Below are positions 1 through 64,000 of a stretch of 64,000 nt of DNA, one piece after another. Origin of the DNA: Kineosporia mesophila (lineage in GTDB: Bacteria > Actinomycetota > Actinomycetes > Actinomycetales > Kineosporiaceae); contig NZ_JAJOMA010000005.1 of NCBI RefSeq assembly GCF_021129235.1, positions 248,001-312,000 of the forward strand, given 5' to 3'. Every line of letters begins with the position of its first letter. Position 1 is the stretch's first letter. The notes under the pieces are model-generated. The model did not search any database, was not told the DNA's origin, and was given only the letters and a program-made list of their open reading frames with translations. Position numbers and translations under genes: made by a program.

Positions 1-273
1 GGACGGGGCGACAGCGCCCTGGACGCCCGCAGCGCAGCCGCCATGGTGCGCAGCCTCAGCCCGGGAGCCGACCAGGGCCGCCCCCGCCTGACCGAGCGCG
101 AGACCGAGGTACTGCGCCTGCTGGCCCGGGGCTGCTCCAACCGGGCGATCGGCAACCGTCTCTTCATCTCCGAGACCACGGTGAAGTTCCACGTCAGCAA
201 CCTGATGCGCAAGCTCGACGCGTCCCGGCGCGCGGAGGCCGTCTACGCGGCGAGCAAGCTCGGCTACCTCTGA
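1..273 (+). CDS. LuxR/NarL-type regulator, C-terminal HTH (partial, 5' end outside window)
   Basis: The frame is open from base 1 to the TGA at 271-273, so only the C-terminal part is present. The last 60 residues form a LuxR-type helix-turn-helix: LTERETEVLRLLARG, then NRAIGNRLFISETTVKFHVSNLM and a KLDA..RAEAV end. This domain binds DNA in NarL/FixJ response regulators and in larger LuxR-family ATPases. The N-terminal domain that would tell these apart is missing. A decayed copy of the window's 83-bp repeat starts 12 nt after the stop and probably ends this transcript. The HTH call is secure; the upstream architecture and target genes are unknown. Confidence 0.85.
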   Translation, partial: GRGDSALDARSAAAMVRSLSPGADQGRPRLTERETEVLRLLARGCSNRAIGNRLFISETTVKFHVSNLMRKLDASRRAEAVYAASKLGYL

Positions 274-284
274 CCAACCCCTTC

Positions 285-367
285 CGTGATCAGGCGAAGC
301 GTCCCCGGCGTTCTGGAACTCTCGTCCTGACAGTTCTGGAGCGCCCGGCGGCACCTTGCATGATCAC
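285..367. repeat. Nested-palindrome repeat, family 1, decayed full-length copy
   Basis: Matches the 83-bp consensus seen at 41810, 44654 and 59051: a CGTGATCA-like left end, two GTTCTGGA cores where GTTCTAGAAC is expected, and a TTGCATGATCACC right end. Many stem positions are mismatched, so this is an old copy. It starts 12 nt after the LuxR stop. Confidence 0.75.
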
Positions 368-491
368 CAACAAAATCTTGGGCTTCGGGGCCCCGCTCGG
401 TGAATCGCTCTGACCTGGGCCGTTGAGCCCGCCCCGGCTGTGACCTCCGGCTTTTACCTGCATGCCGTCTGGCGTCGGGAACCTTCGAGGG

Positions 492-535
492 CGTAACTTA
501 CGTTTCCGTAGGCGTAACTTACGAAATCGTAAGTT
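492..535. promoter_or_regulatory. Double palindromic operator upstream of nitronate monooxygenase
   Basis: CGTAACTTACG occurs twice, at 492-502 and 513-523, exactly 21 bp apart. The second copy extends into the perfect inverted repeat AACTTACGAAATCGTAAGTT (516-535). The first has the same left half, AACTTACG, followed by CGTAGG at equal spacing. Two dyads two helical turns apart, 30 nt before the GTG start, look like a TetR-type double operator. No cognate regulator gene is adjacent. Confidence 0.6.
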
Positions 536-564
536 GATCATCTTCGACGGGAAGGCCTGCTGCT

Positions 565-2085
565 GTGAGGAACGAAGAGTCAGCGCCCGGTCTCGACCTG
601 GCGCAGCCCGGCAGTGAGCCGGCTCTGCCCGTCGTCATCCAGGGTGGGATGGGGGCCGCGGTCTCCGACTGGAACCTGGCCAACCAGGTCGCCCAGACCG
701 GCAACCTGGGCGTGGTGTCCGGCACCGCGCTCGACACCGTGGTGGCCCGACGTCTTCAGGACGGCGACCCGGGCGGCCACATGCGCCGCGCGCTGGCTCA
801 CTTCCCGGTGCCGGCCGTGGCCGACCGCATCCTGGAGCGCTACTTCCGTCCCGAGGGGCGCGAGGAGGGCCAGGCCTACCTGCCGGTGCCCAACCTGACC
901 CTGAAGCCGGTCAGCCGCAGCCGTGACCTGATGGTCGCCAGTGCCTTCGTCGAGGTCTGGCTGGCCAAGGAGGGCCACTCCGGCCCCGTCGGCATCAACC
1001 TGCTGGAGAAGATCCAGCTGGCGATCGTCCCCGCCGCCTACGGCGCGATGCTGGCCGGCGTCGACTACGTGCTCGTCGGTGCGGGCATTCCCTCGAAGAT
1101 CCCGCGCCTGCTCGACAAGCTGGCCCGCCACGAGCTCGCGGCGATGGACATCCACGTCGACGGCGGGACCCAGACGTACGCCACCGAACTCAACCCCCGC
1201 GACGTGGTGCCCGAGGACTTCCCCCCTCTGAAGCGTCCCAAGTTCCTCGCCATCATCGCCTCGCACCCCCTGGCCGCCTACCTGACCAAGGAAGAGGCCA
1301 CCACACCCGACGGTTTCGTCGTCGAGGGGCACATCGCCGGTGGGCACAACGCCCCGCCGCGGGGCCGCATGACGATCGAGAACGGCGAGCCGGTCTACGG
1401 CACCCGGGACGAGGCCGACGTGGCCAAGATCGCCAAGTTCGGCCTGCCGTTCTGGCTGGCCGGCGCCTACGCCACTCCCGAGCTGGTGCAGGAGGCCAAG
1501 GCCCTCGGCGCCGTCGGTGTGCAGGTCGGCACGATCTTCGCGCTGTGCAGCGACTCCGGCACCACCCCGCAGATGCGTGGCCAGTTGCTCGACGCCCTGG
1601 CCGGCGACCGCCTCGAGGTTCGCACCGACGCCCTGGCCTCCCCCACCGGCTTCCCGTTCAAGGTAGTGCCGATGGCCGGCACCCTGGGCGCCGAAGAGGT
1701 CTACGCCGAGCGCACCCGCATCTGCGACCTGGCCTACCTGCGCACGGCCTACGAGAAGAAGCCCGGCCAGCTGGGCTACCGCTGCCCGTCCGAGCCCGAG
1801 GACGACTACCTGCGCAAGGGCGGCGAGCTGAGCAACACCGTCGGCCGCAAGTGCCTGTGCAACGGCCTGATGGCCACCGTGGGCATGCCCCAGGTGCGTT
1901 CCGGTGTCGAGGAGGGCCCGCTGCTCACCCTCGGCTCCGACCTCACCGCCGCCAAGCAGCTGCTGGCCCTTCACCCGGACGGCTGGGACGCCCAGCAGGC
2001 CCTGGGCTACCTGCTCGGCGAGGTCCCGGCCGCTCGCACCACCCACGCCACCCGGGCCGAGGAACTGGCGCTCGCCGTCCGCTGA
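565..2085 (+). CDS. Nitronate monooxygenase (2-nitropropane dioxygenase family)
   Basis: A 506-residue FMN-dependent TIM-barrel protein of the 2-nitropropane dioxygenase family, which oxidises alkyl nitronates. The N-terminal VVIQGGMGAAVSDWNLA segment is the family's first strand and FMN loop. VDYVLVGAGIPSKIP follows in the middle, and EGHIAGGHNAPPRGR carries the glycine/histidine-rich segment near the active site. It is longer than the roughly 350-residue bacterial enzymes and resembles the long actinobacterial form, with a cysteine-containing C-terminal part (GRKCLCNGL). The start is GTG with GGGAAGG about nine bases upstream. A double palindromic operator lies just before it and a hairpin terminator just after. 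PfaD-like enoyl reductases share the fold, but no polyketide genes are nearby. Confidence 0.82.
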   Translation: MRNEESAPGLDLAQPGSEPALPVVIQGGMGAAVSDWNLANQVAQTGNLGVVSGTALDTVVARRLQDGDPGGHMRRALAHFPVPAVADRILERYFRPEGREEGQAYLPVPNLTLKPVSRSRDLMVASAFVEVWLAKEGHSGPVGINLLEKIQLAIVPAAYGAMLAGVDYVLVGAGIPSKIPRLLDKLARHELAAMDIHVDGGTQTYATELNPRDVVPEDFPPLKRPKFLAIIASHPLAAYLTKEEATTPDGFVVEGHIAGGHNAPPRGRMTIENGEPVYGTRDEADVAKIAKFGLPFWLAGAYATPELVQEAKALGAVGVQVGTIFALCSDSGTTPQMRGQLLDALAGDRLEVRTDALASPTGFPFKVVPMAGTLGAEEVYAERTRICDLAYLRTAYEKKPGQLGYRCPSEPEDDYLRKGGELSNTVGRKCLCNGLMATVGMPQVRSGVEEGPLLTLGSDLTAAKQLLALHPDGWDAQQALGYLLGEVPAARTTHATRAEELALAVR

Positions 2086-2094
2086 CCGATAGAT

Positions 2095-2127
2095 CCGGCA
2101 TGAGCACGAACCTCGTGCTCGTGCCGG
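2095..2127 (+). terminator. Stem-loop after nitronate monooxygenase
   Basis: A 13-bp stem with one G-T wobble: CCGGCATGAGCAC (2095-2107) pairs with GTGCTCGTGCCGG (2115-2127) across a 7-nt loop. It lies 10 nt after the stop. There is no clear T-run, so the terminator role is inferred. Confidence 0.6.
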
Positions 2128-2261
2128 CTCCGCGACAAAACCCTTCAAACGGTGGAAATGACGCACGAAAGTAAGCGAACTGTAAAGGTTCGCTCACTGC
2201 ATGTGTCGTAGTTCACCGTAAGTGGACTCGGCCCGTAGGGCGGAGCACACTGAGCACCAGT

Positions 2262-2455
2262 GGAGGGGAGTACTCCCTAGAACGGTGACGTCGTCAGCAC
2301 GGCATCTCGATACCAGGTCGGTCAGCGAAGACCGATCATGCCCGGCGTCATCGGCTCGGACCACCAGATCAGGCGCACCCGTACACGCGCCTCACGGTCT
2401 GCCGGGCGGAGGAGACCTCCGGTTCTTTCGCATGGGAAGAGACCGGAGGCCTTTT
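2262..2455 (+). ncRNA. yybP-ykoY-type (Mn2+) riboswitch leader of terC
   Basis: The leader starts with GGAGGGGAGTA (2262-2272) and ends with GGAGGAGACCTCC (2408-2420), the two conserved loop/P1 elements of yybP-ykoY riboswitches. P1 pairs GGAGG (2262-2266) with CCTCC (2416-2420). The same CCTCCGGT strand (2416-2423) can instead pair with ACCGGAGG (2442-2449), followed by TTTT (2452-2455). That alternative hairpin is a terminator and also buries the ribosome binding site GGAGG (2445-2449), 7 nt before the ATG. Metal binding, by forming P1, should free the site and turn expression on. The family assignment comes from recognised consensus elements and pairing, not from a covariance search. Confidence 0.78.
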
Positions 2456-2456
2456 A

Positions 2457-3497
2457 ATGCACGTCAGCGCGGCTTGGTGGATCGCCACCATCGCCCTGGT
2501 CCTCGGGATCACGGCCATCGACCTCTTCCTCAACCGGGGTCAGACGCACATCACCATTCAGCACGCCGTTCGGTGGGTGCTGTTCTACGTCGTCGTGGCC
2601 CTCGGGTTCGGCGGCGCGATCATCGTCGGGTTCGGTCCCGGCTACGGCGGGCAGTTCATCGCCGGCTGGCTCACCGAATACAGCCTGAGCGCCGACAATC
2701 TCTTCGTCTTCCTGGTGCTCATGACCAGGTTCTCGGTGCCCGAGTACCTGCAACTGCGGGTACTGACCATCGGCATCCTGATCGCCCTGGTGCTCCGGGC
2801 CGGCCTGATCGCCGTTGGCGCGGCCGCCATCCACCAGTTCTCCTGGGTCTTCTTCATCTTCGCCGCCTTCCTGCTCTACACCGCCTGGAACCTGCTGCGT
2901 TCCGGTCACGGGGGCGAGGACTCCGACGTGGAGGAAGAAGCCCCGCCCGCGGTGGCCGGTTTCATCGGCCGGGTCATCCCCAGCACGCCGGTCTGGCACG
3001 GCGGACGCCCGTTCGTGAAGCAGAGCCACCGCTGGATCGCCACGCCGATGCTCGTCACGATGATCGCCATCGGCGTCACCGACGTGCTCTTCGCCCTCGA
3101 CTCGATCCCGGCCATCTTCGGCCTGACGAAGGAACCCTTCCTCGTCGTCACCGCCAACGCCTTCGCCCTGATGGGCCTGCGCCAGCTCTTCTTCGTGGTG
3201 CGCGACCTGCTCGACCGTCTGCGCCACCTGGACACCGGCCTCTCGATCATCCTGGCGTTCATCGGGGTGAAGCTCGTGATGGAGGCGTTCCACGACAACA
3301 ACCTGCCGTTCCTGAACGACGGCGAGCCGATCCACTCGGTACCCGTGGTGCCGACCTGGATGTCGCTGGGCTTCATCGTCGCCGTGCTGGCGGTCGTCAC
3401 GGTCACCAGCACGATGGCCAACCGCCGCGACGCCCGCAACGCCGCGATCGCGGAGAACCAGTTCGCCACGAAGGACGAGCCCACCCGGGCCGCCTGA
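2457..3497 (+). CDS. TerC family integral membrane protein
   Basis: A 346-residue membrane protein with about eight hydrophobic segments. The TerC hallmark ELSADNLFVFL-type sequence is present as YSLSADNLFVFLVLM (near residue 80), and the second family motif as ITDVLFALDSIPAIFGLT (near residue 205). TerC/Alx proteins are metal-linked exporters, with Mn2+ efflux shown for some members; tellurite resistance is the historic name. A charged loop with acidic EDSDVEEEAPP lies between the halves. The ATG sits 7 nt after GGAGG, and that site is part of the upstream riboswitch hairpin, which supports a manganese role. A terminator follows. Confidence 0.92.
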   Translation: MHVSAAWWIATIALVLGITAIDLFLNRGQTHITIQHAVRWVLFYVVVALGFGGAIIVGFGPGYGGQFIAGWLTEYSLSADNLFVFLVLMTRFSVPEYLQLRVLTIGILIALVLRAGLIAVGAAAIHQFSWVFFIFAAFLLYTAWNLLRSGHGGEDSDVEEEAPPAVAGFIGRVIPSTPVWHGGRPFVKQSHRWIATPMLVTMIAIGVTDVLFALDSIPAIFGLTKEPFLVVTANAFALMGLRQLFFVVRDLLDRLRHLDTGLSIILAFIGVKLVMEAFHDNNLPFLNDGEPIHSVPVVPTWMSLGFIVAVLAVVTVTSTMANRRDARNAAIAENQFATKDEPTRAA

Positions 3498-3509
3498 CCA
3501 CCACTGCGG

Positions 3510-3545
3510 AACTCCCCTCGCTCACCGAGCCGGGGGAGTTTCCTT
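3510..3545 (+). terminator. Intrinsic terminator after terC
   Basis: AACTCCCC (3510-3517) pairs with GGGGAGTT (3533-3540) and is followed by TCCTTT. It lies 13 nt after the terC stop. Confidence 0.8.
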
Positions 3546-3764
3546 TGCCCAGGTGTGCCGGAAGGGCTGACCGGCCCCGGTACTGCACCCCGGATCATCG
3601 GACGGTCACGGACAGATGTGGCTGACTTTCTCCCTGCAGCTGGACGAGAGAGGGGAGGCTTAGACCGATATGGCCGGCACACATCCCTTGCGCCCTCTTC
3701 GGTTCCCCCGCCTGACTCGGTTCAGCGGCCCGGAACTCTGACCGCGTCAGCCTCATGGATCTGC

Positions 3765-3780
3765 GTCCGCATATGTGGAC
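3765..3780. promoter_or_regulatory. Candidate IclR operator, copy 1
   Basis: GTCCGCATATGTGGAC is a 16-bp palindrome with one mismatched pair (7 of 8 pairs match). It ends 42 nt before the iclR start. A related 16-mer lies at 5121-5136 before the first dehydratase gene, with shared consensus GTCCrCAyATGTGrAC. Two related dyads before the regulator and its neighbour suggest autoregulation. Confidence 0.55.
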
Positions 3781-3822
3781 AGCGCTCTGTTATCGTTTCG
3801 CCTCTCATCGAGAGGAGCGCCC

Positions 3823-4653
3823 GTGTCAACAGCGTTGTCGAGCTCGGGAAGCCCTGAAGAGATGTCCGAGCCCGCGGGTGTTCGTGAGGTCAAGTCGGCC
3901 GCGCGCACCGTCGAGCTGCTCGAGCATCTGGCCGCGCGGCAGAACCGGCCCGCCCGGCTGAGGGAACTCAGCGAGGCGCTCGGGGTGCCGCGCAGCAGTT
4001 TGCATGCCCTGCTGCGAACCTTGGCCAAGCACGGATGGGTTCGCGCGGACTCGACCGGGACGCTGTACGGCATCGGCATCCGGGCCCTGCTGGCCGGTAC
4101 CAGCTATCTGGACACCGATCCGTATCTGCCGCTGGTGCTTCCGGTGCTCGACGAACTGCGCGAACAGCTCGACGAGACCTTCCATTTCGGACGTCTGGAC
4201 GGGCCCGACGTGGTGTATCTGGCCACCCGCGAGTCCAGTCAGTACCTGCGCCCGTACAGCCGGGTCGGGCGCCGGCTCCCGGCCTACAGCACGTCCCTGG
4301 GCAAGTCGCTGCTGAGTGCCCGCACCGGTTCCGAGCTGGACGAGCACCTTCCGGCGTCCCTGGAAGCCCTGACCCCACACACCATCGCCGACCGTTCGGC
4401 GCTGGAGAAAGACCTCGAGGAGACCCGGCAGCGCGGCTACGCCGTGGACAACCAGGAGAACAGCCTCGGGCTCAAGTGTTTCGCCGTACCCCTGCGCTAT
4501 GCCGAACCCGCGGTGGACGCCATCAGCGCCTCCGTCCCGATCGCCCGGCTGAACCCGCAGCGTGAGGCCGAGGTGATCCAGGCCCTGCGCAACGCCGGCG
4601 ACCGGATCAGCCGCGTCGTCACCCCGGTCTCCGTCAACAACGCCTGGGTATGA
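3823..4653 (+). CDS. IclR family transcriptional regulator of the hexarate cluster
   Basis: An IclR-type regulator of 276 residues. The N-terminal winged helix (REVKSAARTVELLEHLA, then RLRELSEALGVPRSSLHALLRTL) is followed by the effector domain, with LDETFHFGRLDGPDVVYLA and the conserved PAYSTSLGKSLLS and GYAVDNQENSLGLKCFAVPLR segments. The GTG at 3823 is preferred because AGAGGAG sits 5 nt upstream; an in-frame GTG/ATG further upstream lacks such a site. It is the first gene of a plus-strand group that runs into the glucarate dehydratase-like gene. Family members such as KdgR sense sugar acids, so a hexarate effector is likely but inferred. A palindrome repeated before this gene and before 5178 is its probable binding site. 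Confidence 0.92.
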   Translation: MSTALSSSGSPEEMSEPAGVREVKSAARTVELLEHLAARQNRPARLRELSEALGVPRSSLHALLRTLAKHGWVRADSTGTLYGIGIRALLAGTSYLDTDPYLPLVLPVLDELREQLDETFHFGRLDGPDVVYLATRESSQYLRPYSRVGRRLPAYSTSLGKSLLSARTGSELDEHLPASLEALTPHTIADRSALEKDLEETRQRGYAVDNQENSLGLKCFAVPLRYAEPAVDAISASVPIARLNPQREAEVIQALRNAGDRISRVVTPVSVNNAWV

Positions 4654-4655
4654 AC

Positions 4656-4687
4656 CCCTACGCTCAGCTTTTCAGCCGAGCGTAGGG
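4656..4687. terminator. Perfect 10-bp inverted repeat between iclR and next gene
   Basis: CCCTACGCTC (4656-4665) pairs with GAGCGTAGGG (4678-4687) across a 12-nt loop containing TTTT. It fills the gap after the iclR stop and touches the next start codon, so it may end iclR transcripts or limit translation of the following gene. Confidence 0.55.
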
Positions 4688-5098
4688 ATGACGATGAACC
4701 TGGTCAGAATGTTCGTGAACGGGCAGGGCATGCAGGGCGGGGAGTTCAACGACGCGTTTGCCGGCGCCACCTTCCTGGGCGAGGTCGACACCGCCCCGCA
4801 GTACCGGTTCTTCTCGGTCCGTGACGTCTTTCCCGGCCTGCACCCCGTCGCCGAGGGTGGCCGGGCGGTTCCGGGCGAGCTCTACGAGCTGCCCTACCTG
4901 ATGCTCGCCCACGAGCTCCTGCCGCGGGAACCGGAAGAGCTCGAGCTCGGCATCATCGAGCTGGCCGACGGAACCGGCTCACTGTCGATGCGGATGCGTG
5001 AAACCGCCCTCGAAGCACCGGGTGTGGTGGACATCAGCGATGCCGGTGGCTGGCGCGCCTATCTGAAGAGCCAGAACCTTCCCTTCGGCCAGCCCTGA
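4688..5098 (+). CDS. Gamma-glutamylcyclotransferase-like small protein (allophanate hydrolase C-terminal-like)
   Basis: A 136-residue protein. The start LVRMFVNGQGMQGGEFNDAF and the middle YRFFSVRDVFPGLHPVAEGG, GELYELPYLMLAHELLPREP resemble the gamma-glutamylcyclotransferase-like fold that forms the C-terminal domain of allophanate hydrolases (AtzF type). Here it stands alone without an amidase domain. There is no good ribosome binding site: the start lies right after a perfect hairpin, and ATG 4694 is an equally good choice. It sits between iclR and the dehydratase gene, so it may belong to the sugar-acid cluster. No pathway step is evident for it. The fold assignment is by recognition of sequence pattern only. 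Confidence 0.6.
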   Translation: MTMNLVRMFVNGQGMQGGEFNDAFAGATFLGEVDTAPQYRFFSVRDVFPGLHPVAEGGRAVPGELYELPYLMLAHELLPREPEELELGIIELADGTGSLSMRMRETALEAPGVVDISDAGGWRAYLKSQNLPFGQP

Positions 5099-5120
5099 GC
5101 CGTCTACCAGCGTGACCCTT

Positions 5121-5136
5121 GTCCACACATGTGAAC
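5121..5136. promoter_or_regulatory. Candidate IclR operator, copy 2
   Basis: GTCCACACATGTGAAC matches the iclR-proximal palindrome at 12 of 16 positions and is itself a dyad (6 of 8 pairs). It ends 41 nt before the glucarate dehydratase-like start, nearly the same distance as copy 1 from iclR. Confidence 0.5.
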
Positions 5137-5177
5137 CGTGTCAGGATGCTCGGGACGTCTCCCAATGAAGGGTTGCC

Positions 5178-6440
5178 ATGTCCGAGCTGATCTGTGCCGT
5201 CCGTGTGACGCCGGTGGCCTTCCGAGACCTTCCGCTGCTCAACAGCGTTGGGGTGCACGAGCCGTTCGCACTGCGCACGATCGTCGAGGTGGTCACGGCG
5301 GGAGGGCAGTACGGGCTCGGTGAGACCTACGGTGACGAGCCCCATCTGCGGCGCATCGAGAAGGCCGCCGCCGCGCTGGTCGGTACCGACGTGTTCGACC
5401 TTCACGAAATGCAGCGCCGGGTGATCGTTTCCCTGGCCGACGACCGCCAGGTCGGCGGGCACGGCATGGCCGGCATGGTGACCACGTCGTCCACCGGTGA
5501 CCGGGTGCTGTCGCCGTTCGAGGTCGCGGCACTCGATCTTCAGGGCAAAATTACGGGACGCCCGGTGAGCGATCTGCTCGGCGGCGCGGTTCGCGACCGG
5601 GTGAGTTTCACGGGTTATCTCTTCTACAAGTGGGCCGGGCATCCGGGCCAGGAGGACGACGCGTGGGGTGCCGCACTCGACCCCGACGGACTGGTCCGGC
5701 AGGCCCGGAAAATGATCGACGAGTACGGTTTCTCGTCGATCAAGCTGAAGGGCGGCGTGTTCCCTCCGGACCAGGAGGTGGCTGCGATCAGGGAGCTGCG
5801 GAAGGCTTTTCCCAGCACTCCGCTGCGCCTGGACCCGAATGCCGTCTGGACCGTGCCCACCTCGATCAAGGTCGGGCAGGACCTCGAGGGCGTCCTGGAG
5901 TATCTCGAAGACCCGACCGCGGGCATCCCGGGGATGGGCGAGGTGGCCCGCGAGGTGCCGATGCCGTTGGCCACGAACATGTGCGTGGTGGCGTTCGACC
6001 ACCTGAAACCGGCTGTTCAGCAGGGCGCCGTGGGCGTGGTGCTGTCGGACCACCACTTCTGGGGCGGGCTGCGACGGTCGCAGTCGCTCGCCGCCATCTG
6101 CGACACCTTCGACCTCGGCCTGTCGATGCACTCGAACTCGCATCTGGGCATCAGCCTCGCCGCGATGGTGCATCTGGCCTCCGCCACACCGAATCTCGAC
6201 TACACCTGCGACACGCACTGGCCGTGGAAGAGGCCAGAAGACGATGTGGTGGTGCCCGGTGCACTGGGTTTCGAGAACGGTGCGGTGAAAGTACCGACAG
6301 AACCCGGTCTGGGCGTCGAACTCGACCGCGACGCACTGGCCCGCATGCATCAGCAGTACCTGGACTCCGGAATCCGTAACCGTGACGACACCGGCTACAT
6401 GCGCAGCGTGAATCCGGAGTGGAAGGCTCCGCTCTGGTGA
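5178..6440 (+). CDS. Glucarate dehydratase-like enolase superfamily enzyme
   Basis: A 420-residue enolase-superfamily protein of the glucarate dehydratase branch, which removes water from D-glucarate or a related hexarate to give 5-dehydro-4-deoxyglucarate. Catalytic and metal-binding elements are all present: IKLKGG (the KxK motif), LRLDPNAVW, YLEDPTAG, LATNMCVV, LSDHHFWGG and MHSNSHLGIS with the general-base histidine. The C-terminal part differs clearly from E. coli GudD (ending in SVNPEWKAPLW), whereas the second copy at 16584 is GudD-like throughout. This one may therefore act on another aldarate, such as galactarate or a sugar lactone-derived acid. Its stop overlaps the GTG start of the next dehydrogenase (GTGA). 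Confidence 0.85.
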   Translation: MSELICAVRVTPVAFRDLPLLNSVGVHEPFALRTIVEVVTAGGQYGLGETYGDEPHLRRIEKAAAALVGTDVFDLHEMQRRVIVSLADDRQVGGHGMAGMVTTSSTGDRVLSPFEVAALDLQGKITGRPVSDLLGGAVRDRVSFTGYLFYKWAGHPGQEDDAWGAALDPDGLVRQARKMIDEYGFSSIKLKGGVFPPDQEVAAIRELRKAFPSTPLRLDPNAVWTVPTSIKVGQDLEGVLEYLEDPTAGIPGMGEVAREVPMPLATNMCVVAFDHLKPAVQQGAVGVVLSDHHFWGGLRRSQSLAAICDTFDLGLSMHSNSHLGISLAAMVHLASATPNLDYTCDTHWPWKRPEDDVVVPGALGFENGAVKVPTEPGLGVELDRDALARMHQQYLDSGIRNRDDTGYMRSVNPEWKAPLW

Positions 6441-7405
6441 AGGTTCTGGTGACCGAGCCGATCCTGCAACGGTTCCGCGAGGTACTGACCCGGAACTCTT
6501 CCCACGATTGGGTGTTCGTCCAGGGTCAACCGCAGGGCCTGAAGTCTGCCCCCGGGACCGGCGTACTCGTCGGGGCCTCCGCATCCGCCGAGCTGATCCG
6601 GGCCTGTGGTCCGGAACTGCGGCTGGTCCAGGTCACCGGGGCCGGTATCGACAAGATCGCCGCACTACCCCCGCACGTTCTCCTGGCCAACACTTTCCAT
6701 CATGGCCGGTCGATCGCCGAGCATGTGGTCATGGTCTCGATGATGCTGCTGCGCCACGTGCCGAGAGCCGGCCAGGAACTCGCCGAGGGCCGGTGGCGCA
6801 CGGTGATGACCGATCCCGCGGTGCCGTTCGGGGGTGTTCTGGCCGGCCGCACCATGGGCATCGTGGGGTTCGGCGAGATCGGCTCGCAGGTGGCAGTTCT
6901 TGCGCGGGCCCTGGGTATGCACGTGAGGGCGGTGCGACATTCGGGACGCCCGTCACCAGCCGTCGACTGGATGGGCACCTCCGGTCAGTTGCCCGAGTTG
7001 CTGAGTTCTTCCGACATCGTCGTGGTGACGGTGCCCCTGAGCGAGGCCACACGAGGCCTGATCGGCGCCCCCGCCCTCAAGAACATGAAGCAGGACGCCA
7101 TCCTCGTGAACGTCGCGCGAGGGGCGGTGGTGGATGAGCAGGCCCTGCACGACGCGCTCGCGCAGGGCACGATCGGCGGGGCGGCCATTGACGTCTGGTG
7201 GCGCAATCCCCGCGATCCGGACGCTCCCCCTCCCTCCCACCTGGATTTCACCCATTTCGACAACGTGGTGCTGACCCCGCACCAGTCCGGGCACACCGAG
7301 GAGACCTTCCGCGGCCGGGTTCTGGATGTGGTGGCGAATGTCGAGGCGCTGGCGGCGGGACGACCTTTGCGGAACATCGTGATCGGGTCACGCTTGTCAC
7401 AGTGA
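6437..7405 (+). CDS. D-2-hydroxyacid dehydrogenase (NAD-binding)
   Basis: A 322-residue D-isomer-specific 2-hydroxyacid dehydrogenase, which interconverts 2-oxo acids and 2-hydroxy acids with NAD(P)H. The Rossmann motif is TMGIVGFGEIGSQVAV. The catalytic arginine lies in NVARGAVVDEQAL, and the catalytic histidine in LTPHQSGHTEETF. The GTG at 6437 overlaps the upstream stop (GTGA), showing translational coupling with the dehydratase. An ATG at 6419 would extend it by six residues. Coupling suggests it works on a product or side product of hexarate breakdown, such as hydroxypyruvate, glyoxylate or tartronate semialdehyde. The substrate is unproven. A second, divergent family member lies at 17971. 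Confidence 0.87.
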   Translation: MKVLVTEPILQRFREVLTRNSSHDWVFVQGQPQGLKSAPGTGVLVGASASAELIRACGPELRLVQVTGAGIDKIAALPPHVLLANTFHHGRSIAEHVVMVSMMLLRHVPRAGQELAEGRWRTVMTDPAVPFGGVLAGRTMGIVGFGEIGSQVAVLARALGMHVRAVRHSGRPSPAVDWMGTSGQLPELLSSSDIVVVTVPLSEATRGLIGAPALKNMKQDAILVNVARGAVVDEQALHDALAQGTIGGAAIDVWWRNPRDPDAPPPSHLDFTHFDNVVLTPHQSGHTEETFRGRVLDVVANVEALAAGRPLRNIVIGSRLSQ

Positions 7406-7429
7406 GCAATAAGCAGTCACAGTAAGCAC

Positions 7430-8251
7430 ATGGTCGGAAGGGTGGGTCTGCTGTCGGCGGCAGCCGTAGCTGCGGTCGTTGTCGCGGTGGCCGCGGTGTC
7501 TTCCGTGAACGGCCGGAACGCCGAGACGCAGGACACCTCGGCGGGCTCTACCGTGCCCACCACCCCTGTCTTGTCCGCCACACCCGCTGCGGTCACCACA
7601 CCTGAGGCAGCCACCACTGCTGTCGCCACGGTGACCGCGGTCGGCCCCACGTCGGCGGGTTCTTCCCCGTGGCAGTCCGTCCTGATTCGGGGCCGGGCAC
7701 CGGTTCCCACCATGGATGAGGCGGTGCTGCACGACCTCGGCACGTACGCCGAGCAGCACGGCGAGTCGCTGGACAGCGTGATCCAGAGATTCCGTGGTCA
7801 GGACAAGTTCGCAGAGCTGGTCAACGAGATCGAGGCCGATCCCGGATCCGGATACTCCCAGGCCGCCTGGCGAATGAGCCCTACCACCGACCCCTGGATC
7901 CGGTTCACCGGCCGACCCGATGAGACCCTGCTACGGCGGATCGAGAACGAGCTCTCCATGCGGGTCGAGGTGCAATGGGGCGCGCCGCTGACCGGTAAGG
8001 CGCTGGAGACGGTGTCCCAGGTGATCTTCGGCGCGGTGGCTGATTACCCGGGCGTCGCGGAAGCCGCCAGCTTCATCAACCCGGACAGCCGTATCGAAGT
8101 CAGCTACCGGCTCGAACCGGGTGCCCACGTGGATGCTTCCCGGCTGAGGAAGAAGGCCCTGAGAGCCGGGGCGAAAGCCGCTCCCACCGGCTACGTACCC
8201 GTGGATGTCCTGATCGTGGAGGACCCTGACCTCAGGAGCGAGGCCTATTGA
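7430..8251 (+). CDS. Membrane-anchored protein resembling a protease pro-domain without the protease
   Basis: A 273-residue protein. A hydrophobic segment near residues 5-25 acts as a signal anchor or signal peptide. It is followed by a low-complexity Thr/Ser/Ala/Val-rich linker to about residue 75. The rest (LHDLGTYAEQHGESLDSVIQ, then RGQDKFAELVNEIEAD, WIRFTGRPDETLL and PGVAEAASFINPDSRIEVSY) resembles the pro-region found before streptogrisin-like S1 proteases in actinomycetes. No catalytic His-Asp-Ser domain follows: the frame stops at 8251 and a strong terminator comes next. Two near-identical 13-mers (GTCACAGTrAGCA) precede the start, and no clear ribosome binding site is visible. Function is unknown; a protease-inhibitor role is a guess. 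Confidence 0.6.
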   Translation: MVGRVGLLSAAAVAAVVVAVAAVSSVNGRNAETQDTSAGSTVPTTPVLSATPAAVTTPEAATTAVATVTAVGPTSAGSSPWQSVLIRGRAPVPTMDEAVLHDLGTYAEQHGESLDSVIQRFRGQDKFAELVNEIEADPGSGYSQAAWRMSPTTDPWIRFTGRPDETLLRRIENELSMRVEVQWGAPLTGKALETVSQVIFGAVADYPGVAEAASFINPDSRIEVSYRLEPGAHVDASRLRKKALRAGAKAAPTGYVPVDVLIVEDPDLRSEAY

Positions 8252-8254
8252 GAG

Positions 8255-8298
8255 TGGTGGACGACAACGAGACCGCCAGTGTCGTCGTCCACCATTTT
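8255..8298 (+). terminator. Intrinsic terminator between convergent genes
   Basis: TGGTGGACGAC (8255-8265) pairs perfectly with GTCGTCCACCA (8284-8294) and is followed by TTTT (8295-8298). It starts right after the stop of the 7430 gene and abuts the end of the convergent ABC operon. Confidence 0.88.
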
Positions 8299-9293
8299 CA
8301 CGCCAGAGCCAACTGCTGCGGTGTCTGCATCGGGTGGTGACACTCGGCCCCGTGATCGGCCGATTCCGGATCCTTGACCAGGGGCGGAGCCGTCGAGGCG
8401 CAGATCTCGGTCGCCTTCCAGCAGCGGGTGCGGAACCGGCAGCCCGATGGCGGGTTCAGCGGCGAGGGAATCTCGCCCTGGAGCAGGATCCGCTCCCCGC
8501 GGTCGGCCTCGTGCAGTTTCGGCGCGGCCGACATCAGGGCAGCCGTGTACGGGTGCCGGGGCCGGTCGAACACCGCCTCCGTCGGCCCCTGCTCGACGAT
8601 GCGCCCGAGGTACATCACGGCCACCCGGTCGGCGACGTGCCGCACCACCGAGAGGTCGTGCGAGATGAACACGTAGGCCACGCCGAGCTGACGTTGCAGG
8701 TCGTTGAGCAGGTTCAGCACCTGGGCCTGCACCGACAGGTCGAGCGCGGAGACCGGCTCGTCACAGATGATCACGTCGGGCTGCAGGGCCAGGGCCCGGG
8801 CGATGCCGAGCCGCTGCCGCTGGCCACCGGAGAACTCCTGCGGGTACCGGTCGGCGTCGGAGGGACGAAGTCCCACCAGGTGCAGCAACTCCCGCGCCCG
8901 GGCGGCCCGGTCGCGGGCGTTGGCGTACATGTGCCGGTGGGTCTTCCACGGCTCGGCGATGATGTGACCGGCCGTCATCCGGGAGTTCAGTGAGCCGTAC
9001 GGGTCCTGGAACACCATCTGCACCCGGCGCCGCCAGGCCAGCAGTTCCTTGCCCCGCAGCCCGAACGGATCGGTACCGTCGAACCGCACGGTGCCGCCGT
9101 CCGGCTTCTCCAGCATGAGCAGTGTGCGGGCCAGAGTCGACTTGCCGCACCCGGACTCCCCCACCAGACCGAGGGTCTCGCCCTTGCCGAGCTGTAACGA
9201 GATACCGTCCAGGGCCTTCAGCCGGCCCCGGCGGACACCGTCCTTCACGTCGAAGGTCTTGGTCAGGCCGTCCACCTCGAGCAGGTTGCTCAT
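8298..9293 (-). CDS. Oligopeptide-type ABC importer ATPase (OppF/DppF-like)
   Basis: A 331-residue ATPase of the Opp/Dpp family, the second nucleotide-binding subunit of a nickel/peptide-type importer. Walker A is GLVGESGCGKSTLART, the signature is FSGGQRQRLGIARAL, and Walker B is DVIICDEPVSALDLSVQAQ. The C-terminal oligopeptide/dipeptide domain is present with CRFRTRCWKATEIC, whose cysteines bind an Fe-S cluster in some relatives. The ATG at 9293 has GAGGAGG upstream and overlaps the stop of the preceding gene as ATGA. It is the last gene of a five-gene minus-strand operon beside hexarate enzymes, so the substrate may be a sugar acid rather than a peptide. Confidence 0.92.
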   Translation of the reverse strand: MSNLLEVDGLTKTFDVKDGVRRGRLKALDGISLQLGKGETLGLVGESGCGKSTLARTLLMLEKPDGGTVRFDGTDPFGLRGKELLAWRRRVQMVFQDPYGSLNSRMTAGHIIAEPWKTHRHMYANARDRAARARELLHLVGLRPSDADRYPQEFSGGQRQRLGIARALALQPDVIICDEPVSALDLSVQAQVLNLLNDLQRQLGVAYVFISHDLSVVRHVADRVAVMYLGRIVEQGPTEAVFDRPRHPYTAALMSAAPKLHEADRGERILLQGEIPSPLNPPSGCRFRTRCWKATEICASTAPPLVKDPESADHGAECHHPMQTPQQLALA

Positions 9294-10267
9294 CGGGACA
9301 CCTCCTCGGAGTAGTGACAGGCAGCAGCCCGGCCCTTCGCCACCTGGTGCAGCACCGGTCGCTCGGCGACGCACCGGTCCCGCGCCAGCGGGCACCGGGC
9401 CTGATAGACACAGCCGGAGGGGATCGAGGCCAGGTCGGGCGGCGTACCCCCGATCGAGGCCAGGTCCGACCCCCGGGCCACGTGTACCGGCACCGATTCG
9501 AGAAGGCCCTTGGTGTAAGGATGTTGCGGGTCGGAGAAGACCTCGGCGACGGCACCGGTCTCGACCACGTGCCCGGCGTACATCACCGCCACCTTGTCGG
9601 CCTCCTCGGCGACCAGGGCCAGGTCATGGGTGATGAGCACCACGGCCATCTCCCGCTCGTTCCGAAGCTCTTTGAGCAGAGCCATGATCTGCGCCTGCAC
9701 GGTGACGTCGAGCGCGGTGGTGGGCTCGTCGGCCAGCAGCACCGTGGGGTTGAGCGCCACGGCCATGGCGATGAGCAGACGTTGCCGCATACCCCCCGAG
9801 AACTGGTGCGGATAGGCGTCCACCCGTGATTCGGGGTGGGGTATGCCGACGCGGCGCATCAGTTCGACGGCCTCGGCCCGGGCCGCTCTCGAAGACATCC
9901 GGCGATGGATCCGGAACGGTTCGGCCAGCTGGGTTCCCACCGTGTAGACCGGGTTGAGAGCGGTCAGCGCGTCCTGGAACACGATCGCCAGCTCGGGCCC
10001 CGCCATCGCCCGGCGCTTGCGTCGCGAGGCCGTGACCAGGTCGGTGCCGTTGAGCACCACCGAGCCGCTGCTCACCGACGCGACCGGGTCCAGCAGACCG
10101 ACGATGGCCTGGGCCGTCATCGACTTCCCGCAGCCGGATTCGCCCAGCAGCGCCAGGGTCTCGCCCTGCACGGCGTCGAAACCGACCCCGTCCACGGCCC
10201 GGAGCCGACCGTTGGGGGTCTCGATGTCGACGGTCAGGTCATGGACACTCATGACAGCGGTGGACAT
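9290..10267 (-). CDS. Oligopeptide-type ABC importer ATPase (OppD/DppD-like)
   Basis: A 325-residue ATPase, the first nucleotide-binding subunit of the Opp/Dpp-type importer. Walker A is ALLGESGCGKSMTAQA, the signature is FSGGMRQRLLIAMAV, and Walker B is PTVLLADEPTTALDVTVQAQ. The C-terminal CVYQARCPLARDRC segment is the oligopeptide-transporter Cys motif. The start lies 1 nt past the stop of the upstream permease gene, and the stop overlaps the next start (ATGA). It pairs with the 8298 ATPase to drive one importer. This is the usual DppD-DppF order at the end of a dppABCDF operon. Confidence 0.92.
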   Translation of the reverse strand: MSTAVMSVHDLTVDIETPNGRLRAVDGVGFDAVQGETLALLGESGCGKSMTAQAIVGLLDPVASVSSGSVVLNGTDLVTASRRKRRAMAGPELAIVFQDALTALNPVYTVGTQLAEPFRIHRRMSSRAARAEAVELMRRVGIPHPESRVDAYPHQFSGGMRQRLLIAMAVALNPTVLLADEPTTALDVTVQAQIMALLKELRNEREMAVVLITHDLALVAEEADKVAVMYAGHVVETGAVAEVFSDPQHPYTKGLLESVPVHVARGSDLASIGGTPPDLASIPSGCVYQARCPLARDRCVAERPVLHQVAKGRAAACHYSEEVSR

Positions 10268-10268
10268 C

Positions 10269-11240
10269 TCACTGCACCTCCGGGGTGAGAGCCTTCTCGG
10301 CGGCCCTTCTGATCGCTCGGCGACCGCGCCGGCCCCGGGGCAGGGTCAGGCGCCAGCGCTGGGCCGGGTCGGTGGCCAGCCGGGCCCAGGAGGCCAGGAT
10401 CGTCGCCGAGACGGTGGTGACCACGATCGCCAGGCCGGGGAAGAACGAGAGCCACCAGGCGGTCTGGAGATAGGTGCGACCCTGCGCCACCATCAGGCCC
10501 CAGCTCACCGACGGCGGCTGGATGCCGATCCCGAGGAAGCTCAGCGACGACTCCGACAGCATCACGAAGCAGAAGTCGAGCGTGGCCACGGTCAGCAGTG
10601 TGGGCAGGACGATCGGCAGCACGTGCCGGAAGATGATCGCGGAACTGCGGGTGCCGAACGTGCGGGCGGCGTCCACGAAAAGCCGGCTCTGCAGCTCGGC
10701 GGACTCGGCCCGGGCGGTGCGCAGATAGATCGGGATCCGGGTGATGGCCAGCACCAGAATCAGGTTCGCGGAGCTGGGCGAGAAGATGTAGAGCACCACG
10801 ACGGCCATGAGCAGCGACGGGAAGCTCAGGATGATGTCGGCGATCCGCATCACCACGGTCTCCCGCCGGCCCCGGTGGTAGCCGGCCCACATCCCGATCA
10901 GCGAGCCGATCACCAGCGAGAGCAGTACCGCCGGCACGGCCACCGAGAGCGTGGTGCGGCTGGCCACGATCAGCCGGGCCAGCACGCTGCGCCCGAGGGC
11001 GTCGGTGCCGAGCACGTTCAGCCAGCCGTCGGAGAGGCGGAACGGTTCGGCGTTGGCGTCGAGCAGGTTCTGCTGCGCCGCCTCGTCCCCCACGAACATC
11101 GGGCCGAAGGCGGCCACCAGGGCGACGAAGGCCAGGACGAGCGCGGCGCCCGTCGCCACCCAGTCTCGCAGCAGCAGCCGCCAGAGCGCGACCTGGCTGG
11201 AAACCCTGGATTCACTGGGTGCTTCCAGAACTGCGGTCAT
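10269..11240 (-). CDS. Oligopeptide-type ABC importer permease (OppC/DppC-like)
   Basis: A 323-residue inner-membrane permease of the DppC type. An N-terminal cytoplasmic segment is followed by a first membrane span (WVATGAALVLAFVALVAAFG) and the extracytoplasmic loop typical of OppC, with LNVLGTDALGRSVLARLI. The EAA loop follows as AARTFGTRSSAIIFRHVLP, then AESSLSFLGIGIQPPSVSWG-type sequence. The ATG at 11240 has GAGAAGG upstream and overlaps the DppB stop by four bases. It forms the channel with DppB. A positively charged C-terminal tail is present. Confidence 0.92.
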   Translation of the reverse strand: MTAVLEAPSESRVSSQVALWRLLLRDWVATGAALVLAFVALVAAFGPMFVGDEAAQQNLLDANAEPFRLSDGWLNVLGTDALGRSVLARLIVASRTTLSVAVPAVLLSLVIGSLIGMWAGYHRGRRETVVMRIADIILSFPSLLMAVVVLYIFSPSSANLILVLAITRIPIYLRTARAESAELQSRLFVDAARTFGTRSSAIIFRHVLPIVLPTLLTVATLDFCFVMLSESSLSFLGIGIQPPSVSWGLMVAQGRTYLQTAWWLSFFPGLAIVVTTVSATILASWARLATDPAQRWRLTLPRGRRGRRAIRRAAEKALTPEVQ

Positions 11241-12166
11241 GCCGACACCTTCTCCCGGACCCGGGCATCGAGCAGTGCGTAGCCGATGTCGATGAGGATG
11301 TTGAGAACGAAGATGGACACCGCGGTCAGCAGGACGCACGCCTGCAGCACGGCAAAGTCGCGACCGAGGATCGAGTCGATCATCAGCTTGCCGATACCCG
11401 GCCAGCCGAAAATGGTCTCGACCACCACGGCACCGTTGACGAGGCCCACCATCAGGTCACCGGCCACGGTCAGGGCGGGTGCCGCGGCGTTGCGCAGTGC
11501 GTGGTGAGTGACGACGCGCAGATCGCCTGCCCCCTTCGAGCGGGCCAACCGCACGTAGGGCGCCGACAATGCACTCACCATCGCGCCCCGCACCACCTGC
11601 GTGAGCACGCCCAGCGGACGGATCACCAGTGTCGCCACCGGCAGCACCCACGAGGCCATTCCCCCGGTCACCCCCGAGGTGGGCAGCCAGCCCAGCCCGA
11701 CGGCGAAGATCCAGACGCCGATGATGGCGAACCAGAAGTCCGGCACGCTGGCCGCGGTCATGGACAGGAAGCTGGAGATCCGGTCGGCGATCGAGTTCGG
11801 CCGGTAGGCGGCCCAGCTGCCGATGATCACGGCCCCGACCACCGCGATCAGCATGGTCGAGAAGGCCAGCTGGAGCGTGGCCGGGAAGGCCCGCAGGGCC
11901 ATGGTGGCCGCCGACTCCCCGGTGCGCAGCGACTCGCCGAAGTCCAGATGCAGGATGCCCCAGAGGTAGTCGCCCATCTGGGCCCAGACCGAGTCGTCCA
12001 GGCCGTTCTGCTCGATGAACTGCTGCCGTTGCTCGGGAGTGGCGGAGACCGGCAGGTAGAGGTTGGCCGGGTCACCGGTCAGCCGGGCCAGGAAGAACAC
12101 GCCGAGCAGAACGGCGACGAGCGGCAGCAGACTGGTGATCGCCCGGCGGCGCAGGAATCCGGTCAT
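11237..12166 (-). CDS. Oligopeptide-type ABC importer permease (OppB/DppB-like)
   Basis: A 309-residue permease of the DppB type with six predicted spans. The first lies in ITSLLPLVAVLLGVFFLARL, followed by the family loop with GDPANLYLP and QQFIEQNGLDDSVWAQMGDY. The EAA loop is VRLARSKGAGDLRVVTHHALRNAAAP, written here in part, and the C-terminus contains VVVETIFGWPGIGKLMIDSI, the DppB signature. The start overlaps the stop of the binding-protein gene (ATGA) and the stop overlaps DppC, so the operon is tightly coupled. Confidence 0.92.
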   Translation of the reverse strand: MTGFLRRRAITSLLPLVAVLLGVFFLARLTGDPANLYLPVSATPEQRQQFIEQNGLDDSVWAQMGDYLWGILHLDFGESLRTGESAATMALRAFPATLQLAFSTMLIAVVGAVIIGSWAAYRPNSIADRISSFLSMTAASVPDFWFAIIGVWIFAVGLGWLPTSGVTGGMASWVLPVATLVIRPLGVLTQVVRGAMVSALSAPYVRLARSKGAGDLRVVTHHALRNAAAPALTVAGDLMVGLVNGAVVVETIFGWPGIGKLMIDSILGRDFAVLQACVLLTAVSIFVLNILIDIGYALLDARVREKVSA

Positions 12167-13713
12167 GACACGGGACTCATCTCTGCGAGCCGCATCTCGT
12201 CACCGGTTGCCGAGTCCGGCTGGTACGAGACGCTCGCGGACCGGGCCAGGATCGCGCTCATGTGCGCGATGTAGGCGTACTGGACGACCTTCTCCTGTTC
12301 GTACGGCCAGAGTTTCTCGAAGGCCGCCTGCCGTTCGTCACCCTTCAGCTCCTCGGCGTCCCGGATCGACGCGTCGAACTCCTCCGTGCCCCAGGAACTC
12401 TGGTAACCCTCCCGAAGCATGTACTGGTCCAGCGTGAAGGCCGCGTCACCGGCCTGGTTACCGTGCATGATCATCAGCAGGTACGGCCCGGTGTCCTCGG
12501 GGAAGGGCCGGATCTGATAGGTCAGCTGGGTGTTCGTGTCCATCATCTGGATCTTGACGTTGAGACCGGCCTTGGCCAGCTCGCTCTGGATCACCTCGAT
12601 GGTCTCCGCGATGCGCGGGAACTGCCCGGTGCGGGCGATCAGCCGGATCTGGGTGTCGACCGGGACCCCGTCCGCCTTCGCCTGGGCAACCAGCTCCCTG
12701 GCCTTGGCGGGATCGTAGGGCCAGACCTTCTCGTCCGGGTTGTAGCCGACGATGCCCTCGGGAATCAGCTCACCGGCGGGTGTGGCGAGATTCTCGAAAA
12801 GGGTCTTCACCAGGGTGTTCCGGTCGACTACGTAGTTGATCGCCTGGCGAACGCGGATGTCGTCGAGTGGCGGCTGGTCGGCCTGGATGCGCAGGGCGGT
12901 GGTCTCGTTGTTGCGGTAGGCCACGGCGAGTTCGCCGGCGCCGTCCTCGGGCGCCAGACTGGTGGCGATGTCCGCCTCACCGTTGGTCACCATGGCCGCC
13001 CGCACACTGCCCTCGGCCCGCCAGACGTAGTTGACGCTCTGGTACCCCGGCCGGCCGCCCCAGTAGTTCGGGTTGGCCTCCAGCGAAAGCCTCTGCCCGC
13101 TCTGCCAGTCGGCCACCTCGTAGGGGCCGGTCCCGATCGGGACGCGCACCTTCTCGGTCGTACTGGTCTTCGTGGAGACCATCTCGACGAACGAGAGGCG
13201 CAGCGGGAGGATCGGGTCGGGCTCGGGGGTGGTGACGGTCAGCGTGGTGGCGTCCACGGCCTTCACGTCGAGGTCGGTGTCACCGAAAACGTAACCCTCG
13301 ACCTCACACCCGAGGTCGGAGTTGACCGCCCGGTCGATCGTGAAGGCGGCCGCATCCGCGTCGAAAGGGGTTCCGTCGGTGAACGTGACGCCCTTGCGCA
13401 AGGTGAACGTCCAGGTGTCGTCGCTGGTCTGCTCCCACGCGGTGGCGAGTTTCGGCGCCAGTTCACCGGTATCGGCGTCCCGTTCGACGAGCGGCTCGGT
13501 GATGTTCGACCGGAGCACGACCCCGGTCGAGGTCAGCGAGCTCTGACAGGCCTCCAGCGTCGGGGGCTCCTCCGGCAACACGATCCGCAGGCCACCCGCA
13601 CCCCCGCCGGTGACGTACTCGGAGTTGGCGACGGTGCAGCCGCTGACGATCAGGGCCGCCCCCAGAACAGCGGCGATCAGCAGGGGCTTTCGGGGAGATG
13701 GTGGGCTCAACAT
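12163..13713 (-). CDS. ABC importer substrate-binding lipoprotein (SBP_bac_5, DppA-like)
   Basis: A 516-residue lipoprotein that captures the substrate for the downstream DppBCDF proteins. The signal peptide ends in a lipobox, LIVSGC, with the lipidated cysteine at residue 26. The SBP_bac_5 domain shows TGELAPKLATAWEQTSDDTW, FTLRKGVTFTDGTPFDADA and IGTGPYEVADWQSGQRL. The ATG at 13713 has GAAGGA upstream; an upstream extension to 13800 would remove the signal peptide from the N-terminus. The operon is divergent from kdgD, sharing a 193-bp control region, which links uptake to hexarate metabolism. Family members mostly bind peptides or nickel, but plant-associated relatives bind sugar acids and oligosaccharides. 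Confidence 0.9.
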   Translation of the reverse strand: MLSPPSPRKPLLIAAVLGAALIVSGCTVANSEYVTGGGAGGLRIVLPEEPPTLEACQSSLTSTGVVLRSNITEPLVERDADTGELAPKLATAWEQTSDDTWTFTLRKGVTFTDGTPFDADAAAFTIDRAVNSDLGCEVEGYVFGDTDLDVKAVDATTLTVTTPEPDPILPLRLSFVEMVSTKTSTTEKVRVPIGTGPYEVADWQSGQRLSLEANPNYWGGRPGYQSVNYVWRAEGSVRAAMVTNGEADIATSLAPEDGAGELAVAYRNNETTALRIQADQPPLDDIRVRQAINYVVDRNTLVKTLFENLATPAGELIPEGIVGYNPDEKVWPYDPAKARELVAQAKADGVPVDTQIRLIARTGQFPRIAETIEVIQSELAKAGLNVKIQMMDTNTQLTYQIRPFPEDTGPYLLMIMHGNQAGDAAFTLDQYMLREGYQSSWGTEEFDASIRDAEELKGDERQAAFEKLWPYEQEKVVQYAYIAHMSAILARSASVSYQPDSATGDEMRLAEMSPVS

Positions 13714-13906
13714 TGAGTTCCTTCCCAGCCGTCCACGGATGTGAACACGATCTGGATTCGTAGACGTACCGTAGGTGTGCTCCTTTGTGACGTCAACCAC
13801 TGATCAGCAATACCCTTCGGGTATCGACCCATGCCCAACGTGGCTTGGACAGGTATCGAAAAGGCTGCCTAGCGTGGACGGAACCCACGACTTTCTGGAG
13901 CCGTCG
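13714..13906. promoter_or_regulatory. Divergent control region between dpp operon and kdgD
   Basis: A 193-bp gap with divergent starts. It contains a perfect short dyad, TACCCTTCGGGTA (13811-13823), which could be an operator or a small hairpin. A weak -35/-10 pair toward kdgD is TTGGAC (13845-13850) and TAGCGT (13870-13875), with a long 19-nt spacer. The IclR-type palindrome seen at 3765 and 5121 is not present. Confidence 0.4.
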
Positions 13907-14818
13907 ATGTCTCGTTATTCGCCCACCGAACTGCGTGATGCCCTCGGGTCGGGCCTGCTGTCGTTCCCGGTCACGCACACCGACGCCGACCTGGCCCTGG
14001 ACGAGAAGGGGTTGCGGGAACACCTGCGCTACCTGCGGGAGTACGACGCCACGGGTCTGTTCGCGGCGGGCGGCACGGGTGAGTTCTTCGCCCTCACCCC
14101 GGCCGAGGTCGAGCGGGTGGTGAAGATCAGCACCGAGGAGGTGACCGAGGTGCCGGTGGTGGGTCCGGCCGGCTACGGCACGGGAATCGCCGTCGAGATG
14201 GTGCAGGCCGCCGACCGCTCCGGCGCCGACGGCATCTTCCTGCTGCCGCCCTACCTGACCGAGATGACGCAGGAGGGCCTGTACCAGCACGTGGCCCGGG
14301 TCTGCTCGGCGACCGATCTCGGGGTCGTGGTCTACCACCGCGCCAACGCCAAGTTCGTCGCGAGCACGGTGAACCGGCTCGTCGCGCAGTTCCCCAACTT
14401 CATCGGCTTCAAGGACGGCATCGGCGACATCGACCTGATGGCCAACCTGTACGCCACCCACGGCGAACGGCTGGTCTACGTCGGCGGGCTGCCCACGGCC
14501 GAGACCTACGCGCTGCCCTACCTCGAGCTGGGCGCCACCACGTACTCCTCGGCCATCTACAACTTCGCCCCGCAGTGGGCCGGTGAGTTCTACCGGTCCG
14601 TGCGGGCCCGCGACCGCGACGACGTGTACCGCCGTCTGCGCGAGTTCGTCTTCCCCTACCTGGAGATCCGCAATCGCCAAGCCGGTTACGCGGTCTCCAT
14701 CGTGAAGGCGGGTCTGCAGGCGGTCGGCCGCCCGGCCGGCTCGGTTCGTCCCCCGTTGGTCGACCTCACCGCCGAGGAACTGTCCGAACTCACCGACCTG
14801 GTCAAGAAGGTGGTCTGA
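13907..14818 (+). CDS. kdgD: 5-dehydro-4-deoxyglucarate dehydratase
   Basis: A 303-residue class I aldolase-fold enzyme of the DHDPS superfamily. It decarboxylates and dehydrates 5-dehydro-4-deoxy-D-glucarate to 2-oxoglutarate semialdehyde. The N-terminal [21 protein letters not shown] segment carries the GGTGE motif. YHRANAKFV contains the catalytic tyrosine, and IGFKDGIGD contains the Schiff-base lysine (residue 169). The length fits the KdgD family. The ATG at 13907 follows CTGGAG; an extension to 13775 runs through the divergent promoter and is unlikely. Its stop lies 1 nt before the semialdehyde dehydrogenase start, so the two steps are translated together. Confidence 0.93.
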
Positions 14819-14819
14819 G

Positions 14820-16412
14820 ATGTCCCCCGTGGAACTCACCGGCGAGATGCTGATCGGCGCCTCGGACGTCTTCGGCAGCTCCGGCACCTTCACCGGCCGC
14901 GACCCCCGCACGGGCGAAGATCTCAAGCCGGTCTACGGTCTCGGCGACCGGACCGAGGTGGAGCAGGCGGCCGGGCTTGCCTGGGACGCCTTCCGTAGCT
15001 ACCGCCAGACCGACGGCGAGACCCGGGCCGCCTTCCTCGATCGCATTGCGGCGAATCTCGAGGCCGTGACCGGGGAACTGGTGACACGGGTGGTCACCGA
15101 GACCGGCATCGCCGAACCCCGGGTGCGCGGTGAGCTGGCGCGAACCGTCAGCCAGCTGCGGCTGTTCGGCCGGGTCCTGCGGGAGGGCAGCTGGATCGGC
15201 GCCCGGATCGAGCCGCCGCTGCCCGACCGCAAACCGTTGCCCCGTCCGGATCTCCGGCAGCGCAAGATCCCGCTGGGCCCGGTCGCCGTCTTCGGGGCCT
15301 CGAACTTCCCGCTGGCGTTCTCGGTGGCCGGTGGCGACACCGCGTCCGCCCTGGCCGCCGGCTGCCCGGTCATCGTCAAGGCGCACAGCTCGCACCCGGG
15401 CACCTCGGAGATCGTCGGCCGGGCGATCCGGGCCGCCGTCGCCGAGTCCGGCCTGCCGGAGGGCGTCTTCTCCCTTCTCTACGGCCGCGGCTCGAAACTG
15501 GGCACCGCGCTGGTGGCCGACCCCCGCGTCCGGGCGGTCGGTTTCACCGGTTCCCGCGGCGGGGGCCTCGCCCTCGCCGCCACCGCCGCCGCGCGTCCAG
15601 TACCCATTCCCGTCTACGCGGAGATGTCGAGCGTCAACCCGGTATTTCTTCTGCCGGGTGCTCTTTCGGACGCACCGGAAGACCTCGGCGCCGCCTTCGT
15701 CACCTCCCTGACCACCGGCACCGGGCAGCTGTGCACCAACCCCGGGCTGGTGTTCGCCGTCGATTCCCCCGCACTGGAGATCTTTCTGGAGTCGGCCGCA
15801 GCTTCGGTCAGCGCCACCCCGGCCGCCCCGATGCTGAGTCAGAGCATCTGCTCGGCCTTCTCGGAAGGTGTACAACGGTACGCCGCACATCCCGCGGTGC
15901 AGCCGGTCGCTGCCGGTGGTCCCGGCGAGAGCATCGACGCCGCGGGCGTCACTCATCTCTTCACCACCACCGGTTCGGCCTTCCTGGCCGACAAATCCCT
16001 GCACGAAGAGGTTTTCGGGGCAGCCTCACTGGTGGTCAGAATTGAGGACGCCTCTGCGCTCCCGTTGATCGTAGAGGCGCTGGAGGGGCAGCTCACCGCC
16101 ACGATCCATGCGGGCGCCGCCGACCTGCACCTGGCCGGGCAGTTGCTGCCCGAACTCGAGCTCAAGGTCGGGCGGATCATCTTCAACGGCTGGCCGACGG
16201 GTGTGGACGTGGGCCAGGCGATGGTGCACGGCGGCCCCTACCCGAGCACGTACGACGGGCGCAGCACCTCGGTCGGCACGCTGGCGATCGAGCGGTTCCT
16301 GCGGCCGGTCGCCTACCAGGACCTCCCCGAGCCCCTGTGCCCGGCGGGCCTGGACGACGCCAACGAGCTGGGCATCTTCCGCCAGCTCGACGGCACGTAC
16401 GGCCGCGCCTGA
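14820..16412 (+). CDS. 2-oxoglutarate semialdehyde (2,5-dioxovalerate) dehydrogenase
   Basis: A 530-residue aldehyde dehydrogenase of the 2-ketoglutarate semialdehyde type, which oxidises the KdgD product to 2-oxoglutarate for the TCA cycle. The segments FGASNFPLAFSVAGGDTASA and VGFTGSRGGGLALA bind NAD(P). AEMSSVNPVFLLPG holds the general-base glutamate and GTGQLCTNPGLVF the nucleophilic cysteine (residue 305). Lack of a canonical PWNFP and the ASNFP variant is typical of this subgroup. The start is 1 nt after the kdgD stop. A full family 1 repeat begins 16 nt after its own stop and probably ends the kdgD transcript. Confidence 0.92.
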   Translation: MSPVELTGEMLIGASDVFGSSGTFTGRDPRTGEDLKPVYGLGDRTEVEQAAGLAWDAFRSYRQTDGETRAAFLDRIAANLEAVTGELVTRVVTETGIAEPRVRGELARTVSQLRLFGRVLREGSWIGARIEPPLPDRKPLPRPDLRQRKIPLGPVAVFGASNFPLAFSVAGGDTASALAAGCPVIVKAHSSHPGTSEIVGRAIRAAVAESGLPEGVFSLLYGRGSKLGTALVADPRVRAVGFTGSRGGGLALAATAAARPVPIPVYAEMSSVNPVFLLPGALSDAPEDLGAAFVTSLTTGTGQLCTNPGLVFAVDSPALEIFLESAAASVSATPAAPMLSQSICSAFSEGVQRYAAHPAVQPVAAGGPGESIDAAGVTHLFTTTGSAFLADKSLHEEVFGAASLVVRIEDASALPLIVEALEGQLTATIHAGAADLHLAGQLLPELELKVGRIIFNGWPTGVDVGQAMVHGGPYPSTYDGRSTSVGTLAIERFLRPVAYQDLPEPLCPAGLDDANELGIFRQLDGTYGRA

Positions 16413-16427
16413 AGAACACCCCCTGCC

Positions 16428-16510
16428 GTGATCATGCAGAACCTCCCCAGCGTTCTAGAACTGTGGCCGTGAGAGTTCTAGAACTCCGGGGAGGTTTTGC
16501 ATGATCACGG
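16428..16510. repeat. Nested-palindrome repeat, family 1, full-length copy
   Basis: 83 bp from CGTGATCATGC to GCATGATCACG. Two GTTCTAGAAC cores lie in the arms, flanked by CCTCCCC on the left and GGGGAGG on the right, then TTTT. The left arm has changes (CAGCGTT) that weaken the inner pairing. It starts 16 nt after the dehydrogenase stop. Confidence 0.9.
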
Positions 16511-16583
16511 ACGAAGTGAGGGGGCATGAACGAGATGCAGGGCGCGGTATCGACGGATTCCAGCATCGGCGAAAAGGGTGGAG

Positions 16584-17951
16584 ATGAGTGTGGACGAGGG
16601 CGTCCGGCATTCCGGGAAGGGTTCTACCGCGGGGGTTCCCGTGGTCACCGGGATGCGGGTGGTGCCGGTGGCCGGGCGGGACAGCATGTTGCTGAACCTC
16701 AGTGGCGCGCACGGGCCGTATTTCACGCGCAACGTGGTGATCCTGACCGACTCGGCGGGGAACACCGGGCTCGGGGAGGTGCCGGGGGGTGAGGCGATCC
16801 GGGCCACGCTCGCCGACAGCACCCCGTTCGTGGTCGGGCAGCCGATCAGCCGGTACCACGCGGTGCTGCGGCAGGTGCGCGCGGCGTTCGCCGGCCGGGA
16901 CTCCGGTGGGCGGGGCCGGCAGACCTTCGACCTGCGCACCACCGTGCACGTGCTGACAGCCCTGGAGTCGGCGATGCTCGACCTGTTCGGCCAGCACCTC
17001 GGGGTGCCGGTGGCCGACCTGCTCGGAGAGGGGCAGCAGCGCGACGCCGTGCTCATGCTCGGGTACCTGTTCTTCGTCGGCGACAGCGCCAAGACCGATC
17101 TGCCGTACCGGAAGGCCGACCGGGGCGACGACTGGGAACGGCTGCGCGACCGGGAGGCCCTGACCCCCGAAGCCGTGGTGGCCCTGGCCGAGGCCGCCCA
17201 GCAGCGCTACGGGTTCTCCGACTTCAAGCTCAAGGGCGGTGTGCTGCCGGGCCCGGACGAGGTCGACGCCGTCATCGCCCTGCACGAGCGGTTTCCCGAC
17301 GCCCGCATCACGCTCGACCCGAACGGCGTCTGGCCGCTGCGCGACGCGATCGGGTACGGCCGCCGGATGCGGGGGGCGATCGCGTACGCCGAGGATCCGT
17401 GCGGTGCCGAGGCGGAGTACTCCGGGCGCGAGGTGATGGCCGAGTTCCGCCGGGCCACCGGGCTTCCCACCGCCACGAACATGATCGCCACCGACTGGCG
17501 TCAGCTCGGTCACGCGATCAGCGCGGGTGCCGTCGACATCCCACTGGCTGATCCACACTTCTGGACGATGGCCGGCTCGGTGCGGGTGGCTCAGCTCTGC
17601 GAGGCCTGGGGACTGACCTGGGGCTCGCACTCGAACAACCACTTCGACATCTCGCTGGCCATGTTCACCCAGGTCGGGGCGGCGGCACCGGGTGAGATCA
17701 CTGCACTCGACACGCACTGGATCTGGCAGGACGGTCAGCGTCTCACCCGGCAGCCCCCGGTGATCGAGAACGGCCTGGTCAAGGTCCCCGCCGCACCCGG
17801 ACTGGGTCTGGAGCTGGACGAGGACCGGCTGGCGGAGGCCCACGAGCTGTACCGGCGCAACGGTCTCGGCGCGCGCGACGATGCGATTGCCATGCAGTAT
17901 CTGATCCCGGGCTGGTCGTTCGATCCGAAGCGACCGGCGCTGGACCGTTGA
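16584..17951 (+). CDS. gudD: Glucarate dehydratase
   Basis: A 455-residue enolase-superfamily enzyme converting D-glucarate (and usually L-idarate) to 5-dehydro-4-deoxyglucarate, the KdgD substrate. Family marks run through the whole length: [14 protein letters not shown] with the KxK lysines at residues 215 and 217, [64 protein letters not shown] and the [18 protein letters not shown] end. These match E. coli GudD closely, unlike the 5178 paralogue. The ATG at 16584 follows AAGGGTGGAG. It is followed after 19 nt by a dehydrogenase with its own AAGGAG site. It is separated from the kdgD unit by a terminator-like repeat and so needs its own promoter. Confidence 0.94.
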
Positions 17952-17970
17952 ACCGATAAGGAGTTTCAGA

Positions 17971-18903
17971 ATGACCGTGTTGCAGGTCGGAACACTCAAG
18001 CCGTCACTCACGCAGACCCTGGAGCGTCGCCACCGGGCGATCGGGCTGCCCGACACCGACCGTGACGACTTCCTGGCCGAACACGGTGAGGCTGTCACCG
18101 CGATCGTCACCTCCGGCCGGTTCGGGGTGTCGGCCGACCTGATGGCGAAGCTGCCGAACCTGGGCGCGATCGTGAACTTCGGCGTCGGGTACGACACCAC
18201 CGACGTCGACGCCGCCCGGGAGCGGGGCATCCTGGTCAGCAACACGCCCGACGTGCTCACCGACTGCGTGGCCGACACCGCCGTGGGCCTGTTCCTGGAC
18301 GTGATACGGGGATTCTCCGCCGCCGACCGGTTCGTGCGCGCCGGGAGCTGGCCCGCCGAGGGTAACTTCCCGCTCACCCACCAGGCCGGCAACCGCCGGG
18401 TCGGCATTCTCGGGCTGGGCCGCATCGGCAGCGCGATCGCCCACCGGCTGACCGCTTTCGGCTGCACGATCAGCTATCACAACCGCCGCCCGGTGGAGGG
18501 CAGCCCACACACCTACCGCGCCGACCTGGTCGAGATGGCCCGCGAGGTGGACGTTCTGGTGGTCGCGGCGGCCGGTGGCCAGAGCACGTCCGGTCTGGTC
18601 AGCCGCGAGGTACTCACCGCGCTGGGCCCCCAGGGATATCTGGTCAACATCGCCCGCGGCAGCGTCATCGACGAGGAGGCCCTGGTCGAGCTGCTGCTGG
18701 AGGGGAAGCTGGCCGGCGCCGGGCTCGACGTGTTCGAGCACGAGCCGAAGGTGCCGCCGGCCCTGTTCGGTCTCGACAACGTGGTGCTGCTGCCGCACCT
18801 GGGCAGCGGCACGGTCGAGACCCGCGGGGCCATGGAAGACCTCACCCTCGCCAACCTGGACAGCTTCCTGCACTCCGGAACCGTGCTGAATCCCGTCCCC
18901 TGA
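17971..18903 (+). CDS. 2-hydroxyacid dehydrogenase (glyoxylate/hydroxypyruvate reductase-like)
   Basis: A 310-residue D-2-hydroxyacid dehydrogenase. The substrate-binding part includes VNFGVGYDTTDVDAARERGI, the Rossmann motif is VGILGLGRIGSAIAHR, the catalytic arginine lies in NIARGSVIDEEALVELL, and the histidine in VLLPHLGSGTVETR. This branch often reduces hydroxypyruvate or glyoxylate. It is one transcription unit with gudD: the gap is 19 nt with an AAGGAG ribosome binding site. It is clearly a different subtype from the enzyme at 6437, so the island encodes two such reductases. Tartronate semialdehyde handling is a possible role, but no aldolase for that route is present here. Confidence 0.88.
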   Translation: MTVLQVGTLKPSLTQTLERRHRAIGLPDTDRDDFLAEHGEAVTAIVTSGRFGVSADLMAKLPNLGAIVNFGVGYDTTDVDAARERGILVSNTPDVLTDCVADTAVGLFLDVIRGFSAADRFVRAGSWPAEGNFPLTHQAGNRRVGILGLGRIGSAIAHRLTAFGCTISYHNRRPVEGSPHTYRADLVEMAREVDVLVVAAAGGQSTSGLVSREVLTALGPQGYLVNIARGSVIDEEALVELLLEGKLAGAGLDVFEHEPKVPPALFGLDNVVLLPHLGSGTVETRGAMEDLTLANLDSFLHSGTVLNPVP

Positions 18904-18926
18904 AGTCTCCCGAAAGGAAGTCGTCG

Positions 18927-19301
18927 ATGAGCATCGTCGTCGGGTACTGGCCCACCGCCGAAGGACGCGCCGCGCTGCGGCACGGCGTGGACGAGGCCCT
19001 GCACCACCAGACCGACCTTCTGGTCATCAGCGACCCGGGTGATGCGCCGGAGCGCGACCGGGACGCGAAGGCCGCCGAGGTGTCCGGGGTCACCGTGACC
19101 ACGCGGAACGCCTCGGACGCGGGGATGGCCGCCGAGCTCATCGACGCCTCGTACGTGGAGGGTGTGACCCTGCTGGTGATGGGGCTGCGCCGCCGCTCGC
19201 CGGTGGGCAAGCTGCTGCTCGGCAGCATCTCCCAGCAGGTCCTCCTCGACGCCCAGTGCCCGGTCGTGGCCGTCAAACCACACGTCAGCGCAGTTGGGTG
19301 A
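18927..19301 (+). CDS. Universal stress protein (single short UspA domain)
   Basis: A 124-residue single UspA domain. The start MSIVVGYWPTAEGRAALRHG matches the first strand. The end carries the ATP-binding pattern as VMGLRRRSPVGKLLLGSISQQ, then CPVVAVKP. A ribosome binding site (GAAAGGAAG) precedes the ATG. It is shorter than usual (about 140-150 residues) because the central part between strand 2 and helix 3 is compact. It follows the gudD unit by 23 nt and leads into the PsiE-like gene. USPs bind ATP and are commonly induced in non-growing cells. Confidence 0.85.
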   Translation: MSIVVGYWPTAEGRAALRHGVDEALHHQTDLLVISDPGDAPERDRDAKAAEVSGVTVTTRNASDAGMAAELIDASYVEGVTLLVMGLRRRSPVGKLLLGSISQQVLLDAQCPVVAVKPHVSAVG

Positions 19302-19344
19302 CTGTCAGGTAGCGAAGATCGACTCCACCGCCGACACTCAGGAC

Positions 19345-20028
19345 ATGCCCAGCACAGGACAGCCAGGACGGCACGACCGCAACGCCACGCAGCAGGTGGA
19401 CAAGGCCGTGAACGGCGCCATGAACGGCGTCGACGGCTCCAGCCACCGGATCGCGAACATCGGTGAGCGTACCCTGCGCCTGGCCGAGGACGCGGTCTAC
19501 GTGGCGGTGGCCGGACTGCTCGTGGTCGGGGCGGTGGTGCTGCTCTTCGATGCCGCCACCGCACTCGGCACTATCGGCGACGGGGCCGACACCGCGGTGC
19601 TGTCGCTGCTCGACCGCCTGCTGCTGGTCTTCATCCTGGTCGAGCTGATCTTCGCGGTGCGGATGACGCTGTCGCGCCGGGAGATCGTGGCCGAGCCGTT
19701 CCTGATCGTCGGCATGATCGTCTCGATCAAGGAGATCATCCTGCTCTCGGTCGAGGTGGCGAACGTGCTGGAGGGCAAACCGACCACCGAGGGCACCAAG
19801 GACCCGACCGCGTTCGCCCTGCAGATCGCTCTGCTCGGGCTGCTCGTGATCGTGCTGGCCGTCAGCGTGCTGCTGCTGCGCATGAAAGAGCGCGAGCCGG
19901 TCGAGGGCGAGCGCAACCAGCAGTTCGACCAGCAGTCGGCAGGCGTCGGCCCGGTGCCGGAGAACGCTCGCGACGAGAACCGCGACGGCAAGACCCACGA
20001 GGCCGGCGAGAACGCCGGGTCCCGCTAG
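19345..20028 (+). CDS. PsiE-like (phosphate-starvation-inducible) membrane protein
   Basis: About 227 residues from the ATG at 19345. A TTG at 19294 overlapping the preceding gene's stop is an alternative start. Four membrane segments lie in AVAGLLVVGAVVLLFDAAT, LLDRLLLVFILVELIFAV, AEPFLIVGMIVSIKEIILLS and FALQIALLGLLVIVLAVSVL. The LIVGMIVSIKEIILLSVE segment and its position match the PsiE family, whose function is not known. The C-terminus is a long hydrophilic tail rich in Glu, Gln and Asn. Its stop overlaps the convergent acetyltransferase gene by 4 bp (TAG/CTA). Confidence 0.75.
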   Translation: MPSTGQPGRHDRNATQQVDKAVNGAMNGVDGSSHRIANIGERTLRLAEDAVYVAVAGLLVVGAVVLLFDAATALGTIGDGADTAVLSLLDRLLLVFILVELIFAVRMTLSRREIVAEPFLIVGMIVSIKEIILLSVEVANVLEGKPTTEGTKDPTAFALQIALLGLLVIVLAVSVLLLRMKEREPVEGERNQQFDQQSAGVGPVPENARDENRDGKTHEAGENAGSR

Positions 20029-20513
20029 AACTTCTGGTACATGACGTGCAGGCCGACCAGACCGTGCGCCAAGCTGTCGAAGGCCTCCGGCACGATGCCG
20101 ATCGTCTCGAACCCGAGTGAGTGCCAGAGCTTCACGGCCACGGTGTTGGTGTCGACCACGGCGTTGAACTGCATGCCGTGGTAGCCGGCCGAACGGGCCC
20201 AGTCGAGCACGTACAACCCCAGGGCCCGGCCCACCCCCTGACCCCGGGCCTTCGACGAGACCATGAAACTGGCCGTGGATACGTGTGATCCGCGGGCCGG
20301 GCGGTTCGGCCCGGAATGGGCCGTACCGAGGATCGTGCCGTCGTCGCCGACCGCCACCACAGTGATCGACGGCGCGGGCCCGACCCACACCTGGCGGCAT
20401 TCCTGCTCGGTCCAGTCCGGGTCGTAGGCGTAGGTCTCACCGCCGTCGATCACCTCACGGATGATCGTGTACACAGCCGGCCAGTCGGCGTCCTCGAAAG
20501 CGCGGATCCTCAT
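20025..20513 (-). CDS. GNAT family N-acetyltransferase
   Basis: A 162-residue acetyltransferase. The start MRIRAFEDADWPAVYTIIRE is the first GNAT strand and helix. Motif A (SFMVSSKARGQGVGRALGLY) carries the acetyl-CoA pyrophosphate loop, with RGQGVG matching R/Q-x-x-G-x-G/A. FNAVVDTNTVAVKLWHSLGF is the motif B region. The overall layout resembles phosphinothricin/L-amino acid N-acyltransferases. The acceptor substrate cannot be told from the sequence. It lies downstream of the metallophosphoesterase gene on the same strand, separated from it by a hairpin repeat, so it is probably transcribed on its own. Confidence 0.88.
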   Translation of the reverse strand: MRIRAFEDADWPAVYTIIREVIDGGETYAYDPDWTEQECRQVWVGPAPSITVVAVGDDGTILGTAHSGPNRPARGSHVSTASFMVSSKARGQGVGRALGLYVLDWARSAGYHGMQFNAVVDTNTVAVKLWHSLGFETIGIVPEAFDSLAHGLVGLHVMYQKF

Positions 20514-20570
20514 CGGCCCAAACTACAAAATGGAGGTCCCCCAGCCCTAGCGGGCCGGGAGGCGCCCCGA

Positions 20571-20607
20571 GCGGGTGGGCACCCATGGTGCCCGCCCGCG
20601 TCCTCAA
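20571..20607. repeat. Hairpin repeat, family 2, near 3' end of metallophosphoesterase gene
   Basis: GCGGGTGGGCACC (20571-20583) pairs with GGTGCCCGCCCGC (20587-20599), with one G-T wobble and a CAT loop, and is followed by GTCCTCAA. The same CACC-loop-GGTG core and GTCCTCAAT end occur at 61930-61976. It lies 10 nt past the stop of the minus-strand gene at 20618. Confidence 0.7.
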
Positions 20608-20617
20608 TTTCGGCTAC

Positions 20618-22525
20618 TCAGGGGGTGGCCGACTCGCTGGGGGTGGGATTGGTCGCCTCGCTCGGGGTCGTACCCCCGGCCGTGGCCGCGATCGACGCGT
20701 CACCCGCCTCGTCGGCCGTGCTCACCGGATCAGGGGTGATCTCGTCCGGCGTGGCCAGCGATTCCTGGGTCAGCTTGGCGGTCGACCAGTCCTGCACCGT
20801 GGCGAAATTCGTGGCGCCGGCCGGGACCGGGTCGCCCACGCCGGCGTCGGCGGAGCAGGTGCGGTCGTCTTTGATCGGCTGCGGCTCGAAGTAGTGGACG
20901 TCGAAAGCCGAGTTGTTGCCGTAGGTGTCGGCCCGGGTCTGGTCGGGCAGGGCCGGGTCGGCCAGCTGGTAGCGGATGATCCGGGTGTACTGGCAGTTCG
21001 TGCCCACCGAGAGGATCGAGAACTCCATCGGGTCACCGGCATCGGCCAGCAGACCGCCCAGGCCGGTGGTGCCCTCGACCAGCCGGATGTGGCCCCGGTC
21101 GCTGCGCTGCAGGTCGTCGGTGTCGTTCTGGTGATGCACGTGGCCCGAGGAGGTGGCCCGCACCGACTGCCCGAGGGTGGTGGCCATGGCGTCGGCCATC
21201 ACCGGCTCGTGGGCCAGCAGCAGGTCGAAATACGTGTCCCGGTTGAGGTTCTGCACCGCCGTGGTGGCGGCCGCGGTCTCCAGCTTGGTGACGATGTCCA
21301 CATTGTCGGAGCCCGCGTCACCGCTCGCGCCGTAGGTGCGGGGGTCACCGACCCCGTAGACCTGCAGGCCCATCGCGTTGACGACCTCCTGGTCGAGCAC
21401 CGTGACACCGGGGATCTCGGCCATCCTCCGGGCCACCGGGCCCGAGTCGTGGTTGCCCTTGATCCAGATCATCGGGGTCTTCTCGGTGATCCGCCGGATC
21501 GAGGCGACATAACTGTCGGTCAGTTCCCGGGTATTGCCGACGAGCGTCTCGTCCCCGTTGTTGACCAGCAGCTTCACGTCGTTCGCGTCGATGTACTCCT
21601 GGAGGTAGTTGTAGATGTCGCGGCGGTGCACGTCGGAGATGAACATGACGTTGTAGGCGGTGGCCGGGCTCTCCTGCGAGGTGGCCGGCGGCTGAGTCAG
21701 CGCGTCCTGCAGGCGCAGCACCGCGCGCACCTTGTCGGCGGCGCCGGCGTCCCGGGCGTCCAGGGCGGCGAGTTTGTCCGGCGTGGCGGCAATGTCGGCC
21801 AGCAGACCGGTCACGGCATACCGCTGCCACCAGTCCGAGCGGTAGGTGGCACCGATGGTCCCGCTCAGGGCCACCACCGCCACCAGGGTCGAGGTGCCGA
21901 CCAGCGTGCCGGTGGCGGCCAGGCGATGACGGCGCGTACCGGCCCGCACCGGGTCGTTGTTCGCCAGCACCGAGATCGCGCCGTCCACGATCAGGTCGCC
22001 GATCAGCGCCCCCACGATCAGGCCCACGATCGCGGCAAGGACGAAGTGCAGCAGCATCGCCGGCACCTCGTCCTCCAGCTGGGACCGGAACTCGGCGGTG
22101 AAGGCGGCACCCCCGCTGGTGGCCTCGCGCACCGCGTCCAGGTCGATCCGGGGGGTCACGTGCAGACCGATCGGCACGGCGGTGACGTCGCGGAACTGCA
22201 GCGATCCGAGGCTGGAGTCGACGGTGATGCCGCGGTGGGCCGGGGTGACCGAGCCGCTCACCACCACGTCGACGTTCGCGACCGTGGAGCGGTAGGGGTA
22301 GACCGAGACGGCGATGGCGGCCACGGCGAGCGCGGCCAGCAGGGACGCGGTGAAGCGCGACGCGGCGCGAACCGGATGCTCCGTGCGGCGGAACATCTGC
22401 CGCACGGTCCACCGGCGCACGGTGGAGGCATACCGGCGGGCCCGGGCCGGGGCGGAGATCGGCCGGGCCGGTTCGGTGGAGTTGGTGGGCTGGGTGGACT
22501 CGGCAGGCGCGTCGGGCTCGGACAT
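20618..22525 (-). CDS. Membrane-anchored metallophosphoesterase
   Basis: A 635-residue protein with a hydrophilic N-terminus and about three membrane segments: near residue 65 (SLLAALAVAAIAVSVYPY), near 165 (LLHFVLAAIVGLIVGALIG) and near 210 (ATGTLVGTSTLVAVVALSG). The calcineurin-like metallophosphoesterase domain follows, outside the membrane: MFISDVHRRD, LLVNNGDETLVGN, IWIKGNHDSGPV, LLLAHEPVMAD and SSGHVHHQ. These supply all five metal-binding motifs (D-x-H, GD, GNHD, H, GHxH). The C-terminus is a Thr/Pro/Ser/Glu-rich tail. The substrate is unknown; the topology suggests a cell-envelope phosphodiester. Confidence 0.88.
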   Translation of the reverse strand: MSEPDAPAESTQPTNSTEPARPISAPARARRYASTVRRWTVRQMFRRTEHPVRAASRFTASLLAALAVAAIAVSVYPYRSTVANVDVVVSGSVTPAHRGITVDSSLGSLQFRDVTAVPIGLHVTPRIDLDAVREATSGGAAFTAEFRSQLEDEVPAMLLHFVLAAIVGLIVGALIGDLIVDGAISVLANNDPVRAGTRRHRLAATGTLVGTSTLVAVVALSGTIGATYRSDWWQRYAVTGLLADIAATPDKLAALDARDAGAADKVRAVLRLQDALTQPPATSQESPATAYNVMFISDVHRRDIYNYLQEYIDANDVKLLVNNGDETLVGNTRELTDSYVASIRRITEKTPMIWIKGNHDSGPVARRMAEIPGVTVLDQEVVNAMGLQVYGVGDPRTYGASGDAGSDNVDIVTKLETAAATTAVQNLNRDTYFDLLLAHEPVMADAMATTLGQSVRATSSGHVHHQNDTDDLQRSDRGHIRLVEGTTGLGGLLADAGDPMEFSILSVGTNCQYTRIIRYQLADPALPDQTRADTYGNNSAFDVHYFEPQPIKDDRTCSADAGVGDPVPAGATNFATVQDWSTAKLTQESLATPDEITPDPVSTADEAGDASIAATAGGTTPSEATNPTPSESATP

Positions 22526-22612
22526 CGACTCGAGGCTAGCCGGGGTCGCGAAGATCGTCGCGCCGAAAACCCGGGGTCACCGTTCGTGGGGACGCTGCGG
22601 ACCGTACGGGTG

Positions 22613-23430
22613 ATGCAGGCCCAGTTCCTCAGCTCCGGAGCGTGTATCGCCGATCACCCGAGCGTGAACGGTCCCGGCAGCGTGCGGTTGTTCGCGCTGG
22701 CACTCGCCGAGGAACGGCCGATGTGGGAGCTCGCCGCGCCGGTGCAGGCCGTCCGGGCGCACCACCGCTGTGCGGAGGCCGACGACCTGCTGGGTGCGGC
22801 GCCCGGCCTGGCGGTCGTGGACGAGGAGGCGCAGCGGGCCGGTTTCCTGTCGCGCCGCCGCCTGGAGCAGCGCCCCCACGGCCTGCTCGGGCGGGTGCGG
22901 GCCCGGACGCCGGTGGGGCGGATCTCCGACTGGTCGATACCGGTGCTGCCCTCGTCCGTGACCCTCGCGGCCGCGGTGGAGGCGGTGCTGTCGCGGCGGG
23001 AGGAGAACCGCTACGACGACCTGCTGCTGCACGGCCCGCAGGGTGGGACCGGGGCCTGGCGTCTGCTGCCGGCCGGGGCGGTGCTGGAGGCGCTGGCCGC
23101 GAGCATGGCCCGGCGGGCGAGCCCGGACGAGCTGACCGGGCTGCTGAACCGGGGCGCGTTCTTCGAGCACCTGCACGAGCTCAGCCGGGGGCTGCCCGGG
23201 CCCGGACGGTGGCGGAGATGCTGGCCGGCCTGGCGCGGGGTCTGTCCATCACGGTGACTGCCGAAGGGGTAGAGGCCGCAGAGCAGCTGCGGGAGCTCGG
23301 GGTCGACCACGTGCAGGGGTATTTCGTGGCCCCACCGGCTCCCGCCCCGGTCGTCGAGGCGGTGCTGACCGCCCAGCAGTTCGGGGTGGGGGCAGGGCCC
23401 CTGCCCCGCACGTTCTTCCTCCCGGATTAG
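22613..23430 (+). pseudogene. Remnant of a GGDEF-EAL cyclic-di-GMP protein with internal deletion
   Basis: From ATG 22613 one frame reads a sensory-type region (RLFALALAEERPMWELAAPV to LLLHGPQGGTGAWRLLPAGA) and then SPDELTGLLNRGAFFEHLHEL, the exact beginning of a GGDEF diguanylate cyclase domain. That frame then breaks and stops at 23257. In another frame, from about 23205, the sequence TVAEMLAGLARGLSITVTAEG, then EAAEQLRELGVDHVQGYFVA, is the C-terminal end of an EAL phosphodiesterase domain, stopping at 23430. The GG(D/E)EF motif and most of both catalytic domains, about 400 residues, are missing. An out-of-frame internal deletion near 23195-23215 explains this. It cannot make or degrade cyclic-di-GMP. 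Confidence 0.8.
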
Positions 23431-23466
23431 CCCCCTGGCACCTTATTTGCTGTCGCCGGACATGAG

Positions 23467-23507
23467 CTTTCAGGACATCAGCTTTCAGGACATGTCTTTC
23501 AGGACAT
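23467..23507. repeat. Three direct copies of CTTTCAGGACAT at the USP stop codon
   Basis: CTTTCAGGACAT occurs at 23467-23478, 23482-23493 and 23496-23507. On the minus strand each copy reads ATGTCCTGAAAG, that is Met-Ser-stop. The copy nearest the gene supplies its real stop codon, and the other two lie just past it. Confidence 0.85.
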
Positions 23508-24341
23508 GGCGGACGAGACCGGCAGTTCGCGGGGCACGGCGAGCACCGGGCAGGGCGGCTGCATCAGTACGTCGCGGCTGACCGACTCCCGGATCGGCCG
23601 GTAGAGCTCGCCCGGCCGGCTGCCGACCACCAGAAGTTCCGCGCCGCGCCCGAGTTCGGCCAGTGCCGCACCCGGGTCGCCGGTGGTGCGGACCACGTTG
23701 AACTGCACGTCACGCAGGCTGCCCACAGCGTCGTGGACACCCCAGCCGGCGTTGCTGTGGCTGGGCTCGACGTGCAGCACCTGGAGTTCGTAACCGCGAC
23801 GCCGGGCCTCCTCGGCGGCCGCCTTCACCACCTGGGCGTCGGACTCGTGCGAGCCCACCGCCGCCAGGATGAAGGGGTGGGCGCCGACCGGGCGGGGCGA
23901 GGCGTCTTCCGGAACCACCAGTACCGGGCACTTCGCCGCCCGCACCAGCCCGGCGCTGACCGAACCGGGTTCGCAGGCCGGGGCCTGGTACCGCCCCGCC
24001 GACCCGATGACCAGCAGCCGGGCCGCGCTGATCGGGAAGGCGTCGGGCTTGATGTCCTCGTCGTCCAGGCAGTACCCGCTGATACTGGGCAGGGGGTACC
24101 GCAGGCGCAGGGCCTCGACCGCGTCCGTCAGCTGGCGCCAGGCCGCGACCACTCCGGGAGCATCGTCCTGGTGGGGTCCCCGCGGATCGTGCCCGGTGGA
24201 CGAGCGCCGGCGCAGGTCGGTGATGAGCGTCAGCGGCAGATGACGTCGTTCGGCTTCCTGGGCGGCGCGGTCGAGCAGCCGGGTGTGCTGCCAGCGGCCG
24301 TCGAACCCGGCAACGATCCGTGGCGTGTGTTCACCGTTCAT
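23499..24341 (-). CDS. Universal stress protein with two UspA domains
   Basis: A 280-residue tandem UspA protein. Domain 1 runs from RIVAGFDGRWQHTRLLDRAA to LLVIGSAGRYQAPAC and CPVLVVPE. Domain 2 runs from FILAAVGSHESDAQVVKAAA to LLVVGSRPGELYRPIRESVS and CPVLAVPRE. The ATG at 24341 has GGAGAGG upstream; a longer reading through the intergenic region is not credible. It is divergent from the DosR-like regulator with a DosR-like box between them. Two-domain USPs are typical dormancy-regulon members in mycobacteria, so control by that regulator is a reasonable inference. Confidence 0.87.
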   Translation of the reverse strand: MNGEHTPRIVAGFDGRWQHTRLLDRAAQEAERRHLPLTLITDLRRRSSTGHDPRGPHQDDAPGVVAAWRQLTDAVEALRLRYPLPSISGYCLDDEDIKPDAFPISAARLLVIGSAGRYQAPACEPGSVSAGLVRAAKCPVLVVPEDASPRPVGAHPFILAAVGSHESDAQVVKAAAEEARRRGYELQVLHVEPSHSNAGWGVHDAVGSLRDVQFNVVRTTGDPGAALAELGRGAELLVVGSRPGELYRPIRESVSRDVLMQPPCPVLAVPRELPVSSAMS

Positions 24342-24432
24342 GGCCCTCTCCCGTCGTGTCGAACCGATATGAACCGCGATTCCAGAATCCGCCGCACTAC
24401 CACAGCTGATCAGAGGCGCTGGGCATCGGGGG

Positions 24433-24452
24433 TTCAGGACCAAGGTCCCGTC
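24433..24452. promoter_or_regulatory. DosR/DevR-like box between usp and the response regulator gene
   Basis: TTCAGGACCAAGGTCCCGTC fits the mycobacterial DosR consensus TTCGGGACTWWAGTCCCGAA at about 15 of 20 positions, including GGAC and GTCCCG in the right register. It lies 92 nt from the USP start and 118 nt from the regulator start. Confidence 0.55.
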
Positions 24453-24569
24453 ACTCGGCGTATTTGGGGGCCGAATGACTTTCGACCATCCCGGGGCACG
24501 CGGATACGGTGGAGCCATGAGGTTTCCGCAACCGGCGGAAGGCATCACCACGAAGGCAAGGAGAGGGCT

Positions 24570-25211
24570 GTGATCAGGGTCTTCCTGCTCGACGATCACG
24601 AGGTCGTCCGGCGCGGGCTGGTCGCCCTTCTGGAGGCGGCCGGGGACATCGAGGTGGTCGGTGAGTCCGGCTCCGCCCAGGAGGCGCAGCGACGGATTCC
24701 CGCGCTCCGCCCCGATGTCGCCATCCTCGACGCGCGGCTTCCCGACGGCAGCGGCATCGACGTCTGCCGCGAGGTGCGCTCGGCCGACCCCAACATCAAG
24801 GCCTTGATCCTCACGTCCTACCAGGACGACGAGGCCCTGTTCAGCGCGATCATGGCGGGTGCCGCGGGGTACGTGCTCAAGCAGGTGCGCGGCACCGATC
24901 TCCTCGACGCGGTGCGCACCGTGGCCGCGGGCCAGAGCCTGCTCGACCCGGCCGTCACCCTGAAGGTGCTCGAACGGATCCGCAACGGCGAGAAGCCTTC
25001 CGAGCCCGACCAGCTGGCCGCCCTCACCGCGCAGGAACGCCGCATCCTCGAGCTGATCGCCCAGGGCATGACCAACCGGCAGATCGGCGAAACGCTGTTC
25101 CTGGCCGAGAAGACGGTGAAGAACTACGTGTCGTCGCTGCTGGCCAAGCTCGGTGTGGAGCGCCGCACCCAGGCCGCCATCCTGGCCACCAAGCTGATCA
25201 AGGGCAACTGA
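24570..25211 (+). CDS. DosR/DevR-like NarL-family response regulator
   Basis: A 213-residue response regulator. The receiver domain has the acidic pair in VFLLDDHEVVRRGLV, the phosphorylated aspartate at residue 54 (AILDARLPDGSGIDV), the switch threonine in LILTSYQDDEAL and the lysine in AAGYVLKQVRG. The LuxR HTH follows: LTAQERRILELIAQGMTNRQ, then LFLAEKTVKNYVSSLLAKLG, ending VERRTQAAILATK. The LTSYQDDEA and AEKTVKNYVSxLLAKLG.ERRTQAA stretches are those of mycobacterial DosR. The GTG start follows AAGGAGAG. No histidine kinase is adjacent, so the partner kinase must be elsewhere. A terminator follows. Confidence 0.9.
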   Translation: MIRVFLLDDHEVVRRGLVALLEAAGDIEVVGESGSAQEAQRRIPALRPDVAILDARLPDGSGIDVCREVRSADPNIKALILTSYQDDEALFSAIMAGAAGYVLKQVRGTDLLDAVRTVAAGQSLLDPAVTLKVLERIRNGEKPSEPDQLAALTAQERRILELIAQGMTNRQIGETLFLAEKTVKNYVSSLLAKLGVERRTQAAILATKLIKGN

Positions 25212-25223
25212 CCGATCTTCTGC

Positions 25224-25257
25224 AAGGGCCCGGAAACCGCTTGGTTTCCGGGCCCTT
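25224..25257. terminator. Bidirectional intrinsic terminator
   Basis: A perfect 15-bp stem, AAGGGCCCGGAAACC (25224-25238) with GGTTTCCGGGCCCTT (25243-25257) across a 4-nt loop, then TTCC. It separates the convergent regulator and acyltransferase genes. Confidence 0.92.
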
Positions 25258-25259
25258 TC

Positions 25260-26939
25260 CTATGCCTTCGAAGGAGCCGACGCGGGCCGGGCCATCGGCA
25301 GCCGGAAGGTGACCCAACCGGCGTCCTTGAATCCCAGGGCTGGTTTCTCCACGAGTTTCCAGCTCAGCAGGGCGACCACGGCGGCCGCGGCCAGACCGGC
25401 CGGGACGAAGACCCAGACGCCGTAGGTGGCCAGGCCCAGCAGGTTGAACACCTGCAGCAGGGGCCAGTGGTACACATACAGCCCGTACGAGATGTCGGTG
25501 CGCGGGTCCGGAATCCTCAGCCGCGAAACGGCCAGCGCCAGGCAGAGATAGCCGAACGCCGGGCCGGCCAGCACGCGGTAGTCGTCGAAGAACGCGACCC
25601 CGGCGACGACCACGCCGACACTGGCCAGGGTGAGCCGGCGGCTCATCGGCACCTGATGGGCGTACAGGTACAGCACCGAGCCGATCAGGAACATGAACGA
25701 CAGCCGCAGGATGCGCTCCTGGCCGAGATACACGATCTGGTAGTCGTTCAGCACCGTGACCACCCACAGGGCCCCCACGGCGCCGAGAGTCATGACCGGC
25801 CGGCGCCGCAGCCCACCGAACACGCCCAGCGCGATGATCGACGCGTAGCAGGTGGCCTCGTAGAACAACGTCCAGAGCGAACCGTTAAGCACACCGGTCA
25901 TCTCGACGTCGCTCGGCAGCCCGGAGACGCCCCACTGCCGCATCAGCAGCGCGGCGTTGCGGATCACGTAGTCGAACGCCGAGTCCTGGCCGTTGATCAG
26001 CGTTCTCATCGGCACGCCCTGCAGCCAGGCGATCAACGGGGCGATCAGCGTGGCGGTGACCACGAGGCAGACCCAGAAACCGGGCATGATCCGCAGGAAC
26101 CGGTGCCAGGTGTAACGGCGCACCGAGTCCAGCCGCAGGTAGCTGCCGACCAGCAGGAAGCCGCTCAGCACGAAGAACGCGTCCACGCACAGCTCGCCGA
26201 GCTGCGTGCCGGCGAACTGCGGCTGCCAGCCGTAGCCGATCTCGGTGGCGTGGGTGACGCCGACCGTCAGGGCCAGGACCAGGCGCAGCAGGCCGAGGTG
26301 GTTGTGGCGCGGGCTGAAGCGGGTCCCGAGGGTCTTGGGGTCGGCACCGCGGCGGTGAGGACGCGGGTCACGACGACGCAGGGCCCCTCGGGTCAGGTGC
26401 AGGGCGGCGGCGCGGCGGGACCGGCGCGGCGCCGGCTCGGAGTGCTGCTCGCGCAGTTCGCGGCGCAGCGGGAGCTGGGTGGTGGGCGCCGTGGGCGGGC
26501 CCAGGACCGGACCCTTCCGAGGTGAGCTCGGCAGAGGGCTCGGCAGAGGGCTCGGCAGAGGGCTCGGCAGGGAGCCGATACCGGTGATCGGGGACGGTGG
26601 GTCGGCCGGGCCGAAAATCTGCGGGTAGCCCCAGCCGGCCTCCTGCAGATTCCCGGCCGGGCGTTTCTCGGTGTCCGGGTCGTCGGTGGTGCCCTCGACC
26701 GCCTCGTCCACCATGACCGCACCGGAGTCGCCGGGCGCGGGCCGGGCCGTCTTGACGGCCTCCTTGATCACCGGGATCTGCCCGGTCGCCAGGGACGCTC
26801 CCGTGACGGGACCGGCGTCGAAGTCCCGCCGGGGACGTACGGGGAGCGGGGTTGGCTCCTGGGAAACCAAAGTTCCTCTCCCTCCGGCCTGCCTGAGGCC
26901 GTACACATGCGGGCGCGCCGACCGGGAGAAATCCGTCAT
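25260..26939 (-). CDS. Acyltransferase 3 family (OafA-like) membrane protein with long N-terminal extension
   Basis: A 559-residue protein. The first 210 or so residues are hydrophilic and low in complexity, including a run of PSPL repeats and an Arg-rich stretch before the membrane part. The acyltransferase-3 domain follows with LLRLVLALTVGVTHATEIGY (catalytic His region), LCVDAFFVLSGFLLVGSYLR and NGSLWTLFYEATCYA, and about ten hydrophobic segments. Such enzymes O-acylate cell-surface sugars or exported small molecules. The start is uncertain: ATG 26939 has GGGGA next to it, and a TTG about 70 bases further in has a better AGAGGA. The extension is unlike the domain in composition and may be disordered. 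Confidence 0.85.
   Translation of the reverse strand: MTDFSRSARPHVYGLRQAGGRGTLVSQEPTPLPVRPRRDFDAGPVTGASLATGQIPVIKEAVKTARPAPGDSGAVMVDEAVEGTTDDPDTEKRPAGNLQEAGWGYPQIFGPADPPSPITGIGSLPSPLPSPLPSPLPSSPRKGPVLGPPTAPTTQLPLRRELREQHSEPAPRRSRRAAALHLTRGALRRRDPRPHRRGADPKTLGTRFSPRHNHLGLLRLVLALTVGVTHATEIGYGWQPQFAGTQLGELCVDAFFVLSGFLLVGSYLRLDSVRRYTWHRFLRIMPGFWVCLVVTATLIAPLIAWLQGVPMRTLINGQDSAFDYVIRNAALLMRQWGVSGLPSDVEMTGVLNGSLWTLFYEATCYASIIALGVFGGLRRRPVMTLGAVGALWVVTVLNDYQIVYLGQERILRLSFMFLIGSVLYLYAHQVPMSRRLTLASVGVVVAGVAFFDDYRVLAGPAFGYLCLALAVSRLRIPDPRTDISYGLYVYHWPLLQVFNLLGLATYGVWVFVPAGLAAAAVVALLSWKLVEKPALGFKDAGWVTFRLPMARPASAPSKA
26526..26570. repeat. 12-bp tandem repeat inside the acyltransferase gene
   Basis: GCTCGGCAGAGG is repeated 3.75 times without a mismatch. 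On the coding strand it encodes Pro-Ser-Pro-Leu units. Perfect copies suggest recent slippage, so repeat number may vary between strains. Confidence 0.9.
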
Positions 26940-27212
26940 TCCCCCGGCGAATCACACGCCTGTCCCGAAAAAATCCTGGGCACCCGGTACGGGCGACCCG
27001 CCGGAATGGTGCTGCGCCGGGAGATAGGAGGAAATCAAGGGGTCATAAACAGGCGCCCAACCCGAAAAACCCGATTCGGTACCCGGTGAACCATGACCGC
27101 CAGTTGCATCTGTGCTGCACAGAGCGGTGATCCGCAGGTCAGAACCCGGGCTAGGGATTCGCTACGTACAGGTCGCATCCAGGGTTGCCGCGAGCATGCT
27201 CACATTTCCCGG

Positions 27213-27780
27213 TTAAGCCGTATTCAGTACCGGAACTCTCCGGAATGACTTTCCTACCCTGGGTTCCGGCAAATGCCGGGCCCAGGCCAAGGTAATCCGT
27301 GCAGTACGGAGCGCAGCCAGTCCACAGACCGCCAGCCGCATCCGGGGATATCCGAACCAGCGCGCCAGGCCGGCGAGGATCAAGGGCCGGGTGAACCTGA
27401 CATAGGCCAGCGCGTAGTAGGCACCGGTCCAGCCGCCCCGCCGCGACCCATCCGGCACCCCACGGCCCCAGCGCGATAAGCAGGCTACCCACCACCGAGG
27501 CGATCCCCCGACGATCGTCACCGGACGGCGCCCGTGCCGGTCGGAAAGCGCCGAGGCCACCAGGAGCCCCGGAACCAGACCGGCCACGTAGGCGACCGGC
27601 AACGTGTCCACCCCCACGGTGGAGTAGCCGTGAGCCCGGTACATGACCACCAGAGGCGTGAATTCGTTGCCGCCCCCGCCGATCGTGGCCACCAGGGCGG
27701 CGACGGCCGGCCGGTGCGCGTCAGCGCGGCCCCGCCAGCCACTGCCCGCCCCCCGATGGGTGGCGGAAAATGTGCCCGCA
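27213..27780 (-). pseudogene. Remnant of an MFS transporter (frameshifted and truncated)
   Basis: The minus strand encodes MFS-like sequence split between frames: NEFTPLVVMYRAHGYSTVGV, then PGLLVASALSDRHGRRPVTI with the MFS loop motif (DRHGRRP). An extra base in a five-G run then moves the next span, IASVVGSLLIALGPWGAGWV, into another frame. A further shift returns to the first frame for TGAYYALAYVRFTRPLILAG. Only about four of 12 spans remain before the stop at 27213. The first codons of any reading would come from the adjacent repeat. This is a dead gene; a single sequencing error would not explain both shifts and the missing C-terminal half. Confidence 0.72.
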
Positions 27781-27865
27781 GGGCGGATTCGTGCCCGTCG
27801 ACGTCGCGCTCGCGGATCGGCCCCGCCATCTGCAGATAGATACAAGATCCCCTGACCCTTGTTTG

Positions 27866-27912
27866 CGATCATGCAGAGTTCTAGAACTCTGGGGAGGTTT
27901 TGCATGATCACG
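27866..27912. repeat. Nested-palindrome repeat, family 1, short form (47 bp)
   Basis: CGATCATGC at the left end, one GTTCTAGAAC core, then CTGGGGAGGTTTTGC and ATGATCACG. Relative to the 83-bp form it has lost one core and the left CCTCCCC arm. It ends 22 nt from the azlCD stop codon. Confidence 0.88.
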
Positions 27913-27933
27913 GAAAGGTTTTTTTGGGAGGGG

Positions 27934-28977
27934 TCAGGCCACGCCTAGTTGGCGCAGGGCTGCCGTCGTCACCGCGGCTGCGATCACCACCAGTGGGAAC
28001 GGGGCCCGGAACAGCACCAGCACCACGGCCAGCGACACCCCGGTGAACCGGGCCCAGCCGGCGAAGGAGCCGTCCTGGATCAGGGTGCTCGTGGCGATCA
28101 GGGCGGCCAGGAGGGTGGTGGCGGCCGAGGCCATCCAGGCCTGTGCCCTTTCCGAGAACTCGTAGCGGCCGGCCAGTGCCGGGCCTGCGATCCGGAAGGC
28201 GAAAGTGCCTGCGGCAAGGACGAGGACGGCCAGAATGGGCATCAGGGACGCCCATCGGCGCGCTCGGCGGAGCGGGCTCGGTCCGGGTGCTCGGTCCGGG
28301 TGGGCTCGGTCCGGGCGCCGGACGAGCGCGACCAGGCCCGCCAGCGAGGCCAGCACCGGCAGCCCCGCGGGCAGCAGGGGTGTACTGACAACCGCTACCA
28401 GGCTACCGATTCCGGCACTGGCCCGGATGCGGCGGGTGTTCAGGGCCGGCAGCACGATCGCGACCAGCACGGCGGGGAACGCGGCGTCCAGGCCGAGCGC
28501 GTCGGTGTCGCCGATCCAGGTGCCGGCCACCGCCCCGGCCACCACGCCGATGTTCCAGCAGACGAACAGCGCCACCCCGCAGGCCCAGAACACGGCGGCG
28601 CGACGTGCCGGATCACGTTCGGCCAGGGCCAGGGCCACCGTCTCGTCGGTGACGATCTGCGCGCCGAGCGCCCGGCGCAGGGGGCCACCCCGGATCATGT
28701 CGGAGACGCTGAAGCTGAAGGGCAGGAGCCGGGCGTTGAGCAGCAGGCCGGTGACGACGGCGGCGGTCGCGGACCCACCGGCGAGCACCGTGCCGACCGC
28801 GGCGAACTGCGCCCCACCGGCGAACACCAGAAGGCTGAGCACCACCGGCACCCAGCGGTCCAGGCCTCCGCCGACGGCGATCGCGCCGAACGACACGGCC
28901 ACCAGGGTGTCGGCCGCACAGACAAGAGCAATGGCCCGGGCCCGTTCCGGACCCACCGTTCGCCATACTGACCGCAT
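27934..28977 (-). CDS. AzlC-AzlD fusion, branched-chain amino acid exporter
   Basis: A 347-residue membrane protein joining two subunits that are usually separate. Residues 1 to about 225 are AzlC-like (VSFGAIAVGGGLDRWVPVVL, FAGGAQFAAVGTVLAGGS, LLLNARLLPFSFSVSDMI, QIVTDETVALAL). After an Arg/Pro-rich linker (near RRPDRAHPDRAPGPSPLRRA), residues 240 to 347 are AzlD-like, with PILAVLVLAAGTFAFRIAGP and VLFRAPFPLVVIAAAVTTAA. AzlCD exports branched-chain amino acids or analogues. No stop or frameshift separates the parts, so this is a real fusion. It is divergent from an XRE-cupin regulator that probably controls it. Confidence 0.88.
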   Translation of the reverse strand: MRSVWRTVGPERARAIALVCAADTLVAVSFGAIAVGGGLDRWVPVVLSLLVFAGGAQFAAVGTVLAGGSATAAVVTGLLLNARLLPFSFSVSDMIRGGPLRRALGAQIVTDETVALALAERDPARRAAVFWACGVALFVCWNIGVVAGAVAGTWIGDTDALGLDAAFPAVLVAIVLPALNTRRIRASAGIGSLVAVVSTPLLPAGLPVLASLAGLVALVRRPDRAHPDRAPGPSPLRRARRWASLMPILAVLVLAAGTFAFRIAGPALAGRYEFSERAQAWMASAATTLLAALIATSTLIQDGSFAGWARFTGVSLAVVLVLFRAPFPLVVIAAAVTTAALRQLGVA

Positions 28978-28984
28978 GCCCGTA

Positions 28985-29019
28985 AGGATGAACGTGGCAT
29001 CCTGCGTTCGTCAAACGAA
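28985..29019. promoter_or_regulatory. Two dyads in the azlCD / XRE-cupin divergent promoter
   Basis: AGGATG (28985-28990) and CATCCT (28998-29003) form a 6-bp inverted repeat. TTCGTCAAACGAA (29007-29019) is a 5-3-5 palindrome. The gap between the two start codons is only 68 bp, so either could be the operator of the XRE-cupin protein. Confidence 0.45.
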
Positions 29020-29045
29020 ACGAGTGATCGGTACGGCGAACGCCC

Positions 29046-29615
29046 ATGCTTCCCGATGATGATTCCCCGCTCGACCCCAAGGCCGTGCTGGCCGCCGCCC
29101 TGCGCAGCGAGCGCGAGCGCAGCGGCATGTCGCTGAGCGAGCTGGCCAAGCAGGCCCGGCTGGCCAAGTCGACGCTTTCCCAGCTGGAGTCGGGGGCCGG
29201 CAACCCGAACGTCGAGACCCTGTGGGCCCTGGCCACAGCGCTCGACCTGCCGGTGAGCCGGCTGATCGACCCGCCCCGGCCGAAGATCGGTGTGGTGCGC
29301 AACGGTCAGGGCACGCCGCTGGTGTCGGGACAGGGTGACTATGCGGCGTATCTGATGTCGGCCGGCCCGGCCGGTGTCACGCGCGACCTGTACCGGCTGA
29401 ACGTCGAGATCGGGCCGGGCCGGATCTCCGAGCCGCACCGGGTGGGCACGATCGAGCACGTGGTGCTCGGTTCGGGGCGGGCCCTGGTCGGGCCGACGAG
29501 CAACCCGATCGAGCTGGGGCCGGGCGACTACATGGTCTATCCGGGCGACGTGGAGCACATGTTCCAGGCCCTGACGCCCGGCGTACTGGCCACACTGATC
29601 AGTGAGAACCGATGA
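29046..29615 (+). CDS. XRE-cupin transcriptional regulator
   Basis: A 189-residue regulator. An N-terminal XRE helix-turn-helix (LRSERERSGMSLSELAKQAR, LAKSTLSQLESGAGNPNVET) is followed by a C-terminal cupin barrel (RISEPHRVGTIEHVVLGSGR, LGPGDYMVYPGDVEHMFQAL). The cupin senses a small ligand in such proteins. The gene is divergent from the azlCD fusion across 68 bp, a known arrangement in which the regulator controls the amino-acid exporter. Its stop overlaps the next start (ATGA). No strong ribosome binding site is visible before ATG 29046, so translation may begin on a very short leader. Confidence 0.9.
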   Translation: MLPDDDSPLDPKAVLAAALRSERERSGMSLSELAKQARLAKSTLSQLESGAGNPNVETLWALATALDLPVSRLIDPPRPKIGVVRNGQGTPLVSGQGDYAAYLMSAGPAGVTRDLYRLNVEIGPGRISEPHRVGTIEHVVLGSGRALVGPTSNPIELGPGDYMVYPGDVEHMFQALTPGVLATLISENR

Positions 29616-30088
29616 TGGCCGACATGAATGACGACCCTTTCGGCCTCGGGCGTTTCGTCGAGGCCCAGAACTCCGGCGGTACCTACGAGCGGGCCGTGGC
29701 CGAGCTCCGCGCCGGGGCCAAGACCACCCACTGGATGTGGTTCGTCCTGCCGCAGGTCGCCGGCCTGGGCCTGAGCGCGACCTCGGTGCGGTACGCGATC
29801 AACGGCCTGCCCGAGGCCCGGGCCTACCTGGCCCACCCCGTCCTCGGACCGCGCCTTCAGGAGTGCGCGTCGATCCTGCTGGGCCTGCGCGACACCACCG
29901 CGCCCGCCGTGCTGGGCTCGGTGGACGCCGCGAAGCTGCGCTCCTCGATGACGCTTTTCGCCTACGCCGCGCCGGAACGCCCGGTGTTCCGCGAGGTGCT
30001 GGAGAAGTACTTCGACGGGCAGGAAGACGACGCCACCACGGCCCGTCTCGGCGAGGAACCTACGCCAGCGGGTGAAGAAGAAGACTGA
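29612..30088 (+). CDS. DUF1810 family protein
   Basis: A 158-residue DUF1810 protein. The family marks are RFVEAQNSGGTYERAVAELR, AGAKTTHWMWFVLPQVAGLG and VLGPRLQECASILLGLRDTT, then SSMTLFAYAAPERPVF and the end of the domain at EVLEKYFDGQEDDATTARLG. The function is not known. It is translated with the regulator upstream through an ATGA overlap. Its last 29 bp run into the convergent phosphate transporter gene, so the two coding regions overlap at their 3' ends, which is uncommon but credible here because both families end properly. Confidence 0.85.
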   Translation: MMADMNDDPFGLGRFVEAQNSGGTYERAVAELRAGAKTTHWMWFVLPQVAGLGLSATSVRYAINGLPEARAYLAHPVLGPRLQECASILLGLRDTTAPAVLGSVDAAKLRSSMTLFAYAAPERPVFREVLEKYFDGQEDDATTARLGEEPTPAGEEED

Positions 30089-31061
30089 GCAGCCCGGCGA
30101 CCAGCGCCGCGGCCGGCAGCGTCAGCACCCACGCGGTGAGGATGTCACCGGCGACGCCCCAGCGAACGGCGGTGCGGCGCTTGGTCGCGCCCACTCCCAT
30201 GATCGCCGCAGTGATGGTGTGGGTGGTCGAGATCGGGGCGTGGAAGGCGTAGGCGGTCGTGTAGAGCACGGACGAGGCGACCGTCTCGGCCACGAAACCC
30301 CGCGCCGGGTCCAGCTCGATGACGCCCCGGCCCAGGGTGCGCATGATCCGCCAGCCGCCGGAGGCGGTGCCCAGGCTGATCGCCGCCGCGGCGGAAAGCG
30401 TCACCCAGAGGGGAATCCCGGCGCCACTGCTGTGATAGCCGCCGGCGATCAGGGCGAGGGTCATGACACCCATCGTCTTCTGGGCGTCCTGCAGACCGTG
30501 CCCGAGCGACATCGCCGCGGCGGAGACGATCTGGGCGGTGCGGAACCCGCGGGTCACCGGCCCGGGCCGGGCCCGGCGGAAGAGCCAGAGCACACCCACC
30601 ATGGCCAGGAAGGCGAGACCGAACCCGACCAGCGGTGAGAGCACCATCGGGATCACCACCTTGTCCAGGATCACCGACCAGTGCACGGGCGATGAGACCA
30701 CGACCGCGGCGCCGGCCAGGCCACCGATCAGGGCGTGGGACGAGGAGGAGGGCAGTCCGAGCGCCCAGGTCACCAGGTTCCAGGTGATGGCACCGGCCAG
30801 GCCGGAGAACACGATGAGCAGACCCTCGTGCCCGCTCGGTGGGCTGATGATGCCGCTGCCCACGGTCTCGGCCACGCCGTGGCCCAGCAGGGCACCGATC
30901 ACGTTGAAGACGGCGGCCATGGCCAGGGCGGCCCGCGGGGACAGGGCGCGCGTCGAGACCGCTGTCGCGATGGCGTTGGCCGCGTCGTGAAAACCGTTGG
31001 TGTAGTCGAAGACCAGCGCGACGGCCACGACCAGGACCACGAGGGTCAGGGTCAGGGACAC
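30060..31061 (-). CDS. Inorganic phosphate transporter, PiT family
   Basis: A 333-residue PiT permease that imports metal-phosphate with protons. The duplicated PiT signature is seen in both halves: FDYTNGFHDAANAIATAVST with the GFHDAANAIATA-type motif near the N-terminus, and SLGHGLQDAQKTMGVMTLAL in the second half. HAPISTTHTITAAIMGVGAT is the conserved end. It is 3 nt downstream of the DUF47 gene and in one operon with it, the usual low-affinity phosphate module in actinobacteria. PHO-box-like repeats before DUF47 suggest PhoP control of both genes. Confidence 0.93.
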   Translation of the reverse strand: MSLTLTLVVLVVAVALVFDYTNGFHDAANAIATAVSTRALSPRAALAMAAVFNVIGALLGHGVAETVGSGIISPPSGHEGLLIVFSGLAGAITWNLVTWALGLPSSSSHALIGGLAGAAVVVSSPVHWSVILDKVVIPMVLSPLVGFGLAFLAMVGVLWLFRRARPGPVTRGFRTAQIVSAAAMSLGHGLQDAQKTMGVMTLALIAGGYHSSGAGIPLWVTLSAAAAISLGTASGGWRIMRTLGRGVIELDPARGFVAETVASSVLYTTAYAFHAPISTTHTITAAIMGVGATKRRTAVRWGVAGDILTAWVLTLPAAALVAGLLSLLLHPLA

Positions 31062-31064
31062 GGG

Positions 31065-31685
31065 TCAGGACTCCTTGACCGCGATGGTCTCGACATGGTG
31101 CGACACCAGTTCGAAGGCGTCGGCGGCGTCTTCCAGGGCGTCGATGACCTCGCGCACCTTGAGCAGCTCGAGCGGCTGGTAGGCACCGGAGAAGAGCTCC
31201 GCGAGCATGTCGCGGTAGGCCTCGTCCGCGTCGTTCTCCAGCCGGTTGATCTCGACCCAGTACTCCTCCAGGCCCTTCATCGTGTGCAGGCCCGGCAGGG
31301 CGGCGGCGGTGACGGCGGCCTGCTGCTGGAGCACGGACAGCTGAATCTCGACCCCGTCGGGCAGCTTCGCCGGATTGGCGAGCACGACCATGTCGGCCGC
31401 CGCCTCCATGTTGTCCATGCAGTCGTCCAGCGCCGAGGACAGGGCGTAGATGTCCTCACGGTCGAAAGGCGTGACGAAGGTGGTGTTCAGCTTCCGCATC
31501 GTGGCGTGCACGATCTCGTCGCTGGCGTGCTCGGCGTCGCGGACCTTCAGCAGCAGGTCGGGGCGGTCACCGGCCTGGGCCCGGATCACGGCCTGCAGCA
31601 GATCGGCCCCCTCGACCAGCGCGTTTCCCGCCTGGACGATCAGGTCGATGATGGTCGTGTCCCTCGGCGTCAGTCTGAGCCGCAT
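31065..31685 (-). CDS. DUF47/PhoU-like partner of the PiT transporter
   Basis: A 206-residue all-helical protein of the DUF47 (PhoU-like) family. It includes DLLLKVRDAEHASDEIVHAT, then TPFDREDIYALSSALDDCMD with the metal-binding E/D-x-x-x-D pattern, and EINRLENDADEAYRDMLAEL with the second. These proteins bind metal clusters and modulate the adjacent PiT transporter. The ATG at 31685 has GGAGG upstream. A PhoP-type promoter region precedes it. Confidence 0.9.
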   Translation of the reverse strand: MRLRLTPRDTTIIDLIVQAGNALVEGADLLQAVIRAQAGDRPDLLLKVRDAEHASDEIVHATMRKLNTTFVTPFDREDIYALSSALDDCMDNMEAAADMVVLANPAKLPDGVEIQLSVLQQQAAVTAAALPGLHTMKGLEEYWVEINRLENDADEAYRDMLAELFSGAYQPLELLKVREVIDALEDAADAFELVSHHVETIAVKES

Positions 31686-31712
31686 CCGTGCACCTCCGTG
31701 TGTCGGCGCCCG

Positions 31713-31742
31713 ACTGTAGCCAGGACCGGCCCGCACTCCCAA
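31713..31742 (-). promoter_or_regulatory. Candidate promoter of the DUF47-pit operon
   Basis: On the minus strand, TTGGGA (31742 to 31737) and TACAGT (31718 to 31713) are spaced by 18 nt. The start codon lies 27 nt past the -10 box and the PHO-box array 27 nt before the -35 box. Confidence 0.55.
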
Positions 31743-31768
31743 TTGGGGTACACGTTCGGATCCCCCGT

Positions 31769-31801
31769 GGTTCAGGTGCGGTTCAGGCGGTGTTCACACA
31801 G
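31769..31801. promoter_or_regulatory. PHO box: three 11-bp direct repeats
   Basis: GGTTCAGGTGC, GGTTCAGGCGG and TGTTCACACAG follow each other without gaps. This is the 11-bp direct-repeat-unit layout of actinobacterial PhoP sites (GTTCA core). It sits upstream of the DUF47-pit operon. Confidence 0.7.
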
Positions 31802-32551
31802 TCACCGCAGATGCCCCCGCATGGCCTGCAGCACCGCCGCGGGCTGCTCGACGTTGGCCAGGTGCGCCGCCTGCGGCACCACCACGAGGTCGGCGCCGGG
31901 GATCGAGTCGGTCAGCTCCTGCGCCATGGCCGGCGGCGTGGCGATGTCACGGGCACCGGCGATCACCCGGGTCGGTACCCGCAACCCGCCCAGCGCGTCG
32001 CGGGAGTCGAAGGTCGCCAGGGCCTCGCAGCAGGCGGCGTAGCCCTCCGCGTCGATGCCGGTCTGGGCCTCGAGCAGTTCCCGGCCGTGCGGCGGCACCG
32101 GCGCGTCCGTCACGAACCAGCGGCCCCGGGCGAGGTCGACCAGAAAACCGGTGCCCTCGGCCCGCACCCGCGCGGCCCGGTCGAGCCAGGGCGCCGGGTC
32201 GTCGCCGAAGGTCGCCGAGGTGCAGACCAGGACGAGTTTCGTGACCCGGTCGGGGTGATCGAGCGCGAGTTGCTGCCCGATCGCCCCGCTCATCGAAAGG
32301 CCGCAGTAGACGAAGGTTTCGACACCCACCGCGTCGGCGACCCGGAGCACCTCCTCGGCCAGGGCCCGGACGGTGTACGGGCCCACCGGAGCGGGTTTGC
32401 CGTCGTGACCGGGCAGGTCGAAGCGGACAACCCGAAAGTCCTGCACCAGCCCGGGCAACTGCGGGTCCCAGAGGTGGTGCGAGGTGCCGATCGAGGAACC
32501 GAGCACGAGCACGGGTGCCTGTGGATCGCCGTCCACCACGTAGTTGATCAT
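31802..32551 (-). CDS. Alpha/beta hydrolase, 3-oxoadipate enol-lactonase-like
   Basis: A 249-residue alpha/beta hydrolase similar in layout to 3-oxoadipate enol-lactonase (PcaD). The oxyanion region is VLVLGSSIGTSHHLWDPQLP, the nucleophile serine lies in YCGLSMSGAIGQQLA, the acidic residue in VIAGARDIATPP and the histidine in PQAAHLANVEQPAAV. No other beta-ketoadipate genes are nearby, so the PcaD role is uncertain and a general esterase or lactonase is possible. The ATG at 32551 follows AGGGTGG. A GTG two codons earlier is possible. Confidence 0.82.
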   Translation of the reverse strand: MINYVVDGDPQAPVLVLGSSIGTSHHLWDPQLPGLVQDFRVVRFDLPGHDGKPAPVGPYTVRALAEEVLRVADAVGVETFVYCGLSMSGAIGQQLALDHPDRVTKLVLVCTSATFGDDPAPWLDRAARVRAEGTGFLVDLARGRWFVTDAPVPPHGRELLEAQTGIDAEGYAACCEALATFDSRDALGGLRVPTRVIAGARDIATPPAMAQELTDSIPGADLVVVPQAAHLANVEQPAAVLQAMRGHLR

Positions 32552-32621
32552 CGCCACCCTGCTCGTTCCGTCAGAGAACCCGCGTCCACCATACGTCGCG
32601 AACCCGGCAACCCGGCGGTGT

Positions 32622-33389
32622 TCAGATTCCCGTCATCAGACCGCCGTCCACCTGAAGGCTGACGCCTGTGACGTACGAGGCTGCGGGTGAGAGCAGGAAC
32701 ACCGCGGCGGCGGCGAACTCGTCCGGGTCGCCGTAGCGGCCCGCCGGGATCTTCCCGCTCCACTGCTCCTGGATCTCGTCCACACTGAGACCCGACCGCA
32801 GAGAACGGCCCTCGTCGAGCTGGGCGACCCGATCGGTGGCGATCCGGCCGGGAATCAGCTGGTTGACCCGGATGTCCGGAGCCCAGCTGCGGCTCAGCGA
32901 CTTGGCCAGGGCGGCCACACCCGACCGGAACACGCTGGAGAGGATCAGGTCGTCGGAGGGCTCCCGCACCTGGCTCGAGGTACAGAACAGGACGCTGCTG
33001 TCGCCCTTCACCAGATGCGGCCGGGCGGCGCGCACCAGGCGCACGGCCGGGCGCAGCAGCAGCTCGAACCCGAGCTGCCAGTCCTCGTCCACCGTGTCGT
33101 CGAAGCCCTTGGCGGGTGGGCCCCCGGTGTTCACCACGACACCGTTCAGGCCGCCGAAGCGGGTGGCCGCGTCCTGCACCCAGGCGTTCAGCGCGTCCCC
33201 GTCGGTCAGGTCGACGGGACGGCCGGTCGCGGTGCCGTTGACGGCGCCCTCGTTCAGCGCGGTCACCGCGGTCTGGACCCGGTCGGCGGTGCGCCCGCAG
33301 ATCGAGACGTCATGACCGGCCAGCACGAGCTGCCGGGCGATCGCGTGGCCCAGGCCGGACGTCGCCGCGGCCACCAGGTACCCACTCAT
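32622..33389 (-). CDS. SDR family protein lacking the catalytic Tyr-Lys pair
   Basis: A 255-residue SDR fold. The nucleotide loop is AAATSGLGHAIARQLV and the NAG-equivalent is VVVNTGGPPAKG. The active-site serine region is present (LFCTSSQVREP). Where YxxxK is expected, aligned from the following GVAALAKSLSRSWAP helix, the sequence reads SSVFR, so the tyrosine is Ser and the lysine is Arg. The C-terminus (RVNQLIPGRIATD, SYVTGVSLQVDGG) is normal. A subgroup of SDRs is known with the same loss, and such members may bind nucleotide without usual dehydrogenase chemistry. The start is ATG 33389 with AAGGAGAA upstream. Confidence 0.85.
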   Translation of the reverse strand: MSGYLVAAATSGLGHAIARQLVLAGHDVSICGRTADRVQTAVTALNEGAVNGTATGRPVDLTDGDALNAWVQDAATRFGGLNGVVVNTGGPPAKGFDDTVDEDWQLGFELLLRPAVRLVRAARPHLVKGDSSVLFCTSSQVREPSDDLILSSVFRSGVAALAKSLSRSWAPDIRVNQLIPGRIATDRVAQLDEGRSLRSGLSVDEIQEQWSGKIPAGRYGDPDEFAAAAVFLLSPAASYVTGVSLQVDGGLMTGI

Positions 33390-33534
33390 CAGTTCTCCTT
33401 AACCCGCCCGACCGGGCGGTGGCCGAGGTCCGACCCCTGACGGTAGTACCCCGACCCCGGCCGTCAGGGCCCGTCCCGGAATCACCGCCGTGGCGAAGAG
33501 CGGCCCCGATGTGGCGAACGTTCTCGCCGCTGCC

Positions 33535-34305
33535 CTAGGAGTACCGGCCGTACTGCGGTTCGGGTGCATATCCCCGGCCGGGACCCGGGTCGTAGGCCGG
33601 TTCCGGTGTGTAGGAGGCGGGGGGCGGCGCGGGCTGGGTGCGTGGGGGCATCACGTCCGGCGGGAAGTCGGCCAGAGCCATCGCGGCCATCGCCACCCCG
33701 GCCGCGCACGGCTCGATCACCGGCACACCCAGCTCGTCGGCCAGTGGACCCCGCAGGTGCCCCAGACCGACACAGCCCAGGATCACCGCCTCGGCCCCCC
33801 GGCGGTCGACCAGTTCCCGGCCGGCGACCAGCACGGCGTTCGCCGCGTCGCGCGAGCCCAGGTCGAACTCGCTGCGCCCGATGGCCAGATCGGCCACCAC
33901 CCGGCCACTCACACCGAGCTTGGCCCAGTAGAGCTCGTGCCGGAACGTGGCCATCGGCACGGTGCTGATCACCCCGAGGCGGCGGCTGTGGGCCATCGCC
34001 GAGGTGAGCGCGGCCTCGGCGATCCCGATCACCGGTACCGGCGCGGCCGCGCGCAGCTCGTCAAGACCGGCCTCCGAGAAGGTGGCCAGCACGTAGGCGT
34101 CGGCCCGGTGCTGCCCCGCCGTGGCCAGCAACGGACTGACCGCGGCCCGGCCGTCGTCGTCCGACTCGATCGTTCTCGGGCCACCGTAGGACGTGACGGC
34201 GGTAGCGGTGACACCCCAGCGCCGGGCCGCCTGGTCCAGCGTCTCCTGGATGCCCGCGGTGATCTCGGCCGAGCTGGTCGGGTTGATGACGACGACATGT
34301 GGCAT
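33535..34305 (-). CDS. Asp/Glu/hydantoin racemase family protein
   Basis: A 256-residue member of the Asp/Glu racemase superfamily. It starts MPHVVVINPTSSAEITAGIQ and holds VPVIGIAEAALTSAMAHSRR and AEAVILGCVGLGHLRGPLAD. The second catalytic cysteine is present (LGCVGLGH). The first, normally in a (V/A)CFxDPG-like segment, is replaced: the sequence reads YVLATFSEAGLDEL with Thr at that place. Racemisation needs two cysteines, so this may be a lyase/isomerase variant or inactive. After about residue 225 there is a Pro/Tyr-rich tail (QPAPPPASYTPEPAYDPGPG) unlike the family. The ATG at 34305 is chosen because the family begins there. Confidence 0.78.
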   Translation of the reverse strand: MPHVVVINPTSSAEITAGIQETLDQAARRWGVTATAVTSYGGPRTIESDDDGRAAVSPLLATAGQHRADAYVLATFSEAGLDELRAAAPVPVIGIAEAALTSAMAHSRRLGVISTVPMATFRHELYWAKLGVSGRVVADLAIGRSEFDLGSRDAANAVLVAGRELVDRRGAEAVILGCVGLGHLRGPLADELGVPVIEPCAAGVAMAAMALADFPPDVMPPRTQPAPPPASYTPEPAYDPGPGRGYAPEPQYGRYS

Positions 34306-34587
34306 ACGGAAGTCCGTTCCCTGACTCGGCACGACGCGCCTCCTGCGCCTGCTCACACGGTACGCGTGAGCGGGTCAAAGCACGCAAAAGTCTCAGTGGG
34401 CACTCATGCCGCCAGTTGCTCTTACGACACAACCAGGACTGATACCAGGAGTCGACGGGCTTCCGAAACCGTCAATCCGGCAGATCGGCCGTCTTCGGTG
34501 GAAACTCACAACAAACTCGAGACTCAGGGTTGCCGCCCCGCCGAGAACCGCGCCAGATCCGCATTTCGTTACGCCACCGTCCCATCC
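34306..34587. other. 282-bp gap with no recognised feature
   Basis: A weakly palindromic stretch TCACACGGTACGCGTGAG lies near 34355. No coding region, repeat copy or RNA was recognised. Confidence 0.4.
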
Positions 34588-35637
34588 TCAGGGCAGGTAG
34601 GGGGTGCCCGGCAGGTACTTCGTGGTGTAAATGCTCGCCATCTCCGGCAGTTCCCTGATCTGCCCGGCCTGCTTCAGCATCTGCGCGGTCGGCTTCCAGG
34701 AGGCGTCGTTCATCGCCAGGTAGCCGTGCTTGTCCTGGTAGGAGCCGGCCCAGAACGTGGCGAGGGTCTTCAGCTCCTGCGCCGTGACCGCCGGGTCGGA
34801 GTCCGGGTAGACCTTCGTCATCAGTTCCACCGCCTCGGCCTGGTTCCGCGCGGCCCATTGCATGCCCCGCGCGTAGACGTCGACGAAACCCTTGACCGCG
34901 GCCGGGTTCTTCTCGGCGAAGTCGGTGTTGACGTCGAGCACCTGGCCGATCACGTTCTCGTCCTTGGAGTACCAGATCTTCACCGGCTTGCGGCCGAACT
35001 CCTGCTCGGCCTCCAGCGGAGCCCGGGTGAGGAACTCGGGGTAACAGTCGACGACCCCCTGGAACAGCAGCGGCAGTCCGGCGTCCTGCGACACCTCGGT
35101 GACCTTGCCGTTCAGCCCCTTGTGGTTACGCCAGGCCTGCCAGACCACATCGTCCGCGTCGGTGCTCGCCGTGGCGAGCTTCTTGCCCAGCAGCGTGTTC
35201 GGGTCGTCGGCCGTGATGTTCGAGTTCGGGTTGCAGATCAGGCCGGTCAGCGCCAGCGGCTGCACCACCCCGACCGCCTGCACCGGTAGCCCCTGCGCCT
35301 GGTTGATCAGCAGCTCCACCCCACCGCCGACCGTCATGTCGTGCTCTCCCGCGCCGACCGACTGCAACTGACTGATCTCACCGCCGGGGGTGGTCACGAC
35401 GTCCAGCTCGGCCTGCTTGAACCAGCCCTCCTCCAGACCCTTCAGAACGGGCAGATCAGCGGACGTGGGGGTCCAGTCGTAGATCCAGCGCACCTTGGTC
35501 ACCCCGGCCACCTGCGCGGAGCCGGCCGCATCCGCGCCACCCCCGCCACAGGCGGCCGCGGAGGTGAGGACGCCGACGGCGACGGTCGCGGTGAGGGTCA
35601 CCCGGATGGTCCGGCGGACGAGGACGGTCTTTGTCAT
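34588..35637 (-). CDS. Orphan ABC substrate-binding lipoprotein (NitT/TauT type)
   Basis: A 349-residue lipoprotein with signal TIRVTLTATVAVGVLTSAAAC, written in part, and lipobox TSAAAC near residue 30. The mature part has VRWIYDWTPTSADLPVLKGL, a GWFKQAELDVVTTPGG segment and GEHDMTVGGGVELLINQAQG, the SsuA/ThiY-like layout of periplasmic binding protein type 2. Such proteins bind sulfonates, nitrate or pyrimidine precursors. No permease or ATPase gene is next to it in either direction, so it must use components encoded elsewhere. The ATG at 35637 has GGAGA upstream. It is divergent from fprA. Confidence 0.85.
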   Translation of the reverse strand: MTKTVLVRRTIRVTLTATVAVGVLTSAAACGGGGADAAGSAQVAGVTKVRWIYDWTPTSADLPVLKGLEEGWFKQAELDVVTTPGGEISQLQSVGAGEHDMTVGGGVELLINQAQGLPVQAVGVVQPLALTGLICNPNSNITADDPNTLLGKKLATASTDADDVVWQAWRNHKGLNGKVTEVSQDAGLPLLFQGVVDCYPEFLTRAPLEAEQEFGRKPVKIWYSKDENVIGQVLDVNTDFAEKNPAAVKGFVDVYARGMQWAARNQAEAVELMTKVYPDSDPAVTAQELKTLATFWAGSYQDKHGYLAMNDASWKPTAQMLKQAGQIRELPEMASIYTTKYLPGTPYLP

Positions 35638-35981
35638 GTCCGTGTTCTCCAGCTGTTCGGCGGAGGGCGGAGTCCGGGCGCACAGCATCGGCGCGCAGAG
35701 GGGCGCCGCGCTGACGGAGCTCGGGAGCGGTCCGGCCCGGGCAGGGGACGACCGCGCTCAAGAGGGCCCTGGGGCTCCTGGGGCACCCGAGAATAGCGGA
35801 CGATTCGCCCGTGTTGTCGGCAAGCTGTTCCAGTTCGATAACTTTCCGTCACCTGTCGGATATACGAATCGGCGATCCGGGCGCTCCGTATTTGAACGGC
35901 AACAAAACGCAACCAGGAGAGGGCATTACGCGCCCGACCGGGAAGACGTGACCAGATTCATGTTGCCATTTCATATAGGAT
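35638..35981. other. Long divergent intergenic region before fprA
   Basis: About 344 bp between the SBP gene and fprA, noticeably AT-richer from 35830 onward. A TATAGGAT-like -10 box (35975-35982) precedes the iron box and would give a very short or leaderless fprA mRNA. No coding region or RNA motif was recognised. Confidence 0.45.
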
Positions 35982-36000
35982 CAAGGTTAGGCTGACCTAA
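35982..36000. promoter_or_regulatory. Iron box (IdeR/DmdR type) overlapping the fprA start region
   Basis: CAAGGTTAGGCTGACCTAA matches the 19-bp consensus TTAGGTTAGGCTAACCTAA at 16 positions. It ends 2 nt before the fprA ATG, so a bound repressor would cover the transcription start. Confidence 0.82.
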
Positions 36001-36002
36001 CC

Positions 36003-37367
36003 ATGACTGAATCGACTACCGCCCCCCGTCCTCTGCGCATCGGGGTGATCGGCGCGGGCCCCGCTGGCATCTATGCCGCAGACATCCTGACCAAGTCCGA
36101 GGTCCCGGTCGAGATCGACGTCATCGAGCGGCTCCCCGCTCCGTACGGTCTGGTCCGGTACGGGGTGGCGCCCGACCACCCGCGGATCAAGGAGATCATC
36201 AAGGCCCTGCGCCGGGTGCTCGACCACGAGAACATCCGCTTCATCGGCAACGTCAACTACGGCACCGACCTCACCCTCGAAGACCTGCGCGCCCACTACG
36301 ACGCCGTCATCTTCGCCACCGGTGCCATCGCCGACCGGGACCTCGCAATCCCGGGTGCCGACCTGCCCGGCAGCTTCGGCGCCGCGGACTTCGTCTCCTG
36401 GTACGACGGTCACCCCGACGTGCCGCGCGACTGGCCGCTGACCGCCACGAGCGTGGCCGTGCTCGGCGCCGGCAACGTGGCGCTCGACGTGGCCCGGGTG
36501 CTCTCGAAGACCGCCGACGAGATGCTGGTCACCGAGATCCCGCCGAACGTCTACGCCGGTCTGAAGCTCAACCAGGCCACCGACGTGCATGTGTTCGCCC
36601 GCCGCGGCCCGGTGCAGGTCAAGTTCTCGCCGCTGGAGCTGCGCGAGCTGGCCCACTCCCCCAACGTCGACGTGGTCGTGCACCCCGAGGGCTTCGAGTT
36701 CGACGAGGCCAGCATGCGCGCGGCCAACGAGGACAAGCACGTCAAGCAGGTCATGAAGACGCTCAACGCCTGGGTGGGTAAAGACCCGACGGGCAAGCCG
36801 CACCGCCTGCACATCCACTTCCTGGAAGCGCCGGTGGAGATCAGCGGCGACGGCCAGGTGGAGAACCTGCGCACCGAGCACATGGAGCTCACCGGCGACG
36901 GAAGCGTCCGCGGCACGGGCGAGTTCACCGACTGGCCGGTGCAGGCCGTCTACCGCGCCGTCGGTTACCGCAGCTCGTCACTGCCCGGCATCCCGTTCGA
37001 CTCCACCCGCCACGTGGTCAGCAACGACGGCGGCCGGGTGCTCGACGCCGACGGCAACCAGGTCGAGGGCCTCTACTGCACGGGCTGGATCAAGCGCGGC
37101 CCGATCGGCCTGATCGGCCACACCAAGAGCGACGCCAGCGAGACGGTCTCGCACATCCTGAAGGAAGTCTCGCCCGACCACCCGGCACCGAGCGCCGTGG
37201 ACATCACGACCCAGCTCGAGCTGAAGGGTGTCAACTACACCACCTGGGCGGGCTGGGACCTTCTGGACGCGCACGAGGTCAGCCTCGGCGAGCCCGAGAG
37301 CCGCGCCCGGGTCAAGGTCGTCGAGCGCGACGACATGGTCCGGATCAGCCGCGAGCTGCTGGGCTGA
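36003..37367 (+). CDS. fprA: Ferredoxin/adrenodoxin-type NADP+ reductase
   Basis: A 454-residue FAD enzyme of the adrenodoxin reductase family (FprA in mycobacteria), passing electrons from NADPH to ferredoxins for P450s and iron-sulfur chemistry. The FAD site is GVIGAGPAGIYAADIL, followed by family-specific PAPYGLVRYGVAPDHPRIKE. The NADP site is SVAVLGAGNVALDVARVL, with FARRGPVQVKFSPLELREL following. The C-terminus has GLYCTGWIKRGPIGLIGHTK. An iron box lies directly before the ATG, so iron limitation should induce it. No ribosome binding site is visible, in keeping with a leaderless mRNA. A strong terminator follows. Confidence 0.93.
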   Translation: MTESTTAPRPLRIGVIGAGPAGIYAADILTKSEVPVEIDVIERLPAPYGLVRYGVAPDHPRIKEIIKALRRVLDHENIRFIGNVNYGTDLTLEDLRAHYDAVIFATGAIADRDLAIPGADLPGSFGAADFVSWYDGHPDVPRDWPLTATSVAVLGAGNVALDVARVLSKTADEMLVTEIPPNVYAGLKLNQATDVHVFARRGPVQVKFSPLELRELAHSPNVDVVVHPEGFEFDEASMRAANEDKHVKQVMKTLNAWVGKDPTGKPHRLHIHFLEAPVEISGDGQVENLRTEHMELTGDGSVRGTGEFTDWPVQAVYRAVGYRSSSLPGIPFDSTRHVVSNDGGRVLDADGNQVEGLYCTGWIKRGPIGLIGHTKSDASETVSHILKEVSPDHPAPSAVDITTQLELKGVNYTTWAGWDLLDAHEVSLGEPESRARVKVVERDDMVRISRELLG

Positions 37368-37383
37368 TCGGCCCCGGAACCAC

Positions 37384-37422
37384 GCAGAGGCCCCGGCGGA
37401 CCATCGCCGGGGCCTCTGCTTT
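37384..37422. terminator. Bidirectional intrinsic terminator
   Basis: A perfect 15-bp stem, GCAGAGGCCCCGGCG (37384-37398) with CGCCGGGGCCTCTGC (37405-37419), then TTTG. It lies between the convergent fprA and the oxidoreductase gene. Confidence 0.92.
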
Positions 37423-37427
37423 GCCCG

Positions 37428-38591
37428 CTAGCTCAGAAGGCCGAACGCCTTCTCATAGTTCGCGTCGGCCTGGTGGGTGAGAACGCCCACGCACGTGCCG
37501 TTCTCGTCCTGGTACCAGACGGTGAAGGCACCGTCGCCGCCGTCCTCGAACAGCGCCTCCTGGTATCCGTCGCCCCAGGCCGCGTACTTCAGCCAGTGGT
37601 CGCCGATCTGGCTCCAGAAGCCCGGCGGGTCGGACCATTGCGCGTCCGGTGAGCCCGCTGCGGTCTTCCCCGCGACCTTGCCCATCGTCTCGGCGTCGAA
37701 CCAGTGCTCGACCGCGAGCGCACGCCCGGCCGCGGTGTTGAACGCGTAGGCCACGTCGCCGGCGGCCAGCACGCCCGGCGCCGATGTGCGCATGTGGGAG
37801 TCGACGACGATGCGTCCCTCGTGCAGGTCGAGCCCCGCCGCGGCGGCCAGGTCGGACGCCGGGCGCACACCGACGGCGGTGAGCACCAGGTCGGCGGTGA
37901 CGTCGTCCTGGCCTTCCAGGACGACCCGGACGCCCGGGCCGGCCGGCTCGATCGCCGTGACACCCGCGTCCACCATCAGCCGAATACCTGCGTCCCGCAG
38001 CCAGCCGGTGATGCGGGCACCGGCCTCGTCACCGAGACGCTGTGCCTGGGGCGAACTCTCGTCGGTGATCAGGACGACATCGAGGCCGAGCCGGCGCAGC
38101 GACGCCGCCGCCTCGCAGCCGATGAACCCCGAGCCGATCACCGCGGCCGTCCTGGCCCCGTTCGCGGCCCGCTTCAGCCGACGTGAGTCCTCCAGGGTGC
38201 GCAGCCGCAGGACCGAGCTGTCGTCCCCTCCGGGTACCGGCAGGTCGGCCGGATTCGATCCGGTGGCGAAAATGCACGACCGGTAGGTGAAACCGGCTCC
38301 GTCGCGGGTGTCGGCGCGCCGGGCCCCGACATCGACGCCCGTCACCCGGTCGCGGGCCCAGGTCACCTCCAGCCGCGACAGTTCGCCGGACTCGAGCAGA
38401 CCCAGGTCCGCTTCGGCGGAGTCGCCGCGCAGGAAGTCTTTGGACAGGGGCGGCCGGTCGTAGGGCGCGTCCGGATCGGCGGAGACCACGACCACCCGGC
38501 CCTTGCCGCCTTCCTCCCGGTAGGCACGCACCGCCGACAGGCCCGCCGGGCCGCCACCGATCACGAGCAGATCCACCACCTCGTCAGTCAT
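37428..38591 (-). CDS. NAD(P)/FAD-dependent ferredoxin reductase-like oxidoreductase
   Basis: A 387-residue pyridine nucleotide-disulfide family enzyme without the redox disulfide. The FAD motif is LLVIGGGPAGLSAVRAYREE, followed by PYDRPPLSKDFLRG, a mark of the ferredoxin/rubredoxin reductase group (BphA4/PdR-like). The NAD motif is AAVIGSGFIGCEAAASLRRL, and the second FAD motif is GVLAAGDVAYAFN. The C-terminal domain (DPPGFWSQIGDHWLKYAAWG) is of the reductase type. An electron-transfer partner ferredoxin is not adjacent. The stop is 61 nt from the convergent fprA stop with a terminator between. Confidence 0.87.
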   Translation of the reverse strand: MTDEVVDLLVIGGGPAGLSAVRAYREEGGKGRVVVVSADPDAPYDRPPLSKDFLRGDSAEADLGLLESGELSRLEVTWARDRVTGVDVGARRADTRDGAGFTYRSCIFATGSNPADLPVPGGDDSSVLRLRTLEDSRRLKRAANGARTAAVIGSGFIGCEAAASLRRLGLDVVLITDESSPQAQRLGDEAGARITGWLRDAGIRLMVDAGVTAIEPAGPGVRVVLEGQDDVTADLVLTAVGVRPASDLAAAAGLDLHEGRIVVDSHMRTSAPGVLAAGDVAYAFNTAAGRALAVEHWFDAETMGKVAGKTAAGSPDAQWSDPPGFWSQIGDHWLKYAAWGDGYQEALFEDGGDGAFTVWYQDENGTCVGVLTHQADANYEKAFGLLS

Positions 38592-38708
38592 GCGGCCATC
38601 CTCGCGCGCATCTCGGCCTGCGCAACCCTCGCTCCCGGACCAGGCTCCTCAGAGGTGGCCCGACATCCGCGGGCCCCCGTTGTACCGAACGACGTAAGGA
38701 GTTTCACC

Positions 38709-39254
38709 GTGCCCCTCAGCGGAAAGAAGATTGCCTTCCTGGTTGCGGACGAGGGGGTCGAGCAGGTCGAGCTCACCGACCCCTGGGAGGCGGTGAAGAA
38801 GGCGGGCGGGCAGCCCGTCCTCATCGTCGGAAGTGACAGCAAGACCGTTCAGGGCTTCAACCACCTCGACAAGGGCGACACCTTCGACGCCGACCTCCCG
38901 GTCAGCGAGGCCGTCGCGCAGGACTACGACGGTCTGGTCCTGCCCGGCGGCGTGGCGAACCCCGACGCCCTCCGGACCGTTCCGGAGGCCGTGGCCTTCG
39001 TGAAGTCCTTCCTCGACGCCGGTAAGCCGGTCGCCGCCATCTGCCACGCCCCGTGGACGCTCGTGGAGACCGGGGCGGTGAGCGGTCGCACGCTCACGTC
39101 GTGGCCGAGCCTGAAGACCGACCTGCGCAACGCCGGTGCGGAGTGGGTCGACCAGGAGGTCGTGGTGGACCTGAAGGGCCCCGGACCCCTGATCACGAGC
39201 CGCAAGCCGGACGACCTCCCGGCCTTCGCGAAAGCGCTGGCCTCGGCCTTCTGA
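38709..39254 (+). CDS. DJ-1/PfpI family protein
   Basis: A 181-residue DJ-1/PfpI protein of the general-stress YfkM/YhbO type. It includes KIAFLVADEGVEQVELTDPW with the conserved glutamate, DGLVLPGGVANPDALRT, and AAICHAPWTLVETGAVSGRT with the nucleophilic cysteine at residue 112 in the elbow. LTSWPSLKTDLRNAGAEWVD is typical of bacterial glyoxalase/deglycase-type members. The GTG at 38709 has AAGGAG 10 nt upstream; an ATG at 38655 would add 18 residues not found in the family. A short family 1 repeat follows 16 nt after the stop. Confidence 0.9.
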   Translation: MPLSGKKIAFLVADEGVEQVELTDPWEAVKKAGGQPVLIVGSDSKTVQGFNHLDKGDTFDADLPVSEAVAQDYDGLVLPGGVANPDALRTVPEAVAFVKSFLDAGKPVAAICHAPWTLVETGAVSGRTLTSWPSLKTDLRNAGAEWVDQEVVVDLKGPGPLITSRKPDDLPAFAKALASAF

Positions 39255-39269
39255 CCCCACCCTTGACGT

Positions 39270-39312
39270 CGTGATCATGCGAACCTTCCCGGGGAGGTTT
39301 TGCATGATCACG
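39270..39312. repeat. Nested-palindrome repeat, family 1, mini form (43 bp)
   Basis: CGTGATCATGC, then GAACCTTCCCCGGGGAGGTT and TTGCATGATCACG. Both GTTCTAGAAC cores are missing, leaving the outer arms closed by the GC-rich stem. It starts 16 nt after the DJ-1 gene stop. Confidence 0.9.
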
Positions 39313-39537
39313 ACATATCGGGTTTCGCTCACCCTCCGAGACCAGAACTACCTTGAGTAACTTCAGAAATCTTTCCGTTCCGGCCGCGACGGTCCGCCGC
39401 CCAGCCTGCACGATGCGTGGTTTCGCGGCATCGTTCTGACCCGTATAGGGCAGAATGGCCCAGTAGTCGCGGGACTACGTAAAGAGAGGGTCGTGACGGC
39501 CGAAAAACGCTGTATCGGAGCGTGTTAGCGTCCGATC

Positions 39538-39783
39538 ATGCTTGAGCTGCGACCCAACTGCGAATCCTGTGACGTGGACCTCCCCGCGGATTCCCCCGAT
39601 GTCTGGATCTGCTCGTTCGAGTGCACCTGGTGCACCGACTGCGCAGCGTCCTTCGCTGACAATGCGTGCCCGAACGACACGGGCAACCTGGTCTCCCGTC
39701 CGCTGCGGGCCCCGGCCAAGCTGGCCGAGTTCCCGGCATCGACCCAGCGCGTGCACAACGCGGAGCTCCAGAAGGCCGGCTGA
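39538..39783 (+). CDS. DUF1272 domain protein
   Basis: An 81-residue protein beginning LELRPNCESCDVDLPADSPD and continuing WICSFECTWCTDCA, with CPNDTGNLVSRPL at the end of the domain. The six-plus cysteine pattern (CxxC, CxFECTxC, C, C) suggests a zinc- or metal-binding fold as in DUF1272 proteins, whose function is unknown. One cysteine of the usual final CPNC pair is Asp here (CPND). No ribosome binding site is visible; TTAGCGT upstream could be a -10 box giving a nearly leaderless mRNA. Confidence 0.83.
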   Translation: MLELRPNCESCDVDLPADSPDVWICSFECTWCTDCAASFADNACPNDTGNLVSRPLRAPAKLAEFPASTQRVHNAELQKAG

Positions 39784-39816
39784 CGACGGATCTCGCCATG
39801 CTCAGGCAGTAACAAA

Positions 39817-39861
39817 CTCCTCACTGAAGCGGCATACTGAACTCCGCCGCTCAGTGAGGAG
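39817..39861 (+). promoter_or_regulatory. Leader hairpin covering the acyl-CoA dehydrogenase ribosome binding site
   Basis: CTCCTCACTGAAGCGGC (39817-39833) pairs with GCCGCTCAGTGAGGAG (39846-39861), with one bulged base and a 12-nt loop. The right arm is the ribosome binding site (GTGAGGAGGGA) for the TTG start at 39868. As DNA it is also a long dyad that a regulator could bind. Confidence 0.65.
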
Positions 39862-39867
39862 GGACGC

Positions 39868-41034
39868 TTGCCCGCCGACCGTGTCATGCCGACCGCTGAG
39901 GCGGCCGACCTCATAGCGCTGACCCGGCAACTCGCGCACCGTGAGCTCGCACCCCAGGTGGTCCGGCACGAGGCCGACGAGATCTTCCCCCGCGACACCT
40001 TCCGCCTGCTCGGGCGGGCCGGACTGCTGAGCCTGCCCTATCCGGGCGAGTACGGCGGCGGCGACCAGCCCTACGAGGTCTACCTCCAGGTGCTGGAAGA
40101 GATCGCGACGGTCTGGGCCAGCGTCGGGGTCGGTGTCAGCGTGCACGTGCTGTCCTGCTTCGGCCCGGCCGAGTTCGGTACCCCGGAGCAACGCGAGCGC
40201 TGGCTGCCCGGCCTGCTCGGCGGCGAACAACTGGGCGCCTACTGCCTTTCCGAGCCACACGCCGGATCCGACCCGGCCGCGATGCGCACCCGGGCCGTGC
40301 TGAGGAACGACGAGTACGTGCTCGACGGGGTCAAGGCCTGGACCACCCACGGCGGGCAGGCCGACTTCTACAAGGTCATGGCCCGCACCGGCACCGGCAT
40401 CTCCTGCTTCCTGGTGCCGGCGAACACCCCGGGCCTGGAGTCCGATCCGCCCGAGCGCAAGATGGGCCTCACCGCCTCGCACACCACCTCGATCCGGCTC
40501 ACCGACGTCCGGGTCCCGGTCGAGAACCGCGTCGGGGCCGAGGGCGAAGGGCTGAAAATTGCCCTGAAGGGCCTGGACTCGGGCCGTCTCGGCATTGCGG
40601 CGGTCGCCACCGGCCTGGCCCAGGCCGCACTCGACGCCGCCGTGGCCTACGCGCAGGAGCGCGAGACGTTCGGCCGGGCCATCATCGACCACCAGGGTCT
40701 GAGCTTCCTGCTGGCCGACATGGCCGCGGCCGTTGAGGTCTCGCGGGCGGCCTACCTGTCCGCGGCCCGCCGGCGCGACCTCGGGCTGCCCTTCACCCGC
40801 CAGGCCTCGATCGCCAAGCTGGTCGCCACCGACAACGCGATGCGCGTGACCACCGACGCCGTGCAGGTACTCGGCGGGGTCGGCTACACCCGCGACTTCC
40901 CGCTGGAGCGCTACCTGCGCGAGGCGAAGGTGATGCAGATCTTCGAGGGCACCAACCAGATCCAGCGGATGGTGATCGGCCGGTCCCTCGCCAAGGACAC
41001 GAAAGGCATTATCCGAACAGCGGAAGGATCCTGA
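39868..41034 (+). CDS. Acyl-CoA dehydrogenase
   Basis: A 388-residue FAD-dependent acyl-CoA dehydrogenase. It includes AYCLSEPHAGSDPAAMRTRA (the family signature), ITxTKAWxTxG-like YVLDGVKAWTTHGGQADFYK, and QVLGGVGYTRDFPLERYLRE. The catalytic glutamate is residue 360 in MQIFEGTNQIQRMVIGR. The TTG at 39868 is preferred because GAGGAGGG lies 5 nt upstream; ATG 39886 is an alternative. Its stop overlaps the start of the SDR (ATGA), a pairing that fits two steps of an acyl-CoA oxidation route, for example branched-chain or short-chain acyl-CoA. A hairpin covers the ribosome binding site. Confidence 0.93.
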   Translation: MPADRVMPTAEAADLIALTRQLAHRELAPQVVRHEADEIFPRDTFRLLGRAGLLSLPYPGEYGGGDQPYEVYLQVLEEIATVWASVGVGVSVHVLSCFGPAEFGTPEQRERWLPGLLGGEQLGAYCLSEPHAGSDPAAMRTRAVLRNDEYVLDGVKAWTTHGGQADFYKVMARTGTGISCFLVPANTPGLESDPPERKMGLTASHTTSIRLTDVRVPVENRVGAEGEGLKIALKGLDSGRLGIAAVATGLAQAALDAAVAYAQERETFGRAIIDHQGLSFLLADMAAAVEVSRAAYLSAARRRDLGLPFTRQASIAKLVATDNAMRVTTDAVQVLGGVGYTRDFPLERYLREAKVMQIFEGTNQIQRMVIGRSLAKDTKGIIRTAEGS

Positions 41035-41792
41035 TGCAGATCTCGAACACCGCGGCGATCGTCACCGGTGCGGCCTCCGGGCTGGGCCGGGCCACCGCGA
41101 CGGCGCTGGCGGCCGGTGGGGCCCGGGTGTACGGGTTCGACCTGCCCTCCGGTATCGAGAAGGCCGAACCGATCGACGGCGTCACCTACCTGGGCGTGGA
41201 CGTGACCGACCCGGACTCGGTGGAGACTGCCGTGACCGAGGCGTCCTCCTACGGGTCACCCCTGCGCAGCGTCGTGAATTGCGCCGGGATCGGTTCCGCA
41301 GCAAGAATTCTCGGCAAGAAGGGCCGCCACGACATCGCCCTCTACGCCAAGGTCGTCCAGATCAACCTGATCGGCACGTTCACCGTGCTCACCTACGCCG
41401 CCGAGCGGATCGCCGAGACCACGGCCGACGAGAACGGCCAGCGCGGAGTCATCATCAACACCGCGTCGGTGGCCGCGTTCGAGGGGCAGGTCGGGCAGGC
41501 GGCCTACGCGTCGTCCAAGGGTGGCGTGGTCGGGCTCTGCCTGCCGGCGGCCCGCGACCTGGCCCAGTACGGCATCCGGGTCAACACCATCGCGCCCGGC
41601 ACGGTTCAGACGCCGATGCTGGCCGGCGTCACCCAGGAGTACCTGGCCGGCCTGGCCGCCGCCGTCCCCTTCCCCCAGCGCCTGGCCCGCCCCGACGAGT
41701 ACGCCAAGCTCGCCCTCATGCTCATCGACCACGACTACATCAACGGTGAGACCGTGCGCATGGACGGCGCCATCCGCATGCCCCCACGCTGA
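41034..41792 (+). CDS. Short-chain 3-hydroxyacyl-CoA dehydrogenase (HSD10-like SDR)
   Basis: A 252-residue classical SDR resembling type-2 3-hydroxyacyl-CoA dehydrogenase. The nucleotide loop is AAIVTGAASGLGRATATALA, the NAG motif VVNCAGIGSA, and the catalytic residues lie in INTASVAAFEGQVGQAAYAS (Ser and Tyr), then SKGG (Lys). The FEGQ.GQAAYSASK-type stretch and the KKGRHDIALYAKVVQINLIG region are those of the HSD10 group, which oxidises 3-hydroxyacyl-CoA including isoleucine intermediates. It is co-translated with the acyl-CoA dehydrogenase. An enoyl-CoA hydratase is not nearby. A full family 1 repeat follows 18 nt after the stop. Confidence 0.9.
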   Translation: MQISNTAAIVTGAASGLGRATATALAAGGARVYGFDLPSGIEKAEPIDGVTYLGVDVTDPDSVETAVTEASSYGSPLRSVVNCAGIGSAARILGKKGRHDIALYAKVVQINLIGTFTVLTYAAERIAETTADENGQRGVIINTASVAAFEGQVGQAAYASSKGGVVGLCLPAARDLAQYGIRVNTIAPGTVQTPMLAGVTQEYLAGLAAAVPFPQRLARPDEYAKLALMLIDHDYINGETVRMDGAIRMPPR

Positions 41793-41809
41793 CCCGACCA
41801 CCAAACCCC

Positions 41810-41892
41810 CGTGATCATGCAAAACCTCCCCGGAGTTCTAGAACTGTGGGCCTAAGAGTTCTAGAGCACCGGGGAGGTTTTGCATGATCACC
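41810..41892. repeat. Nested-palindrome repeat, family 1, full-length copy
   Basis: 83 bp. Left half: CGTGATCATGCAAAACCTCC, then CCGGAGTTCTAGAACTG. Right half: GAGTTCTAGAGCACCGGGGA, then GGTTTTGCATGATCACC. The right core has one change (GAGC). It starts 18 nt after the SDR stop and lies between convergent genes. Confidence 0.92.
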
Positions 41893-41935
41893 AACAAAGA
41901 AGGTGAGCCCCCACCCAACCGGAGCCGCCAGCGCG

Positions 41936-41961
41936 CGGTGCCCACGTCGTCCTCAATTAGA
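41936..41961. repeat. Hairpin repeat, family 2, single arm
   Basis: GGTGCCCACGTCGTCCTCAA resembles the right arm of the intact copy at 61955-61976 (GGTGCCCACCGGCGTCCTCA). No matching left arm is present. It lies 17 nt past the stop of the minus-strand gene at 41978. Confidence 0.55.
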
Positions 41962-41977
41962 GGCTGACGGGGGGTGG

Positions 41978-42610
41978 CTACAGAACGTCTGCGAACAACG
42001 ATCCCGCGTCGTCGGGCGCCTGGACGCCCGGACGCAGGGAGACCGTGACCGCGACGTCGAGCGGCACGACCAGCGGCTCGAACCCGGCCGCCCGGATCGG
42101 GGCGGCGGGGGCGATCGGCTCCAGACACAAGACCGGCATACCGGTCATGTCGACCGCGGGCAGCGCGGCCTCGAGGAGCTCGGCGAGCACCTCGTCATCA
42201 CCCGGGGCATGCAGCGGCATCAGCAGCCAGTGCATCACCGGGGCGCCGGCCATCTCGGCGAGCTGGGCCACATCAGTGCTGTCGTGCAGGCCGGGCGCCA
42301 GCCCGAGCCCGACCTTCAGGGCGCCCTCCAGATCGCCGGCACCCGTGGGCACCATCGGCGGAAGCAGCACGACCGCGGCCCTGACCTGGCCGTTCTCATC
42401 GGCGACCCAGAACTCACCGTGCTCCAGCCCGACGTGGGTGAGCATCAGCCGGGTGGCCGAGGTGATGTCGTCGCCGGAGACGCCGCCGGGGAGCGGCCAG
42501 TCGGCCAGGGACGGCGCCCGCAGCATGCGGGACACCGCGGGGATGTCGACGAGGCGTGCACGACGAACGGTCCAGGCACCTGAGAGGCCGGCCGTACGTG
42601 ACTCGTTCAT
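41978..42610 (-). CDS. GNAT-like acetyltransferase
   Basis: About 210 residues from ATG 42610. WTVRRARLVDIPAVSRMLRA is a GNAT first strand/helix, GEFWVADENGQVRAAVVLLP is the central strand pair, and LEPIAPAAPIRAAGFEPLVV resembles the last part of the fold. Motif A is weak: the usual (R/Q)xxGxG/A loop is not clear, so acetyl-CoA binding is uncertain. The start is uncertain too: several in-frame ATGs lie upstream (to 42772), none with a good ribosome binding site. It is divergent from the luciferase-like monooxygenase gene. Confidence 0.65.
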   Translation of the reverse strand: MNESRTAGLSGAWTVRRARLVDIPAVSRMLRAPSLADWPLPGGVSGDDITSATRLMLTHVGLEHGEFWVADENGQVRAAVVLLPPMVPTGAGDLEGALKVGLGLAPGLHDSTDVAQLAEMAGAPVMHWLLMPLHAPGDDEVLAELLEAALPAVDMTGMPVLCLEPIAPAAPIRAAGFEPLVVPLDVAVTVSLRPGVQAPDDAGSLFADVL

Positions 42611-42812
42611 GTCTGGATAACTACTGGTGCCGTCTTCGGAGTTCCGCACTCGGTTCCTGTTCACCATCTGGATGTCCATCCGTTCCGGTACGCCGGGGGA
42701 GGACCGGTTGTGCGGACCGGCCCCGGGCACGGCGAGGAACGCTACACAGACCCGTCGCGACGCGCCCGCCAAGCGCCGGGCGGGTCGCGGGAATGACGGG
42801 GACCGCCAAGTA

Positions 42813-42862
42813 GTTGCTCAGGCAACGATGTATTGGAGATGATGTCACCGATAGCGGTGACA
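42813..42862. promoter_or_regulatory. Two palindromes upstream of the flavin monooxygenase gene
   Basis: GTTGCTCAGGCAAC (42813-42826) is a 5-4-5 dyad. TGTCACCGATAGCGGTGACA (42843-42862) is a perfect 8-4-8 dyad ending 24 nt before the ATG. Either is a good operator candidate; no regulator gene is next to it. Confidence 0.6.
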
Positions 42863-42886
42863 ACCAGCCTGAGCAGGGAGTTCGTG

Positions 42887-44014
42887 ATGCAGTTCGGAAT
42901 TTTCTCGGTCGGCGACGTGACGCCGGACCCCACCACGGGTCACGAGCCGAGCGAACGCGAGCGGATCAAGGCGATGGTTCGTATCGCCCAGAAGGCCGAA
43001 GAGGTCGGCCTGGACGTCTTCGCGACGGGTGAGCACCACAACCCGCCGTTCGTGCCGTCGTCACCCACGACCATGCTCGGCTACATCGCGGCGACCACCG
43101 AGAAGCTCATCCTCTCGACCTCGACCACGCTGATCACCACGAACGACCCGGTCAAGATCGCCGAGGACTACGCGATGCTGCAGCAGCTCGCGGACGGCCG
43201 CGTCGACCTGGTGATGGGCCGCGGCAACACCGGCCCGGTCTACCCGTGGTTCGGCCAGGACATCCGCAACGGCATCGACCTGGCGCTGGAGAACTACGCG
43301 CTGCTGCGCCGGCTGTGGCGTGAGGACGTCGTCGACTGGGAGGGCAAGTTCCGCACCCCGCTCAAGGGCTTCACCGCGACGCCGCGCCCGCTCGACGGCA
43401 TCCCGCCGTTCGTCTGGCACGGCTCGATCCGCAGCCCGGAGATCGCGGAGCAGGCCGCCTACTACGGTGACGGATTCCTCCACAACCACATCTTCTGGCC
43501 GCCGGAGCACACTCAGCGGATGGTGCAGTTCTACCGTCAGCGGTTCGCGCACTACGGCCACGGCACGCCCGAGCAGGCGATCGTCGGCCTGGGCGGTCAG
43601 TTCTTCATGCGCAGGAAGTCGCAGGACGCGGTCAGGGAGTTCCGGCCGTACTTCGACAACGCGCCGGTCTACGGGCACGGGCCCTCGCTGGAGGACTTCA
43701 GCTCGCAAACTCCGCTGACCGTCGGCAGCCCGCAGGAAGTCATCGACCGCACGCTGAGTTTCCGCGAGTACGTGGGCGACTACCAGCGTCAGTCGTTCCT
43801 GATCGACCACGCCGGCCTGCCGCTGAAGACGGTGCTGGAGCAGCTCGACCTGCTCGGCGAGATCCTGCCCACGCTGCGGGCCGAGTTCGCGTCGCGCCGG
43901 GCACCGGGTACACCCGACGCGCCTACGCACGCTTCGCTTCTCGCGGCTTCGAAGGCCAAAATTGAGGACGCGTCGGTCTCGTCGGTCTCGTCGGTCTCGT
44001 CGGTCGGGAAGTAA
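42887..44014 (+). CDS. Luciferase-like (LLM class) flavin-dependent monooxygenase
   Basis: A 375-residue TIM-barrel flavin monooxygenase of the LLM class (CE1758-type). It includes MQFGIFSVGDVTPDPTTGHE, DVFATGEHHNPPFVPSSPTT (the GEHH motif), DGRVDLVMGRGNTGPVYPWF and PPFVWHGSIRSPEIAEQAAY. Such proteins oxidise small substrates with reduced FMN supplied by a partner. The next gene, 5 nt on, is an NADPH-dependent FMN reductase, so the two form a two-component system. The ATG at 42887 has GGGAG 6 nt upstream. The C-terminus is odd: about 30 low-complexity residues ending in VSS repeats, encoded by a 9-bp tandem repeat next to a family 2 repeat arm. Confidence 0.9.
   Translation: MQFGIFSVGDVTPDPTTGHEPSERERIKAMVRIAQKAEEVGLDVFATGEHHNPPFVPSSPTTMLGYIAATTEKLILSTSTTLITTNDPVKIAEDYAMLQQLADGRVDLVMGRGNTGPVYPWFGQDIRNGIDLALENYALLRRLWREDVVDWEGKFRTPLKGFTATPRPLDGIPPFVWHGSIRSPEIAEQAAYYGDGFLHNHIFWPPEHTQRMVQFYRQRFAHYGHGTPEQAIVGLGGQFFMRRKSQDAVREFRPYFDNAPVYGHGPSLEDFSSQTPLTVGSPQEVIDRTLSFREYVGDYQRQSFLIDHAGLPLKTVLEQLDLLGEILPTLRAEFASRRAPGTPDAPTHASLLAASKAKIEDASVSSVSSVSSVGK
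43961..43971. repeat. Possible family 2 repeat arm inside the 3' end of the monooxygenase gene
   Basis: ATTGAGGACGC, the left-arm start of the intact copy at 61930, falls within the low-complexity tail 43 nt before the stop. Only 11 bases match, so this could be chance. Confidence 0.35.
43972..44004. repeat. 9-bp tandem repeat encoding a VSS tail
   Basis: GTCGGTCTC is repeated three times exactly, plus six bases of a fourth copy. It encodes Val-Ser-Ser units at the extreme C-terminus of the monooxygenase. Confidence 0.92.
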
Positions 44015-44019
44015 CAGTC

Positions 44020-44640
44020 ATGGGTACGTCATCGGTGGTCGTGATCAGCGCCGGTCTGAGTCAGCCGTCGTCCACCCGATTGCTGGCCGACAAGCTCGGC
44101 GCGGCTGTCGCGGCCGGGACGGACGTCGAGCTCACGGTGATCGAGCTGCGCGATCTGGCGCACCACATCACAAATCACCTGCTGACCGGTTTCCCCACCG
44201 GTGAGCTGGTTTCCGCGATCAAGGCGGTCACCGAGGCCGACGCCCTGATCGCGGTGACGCCGATCTTCAGCGCGTCGTACAGCGGACTGTTCAAGTCCTT
44301 CTTCGACGTACTGGAGCTGGGCGCCCTCGAGGGCAAGCCGGTGCTGATCGCGGCCACCGGCGGTTCGTCCCGCCACTCGCTGGCCCTGGAACACGCCGTG
44401 CGGCCGCTGTTCAGCTACCTGAAGGCGGTCGTCGTGCCCACCGCGGTGTACGCGGCGAGCGAGGACTGGGCGTCGGCCGGCAGCACCGAGTTGTCCGGCC
44501 GGGTCGGGCGCGCGGCGCGCCAGCTCACGGCGCTGATGGCCGGGGCGGGTTCCTCGTCCACTGCTGGAAAGTCTGTGGTGAAAGATCCTTTCGCCGATGT
44601 GCTCCCGTTCGGCGAGATGATGCGGGCCCGCGGTCTCTGA
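44020..44640 (+). CDS. NADPH-dependent FMN reductase (CE1759-type)
   Basis: A 206-residue flavodoxin-fold reductase. VVVISAGLSQPSSTRLLADK is the phosphate-binding start, ADALIAVTPIFSASYSGLFK the flavin-contact segment with the SASYSG turn, and GKPVLIAATGGSSRHSLALE the third conserved stretch. It would supply reduced FMN to the monooxygenase encoded 5 nt upstream; this exact gene pair is conserved in actinobacteria. The start lacks a strong ribosome binding site and is probably coupled. A full family 1 repeat follows 14 nt after the stop. Confidence 0.9.
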   Translation: MGTSSVVVISAGLSQPSSTRLLADKLGAAVAAGTDVELTVIELRDLAHHITNHLLTGFPTGELVSAIKAVTEADALIAVTPIFSASYSGLFKSFFDVLELGALEGKPVLIAATGGSSRHSLALEHAVRPLFSYLKAVVVPTAVYAASEDWASAGSTELSGRVGRAARQLTALMAGAGSSSTAGKSVVKDPFADVLPFGEMMRARGL

Positions 44641-44653
44641 CCTCCCAATCCCC

Positions 44654-44736
44654 CGTGATCATGCAAAACCTCCCCGGAGTTCTAGAACTGTGACCGCAAG
44701 AGTTCTAGAACGCCGGGGAGGTTTTGCATGATCACG
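44654..44736. repeat. Nested-palindrome repeat, family 1, full-length copy
   Basis: 83 bp with intact ends and both GTTCTAGAAC cores. The left arm reads CAAAACCTCCCCGGAG and the right arm CGCCGGGGAGGTTTTG. It starts 14 nt after the FMN reductase stop and ends 9 nt before the convergent SDR stop. Confidence 0.93.
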
Positions 44737-44744
44737 ACAAGGGG

Positions 44745-45626
44745 TCAGGGGTGGAAGTAGTGGCCCTCCTCCAGGTCGGCCAGCAGGCCCGGGTACGACG
44801 GCGTCCAGTCGAGCAGCTTCCGGGTCTCGTCGTTGGGCATGCGGAAATCGATGCGCACGAAGGGGAACCCGGCGAAGTGCTCGTCGGTCTTCTCGTCCGG
44901 GATGCTCTCGGTCGGGATGCCCAGCTTCCGGCCGATCACCTCGGCGATCTTCTTCAGCGGCACACCCTGCTCGGTGGCCGCGTACAGCTGCGCGCCGGCC
45001 GGGGCCTTCTCCAGGGCGAGCCGGTACAGCGTGGCGACGTCGCGGGTGTGCGCCGCCGGCCAGGTGTTCTCGCCCGTGCCCGGGTAGCCGGAGATCCCGG
45101 TGCGGCGGGCGATGCTGATCATCAGCGGGATGAAGCCGTGCCGGTCGAGATCACTGTGGGTCACCGGCGGGACGGCGAAAGTCACTGACCGAACGCCCTT
45201 CTGGGCGTAGTCCGCGATCAGCCGGGTGACCTGGGAGCGCGGGTTGGCGTCGATCGTGACGTTAGCCTTCGCGTCGGCCGTGCGCTGCATGCCGATCCCG
45301 AACAGCGCCTTGCCGGTGCCGGCCAGCGCATCACCCAGGGCGCCCACGTGCGTCAGGTCTTTCGCCACCGCCCCGGCGAAATCCCCACTCATCATCAGCT
45401 CGTTGCTGAAGGCCAGGTGGATCACCGCATCGGCCTCGGTCGCGGCCTCACGCAGCAGGTCCAGGTCGTCCAGCGACCCGCGCCGCACGTCGGCCCCCAG
45501 CTCGCGCACCTTCTTCCCGGAGGCGTCGGACCGGGCCAGCCCGACCACCTCATGACCGGCGCCGACCAGCTCCGGCAGGACCGCCGAACCGATGTGGCCA
45601 CTGGCTCCGGTGACGAAAACTCGCAT
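44745..45626 (-). CDS. NAD(P)-dependent extended SDR (epimerase/dehydratase-like)
   Basis: A 293-residue atypical or extended SDR. MRVFVTGASGHIGSAVLPEL has the TGASGHIG nucleotide loop, ADAVIHLAFSNELMMSGDFA the central region, and the C-terminal part includes GENTWPAAHTRDVATLYRLA. The YxxxK pair is not clearly placed, which is usual in the SDR subgroup of TetR-linked oxidoreductases. The ATG at 45626 has AAGGAGGA upstream. It is divergent from a TetR regulator over 79 bp that hold two operators, so it is the probable target of that regulator. Confidence 0.87.
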   Translation of the reverse strand: MRVFVTGASGHIGSAVLPELVGAGHEVVGLARSDASGKKVRELGADVRRGSLDDLDLLREAATEADAVIHLAFSNELMMSGDFAGAVAKDLTHVGALGDALAGTGKALFGIGMQRTADAKANVTIDANPRSQVTRLIADYAQKGVRSVTFAVPPVTHSDLDRHGFIPLMISIARRTGISGYPGTGENTWPAAHTRDVATLYRLALEKAPAGAQLYAATEQGVPLKKIAEVIGRKLGIPTESIPDEKTDEHFAGFPFVRIDFRMPNDETRKLLDWTPSYPGLLADLEEGHYFHP

Positions 45627-45641
45627 GACGTCCTCCTTGAT

Positions 45642-45692
45642 GTGACTGAGTAACATCAAGGTAGCACTGGTGACGTTACCCAGTCACGTCAC
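45642..45692. promoter_or_regulatory. Two TetR-type operators between the SDR and tetR genes
   Basis: GTGACTGAGTAAC (45642-45654) and GTTACCCAGTCAC (45675-45687) are near-inverted copies, each itself a partial dyad, with centres 33 bp apart (three helical turns). The second sits inside a larger inverted repeat, GTGACGT (45670-45676) and ACGTCAC (45686-45692). One operator lies 16 nt upstream of each start. Confidence 0.7.
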
Positions 45693-45705
45693 TAGGCTGT
45701 CGTCC

Positions 45706-46278
45706 ATGGCTCGCTGGGAACCGAACACGCGTCTGCGGCTGATCGACGCCGCCGTCGAGCTGTTCGCCGAGAACGGTTACGAGGCCACCACGGTCGCCCA
45801 GATCGCCGCCCACGTCGGGGTCTCCAAGATGACCTTCTTCCGGCACTTCCCCGACAAGCGGGAGGTGCTCTTCGCCGGGCAGGAGGAACAGGTGAAGATG
45901 CTGCACGACGCCGTCGCCGCCGCACCGGCCTCGGCGACGCCGTTCGAGACCGTGGCCGCCGCCGTCGTCGAGCTGGCCGCGTACTTCCCGCCGGAACGCC
46001 GGGAACCCAGTGCCCGCCTGCACGCCGTCGTCGCCTCCCACGAAGACCTGCGCGAGCGGTCGGCCTTCAAGCACGCCCGTCTGGCGCAGGCCCTGGAGCA
46101 GGCGCTGATCGAGCGGGCGGTGCCGGCCGCGACGGCGGGCCTGGCCGCGGACCTCGGCGCGCGAGCGCTGCGTGAGGCCTTCGTGCGATGGCGTTCACCG
46201 GGTTACGCAACGGATCTGACCGTGCTCGCCCGCGAGACGCTGGACGAGTTCCACGAGGCGGTAGACCTACTGGGCTGA
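45706..46278 (+). CDS. TetR family transcriptional regulator
   Basis: A 190-residue TetR regulator. The N-terminal HTH is complete: RLRLIDAAVELFAENGYEAT, then TVAQIAAHVGVSKMTFFRHF and PDKREVLFAG. The C-terminal ligand domain is helical and Ala/Glu-rich, with LTVLARETLDEFHEAVDLLG at the end. It most likely represses itself and the divergent SDR through the paired operators at 45642-45692. The ATG at 45706 lies 14 nt after the outer operator arm. No Shine-Dalgarno sequence is visible, which suggests a short or leaderless transcript. The ligand is unknown. Confidence 0.9.
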   Translation: MARWEPNTRLRLIDAAVELFAENGYEATTVAQIAAHVGVSKMTFFRHFPDKREVLFAGQEEQVKMLHDAVAAAPASATPFETVAAAVVELAAYFPPERREPSARLHAVVASHEDLRERSAFKHARLAQALEQALIERAVPAATAGLAADLGARALREAFVRWRSPGYATDLTVLARETLDEFHEAVDLLG

Positions 46279-46282
46279 TGCC

Positions 46283-47218
46283 TCAGCGTTCCGGAGTTCT
46301 GGAACTCCGGGAACACTTTGCCTGATCACCAGGGAGTGGGGCTTCCAGTCGCTGGCCCGGTGACGACGTGGGGTGTTCGTCACCCTCGCGGGCCAGGAAC
46401 GCCACGCCGGTCAGCACCGTGATCAGCCCGGCCACCTCGAGGCTCAGCAGGGCCGGGTCGGAGCTGGGGGACTCGCTGAACACGAGCACGCCGAAAGTGA
46501 CCGCGATGACCGGGTTCACCACGTTGAGCACCGGTAGTGAGTGCGACAGCGGCGCCCGGTTGTAGGCGTACTGGTTGCTGAGGAACCCGGATGCGCCGAG
46601 CCCCGCGAGCACGTAGATCGGCCAGGTGGTGAGGGCTTCCCAGATACTGGCCGACGACGTGACCACCTTGATCATCGAGGCGATCAGGCCGAAGATCAGG
46701 CCGCCGGCGATGCCCATGAGCAGACCGGCCCGGGTGGTGGGTGCTCGCGTGGCCAGCCACCAGGTGACGGCCGCGGCGCAGCCGGCCACGGCGACGAAGA
46801 CCAGTGCCGATCTCGAGCTGACGTCGGGTGAGCTCTCACTGCTGCGCGCGCCGACGAGGAACACCGCGATCCCGGCCGCCACCACGACCACCCAGATCAT
46901 GATGCGGGGCTGCGGCCACCGGCGATCGAGCACCGCGCGGAAGACGAACGCGAAGACCAGCCCGGTGACGACGATCGGCTGTACCACCGCCAGCGACCCG
47001 AGCCTGAGGGCGACGGCGTGCAGGCCCAGACCCCCGAGGCTGGCCGCGATCCCGGCCAGCCACGTCGGCTGGTTGGCGAGGTGCCGCAGCAGGTGCGCCA
47101 GACCCCGCAGGCCTCCCGGCCCCTCGGGGGCACGGGAGGCGCTGTGGTGCATCAATGCGGTCGACGCACCGAAGGCGATCGCGTCGAGAAAGGCGACCAG
47201 GATCGCTGGTGCGTTCAC
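46283..47218 (-). CDS. DMT superfamily (EamA-like) transporter
   Basis: A 311-residue membrane protein with about nine or ten hydrophobic spans in two EamA-like halves. These include AILVAFLDAIAFGASTALMH at the start, LAVVQPIVVTGLVFAFVFRA in the middle of half 1 and VVNPVIAVTFGVLVFSESPS in half 2. The VQPIV.TGLVFA and NPV.AV.FGV..F.E segments are typical of drug/metabolite exporters. The substrate is unknown. The final 16 or so residues (PGDQAKCSRSSRTPER) are read from a decayed family 1 repeat, so the original stop may have been replaced when the repeat arrived. No strong ribosome binding site is evident at ATG 47218. Confidence 0.85.
   Translation of the reverse strand: MNAPAILVAFLDAIAFGASTALMHHSASRAPEGPGGLRGLAHLLRHLANQPTWLAGIAASLGGLGLHAVALRLGSLAVVQPIVVTGLVFAFVFRAVLDRRWPQPRIMIWVVVVAAGIAVFLVGARSSESSPDVSSRSALVFVAVAGCAAAVTWWLATRAPTTRAGLLMGIAGGLIFGLIASMIKVVTSSASIWEALTTWPIYVLAGLGASGFLSNQYAYNRAPLSHSLPVLNVVNPVIAVTFGVLVFSESPSSDPALLSLEVAGLITVLTGVAFLAREGDEHPTSSPGQRLEAPLPGDQAKCSRSSRTPER
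46286..46330. repeat. Nested-palindrome repeat, family 1, decayed short form
   Basis: GCGTTCCGGAGTTCTGGAAC, then TCCGGGAACACTTTG and CCTGATCACC. One core (GTTCTGGAAC) and a degenerate right end remain. It starts 8 nt after the tetR stop, and the 3' end of the convergent DMT gene runs into it. Confidence 0.65.
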
Positions 47219-47239
47219 CGTCTACTCACGTGCTTTCTC

Positions 47240-48343
47240 TCAGGTGGCGGTGGGCCCGGTAACCACGGGCGGACCGCCGTCGCTGTGCCCCAGTTCCTTC
47301 AGCCGACGGTAGTGGCTGATCGTGGCGGACGTCAGGGTCGGGTACTCCACGTGCGGAAGCCCGGAGGCCTGCACCACCTTCGCCACCACGGTGGTGTGCA
47401 GCTGCGGCAGCTGGTGCCGCGGGGCCACCGGCTTGAGGTGGTGAGCCAGGTGATGGGTCATGCCACCGGTCAGCCAGCGCATCGGCAGGCTGCCGGTGTT
47501 GAACGAGGCCGTGGTGGCGACCAGGTGCTTGGACCAGTCCTTCGGCGCCGGCTGCTCGTCCGGCGCGTAGAGCCCTTCGTTGATGTGCCCGACCACCAGC
47601 ACGATCGCGGCCTGGACCGCGCCCAGGCTCATGGCCACCATGAAGTAGAGCGCGAACTTGCCCGGCCCCAGCAGGATCCCGTACGGACTGATCACCAGTG
47701 CCCAGAAAGCCTTCTCGAACAGCCACTGGCCCAGCCGCACCCGGAAGGGCGGCACCTCCAGGCCGATGATGTTGCCCTTGCGCACGTAGGTGATCTGGCT
47801 GTCCAGCTCGCCCACCCAGGCGAACGCGTAGAGGAACCACGCATAGAAGTGCTGATAGCGGTGGATCGGCTTGCGCTCGATGCCCGGGTGCATCCGGACC
47901 GTGGTGTTACGGGTGGCCTCGTCCAGCGGGTACACCTGCGACGACCGGTGGTGCACACGGTGTTTCAGGGTCCAGTGCTGCACGAAGAAGCCCAGCGGGA
48001 TGGCCGTCTGGGTGGCGAGGACGTTCGGCCAGGTCTTGCGGGAGAACCGGCGGTGACCGGCGTCGTGCAGGATGGTCAGGGTGCCGGTGGCGAAGGTCAG
48101 GCTGAGAGGTAGTGCAGCCAGCAGCAACCAGGGCCAGCTCGGGGCGATCAGGGCGACGGCGAGCATCTGTGCGTGATTGAGAAGGCCGATGGCGGCCCAG
48201 TCTCGCCAGGGCTCGCCCCGGTGCCGGTCGCTGCGGCGGGCGCTCAGGCGCCGGGCGACGCCGAGTGTGCTCTCCCGGTCGGCGGACTCGGCGTTCCCGC
48301 CCTTGCCCGCCCGCCGCTCGAACCGCGAAGTAATGATGGTCAT
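47240..48343 (-). CDS. Membrane fatty acid desaturase
   Basis: A 367-residue di-iron membrane desaturase. The three histidine boxes are HDAGH (near residue 115), HRVHH (near 150) and HHLAHH (near 310), with four spans between them, for example MLAVALIAPSWPWLLLAALP and GKFALYFMVAMSLGAVQAAI. It inserts a double bond in acyl chains using a ferredoxin or cytochrome and O2. The ATG at 48343 is chosen because the N-terminal hydrophilic region starts there; an extension to 48460 would run through an iron-box-like sequence. An IdeR-type site upstream suggests iron control, which would fit an iron-requiring enzyme. Confidence 0.9.
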   Translation of the reverse strand: MTIITSRFERRAGKGGNAESADRESTLGVARRLSARRSDRHRGEPWRDWAAIGLLNHAQMLAVALIAPSWPWLLLAALPLSLTFATGTLTILHDAGHRRFSRKTWPNVLATQTAIPLGFFVQHWTLKHRVHHRSSQVYPLDEATRNTTVRMHPGIERKPIHRYQHFYAWFLYAFAWVGELDSQITYVRKGNIIGLEVPPFRVRLGQWLFEKAFWALVISPYGILLGPGKFALYFMVAMSLGAVQAAIVLVVGHINEGLYAPDEQPAPKDWSKHLVATTASFNTGSLPMRWLTGGMTHHLAHHLKPVAPRHQLPQLHTTVVAKVVQASGLPHVEYPTLTSATISHYRRLKELGHSDGGPPVVTGPTAT

Positions 48344-48653
48344 GATTGCCTCATAGCCGGTCGTGCCTCCATATTCGCCGCACGGGAATCCGGTCGGACG
48401 GCTCCCGCGAACGCCTGGCTGACTGCTTGGCCCATGGTGCATGAAGCCGACTCGAATCATCGGAATCAGGCAGACCTAACCTTACGGTCCAGCCCCGGAA
48501 GAAACCCGGCGACGACCGGCGACGCCTTGCTCGAGAACGCCGAAAGATTATCAATTCAGCAGGTCAGAAGCCCCTCGGGCGCCACCTTGGAATAACCCCT
48601 GACTGCCTCCGGGATTTCCCGGGACCCCTGCCGCCGGGGTTAGGAATATCCTT
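48344..48653. other. 310-bp gap between the desaturase start and the glpK stop
   Basis: It contains the iron-box-like site and, near 48609-48622, a small stem CCGGGATTTCCCGG that may help end the minus-strand glpK transcript. An AT-rich stretch (TAGGAATATCCTTTTATCG) lies at 48641-48659. No gene was recognised. Confidence 0.45.
48465..48487. promoter_or_regulatory. Iron-box-like sequence upstream of desaturase
   Basis: ATCAGGCAGACCTAACCTTA (48465-48484) carries the half site AGGCAGACCTAA and an overlapping CCTAACCTTA. It matches the iron-box consensus at about 12 of 19 positions, weaker than the fprA site. It lies about 125 nt before the desaturase start. Confidence 0.4.
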
Positions 48654-50189
48654 TTATCGTGATTTCACACGAGTCGTGGCATTACCTACCTTGCTAGTCC
48701 AGTCCAAGGTGAGTTGAACCGCATATGTCCAGTTCCGGAATTCCGACTCCCGGCGTTCTTCGTCCATTTCGGGCAGCCATTCCGCGGCCAGGTGCCAATT
48801 ACGGCGCAGACCTTCCAGGTCGGACCAATACCCCACGGCCAGCCCCGCCGCGTAACCGGCTCCGAGGGAAACCGTCTCGGCCACCATCGGGCGCACCACC
48901 GGCACGTCGAGCACATCCGCGACGAACTGCATGAGCAGGTTGTCGGAGGTCATCCCGCCGTCGACCTTCAGCGCCTTCAGCCGCAGCGAGGAGTCAGCGT
49001 TCATCGCGTCGAGCACCTCCCGGGTCTGCCAGCCGGTCGATTCCAGCACCGCCCGGGCCAGGTGTCCCTTGGTGATGTAGCTGGTCAGGCCGGCGATCAC
49101 CCCGCGGGCCTCGGGCCTCCAGTGCGGCGCGAACAGACCGTAGAACGCGGGGACGATGTAACAGCCACCGTTGTCGTCGACCGTACGGGCCAGGGTCTCG
49201 ATCTCGGCGGCGCTGCCGATCAGCCCCAGGCCGTCGCGGAACCACTGCACCAGCGAGCCGGTGATCGCGATCGAGCCCTCCAGCGCGTAGTGGGCCGGCT
49301 CCCCCGCGATCTGGTAGGCCACCGTGGTGAGCAGGCCGTGGGTCGAGGCGACCAGCTCGGTGCCGGTGTTGAGCAGCAGGAAACTACCCGTGCCGTAGGT
49401 ACATTTCGCCTCACCGGCGGAGAAACAGGTCTGCCCGAACAAGGCGGCCTGCTGGTCGCCCAGGGCCGCCGCGATCGGCACGCCCTGGAGCGGGCCGCGC
49501 CCGGTGCCGTAGGTCTCCAGCGAACCGCGGATCTCCGGCAGGATCGCCTCCGGGATGCCGAAGAAGTCGAGCAGATGCGAATCCCATTCCAAGGTACGGA
49601 TGTTCATCAGCATGGTGCGGCTGGCATTGGTGACGTCGGTGACGTGCGCCCCGCCGTCCGGCCCCCCGGTGAGGTTCCAGATCAGCCACGACTCCATGGT
49701 GCCGAACAGCACCTCGCCCCGCTGCGCCCGCTCCCGCAGGCCCGGCGTCTCGTCAAGCATCCAGCGCAGCTTCGGCGCGCTGAAGTAGGAGGACAGCGGC
49801 AGGCCGGACAGCTGCGGAATCTGCTCGGCGCCCGGGGCGCGCAGCATCTCCTCCACCATCGCGTCGGTGCGGGTGTCCTGCCAGACGATGGCCCGGCGCA
49901 CGGGCTTTCCGGTCTTGCGCTCCCAGATCACGATGGTCTCGCGCTGGTTCGCGATGCCGACGGCGGCGATGTCGGTGGCAGTGGCGCCGACGTCGCCCAG
50001 GACGCGGTTCACCACCTTGTCCACGTTGCGCCAGATCTCTTCCGCGTCATGCTCCAGCCAGCCGGGCTTCGGGAAGTACTGGTGATGTTCCAGCTGGGCC
50101 ACGGCGACCAGCTGACCGCCGTGGTCGAACAGGATCGAGCGGGTGCTCGTCGTGCCCTGGTCGATAGCCATCACGAATCGCGGCTTCAC
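48654..50189 (-). CDS. glpK: Glycerol kinase (copy 1, iclR-linked)
   Basis: A 511-residue FGGY-family glycerol kinase, phosphorylating glycerol to sn-glycerol-3-phosphate. It includes [19 protein letters not shown] (phosphate loop), [86 protein letters not shown] and TYGTGSFLLLNTG. The C-terminal FGGY signature region is LKALKVDGGMTSDNLLMQFV. The GTG at 50189 overlaps the iclR stop (GTGA) and follows GAGGAC. It is a distinct paralogue of the kinase at 51962, with an internal residue pattern divergent enough to exclude a recent duplication. Confidence 0.93.
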   Translation of the reverse strand: MKPRFVMAIDQGTTSTRSILFDHGGQLVAVAQLEHHQYFPKPGWLEHDAEEIWRNVDKVVNRVLGDVGATATDIAAVGIANQRETIVIWERKTGKPVRRAIVWQDTRTDAMVEEMLRAPGAEQIPQLSGLPLSSYFSAPKLRWMLDETPGLRERAQRGEVLFGTMESWLIWNLTGGPDGGAHVTDVTNASRTMLMNIRTLEWDSHLLDFFGIPEAILPEIRGSLETYGTGRGPLQGVPIAAALGDQQAALFGQTCFSAGEAKCTYGTGSFLLLNTGTELVASTHGLLTTVAYQIAGEPAHYALEGSIAITGSLVQWFRDGLGLIGSAAEIETLARTVDDNGGCYIVPAFYGLFAPHWRPEARGVIAGLTSYITKGHLARAVLESTGWQTREVLDAMNADSSLRLKALKVDGGMTSDNLLMQFVADVLDVPVVRPMVAETVSLGAGYAAGLAVGYWSDLEGLRRNWHLAAEWLPEMDEERRESEFRNWTYAVQLTLDWTSKVGNATTRVKSR

Positions 50190-50947
50190 ACTTGCGTCCT
50201 CAAGGTCGTCAGTTCCCGGCCGACCGCGCGGGCGCACTCCTGCACCAGGGCGAGCAGCCGGGGGCGGGGCACCCCGGCCGGGTCGAGAAGGCGGTCTACC
50301 GCACCGTGGATACCGATGGCTCCCACCACCAGACCCCCGAGCCCGGTCAGCGGGGCGGCGATACCCGCCATGTCCATCTGGTGCTCCCCCCGCTCGACGG
50401 CCCACCCCTGGCGCCGGATCCGGGTCAGCTCGGCGGTCAGGGCGCTGCGGGTGATGAGGGTGCGGGCCGTGTAGAAGGTGAGCACGTCCTGGACGGCCAC
50501 GGGGTGGAAGGCCAGCAGCACCTTCCCCAGGGCGGTGGCGTGACCGGGCAGCACGGCGCCGACGTCGGCCTTCTGGGCCGAGTGGTCGGGGCGGAACACG
50601 TAGTGGACCACGCGGGCGTCGCCACCCTCGGGCACCACCACCCGCACCGCCTCACCGGTGCGCGCGGCCAGTGGGTCGGCCCAGTTCATGCTGCGCGCCC
50701 GCAGCTCGTTCGGGTCCACCAGGCCGCCGCCGAGCGCCGCCAGCCCGGCACCCAGCAGATATTTGCCCGTCACCCGGTCCTGGTCGACGAACCCCACGTC
50801 GTTCAGCGTGCGCAGGATGCCGTGGGCCGTTCCGCGCGAGAGCTGAACGGATGAACTGATCTCCGTCAGACGCAGGGGACCCGGCGCCGCGGCGAGCAGA
50901 CGCAGGATCGCGGCGGCACGCTCGATGGACTGGATCGAGCCCGGCAT
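50186..50947 (-). CDS. IclR family regulator of glycerol genes (GylR-like)
   Basis: A 253-residue IclR protein. The HTH is SIQSIERAAAILRLLAAAPG, then LRLTEISSSVQLSRGTAHGI. The effector domain includes PGHATALGKVLLAFHPVAVQ and GWAVERGEHQMDMAGIAAPL. In streptomycetes the glycerol operon is controlled by the IclR-type GylR, and the layout here, between glpK and glpFKD, implies the same role. It is divergent from glpF across 132 bp that hold a TCGACA-A-TGTCGA dyad. Co-translation with glpK copy 1 makes it part of its own operon. Confidence 0.9.
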   Translation of the reverse strand: MPGSIQSIERAAAILRLLAAAPGPLRLTEISSSVQLSRGTAHGILRTLNDVGFVDQDRVTGKYLLGAGLAALGGGLVDPNELRARSMNWADPLAARTGEAVRVVVPEGGDARVVHYVFRPDHSAQKADVGAVLPGHATALGKVLLAFHPVAVQDVLTFYTARTLITRSALTAELTRIRRQGWAVERGEHQMDMAGIAAPLTGLGGLVVGAIGIHGAVDRLLDPAGVPRPRLLALVQECARAVGRELTTLRTQV

Positions 50948-50976
50948 GCGGCCAACGTAGACCGGTCAGCGGATGT

Positions 50977-50989
50977 TCGACAATGTCGA
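50977..50989. promoter_or_regulatory. Candidate IclR/GylR operator in the glycerol divergent promoter
   Basis: TCGACAATGTCGA is a perfect 6-1-6 dyad, within GTTCGACAATGTCGAC. It lies 30 nt from the iclR start and 91 nt before glpF. Confidence 0.55.
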
Positions 50990-51079
50990 CAGAGAGGCGT
51001 GTCGCTGTGGCCAGCGTTTTCATAGCGTCGAAGGACCCCGAAACATCGGGGCAACAATCATCAGATCGAGGGTGACGCC

Positions 51080-51958
51080 ATGCCAACGACGGCAAGCGCA
51101 GACGGTCAGACGACCGCATCCGAACCACCGAGCGGGCAGCTGCCCTCCGCCACCCGGCGGATTCCGAGCCTGGCCGGTGAACTGGCCGCCGAATTCTTCG
51201 GCACCGGCATCCTGATTCTCTTCGGCGTCGGGGTGGTGGCCCAGGTGGTCGCCGGCGGCATCGGGGACCACGACAGCATCACCTGGGCCTGGGGCTTCGG
51301 CGTCATGCTGGGCGTGTACGCCGCCGGCCGGATCAGCGGGGCCCACCTCAACCCCGCGGTGACCATCGCTCTCGCGGCCTACCAGGGCTTCCCCTGGAAA
51401 AAGGTCCTGCCGTACTCCCTGGCCCAGACCGCCGGCGCCTTCGTCGCCGCGCTGATCGTGCGCTGGAACTACACCGACCTGATCGCGATGGTCGACCCCG
51501 GCCACACGATCAAGACCCAGGGCATCTTCAGCACCCTGCCCGGTAACGGCGCCCTGCCGATCGGTCAGGGCGGCGCACTGCGCGACCAGATCATCGGTAC
51601 CGCGATCCTGGTGTTCATGCTGTTCGCCATCGGCGACGCCCGGAACTCCGCCCCGCTGGGCAACCTGGCCCCCGTCGTCGTCGGTCTGCTGATCGTCGCG
51701 ATCGGTATGGCCTGGGGCACCCTCGACGGCTACGCCATCAACCCGGCCCGTGACTTCGGCCCGCGTCTGGCCTCGTTCTTCACCGGATACGGCGGGGCGA
51801 TGCGTGATCAGAACGGCGACTTGTTCTTCTGGGTCCCGATCATCGGCCCGATCATCGGCGCCCTGATCGGTGGGGCCCTCTACAAGTACGGCCTCCAGAT
51901 CTTCCTCCCCAAGGCCGAAACCCCGGAAACCGCCAGCGCTGGCGCAAAGGAGCTCTAA
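51080..51958 (+). CDS. glpF: Glycerol uptake facilitator (aquaglyceroporin)
   Basis: A 292-residue MIP channel for glycerol diffusion. The two pore motifs are SGAHLNPAVTIALAAY and YAINPARDFGPRLASF; the Asp after NPAR marks the glycerol-conducting type. Six spans and two half-helices fit the family, after a 30-residue hydrophilic N-terminus. The ATG at 51080 follows GAGGG. It is the first gene of glpF-glpK-glpD, 3 nt before the kinase gene. It should be induced by glycerol through the divergent IclR regulator. Confidence 0.94.
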   Translation: MPTTASADGQTTASEPPSGQLPSATRRIPSLAGELAAEFFGTGILILFGVGVVAQVVAGGIGDHDSITWAWGFGVMLGVYAAGRISGAHLNPAVTIALAAYQGFPWKKVLPYSLAQTAGAFVAALIVRWNYTDLIAMVDPGHTIKTQGIFSTLPGNGALPIGQGGALRDQIIGTAILVFMLFAIGDARNSAPLGNLAPVVVGLLIVAIGMAWGTLDGYAINPARDFGPRLASFFTGYGGAMRDQNGDLFFWVPIIGPIIGALIGGALYKYGLQIFLPKAETPETASAGAKEL

Positions 51959-51961
51959 GTC

Positions 51962-53476
51962 ATGGCAGATCTCGTCGGTGCAATCGACCAGGGCACGACC
52001 AGTACGCGTTTCATGCTTTTCGACCACGAGGGCAACGAGCGGGGCAAGCACCAGCTCGAGCACAGCCAGATCATGCCGCAGGCCGGCTGGGTGGAACACA
52101 GCCCCGTGGAGATCTGGGAGCGCACGCGGTCGGTCATGACCAACACGCTCAACGGCCTGGGCCTTCAGCCCTCCGACCTGGCCGCGCTGGGCATCACGAA
52201 CCAGCGCGAGACCACGGTGGTCTGGAACAAGAAGACCGGCCGGCCGTACTACAACGCGATCGTCTGGCAGGACACCCGTACCGACCGCATCGCCTCCGCC
52301 CTGGAGCGCGAGGGCAAGGGCGACGTGATCCGGCAGAAGGCGGGCATCCCGCCGGCCACCTACTTCTCGGCCGGCAAGATCCAGTGGATCCTCGAGAACG
52401 TGCCCGGTGCGCGTGAAGACGCGGAGAAGGGCGACGCGGTCTTCGGCAACACCGACAGCTGGCTGGTCTGGAACCTGACCGGTGGCGTCAACGGTGGCAA
52501 GCACGTCACCGACGTGACCAACGCCAGCCGCACCATGCTGATGAACCTGGAGACGCTGGACTGGGACGACGAGCTGCTGGGGTTCTTCAACATCCCGCGC
52601 CAGATGCTCCCGGAGATCAAGCCCTCGTCCGAGCCGTCCTGGTACGGCGAGGTCGTCGACCCCTCCGGATTCCACGGCATCCCGATCTCCGGCATCCTCG
52701 GCGACCAGCAGGCCGCCATGGTCGGCCAGGTCTGTTTCGCCGCCGGCGAGGCCAAGAACACCTACGGCACCGGCAACTTCCTCCTGCTGAACACCGGTAA
52801 CGAGCTTGTCCGCTCGAAGAACGGCCTGCTCACCACGGTGTGCTACCAGTTCGGCGACAGCGCCCCGGTCTACGCCCTGGAAGGGTCGATCGCGGTCACC
52901 GGATCGGCCGTGCAGTGGCTGCGCGACCAGCTCGGCATCATCTCCGGCGCCTCGGAGGTCGAGACCCTGGCCCGCAGTGTCGAGGACACCGGGGGCATGT
53001 ACTTCGTGCCGGCCTTCTCCGGCCTCTTCGCCCCGTACTGGCGCAGTGACGCCCGTGGAGCGATCGTCGGGATGTCGCGGTACAACACCAATGCGCACCT
53101 GGCCCGGGCCACGCTGGAATCGATCTGCTACCAGAGCCGGGACGTCTCCGAGGCCATGGAGGCCGACTCCGGGGTGCACGTCGATGTGCTGAAGGTGGAC
53201 GGTGGGGTGACCGCGAACGAGCTGGCCATGCAGCTTCAGGCGAACATTCTCAACGTGCCGGTCAGCCGGCCCGTGGTCGCCGAGACCACTGCCCTGGGTG
53301 CGGCCTACGCGGCCGGCCTGGCCGTCGGGTTCTGGCAGAACACCGACGAGCTGCGGGCGAACTGGAACGAATCGAAGCGCTGGACGCCGGAGTGGTCCGA
53401 CGAACAGCGCAGCAGCGGTTACGCGGGCTGGAAGAAGGCCGTGGACCGAACGATGGGATGGGTGGACGTAGATTGA
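51962..53476 (+). CDS. glpK: Glycerol kinase (copy 2, glpFKD operon)
   Basis: A 504-residue FGGY glycerol kinase. It includes [91 protein letters not shown] and [20 protein letters not shown]. The C-terminal signature region is [20 protein letters not shown]. It lies between glpF (3-nt gap) and glpD (4-bp TTGA overlap), so this is the main kinase of the catabolic operon. The iclR-linked copy at 48654 is a paralogue; why the genome keeps both is not evident. Confidence 0.94.
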
Positions 53477-55185
53477 GTACCACGCAGGAACCGTTCAGCC
53501 CGGCCGGCCGTGAGGCAGCACTGGCACGACTGGCATCAGAGGAACTCGACGTCCTGGTGATCGGGGGCGGGGTGGTCGGGGCCGGTGCGGCTCTGGACGC
53601 CGTGACCCGTGGCCTGAACACCGGTCTGGTCGAGATGCGGGACTACGCCGCGGGCACCTCCAGCCGATCGACCAAGCTGTTCCACGGTGGCCTGCGTTAC
53701 CTGGAGCAGTTCAACTTCGCCCTCGTCTTCGAGGCGCTGAAGGAGCGGTCGCTGAACCTGGAGACCCTGGCGCCGCACCTCGTGCACCCGGTGGAGTTCA
53801 TCTACCCGCTGACCAAGGCGTTCGATCACGCCTACGTGTCACTGGGTATGGGCGTCTACGACGTCATGGGCTCGGGCCGGGGTGTACCGCACCACATGCG
53901 GTACATGCGCCGGGCCAAGGCGAAGGAGTCGTTCCCCTCGGGCAAGGGCTCGGAGATCTCCGGTGCCATCTCGTTCTACGAGGGCCAGGTCGACGACGCC
54001 CGTCACACCATGATGATCGCCCGGACGGCGGCCAACTACGGTGCGGCGATCGCGAACAGCACCCGGGTCGAACGGTTCCTGCGTGAGGACGACCGGGTCA
54101 TCGGGGTTGTCGCCCGGGACCTGGAGTCGGGCAAGGAGTTCGAGATCCACGCGCAGCACGTGATCAACGCGGCCGGCGTGTGGACCGACGAGATCCAGGA
54201 GATGGTCGGCGGACGCGGCTCGTTCCGGGTCCGCGCCTCCAAGGGCGTGCACGTGGTGGTCCCGCGCAACCGCATCAACAGTGCCACCGGGATCATCCAC
54301 CGCACCGAGAAGAGCCTGCTCTTCATCATCCCGCGGGGCAGTCACTGGGTGATCGGCACGACGGACACGGACTGGGAGCTCGACAAGGCCCACCCGGCCG
54401 CCAGCCAGACCGACATCGACTACCTGCTGGACCACGCGAACGCCCTGCTGGCCGACCCGCTGACCCGGGACGACGTGGTGGGTGTCTACGCCGGGCTCCG
54501 GCCGCTGCTGGCCGGGGAGAGCGAGTCCACCAGCACGCTCTCCCGGGAGCACGCGGTGGCCAGCCCGGTGCGGGGCCTGACCGTCATCGCGGGTGGGAAG
54601 TACACCACCTACCGGGTGATGGCCAAGGATGCCGTCGACAACGCGGTGCACGGCCTGGACCGGGTCGTCGCACCGTCCTGCACCGAGCGCATCCCGCTGA
54701 TCGGGGCCGACGGCTATTTCGCGGCCTGGAACAACCGGCAGGCGATCGCCAGGCGGGCCGGGCTGCGGGTGCACGTGCTGGAGCACCTGCTCAACCGGTA
54801 CGGCAGCCTGTACACGCAGCTGCTCAGCCTGATCGAGGAGCGGCCCGAGCTGGGTGAGCCACTCACCGGTGGCGACGAGTACCTCAAGGCCGAGGTCGTG
54901 TACGCGGCCTCGCACGAGGGGGCTCAGCACCTGGACGACATCCTCGCCCGTCGTACCCGCCTCTCGATCGAGGTGCGGGACCGCGGGGTCGAGGCCGCCC
55001 AGGAGGTTGCCGCGCTGGTGGCCCCGATCCTCGGGTGGGACGCCGGCCAGACCGCCCGCGAGATCGAGCACTACACCAAGCGGGTCGCGGCGGAGATCGA
55101 GTCGCAGAAGCAGCCCGACGACCAGACCGCCGACTCCGCGCGTCTGGGCGCACCCGACGTCCGGGTGGGCATCCCCTCAGCCTGA
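53473..55185 (+). CDS. glpD: Aerobic glycerol-3-phosphate dehydrogenase
   Basis: A 570-residue FAD flavoprotein that oxidises sn-glycerol-3-phosphate to dihydroxyacetone phosphate, feeding the quinone pool. It includes [20 protein letters not shown] (FAD loop), [20 protein letters not shown] (the GlpD/GlpA active-site motif), [16 protein letters not shown] and [22 protein letters not shown]-terminal DAO_C helical domain ends near residue 540. The TTG start overlaps the glpK stop (TTGA), so expression is coupled. A long GC-rich hairpin follows. Confidence 0.94.
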
Positions 55186-55204
55186 TCGGCTGATCCGCAA
55201 GACT

Positions 55205-55241
55205 TCGCGGCCGTCCCGGAAAACCCCCGGGGCGGCCGCGA
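55205..55241 (+). terminator. Stem-loop after glpD
   Basis: TCGCGGCCG (55205-55213) pairs with CGGCCGCGA (55233-55241), and the inner TCCCGG with CCGGGG, giving about 15 bp. There is no T-run. It lies 20 nt past the stop. Confidence 0.65.
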
Positions 55242-55296
55242 ATCCCATGTTCGGGGGACATCCGGAACCGGTGTACGGCTCGTAGGCTCAGCTTTC

Positions 55297-55965
55297 ATGT
55301 TCACCTTGCGGAAGTCCGCGGCCGGCATCGTGGCCGCCGCTGCTCTCGTCGGCCCGCTCGCGCTCGTCACCACCCCGGCGGCCGCCCAGACGATTCCGTC
55401 GTGTGACGTACGACCCCGGGGCACCACCTTCCTCACCCAGCCCAAGACCATCGACTTCGATGTTCCCTCGGCGCGGCACTTCACCTTCCGGCTCCCCGAG
55501 ATCGGCCTGTACGTCTACGACACCTCGGTGGACGGCGACGCCAGCGTGGCTCAGGTCGACCCGAAGAAGCTCGAGAACGCCGACGCCCGCTGGCACCTGG
55601 GCACCGTGGAGCGCGAACGCGGCGACGGCACCACCGATACCTGCACCGGTATCTGGCGCCTGCGGCGCGGCACCCGGATCGAGATCACCAGGGTGCAGAA
55701 GATCAAGTACGGCCGCAAGGTCACCGGCACGCTGGAGCGGGTGAACTGGGGCAAGACCCCGAAGACCCGCTGGGCGACGTACTCCGACCAGGAGGTCGAC
55801 ATCCAGTTCGTCAACGCCCGGGGCCAGTGGCAGTACGGCGGCCGGGTACCCGTCGAGCACGGCCGGTTCACCTTCACGAAGCAGATCGGTGAACGCACGT
55901 GGCGCGCCTATTTCCAGGGCACCGACATCTCCGGGTCCGACTACTCCTCCGAGGTCACCGGCTGA
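55297..55965 (+). CDS. Secreted protein, tandem paralogue A
   Basis: A 222-residue protein with a signal peptide (RKSAAGIVAAAALVGPLALV, cleavage likely after TPAAAQ). The mature part begins with a cysteine-containing strand (IPSCDVRPRGTTFLTQPKTI) and ends in a beta-rich region: KVTGTLERVNWGK, then SDQEVDIQFVNARGQWQYGG and FTKQIGERTWRAYFQGTDIS. This end is shared with the next gene (KVTGTLKRVNFGA, SGQKVRVQYLNGKGSWVTAR, KLGKHRWRATYAGTGTTGAR). It resembles Ig-like secreted proteins of actinomycetes. No enzyme motif is seen and the function is unknown. Confidence 0.75.
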   Translation: MFTLRKSAAGIVAAAALVGPLALVTTPAAAQTIPSCDVRPRGTTFLTQPKTIDFDVPSARHFTFRLPEIGLYVYDTSVDGDASVAQVDPKKLENADARWHLGTVERERGDGTTDTCTGIWRLRRGTRIEITRVQKIKYGRKVTGTLERVNWGKTPKTRWATYSDQEVDIQFVNARGQWQYGGRVPVEHGRFTFTKQIGERTWRAYFQGTDISGSDYSSEVTG

Positions 55966-56076
55966 GCTGCTGTGGATCGGGATGGAGGACGCGCATCACG
56001 ACGGATCGCGACCCTCCGGGTCGGTCGGTGGTGGCCTTCGTGAACCGTGAGGCGCCCACCGCCCGTCATATTCAGT

Positions 56077-56727
56077 ATGACGACCCTTCTGCGCCGGACC
56101 GTCGCGGGCCTGGCCGCGTGCGCGGTTCCCCTCGCGATTCTGCTGTCGGCCCAGCCCGCCAGCGCCGCCTCGTGCAAGATCACCCCCAGTAGCACGACCC
56201 TCTACCAGCGGTCGAAGAACGTCACCTTCAACGTTCCCTCCGCGCAGTACTGGACCCTCTCGATCGCCGACATCAACCTGTCCGTGTACAAGGTGGACGG
56301 CAAGGCCGACCGGATCGCGACCTTCAGCCCGTCGCGGTTCGCCAACGCCGACGCCGGTTCGTACGCGGTCAAGGTGCAGCGCCAGAACGGCACCGCCATC
56401 GACAGCTGCTCGGCGTCGTTCCACCTGAAACGCGGCACTGATCTCGCCATCTCGGTGAAGACGGTGTCGTCGTCGCGGAAGGTCACGGGCACCCTGAAGC
56501 GGGTGAACTTCGGCGCCGGGGCAACGAAGTGGCAGAAGCTGTCAGGCCAGAAGGTGCGCGTGCAGTACCTCAACGGCAAGGGCTCCTGGGTCACCGCCAG
56601 GACCGTGAAAACCAGCAAGAAGGGCGCTTTCTCGGCCACCGTGAAGCTCGGCAAGCACCGCTGGCGGGCCACCTACGCCGGCACCGGCACCACCGGGGCC
56701 CGCACCTCGTCCTCAGTTACCCGATGA
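56077..56727 (+). CDS. Secreted protein, tandem paralogue B
   Basis: A 216-residue protein with a signal peptide (LRRTVAGLAACAVPLAILLS, cleavage likely after QPASA). SCKITPSSTTLYQRSKNVTF at the start of the mature part and the repeated C-terminal pattern match paralogue A: both have a cysteine pair (near residues 33 and 110) and the same KVTGTL-RVN-G.W....Q.V..Q..N..G.W layout. It is probably a beta-sandwich domain with a disulfide. The genes are 111 bp apart and may be co-expressed. The ATG at 56077 has no clear Shine-Dalgarno sequence. Function unknown. Confidence 0.75.
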   Translation: MTTLLRRTVAGLAACAVPLAILLSAQPASAASCKITPSSTTLYQRSKNVTFNVPSAQYWTLSIADINLSVYKVDGKADRIATFSPSRFANADAGSYAVKVQRQNGTAIDSCSASFHLKRGTDLAISVKTVSSSRKVTGTLKRVNFGAGATKWQKLSGQKVRVQYLNGKGSWVTARTVKTSKKGAFSATVKLGKHRWRATYAGTGTTGARTSSSVTR

Positions 56728-57003
56728 CCGAAAGGTAACGTTCAGGACAGTCCCGCGCCACCGCGCCCGGCGGATGCCAGCTTCCCGATCATGAAGCCGC
56801 CCCGCCGGGCTTTTGCCTGCCTGGCAACTGCTTTCGCCGTCGGTAGGAAGCAGCGCGACGTCACTCTCCACACCACCTTCGCCAACAGCGACCTCGACGA
56901 GCCACCGGCGCCCACACGTCGAAAGCCGTGACGCGCTGATGCGTTGACCCGGCCGGGTTTCAGGGCACGATGGTCTCGTCCGTCCTGCCCGAGGGGAGAC
57001 CTG
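56728..57003. other. 276-bp gap before the glucosidase gene
   Basis: Contains a small GC-rich stem with TTTT (CCGCCCCGCCGGGCTTTT, 56800-56817), which may end the secreted-paralogue transcript. The short frames in it do not look like a gene. Confidence 0.4.
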
Positions 57004-59055
57004 ATGCCCGAGACCGACCCGGTGACCCAGCACCCGTGGCTGCACGACCTCGTCACGTCCCTGAGCGCGCCGACCACGGTGCTGAGCGATGCCTCCGGGC
57101 AGATCCGCGAGCGCGGGGTGCAGGGCGTGCTGCACTGCGACGTCCGGGTGCTCTCGTCGGCCGTGCTGCTCGTCGACGGGGAGGAACCCACCCCGATCGG
57201 TGGGGGCCCGGTCTCGGCCGGTGTGGCCCGGTTCGTGGCGGTGCCCCGGAGGCTCGGGGGTGACGGTCCGGACGCGGTGATGCGGGTCGATCGCACCCGG
57301 TCGGTCGGGGCGGGGCGGGTCGAGGAACGGATCGAGCTGAGTTCCGACCGCCCCCGGCCGGTCCCGGCGACGGTGACGCTCGTGGTGGCGCCGGCCCGGC
57401 AGCGGGTCGAGACCATCCGGTCGCCCGGGTCCCCGCCACTGGTCGCACCGGACCGGTCGGTGGACGAGTCGCACGTGCGCTGGGGTGCGGACGAGGTGGT
57501 GGCCGATCTCGACGCGCCCGGGGCTCGTATCGACGACGACGGCCAGGCGGTGCGGCTGCACTGGACGGTCGAGGTCCCCGTCGGCGGCGCGGTGAGCCTG
57601 ACCTGGCGGCTGACCCTCGAGGCCCCCACGGCGCCGGTGACCGGCCTCGGCGACCGGAACGTCCCTGCTCTGCACCGGGAACCACAGGCCCAGGCCGACG
57701 ACCGGCGCCTGGCGGCCCTGATCGGCACCTCCTGGAGCGATCTGCAGGCCCTGCGCATGGCGCCGGCCGACGATCCGGGCGCCGTCTTTCTGGGAGCGGG
57801 ATCTCCCTGGTATTTCACTCTTTTCGGACGGGACAGCCTGTGGGCCGCGCGCCTGCTGCTGCCCTTCGGCACCGATCTGGCCGAGGGCACCCTGCGGGCG
57901 CTGGCGGCCCGGCAGGGCACGACGACCGATCCGGCGACCGACGAGGAGCCGGGCAAGATCCTGCACGAACTGCGCGCGACGGCCACACGGCACGCCCAGG
58001 GCGGTGTCGAGGGCGGAATGAGCCTTCCGCCGCTGTACTACGGCACGATCGACGCCACGCTGCTGTGGATCTGCCTGCTGCACGACGCCTGGCGCTGGGG
58101 AATGGCCGAAGACACTGTGCGGTCCCTTGTTCCGGCCCTGGAGGCGGCCCTGGGCTGGCTCGGCGACCAGGGGGACGAGTTCGTCCGGTACCCCGGTTCC
58201 AGCACGGGCCTGGCCAACCAGGGGTGGAAGGACTCGCCCGACGCGGTCCGCTTCGCCGACGGCACGATCGCCGACGGGCCGGTGGCACTGTGCGAGGTGC
58301 AGGGCTACGCGCACGAGGCCGCCGTGCACGGTGCCGACCTGCTCGACCATTTCGGCCGGCCCGGTGGGGTGTCATGGCGGGACCGGGCGCAGCGGCTGGC
58401 GACCCGGTTCCGCGAGTCGTTCTGGGTGACCGGCGCCGACGGCGAGCGCTTCCCGGCCCTGGCCCTCGACGGTTCCGGACGCCCCGTCGACGCGCTGACC
58501 AGCAACATCGGGCATCTGCTGGGCACCGGTCTGCTCTCGTCGGCGGAGTCCGAGCAGGTCGCGAGGTTACTGAGGGGCCCGGCCCTGTCCAGCGGGTTCG
58601 GGCTGCGCACCATGGCCTCCACCGAGGGCGGGTACTGGCCGCTGAGCTATCACTGCGGCTCGGTCTGGGCCCACGACACGGCGATCGCGATTCACGGGCT
58701 GCACCGCAGCGGGCTCGGCGCATCGGCGTTCGGCCTGGTCGAAGGGCTGCTGCGGACGGCGGCGGAGTTCGGCTACCGGCTCCCGGAGTTGCACAGCGGT
58801 GAGGGCGGGAGCCTGGTGCCCTACCCGGCCGCCTGCCGCCCCCAGGCCTGGTCCGCGGCGGCGATCGGCCCGCTCGTGCAGGTCCTGGCCGGGCTCTCGG
58901 CCGACAACGGCACGCTGGAGTGCCTACCGCCCCAGAACTCCCCGTTCGGGGCCCTGCGGGTGAGCGGCCTGCGCTTCGGCCCGGACGAGGCCACGGTGAC
59001 GGTCGACCGCGAAGGCCGGGGCCGCCTGACCACCCCCACCCAACCCCTTCCGTGA
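57004..59055 (+). CDS. Amylo-alpha-1,6-glucosidase / glycogen debranching-type protein
   Basis: A 683-residue intracellular protein. The N-terminal glycogen-debranching N domain (TTVLSDASGQIRERGVQGVL, CDVRVLSSAVLLVDGEEPTP) is followed by an (alpha/alpha)6 barrel of the GH63/GH133-like type: PWYFTLFGRDSLWAARLLLP, GMSLPPLYYGTIDATLLWIC, then STGLANQGWKDSPDAVRFAD and TMASTEGGYWPLSYHCGSVW. These carry the acidic residues expected of trehalase-like glucosidases. It may debranch glycogen or act on another alpha-glucan. The ATG at 57004 follows GGGGAG. Its stop codon region is already inside a family 1 repeat. Confidence 0.83.
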   Translation: MPETDPVTQHPWLHDLVTSLSAPTTVLSDASGQIRERGVQGVLHCDVRVLSSAVLLVDGEEPTPIGGGPVSAGVARFVAVPRRLGGDGPDAVMRVDRTRSVGAGRVEERIELSSDRPRPVPATVTLVVAPARQRVETIRSPGSPPLVAPDRSVDESHVRWGADEVVADLDAPGARIDDDGQAVRLHWTVEVPVGGAVSLTWRLTLEAPTAPVTGLGDRNVPALHREPQAQADDRRLAALIGTSWSDLQALRMAPADDPGAVFLGAGSPWYFTLFGRDSLWAARLLLPFGTDLAEGTLRALAARQGTTTDPATDEEPGKILHELRATATRHAQGGVEGGMSLPPLYYGTIDATLLWICLLHDAWRWGMAEDTVRSLVPALEAALGWLGDQGDEFVRYPGSSTGLANQGWKDSPDAVRFADGTIADGPVALCEVQGYAHEAAVHGADLLDHFGRPGGVSWRDRAQRLATRFRESFWVTGADGERFPALALDGSGRPVDALTSNIGHLLGTGLLSSAESEQVARLLRGPALSSGFGLRTMASTEGGYWPLSYHCGSVWAHDTAIAIHGLHRSGLGASAFGLVEGLLRTAAEFGYRLPELHSGEGGSLVPYPAACRPQAWSAAAIGPLVQVLAGLSADNGTLECLPPQNSPFGALRVSGLRFGPDEATVTVDREGRGRLTTPTQPLP

Positions 59056-59133
59056 TCATGCAAAACCTCCCCCGAGTTCTAGAACTGTGGCGGTGAGAGT
59101 TCTAGAACTCGGGGGAGGTTTTGCATGATCACG
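59051..59133. repeat. Nested-palindrome repeat, family 1, full-length copy with covarying stem
   Basis: 83 bp. The left arm reads AACCTCCCCCGAGTTCTAGA and the right arm TCTAGAACTCGGGGGAGGTT, so the stem differs from the 44654 copy on both sides yet still pairs. It overlaps the end of the glucosidase gene: that stop is at 59053-59055. Confidence 0.93.
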
Positions 59134-59227
59134 GCAAAAAATGGGGGGACGCTCTCGCCCTGGCTTCAGTTGATCTTCGGTTGGGCGATCGAGTCTTTCG
59201 GTATGCCCGTCGCTGATCGGAGATCCC

Positions 59228-60052
59228 GTGCTTCGTCGTCTGGCCACGGCCGCACTTGTCATCGCCGGGATCGCCGGGACCCTCGCGAACCCGGCCTCGG
59301 CCGGCGCCTCGTCCACCGTTCCGGCTCTTCCGCCCAACGGGCGGGTGGACGTACAGCTCGGGGGTGATTACGCCCCGGTACGGTCGGTGAAGGTGGTCGA
59401 TCGGGACAGTACCGGCGAGGCGGTGGAGGGTGTCTACTCGATCTGTTACGTCAACGCCTTTCAGACGCAGGACTACCAGAAGGATTTCTGGACGAAGACC
59501 CGCGCACGCCGGGCCCTTCTGCTGAAAGACGCGACCGGTGAGCCGTACGAGGACCCGAACTGGCCGGGTGAGTTCATCCTCGACACCCGCACCAGGAACA
59601 AGCGGGCGGCGATCGCGAAGATCGAGTACACCTGGATCGATGCCTGCAAGGCCAAGGGTTTTCAGGCCATCGACCCGGACAACCTGGATACCTGGACGCG
59701 CTTTCCGCAGCTGGAGCGGGCCGGCAACCTGGCCCTGGCGACCTTGCTGGCGAAGCGAGCGCACGGTCAGGGCATGGCGATCGCCCAGAAGAATGCCGGT
59801 GAGCTGAGCCGCAAGACCCGGCTGGCCGTCGGTTTCGACTTCGCCGTGGTGGAGTCGTGCCAGGTCTACGACGAGTGCGGGCTCTACGACCAGGCCTACG
59901 GCGACAGCTGGTTCGAGATCGAGTACACCACGAACGGCGCGGGGAACTGGCAGGCGGCCTGCGCCGAACGCGGCGACCGGATCTCGGTCATCTACCGTGA
60001 CCAGAACATCGTTCCGCGCGGGGAGAGTGCCTACCACTTTCAGGAGTGTTAG
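59228..60052 (+). CDS. Secreted GH114-type endo-alpha-1,4-polygalactosaminidase
   Basis: A 274-residue secreted protein. The signal peptide is LRRLATAALVIAGIAGTLAN, cleaved near ASAGAS. The GH114 TIM-barrel domain spans most of the rest: RVDVQLGGDYAPVRSVKVVD, VYSICYVNAFQTQDYQKDFW, AKGFQAIDPDNLDTWTRFPQ with the conserved acidic pair, and VGFDFAVVESCQVYDECGLY with the second acid. GH114 enzymes hydrolyse galactosaminogalactan-type polymers. The GTG at 59228 follows CGGAG. It is alone on its strand and overlaps the convergent lipoprotein gene by 4 bp. Secretion suggests degradation of fungal or bacterial exopolysaccharide. Confidence 0.85.
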   Translation: MLRRLATAALVIAGIAGTLANPASAGASSTVPALPPNGRVDVQLGGDYAPVRSVKVVDRDSTGEAVEGVYSICYVNAFQTQDYQKDFWTKTRARRALLLKDATGEPYEDPNWPGEFILDTRTRNKRAAIAKIEYTWIDACKAKGFQAIDPDNLDTWTRFPQLERAGNLALATLLAKRAHGQGMAIAQKNAGELSRKTRLAVGFDFAVVESCQVYDECGLYDQAYGDSWFEIEYTTNGAGNWQAACAERGDRISVIYRDQNIVPRGESAYHFQEC

Positions 60053-60570
60053 GGACAGCTCTCGTCGAGACGGACGGCTTCGAGCCGCACCAGTTTGGTC
60101 TTCAGCACGCTCGCCCCGGCCCGGGGTGACTGGTGGCAGACCTTCCAGTCGGAGTCGAGCAGCTGGAAGCGGTGCTGGCTGGTGGCGTCGACCTGGTCGA
60201 GCAGGTAGCTTCCTCGTTTCTGCAACTGGTCCTGAGCGTTCTGGAGGTTGCGGCCCACCAGCTGCGGCATGGTGAAGTGCGACTGTGTGATGCCCCTCTT
60301 CACCTCGTCGGCGACCTGCTTGACCTTGTTCGCCACGTCGCGGGCCTCGTCGCGGCGCTGCTCCTGCGCGGTGCGGGGATCGTCTTGCCGTTCCCGCTCG
60401 CGCTGGTCGGCGAGGTCGCTCTCACTCTGCCGGGTGGCCACGGCCTGCTCGGCGGGTGGGTTCTCGGTCGAGCCGATCGAGCCCACCTGAGCCCCTCCAC
60501 CCCCGCAGGCGACCAGCAGTGGGCCCAGCAAGAACGTCGACAGCGTGATCCTGATGGCCCTCATCGACAT
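60049..60570 (-). CDS. Lipoprotein with a C-terminal PASTA domain
   Basis: A 173-residue lipoprotein. The signal peptide ends in LLVAC, with the lipid cysteine near residue 22, and a Gly-rich stretch follows. The middle is a charged, probably helical, Gln/Glu/Arg-rich segment (SDLADQRERERQDDPRTAQE). The C-terminus is a single PASTA domain: TMPQLVGRNLQNAQDQLQKR, then HRFQLLDSDWKVCHQSPRAG. PASTA domains bind muropeptides or protein partners. The ATG at 60570 follows GAGAGGGTGG; ATG 60564 is an alternative. The two cysteines in the PASTA domain may form a disulfide. Confidence 0.82.
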   Translation of the reverse strand: MSMRAIRITLSTFLLGPLLVACGGGGAQVGSIGSTENPPAEQAVATRQSESDLADQRERERQDDPRTAQEQRRDEARDVANKVKQVADEVKRGITQSHFTMPQLVGRNLQNAQDQLQKRGSYLLDQVDATSQHRFQLLDSDWKVCHQSPRAGASVLKTKLVRLEAVRLDESCP

Positions 60571-60690
60571 CCACCCTCTCCGGCTCCCCGACGACGCACG
60601 GTCAGTGTTCCACGGTAACCCGGGAGGTGGCTCAAGCTTCTGGAGCAATGCGTCGATGCGTCGGGCACGGCGGCAGGAAAGGAACACACG

Positions 60691-61911
60691 ATGCGCCCGT
60701 TGCCCCACCTCACGCGAACGTCCAGGCCCGATTCGATGGCCGAGATCGACCGTGTGGCCCACGAGTTCGCAGACAGCCTGAGCACCGAACGGATCCAGGC
60801 GGAGATCGTGCGCCGCCTGGAACAGCACTGCACGACCGGTGCGGACGAGACCGGTTTCGAGGCGGTGCACGTGGTCGACACGACCAGTGGACTCCCGGAC
60901 CAGGCCGAGGTGCAACTCGCGATCCTCCATCCGCGTCACCTGCACGATCCCGCCGATGTGCACGGATCGCTGGCCGACCCGGTCGTCACCTCGGCAGCCG
61001 CCGAACAGACGCTCCGGCTCACCTCGACCCGGGGGGCCCAGCCCCGCCGGCACCGCAACGCGGTGATCGCGCTGGCCGCCGATGCCCACCACTACCCGAT
61101 GCTGGCGGCGGGTGTCCGCGAGTTCCTCGCCTGGTCGCACGTCGTCACCATGGCCCACGCCCTCGGTCTGCCCGACGAGGCCGCTCACGAGGCGCTGGTG
61201 TGGAAGGACGCCGCCGAGAACGACATCGGCAATCTGCTGCCGGAGACCTATTTCTGGTTGCTGATCCCGGGCCAGGGGTCGCCGGACGAACCGCTGGCGC
61301 TACGGGTGCTGACCGCCGAGGGTGCGAGCGGCACGCTGGCCGAGCGGGCCGCGCTCACCCTGCGCACCGAGGGTGAGCTCGTCACCTCCCGCGACGATCA
61401 CGCCATCCGCAGCGATCTGGACGGACCGCTCACCTCCCGCTGGCGTACCGGCCACGTGAGTGTGGGCGAGCTGTGGGAGCTCTACACCTCGCTGCCGTAC
61501 CTGCCCCGCCTGCGCGACCGCTCGGTGCTGGAGTCCGGCCTGGTCTCCGCGATTGCCGACGAACTGGACTGGCAGTACCAGGGTTTCGCCCTGGCCGACG
61601 GCTACGACCAGCGCAAGTCGTCCTACCTCGGGCTACGTCTGCCGGGCGACGATCAGCCGCCGGAGGCGATGCGGGAGACGACGCTGGTGGTACGCCCCGA
61701 CCGCGCCGTGGAGCAGCGGCACAGCGACACCGCCCGCGCGGCCCTGGACCGGCTGCGCACCATCGACCACCTCGACCACGAGGACCCCGTCCCGCCCCTG
61801 CCCCGCCTGGCCCAGGGCGAGACCCTCACCCCCGAGGCCCTGATGGCAGCGAGCCGGGGGCTGGACGACGAAGGACGCCCGACCGGGGATCGCGAGCGCT
61901 CGGCGGGCTGA
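60691..61911 (+). CDS. DUF499-type protein, C-terminal half only (anti-phage-associated family)
   Basis: A 406-residue protein. From about residue 110 on it follows the C-terminal part of DUF499 ATPases: HRNAVIALAADAHHYPMLAA, LPETYFWLLIPGQGSPDEPL, WRTGHVSVGELWELYTSLPY, LPRLRDRSVLESGLVSAIAD and QGFALADGYDQRKSSYLGLR. DUF499 proteins are usually about 1000 residues with an N-terminal P-loop domain and belong to a DUF1156-DUF499-DUF3780-HerA anti-phage cluster. No Walker A motif occurs here, and none of the partner genes is nearby. The start is a good ATG with AAAGGAA, so this is a real short gene rather than a raw fragment. It may be a retained remnant or a regulatory or decoy form. Confidence 0.7.
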   Translation: MRPLPHLTRTSRPDSMAEIDRVAHEFADSLSTERIQAEIVRRLEQHCTTGADETGFEAVHVVDTTSGLPDQAEVQLAILHPRHLHDPADVHGSLADPVVTSAAAEQTLRLTSTRGAQPRRHRNAVIALAADAHHYPMLAAGVREFLAWSHVVTMAHALGLPDEAAHEALVWKDAAENDIGNLLPETYFWLLIPGQGSPDEPLALRVLTAEGASGTLAERAALTLRTEGELVTSRDDHAIRSDLDGPLTSRWRTGHVSVGELWELYTSLPYLPRLRDRSVLESGLVSAIADELDWQYQGFALADGYDQRKSSYLGLRLPGDDQPPEAMRETTLVVRPDRAVEQRHSDTARAALDRLRTIDHLDHEDPVPPLPRLAQGETLTPEALMAASRGLDDEGRPTGDRERSAG

Positions 61912-61929
61912 GTTCACGAACCCTCACCG

Positions 61930-61976
61930 ATTGAGGACGCCGGTGGGCACCGATGGTGCCCACCGGCGTCCTCAAT
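61930..61976. repeat. Hairpin repeat, family 2, intact copy
   Basis: ATTGAGGACGCCGGTGGGCA, continuing CC, pairs perfectly over 22 bp with GGTGCCCACCGGCGTCCTCA, continuing AT, across the 3-nt loop GAT. It starts 18 nt after the DUF499 stop. Confidence 0.92.
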
Positions 61977-62037
61977 CTGGTTCTCCCCACCGCAGAAACG
62001 CTTGGTTCGCCCGGCATCGGACCGGCAGGGTGGGCGC

Positions 62038-63042
62038 ATGAGGATTCTCGTGCTGGGTGGGACGGAGTTCGTGGGGCGGGCCCTGGTCGACGAGGCGGTG
62101 GGGCGTGGGCACGAGGTGACCACGCTGAACCGGGGTACCCGGGCCCCGGAGCAGGCGCAGGTGACCGCCCGGCACGGCGATCGGCGGCAACCCGGCGGGC
62201 TCGACGCCCTGACCGGTGAGTGGGACGTCGTGATCGACACCTGGAGCTCGGACTCCTATGTGGTCAGCGACAGCGTCGAGGCCCTGAAAGACCGTGTGGA
62301 TCGCTATCTTTTTGTTTCCACCCGCTCGGTGTACGAGTTCCCGGCACCGGTCGGCGGAGACGAGTCGGCCCCGCTGGTGGAGGGCGACCCCGAGGCCGGG
62401 CGGGACGGTTCCGAAGTGCCCTACGGCGAGGCCAAACGGGGCTCGGAGATGGCTGTGGAAAGGGTTTTCGGCGATCGGTACGTGCATGTGCGGGCCGGGC
62501 TGATCCTCGGGCCGTGGGAGAACATCGGCCGGCTGCCCTGGTGGCTGGGGCGGGTGGCCCGGGGAGGGGACGTGCTCGCGCCCGGGCCGGAAGACCTTCC
62601 GTTGCAGTACGTGGACGCGCGGGACCTGGCGATCTGGACGGTCAGCGCGGCGGAGAAGGGGCTGTCCGGGCCGTTCGACCTGGTCAGCCCGCCCGGGCAC
62701 ACCACGATGGGTGAGTTCCTGCGTACCTGCGTCGAGGTCACGGCCTCGGACGCCGTGCTGCGCTGGGCCCCGCCGGAGCTGATCGAGCAGGCGGGCATCG
62801 AGCCCTGGACCGAGCTGCCGGTGTGGATCCCACCGGGCCCGGACCACGCCGCCCTGCACCTCAGCGACCCGGCCAAGGCCCTGGCCGCCGGCCTGCACAA
62901 CCGTCCGGTGGCCGAGACGATCGGCGACACCTGGGCCTGGTTGCAGTCCGTCGGGGGACAGGCTCCCCAGCGTCCCGGCCGGCCGCAGCCGGGCCTCGAC
63001 CCGGAGAAGGAGGCGGAAATCCTGAGGACCCTGAAGTCATAG
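62038..63042 (+). CDS. NAD-dependent epimerase/dehydratase family protein
   Basis: A 334-residue extended SDR. MRILVLGGTEFVGRALVDEA has the GGTxFxG nucleotide loop, WDVVIDTWSSDSYVVSDSVE the second strand pair, and YLFVSTRSVYEFPAPVGGDE the active-site serine region. EVPYGEAKRGSEMAVERVFG holds the YxxxK motif (YGEAK). The C-terminal part has AIWTVSAAEKGLSGPFDLVS. This subgroup includes reductase/isomerase-like proteins of unknown substrate. The ATG at 62038 has CAGGGTGGG upstream. A family 2 hairpin lies before it, so it needs its own promoter. Confidence 0.87.
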   Translation: MRILVLGGTEFVGRALVDEAVGRGHEVTTLNRGTRAPEQAQVTARHGDRRQPGGLDALTGEWDVVIDTWSSDSYVVSDSVEALKDRVDRYLFVSTRSVYEFPAPVGGDESAPLVEGDPEAGRDGSEVPYGEAKRGSEMAVERVFGDRYVHVRAGLILGPWENIGRLPWWLGRVARGGDVLAPGPEDLPLQYVDARDLAIWTVSAAEKGLSGPFDLVSPPGHTTMGEFLRTCVEVTASDAVLRWAPPELIEQAGIEPWTELPVWIPPGPDHAALHLSDPAKALAAGLHNRPVAETIGDTWAWLQSVGGQAPQRPGRPQPGLDPEKEAEILRTLKS

Positions 63043-63188
63043 ACCGCGCAACGCGCTCGAAATGTGCAGGTCATGCTTCTCGCCTAACCTCCAATGACGG
63101 TGAGACGGACGCGTAAGGCGTTCAGCCGCCCCACCGCCGCGTCGTCCGTCACGGCGGGTTCGAACGGCAGGCGAGGTGGCGACCAGAC

Positions 63189-64000
63189 GTGACCGGTCCC
63201 GGTGAATTGACCAGTCTCGGTGTCGAGGAAGAGTTCCACGTGGTGGATCTGCTCTCCCGTGAGCTGGTGGCTCAGGCCCCGAAACTGCTGGAGCATCTGC
63301 CCGCGGAGACCTACTCCGACGAGTTGCAGCGTAGCGTCGTGGAGAGCAACACCCCGGTCTGTAACACCCTGGCCGATCTGCGCCAGGCGCTGATCGACAC
63401 CCGGCGCCAGCTGGTCGAGGTGGCGACCCCGATGGGGCTGGGCGTGGTGGCCGCGGGCACGGTGCCGCTGGTCGACCCGCTCCAGCTGTCGGTGACGCCG
63501 AGCCAGCGCTACGAGCGCATGCTCGACGAGTACCAGACCCTGGTGCGCGAGCAGCTGATCTGCGGCGCCCAGGTGCACGTGCAGGTCACCGACCGCGACC
63601 TGGCCGTGCAGATCGCGCAGCGGGTCACGCCCCGGTTGCCGGTGCTGCTGGCGCTGTCGGCGTCGTCCCCGTTCTGGATGGGTGAAGACTCCGGCTACGC
63701 CAGCAACCGGTCGCTGCTGTGGTCGCGCTGGCCCACCGCCGGGCTGAGCGGTGAGGTCACGACGGCCGCCGAGCACGACCAGCTGATCGCCGACCTGGTC
63801 GAGTCCGGCACGATCAGCGACGCCGGGATGATCTACTTCGACGTGCGGCCCTCGTCGCACCTGCCCACCCTCGAACTGCGCCTCACCGACGCCTGCCCCG
63901 ACCTCGACACCGTGGTGCTGCTGGCCGGGCTGTTCCGGGCGATGGTGCGCCAGGAGGCCGCCGCGATCACCGCGGGCGAGCCGAGCCGGCGCTGGCCCTC
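63189..64000 (+). CDS. Carboxylate-amine ligase, GCS2/YbdK family (3' end outside window)
   Basis: Reads from GTG 63189 to the window end without a stop, about 270 residues. LTSLGVEEEFHVVDLLSREL is the family start with the ATP/Mg-binding GVEEEF; SDELQRSVVESNTPVCNTLA, MGLGVVAAGTVPLVDP, QRYERMLDEYQTLVREQLIC and GAQVHVQVTDRDLAVQIAQR follow, and IYFDVRPSSHLPTLELRLTD is the conserved core end. These are glutamate-cysteine ligase type 2 / YbdK proteins, which join an amino acid or thiol to a carboxylate. The actual substrate is unknown. The GTG is chosen for GAGGTGG upstream. It is incomplete at the right edge. Confidence 0.88.
   Translation, partial: MTGPGELTSLGVEEEFHVVDLLSRELVAQAPKLLEHLPAETYSDELQRSVVESNTPVCNTLADLRQALIDTRRQLVEVATPMGLGVVAAGTVPLVDPLQLSVTPSQRYERMLDEYQTLVREQLICGAQVHVQVTDRDLAVQIAQRVTPRLPVLLALSASSPFWMGEDSGYASNRSLLWSRWPTAGLSGEVTTAAEHDQLIADLVESGTISDAGMIYFDVRPSSHLPTLELRLTDACPDLDTVVLLAGLFRAMVRQEAAAITAGEPSRRWP

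Follow-up and report, generated by a model that had tools for sequence, protein, structure and literature searches.

Gene-end palindromes of Kineosporia mesophila as probable short members of a mobile-element family linked to an AbiEi/Vsr-like nuclease

The ends of some transposons, such as Tn7, are multi-site structures in which several repeats of ~20 bp, each resembling a protein-binding site, are present at either end in inverted orientation. REPtrons pair species-specific palindromes with a single-copy partner gene that is flanked by cognate repeats (PMC3733652). AbiEi proteins bind 23-bp inverted repeats located near their own gene, with gaps of 3 or 13 bp (PMC7319586). The palindromes analyzed here have features of all three systems. 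They are probably non-autonomous members of a family of mobile elements, spreading in a manner akin to homing or gene conversion and linked to a nuclease. Membership of a mobile family is well supported, and the biochemical mechanism is inferred.

Palindromes in the window and across the genome

The window, meaning the entire 64-kb stretch of K. mesophila DNA that was analyzed, contains palindromic elements at all eight places reported in an earlier note, whose coordinates were right to within 2 nt. The elements, none assigned to a strand, are as follows; G002, G003 and G005 are related genomes.

285..369, no strand: decayed full form with GTTCTGGAAC cores; the G005 orthologue is intact
16427..16509, no strand: full 83-bp form with two GTTCTAGAAC cores and the loop TGTGGCCGTGAGA; in G005 the right arm is a 29-bp variant
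27864..27912, no strand: short form with one GTTCTAGAAC core; missing in the orthologous region of G005
39270..39312, no strand: 43-bp form without a core; G005 and G002 have versions with other inner arms at the same place
41810..41892, no strand: full form; G005 has the 29-bp variant in the right arm, and G003 an unrelated strong hairpin there
44654..44736, no strand: full form lying between two convergent genes; the G005 orthologue has a right arm of the 29-bp variant
46286..46330, no strand: relic with a GTTCTGGAAC core and the right outer arm only; G005 has the scar CTCGTGATCACGAACGGG with a single TGATCA
59051..59133, no strand: full form; its left arm supplies the TGA (59053-59055) that ends the + strand ORF 57004-59055

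The GTTCTAGAAC core occurs eight times in the 64 kb, against 0.00 expected from shuffled sequences. The outer arms CGTGATCATGC/GCATGATCACG are perfect in the copies at 16427, 39270, 44654 and 59051 and near-perfect in those at 285, 27864 and 41810, and the feet of the hairpins read CG-TGATCATGC...GCATGATCA-CG on both sides. Full forms fold, with their flanks, at about -68 to -87 kcal/mol, and no Rfam family matched within the window. Several details of the earlier description have to be adjusted. The copy at 285 is decayed, and the one at 46286 is decayed with a single outer arm. Nearly all window copies follow a stop codon, as had been claimed, except that the ORF 57004-59055 stops at the arm's own TGA and not at a TGA 24 nt upstream; the relic at 46286 shares sequence with the end of an ORF called on the minus strand. 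A GC-rich stem followed by TTTT, which had been taken as the mark of termination on both strands, is true of the window copies, but it is tied to the arm AAAACCTCCCC/GGGGAGGTTTT of the K. mesophila lineage, and the TTTT is missing from relatives that share the outer arms.

A genome-wide search, which the same description had proposed, found at least 118 copies in the K. mesophila genome (G000), mostly just past stop codons: 75 exact double-core copies and a further 43 hairpins that are shorter but share the outer arms, each against 0 for reversed-pattern controls. The placement after stops is strongly confirmed, with 35 of 42 copies lying within 45 nt past a stop codon compared with 6.4 expected; a 400-kb sample of Quadrisphaera granulorum held too few copies for gene-end statistics. 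Paired changes in the two arms preserve the stem. The loops are unique in otherwise identical copies. The outer 9-10 bp are conserved across families of the order and the inner arms are unrelated; within one genus, the number of hairpins ranges from 0 to more than 100.

The nuclease gene and its cognate repeats

A gene-bearing relative with the same two arms lies outside the window (G000:C1:144964-146090) and is the only full-size member in the genome. A 1.1-kb loop takes the place of the 13-nt loop and encodes, on the minus strand (L026:5011-5970), a protein of 319 residues, composed of an AbiEi-like DNA-binding half and a Vsr-like nuclease (DUF559/MTES_1575). Both its fold and its Pfam match identify the N-terminal half as AbiEi-like. 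The nearest solved folds to the predicted structure, modeled for the Quadrisphaera granulorum homologue, are AbiEi (6y8q) and the homing endonuclease I-Bth0305I (3r3p), the latter with a Foldseek probability of 1.00 and a weak hmmsearch match. Nuclease residues E210, D243, E254-Y-D-G, H261, D270 and RR273-274 are invariant in 21 sequences; the domain thus has conserved acidic and histidine residues, as in an EDxHD/Vsr-like homing endonuclease gene. It is the only gene between the arms in G000 and G005, where no AbiEii nucleotidyltransferase toxin gene stands next to it. Between these two genomes the flanks of the locus are collinear and the gene is inverted between its arms. The same arms enclose the nuclease gene in six palindrome-bearing genomes, and in G013, G016, G034 and G151 the best nuclease homologue is flanked by each genome's own TGATCATGCA arms.

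This pairing of nuclease and repeat recurs in actinobacteria, each genome having its own repeat. Inverted arrays of a genome-specific unit of ~20 bp flank the homologues at 46 of 71 named loci, against 0 of 123 control genes taken from those loci; roughly one in three of the 71 has no detectable array, in some cases because the contig ends nearby. Flanking inverted repeats are also present at 15 of 21 distant paralogues, versus none of the other random genes. In the genomes searched for dispersal, the cognate unit is dispersed genome-wide: Williamsia gave 36/40 matches (control 0), with a period of 21 bp, and Mumia 25/48 (control 1/2). The Williamsia arrays also surround ordinary genes. The nuclease is present in 13 of 14 hairpin-rich genomes versus 18 of 382 (Fisher p 4e-15; p 0.001 at the genus level), and the arms co-vary in sequence with the nuclease (Mantel r 0.28, p 2e-4, against r -0.05, p 0.81 in the control), all of these p values partly ignoring phylogeny. 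G007, which has 64-69 hairpins, yielded neither a close nuclease nor a direct-arm array, and no close nuclease was found in G002, G003 and G075, with 3-5 hairpins each. The pairing seems undescribed: the open-licence PubMed Central literature, a scope that leaves aside subscription papers and most preprints, yielded no description of it.

Gain, loss and arm replacement at orthologous sites

Copies at orthologous sites have been gained or lost, inverted between their arms, or had one arm replaced by a variant. The 29-bp arm variant of G005 is present twice at the nuclease locus, once per arm, whereas dispersed copies have it on a single arm; the orthologues of these one-arm-variant copies mostly have plain arms. 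Read from sequence, gain and loss, inversion and one-arm replacement suggest homing or gene conversion driven by the nuclease. Across 480 kb of G005 the variant occurs inside elements only, and the 29-bp hairpin was rejected as an independent mobile unit on account of this confinement.

A single TGATCA is left in G005 at the sites corresponding to K. mesophila C13:120600, C1:154647 and window position 46286. It is more suggestive of a scar left by deletion between TGATCA ends than of an insertion target, because the G003 and G002 sequences at 46286 have no scar. Target-specific insertion at CGTGATCACG was rejected, since 400-450 kb contained no more than 2-4 sites of this sequence. No clean empty site with a duplication was found, and a direct repeat of at least 4 nt at any one offset was present in at most 1 of 39 copies, as in shuffled sequences. 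Two further readings were rejected. A DNA uptake sequence (DUS/USS) was dismissed for want of a clear excess of unpaired motif (TGATCATGC occurs 24 times forward and 25 times reverse in 453 kb, near the number of paired arms), and a search for a phage or plasmid origin returned 1 weak phage and 5 weak plasmid matches.

Origin of the palindromes and comparison with known systems

Most likely, the 319-residue protein uses its AbiEi-like part to bind the repeated units of the arms. It would then cut or nick at the ends, or at end-like sites, and host repair would copy the arms into the cut site, or less often the entire element. Such spread would resemble homing or gene conversion and be neither DDE nor HUH transposition. 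Copies would survive best just 3' of genes, foremost between convergent genes, where they probably replace the terminator hairpin. Simple copying does not explain the unique loops of otherwise identical copies. With less assurance, we favor a new class of bacterial mobile element, in which a single AbiEi-Vsr-like nuclease recognizes its cognate ~20-bp repeat, spreads itself, captured genes and short palindromes into terminator positions, and re-templates resident arms by nuclease-triggered gene conversion.

It is unlikely that the protein instead acts as a defence nuclease or as a regulator that binds DNA, with the repeats as binding sites useful to the host (a regulon, chromosome-organizing or self-marking sites) and not mobile DNA. 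AbiEi proteins are autoregulators acting on repeated 23-bp sites (PMC7319586), and arrays phased at 20-21 bp resemble multi-site binding DNA, but the copies lie 3' and not 5' of genes, come and go between close relatives, vary from none to over a hundred within a genus, and form arrays inverted on either side of the gene. Lower still is the probability of a standard MITE, moved by the transposase of a DDE insertion sequence, with the nuclease a passenger that landed in one copy. In many genera whose arm sequences are unrelated, what recurs within or next to cognate arms is the nuclease and not a transposase; the arm co-varies with the nuclease, and target-site duplication is missing. All of this outweighs the features expected of a MITE, namely dispersed copies, terminal inverted repeats and short derivatives that encode nothing, as well as the Williamsia arrays that enclose ordinary genes.

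A bidirectional-terminator role of the copies is plausible, given the unrelated hairpins found at orthologous sites in a sister species; like terminators, the copies are strong hairpins immediately 3' of genes. We consider it very improbable that they are plain bidirectional terminators kept by selection, with the likeness among copies due to recombination and the nuclease link incidental. Gene-end position, strong folds, stems maintained by paired arm changes and the unrelated strong hairpins at orthologous sites in the sister species G003 would all agree with this, but the outer 9-10 bp are shared across families while the inner arms are unrelated, the nuclease association extends to many lineages, the copies are lineage-specific, and the TTTT is located within the stem and is absent from relatives. 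That a Y1 tyrosine transposase (RAYT) moved them as REP elements, as short extragenic, species-specific palindromes with a single-copy partner gene and cognate repeats might suggest from REPtron architecture (PMC3733652), is scarcely credible, with PF01797 absent from G000, G005, G007, G013, G016, G034 and G151, its only match among 17 genomes in G004, which has no hairpins, and neither GTAG nor CGTC at the foot of the hairpin, short of a highly diverged HUH protein having escaped the search.

Since Y1/RAYT is absent and no target duplication was seen, the palindromes are neither REP/RAYT elements nor standard MITEs. The mobile REP/MITE-like element proposed in the earlier note holds in that the copies are dispersed, lineage-specific and gained or lost at orthologous sites, and in that a gene with matching ends exists; its partner gene encodes the AbiEi and Vsr-like nuclease and not a Y1/RAYT transposase.

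If the nuclease-linked mobile family is real, a role is found for many solitary AbiEi/DUF559 genes of actinobacteria, which are abundant and functionally unknown, and the source of species-specific palindromes at actinobacterial gene ends is explained. It would constitute a type of mobile element that operates without a DDE, HUH, serine or tyrosine recombinase or a reverse transcriptase, employing a Vsr-like nuclease of the homing-endonuclease kind, and would offer a concrete route for the evolutionary replacement of terminators between convergent genes. The pairing also supplies ready pairs of nuclease and recognition site for testing.

Among known systems, Tn7-type ends share the inverted ~20-bp repeats at both ends, but here there is one nuclease gene and no DDE partner was found. 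MITEs are likewise short, non-coding inverted-repeat elements whose ends are common with a gene-bearing element; the present copies differ in having no target duplication and a unique loop each, and the gene within the same ends encodes an AbiEi and Vsr-like nuclease in place of a DDE transposase. The AbiEi antitoxin (type IV AbiE; M. tuberculosis Rv2827c) resembles the N-terminal half in fold and Pfam, whereas here a nuclease is fused C-terminally, no second gene lies within the arms of the K. mesophila and G005 loci, and the repeat sites flank the gene on either side and are dispersed throughout the genome. REPs and REPtrons share species-specific short palindromes outside genes and a single cognate gene that has these repeats on its flanks, but the partner here is the AbiEi and Vsr-like nuclease and not a Y1 transposase, the GTAG/CGTC tag is missing, and the arms are symmetrical inverted repeats or arrays of 2-5 units. 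Finally, in contrast to I-Bth0305I (EDxHD/Vsr-like), the nuclease lies outside any intron or intein, is flanked by inverted repeat arrays and is accompanied by many dispersed non-coding copies, but the two share the fold of the catalytic domain, and the conversion of resident arms to the nuclease-locus form resembles homing.

The hairpin family and its position at gene ends

The nested palindromes described in the earlier note at eight window positions are present at all eight. The full form reads TGATCATGC-AAAACCTCCCC-..GTTCTAGAAC-[13 nt]-GTTCTAGAAC..-GGGGAGGTTTT-GCATGATCA, with CG on either side. The K. mesophila genome holds 75 copies with double exact cores and 43 shorter hairpins with identical exact outer arms, and therefore at least 118 elements; reversed-pattern controls returned none in this genome, and the unpaired outer motif is very rare. 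A second hairpin family, ending in GTCCTCAATT / AATTGAGGAC, also lies at gene ends (C13:79357, window 61929 and others), with about 14-20 occurrences in 453 kb.

The proposed placement past stop codons is borne out. A simple codon-usage gene caller was run on 453 kb of this genome and on 399 kb of its sister, G005. Of the 42 copies there, 35 have a called stop no more than 45 nt away (median 19 nt), against 6.4 when copies are placed at random in intergenic DNA (at most 15 over 5000 trials). The stop codon of three copies, window 59051 among them, is the TGA of the element's own arm. Because gene-end sites of the congener G003 orthologous to 41812, 44656, and 39272 carry unrelated hairpins (z -7.1, -4.3, and -3.2), the elements seem to sit where terminators belong and probably take over their function, a putative role drawn from an exploratory comparison of few sites.

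A nuclease gene between element arms

The element at C1:144964-146090 has a 1.1-kb loop that codes for a 319-residue protein; in G005 the gene is inverted between the arms, and the outer flanks are collinear. Pfam assigns AbiEi_4, with REase_MTES_1575 and AbiEi_1 below cut-off; among 41 relatives, MTES_1575, described as a Vsr-fold nuclease (PMC3710099), is found in 37 and DUF559 in 14. When the Quadrisphaera homologue was modelled with AlphaFold2 (pLDDT 93, pTM 0.90), the structure matched first an AbiEi antitoxin and third the catalytic domain of the homing endonuclease I-Bth0305I (probability 1.00, TM-score 0.65 on the target), an entry also returned, weakly, by a sequence profile search. 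The putative catalytic residues do not vary across 21 relatives.

The best homologues in G013, G016, G034, and G151 are each flanked by the arms of the genome in which they lie, the first three with 2-4 direct arms to one side and 2-4 in inverted orientation to the other; other genomes show the identical arrangement built from units unrelated in sequence. An array search seeded with own-family nucleases covered 71 named loci (Cellulomonas, Georgenia, Kineococcus, Quadrisphaera, Aeromicrobium, Kribbella, Nocardioides, Mumia, Williamsia, and others), of which 46 have inverted repeats scoring above 35 bits on their flanks, versus none of 123 other genes there. Such repeats also flank 15 of the 21 distant paralogues; in a set of 200 random K. 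mesophila and G005 genes, the threshold was passed by the two nuclease genes alone. Other palindromes flank distant AbiEi-DUF559 paralogues of ~30% identity (L095-L114), for example AGAGAAGTGGGGCACCTGAG..CTCAGGTGCCCCACTTCTCT and GAGTGGGCAGATTCGCACCG. The nuclease occurs in 13 of 14 genomes with at least 8 general-type hairpins versus 18 of 382 others, related genomes being counted as independent; a genus-level test gives p 0.001. Nuclease similarity and arm similarity rise together (Mantel r 0.28, p 2e-4); the control with distal DNA gives r -0.05 (p 0.81).

In Williamsia and Mumia, copies of the nuclease-flanking unit are spread across the genome in 21-bp-phased arrays, and the other genomes searched have almost none. 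In Williamsia herbipolensis, convergent genes border 12 of the 13 related arrays examined, and the stop on either side is often 5-24 nt away. Inverted 21-bp arrays between convergent genes there (L253:1605-2474, L254:1476-2272, L255:1551-2135) also surround ordinary-looking genes, by eye flavin-reductase-like, DUF308-like, and YqeY-like, possibly captured cargo.

Gain of copies and a proposed rewriting of arms

Among the draft genomes compared, G005 (window identity 93.6%) has 70 double-core copies and shares the element at window sites 287, 16429, 39272, 41812, and 44656; congeners G001-G004 have 0-1 double-core copies each, G003 lacks the element at every readable window site, and G002 has it only at 39272, with different inner arms. 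This distribution argues that most copies were acquired on the branch that leads to K. mesophila and G005. Taken by themselves, the outer arms (TGATCATGC...GCATGATCA) turn up in 16 of 396 genomes from the order, across eight families, with inner sequence private to each; cores differ even between G016 and G034, of one genus. In G003, the orthologue of the window 46286 region (within L277-L280) holds another array family, with some ten or more units resembling CTCGCGAGGCAGGGCTT. The 64-69 hairpins TGATCATGCACTTTCGA..TCGAAAGTGCATGATCA of G007, where neither a close nuclease nor a direct-arm array was found, remain an orphan family, unless the gene is missing from the assembly.

Across five full-length orthologous pairs, 13 of 330 arm positions differ versus 20 of 65 loop positions, and inversion of the centre accounts for the difference in one pair. 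Relative to G005, inner parts are inverted between collinear outer flanks at C1:205793 (G005 C1:1604377) and C1:1367 (G005 C1:1406637). Stems change on both sides at C13:53224 (A/T to T/A), C13:75548 (C/G to T/A), and C1:62219. Many orthologous loops are conserved; paralogous loops share ~32% identity over the central 7 nt versus ~29% expected at this GC content. In 480 kb of G005, a 29-bp variant is confined to elements: it occupies both arms of the nuclease locus and, in dispersed copies, a single arm. The orthologues of most of these copies have plain arms. No target duplication was found at copies. The arm data are most simply read as the nuclease locus overwriting the arms of resident copies. 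Such overwriting would also make sense of arms that stay constant around private loops, because the donor has the 1.1-kb gene as its 'loop'.

A candidate mechanism and its AbiEi counterparts

Of 120 AbiEi-DUF559 nuclease genes, 29 have a DnaA-box-like motif, TT[AGT]TCCACA, in the 250 bp upstream (for example L026:6010-6040, TTGTCCACA ... TGTGGATAA), versus 4 of 1560 control windows; none of the 120 has it downstream. The pattern hints at replication-linked expression or action. Association, dispersal, gain and loss, inversion, one-arm conversion, and 3' placement are all observed; in the mechanism we propose, the Vsr-like part would cut, host repair would then copy arms or the entire element, and the AbiEi-like part would bind arm units. 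AbiEi recognises two 23-bp inverted repeats set 3 bp apart, and in the repeat pairs bound by Rv2827c, also of 23 bp, the spacing is 13 bp (PMC7319586).
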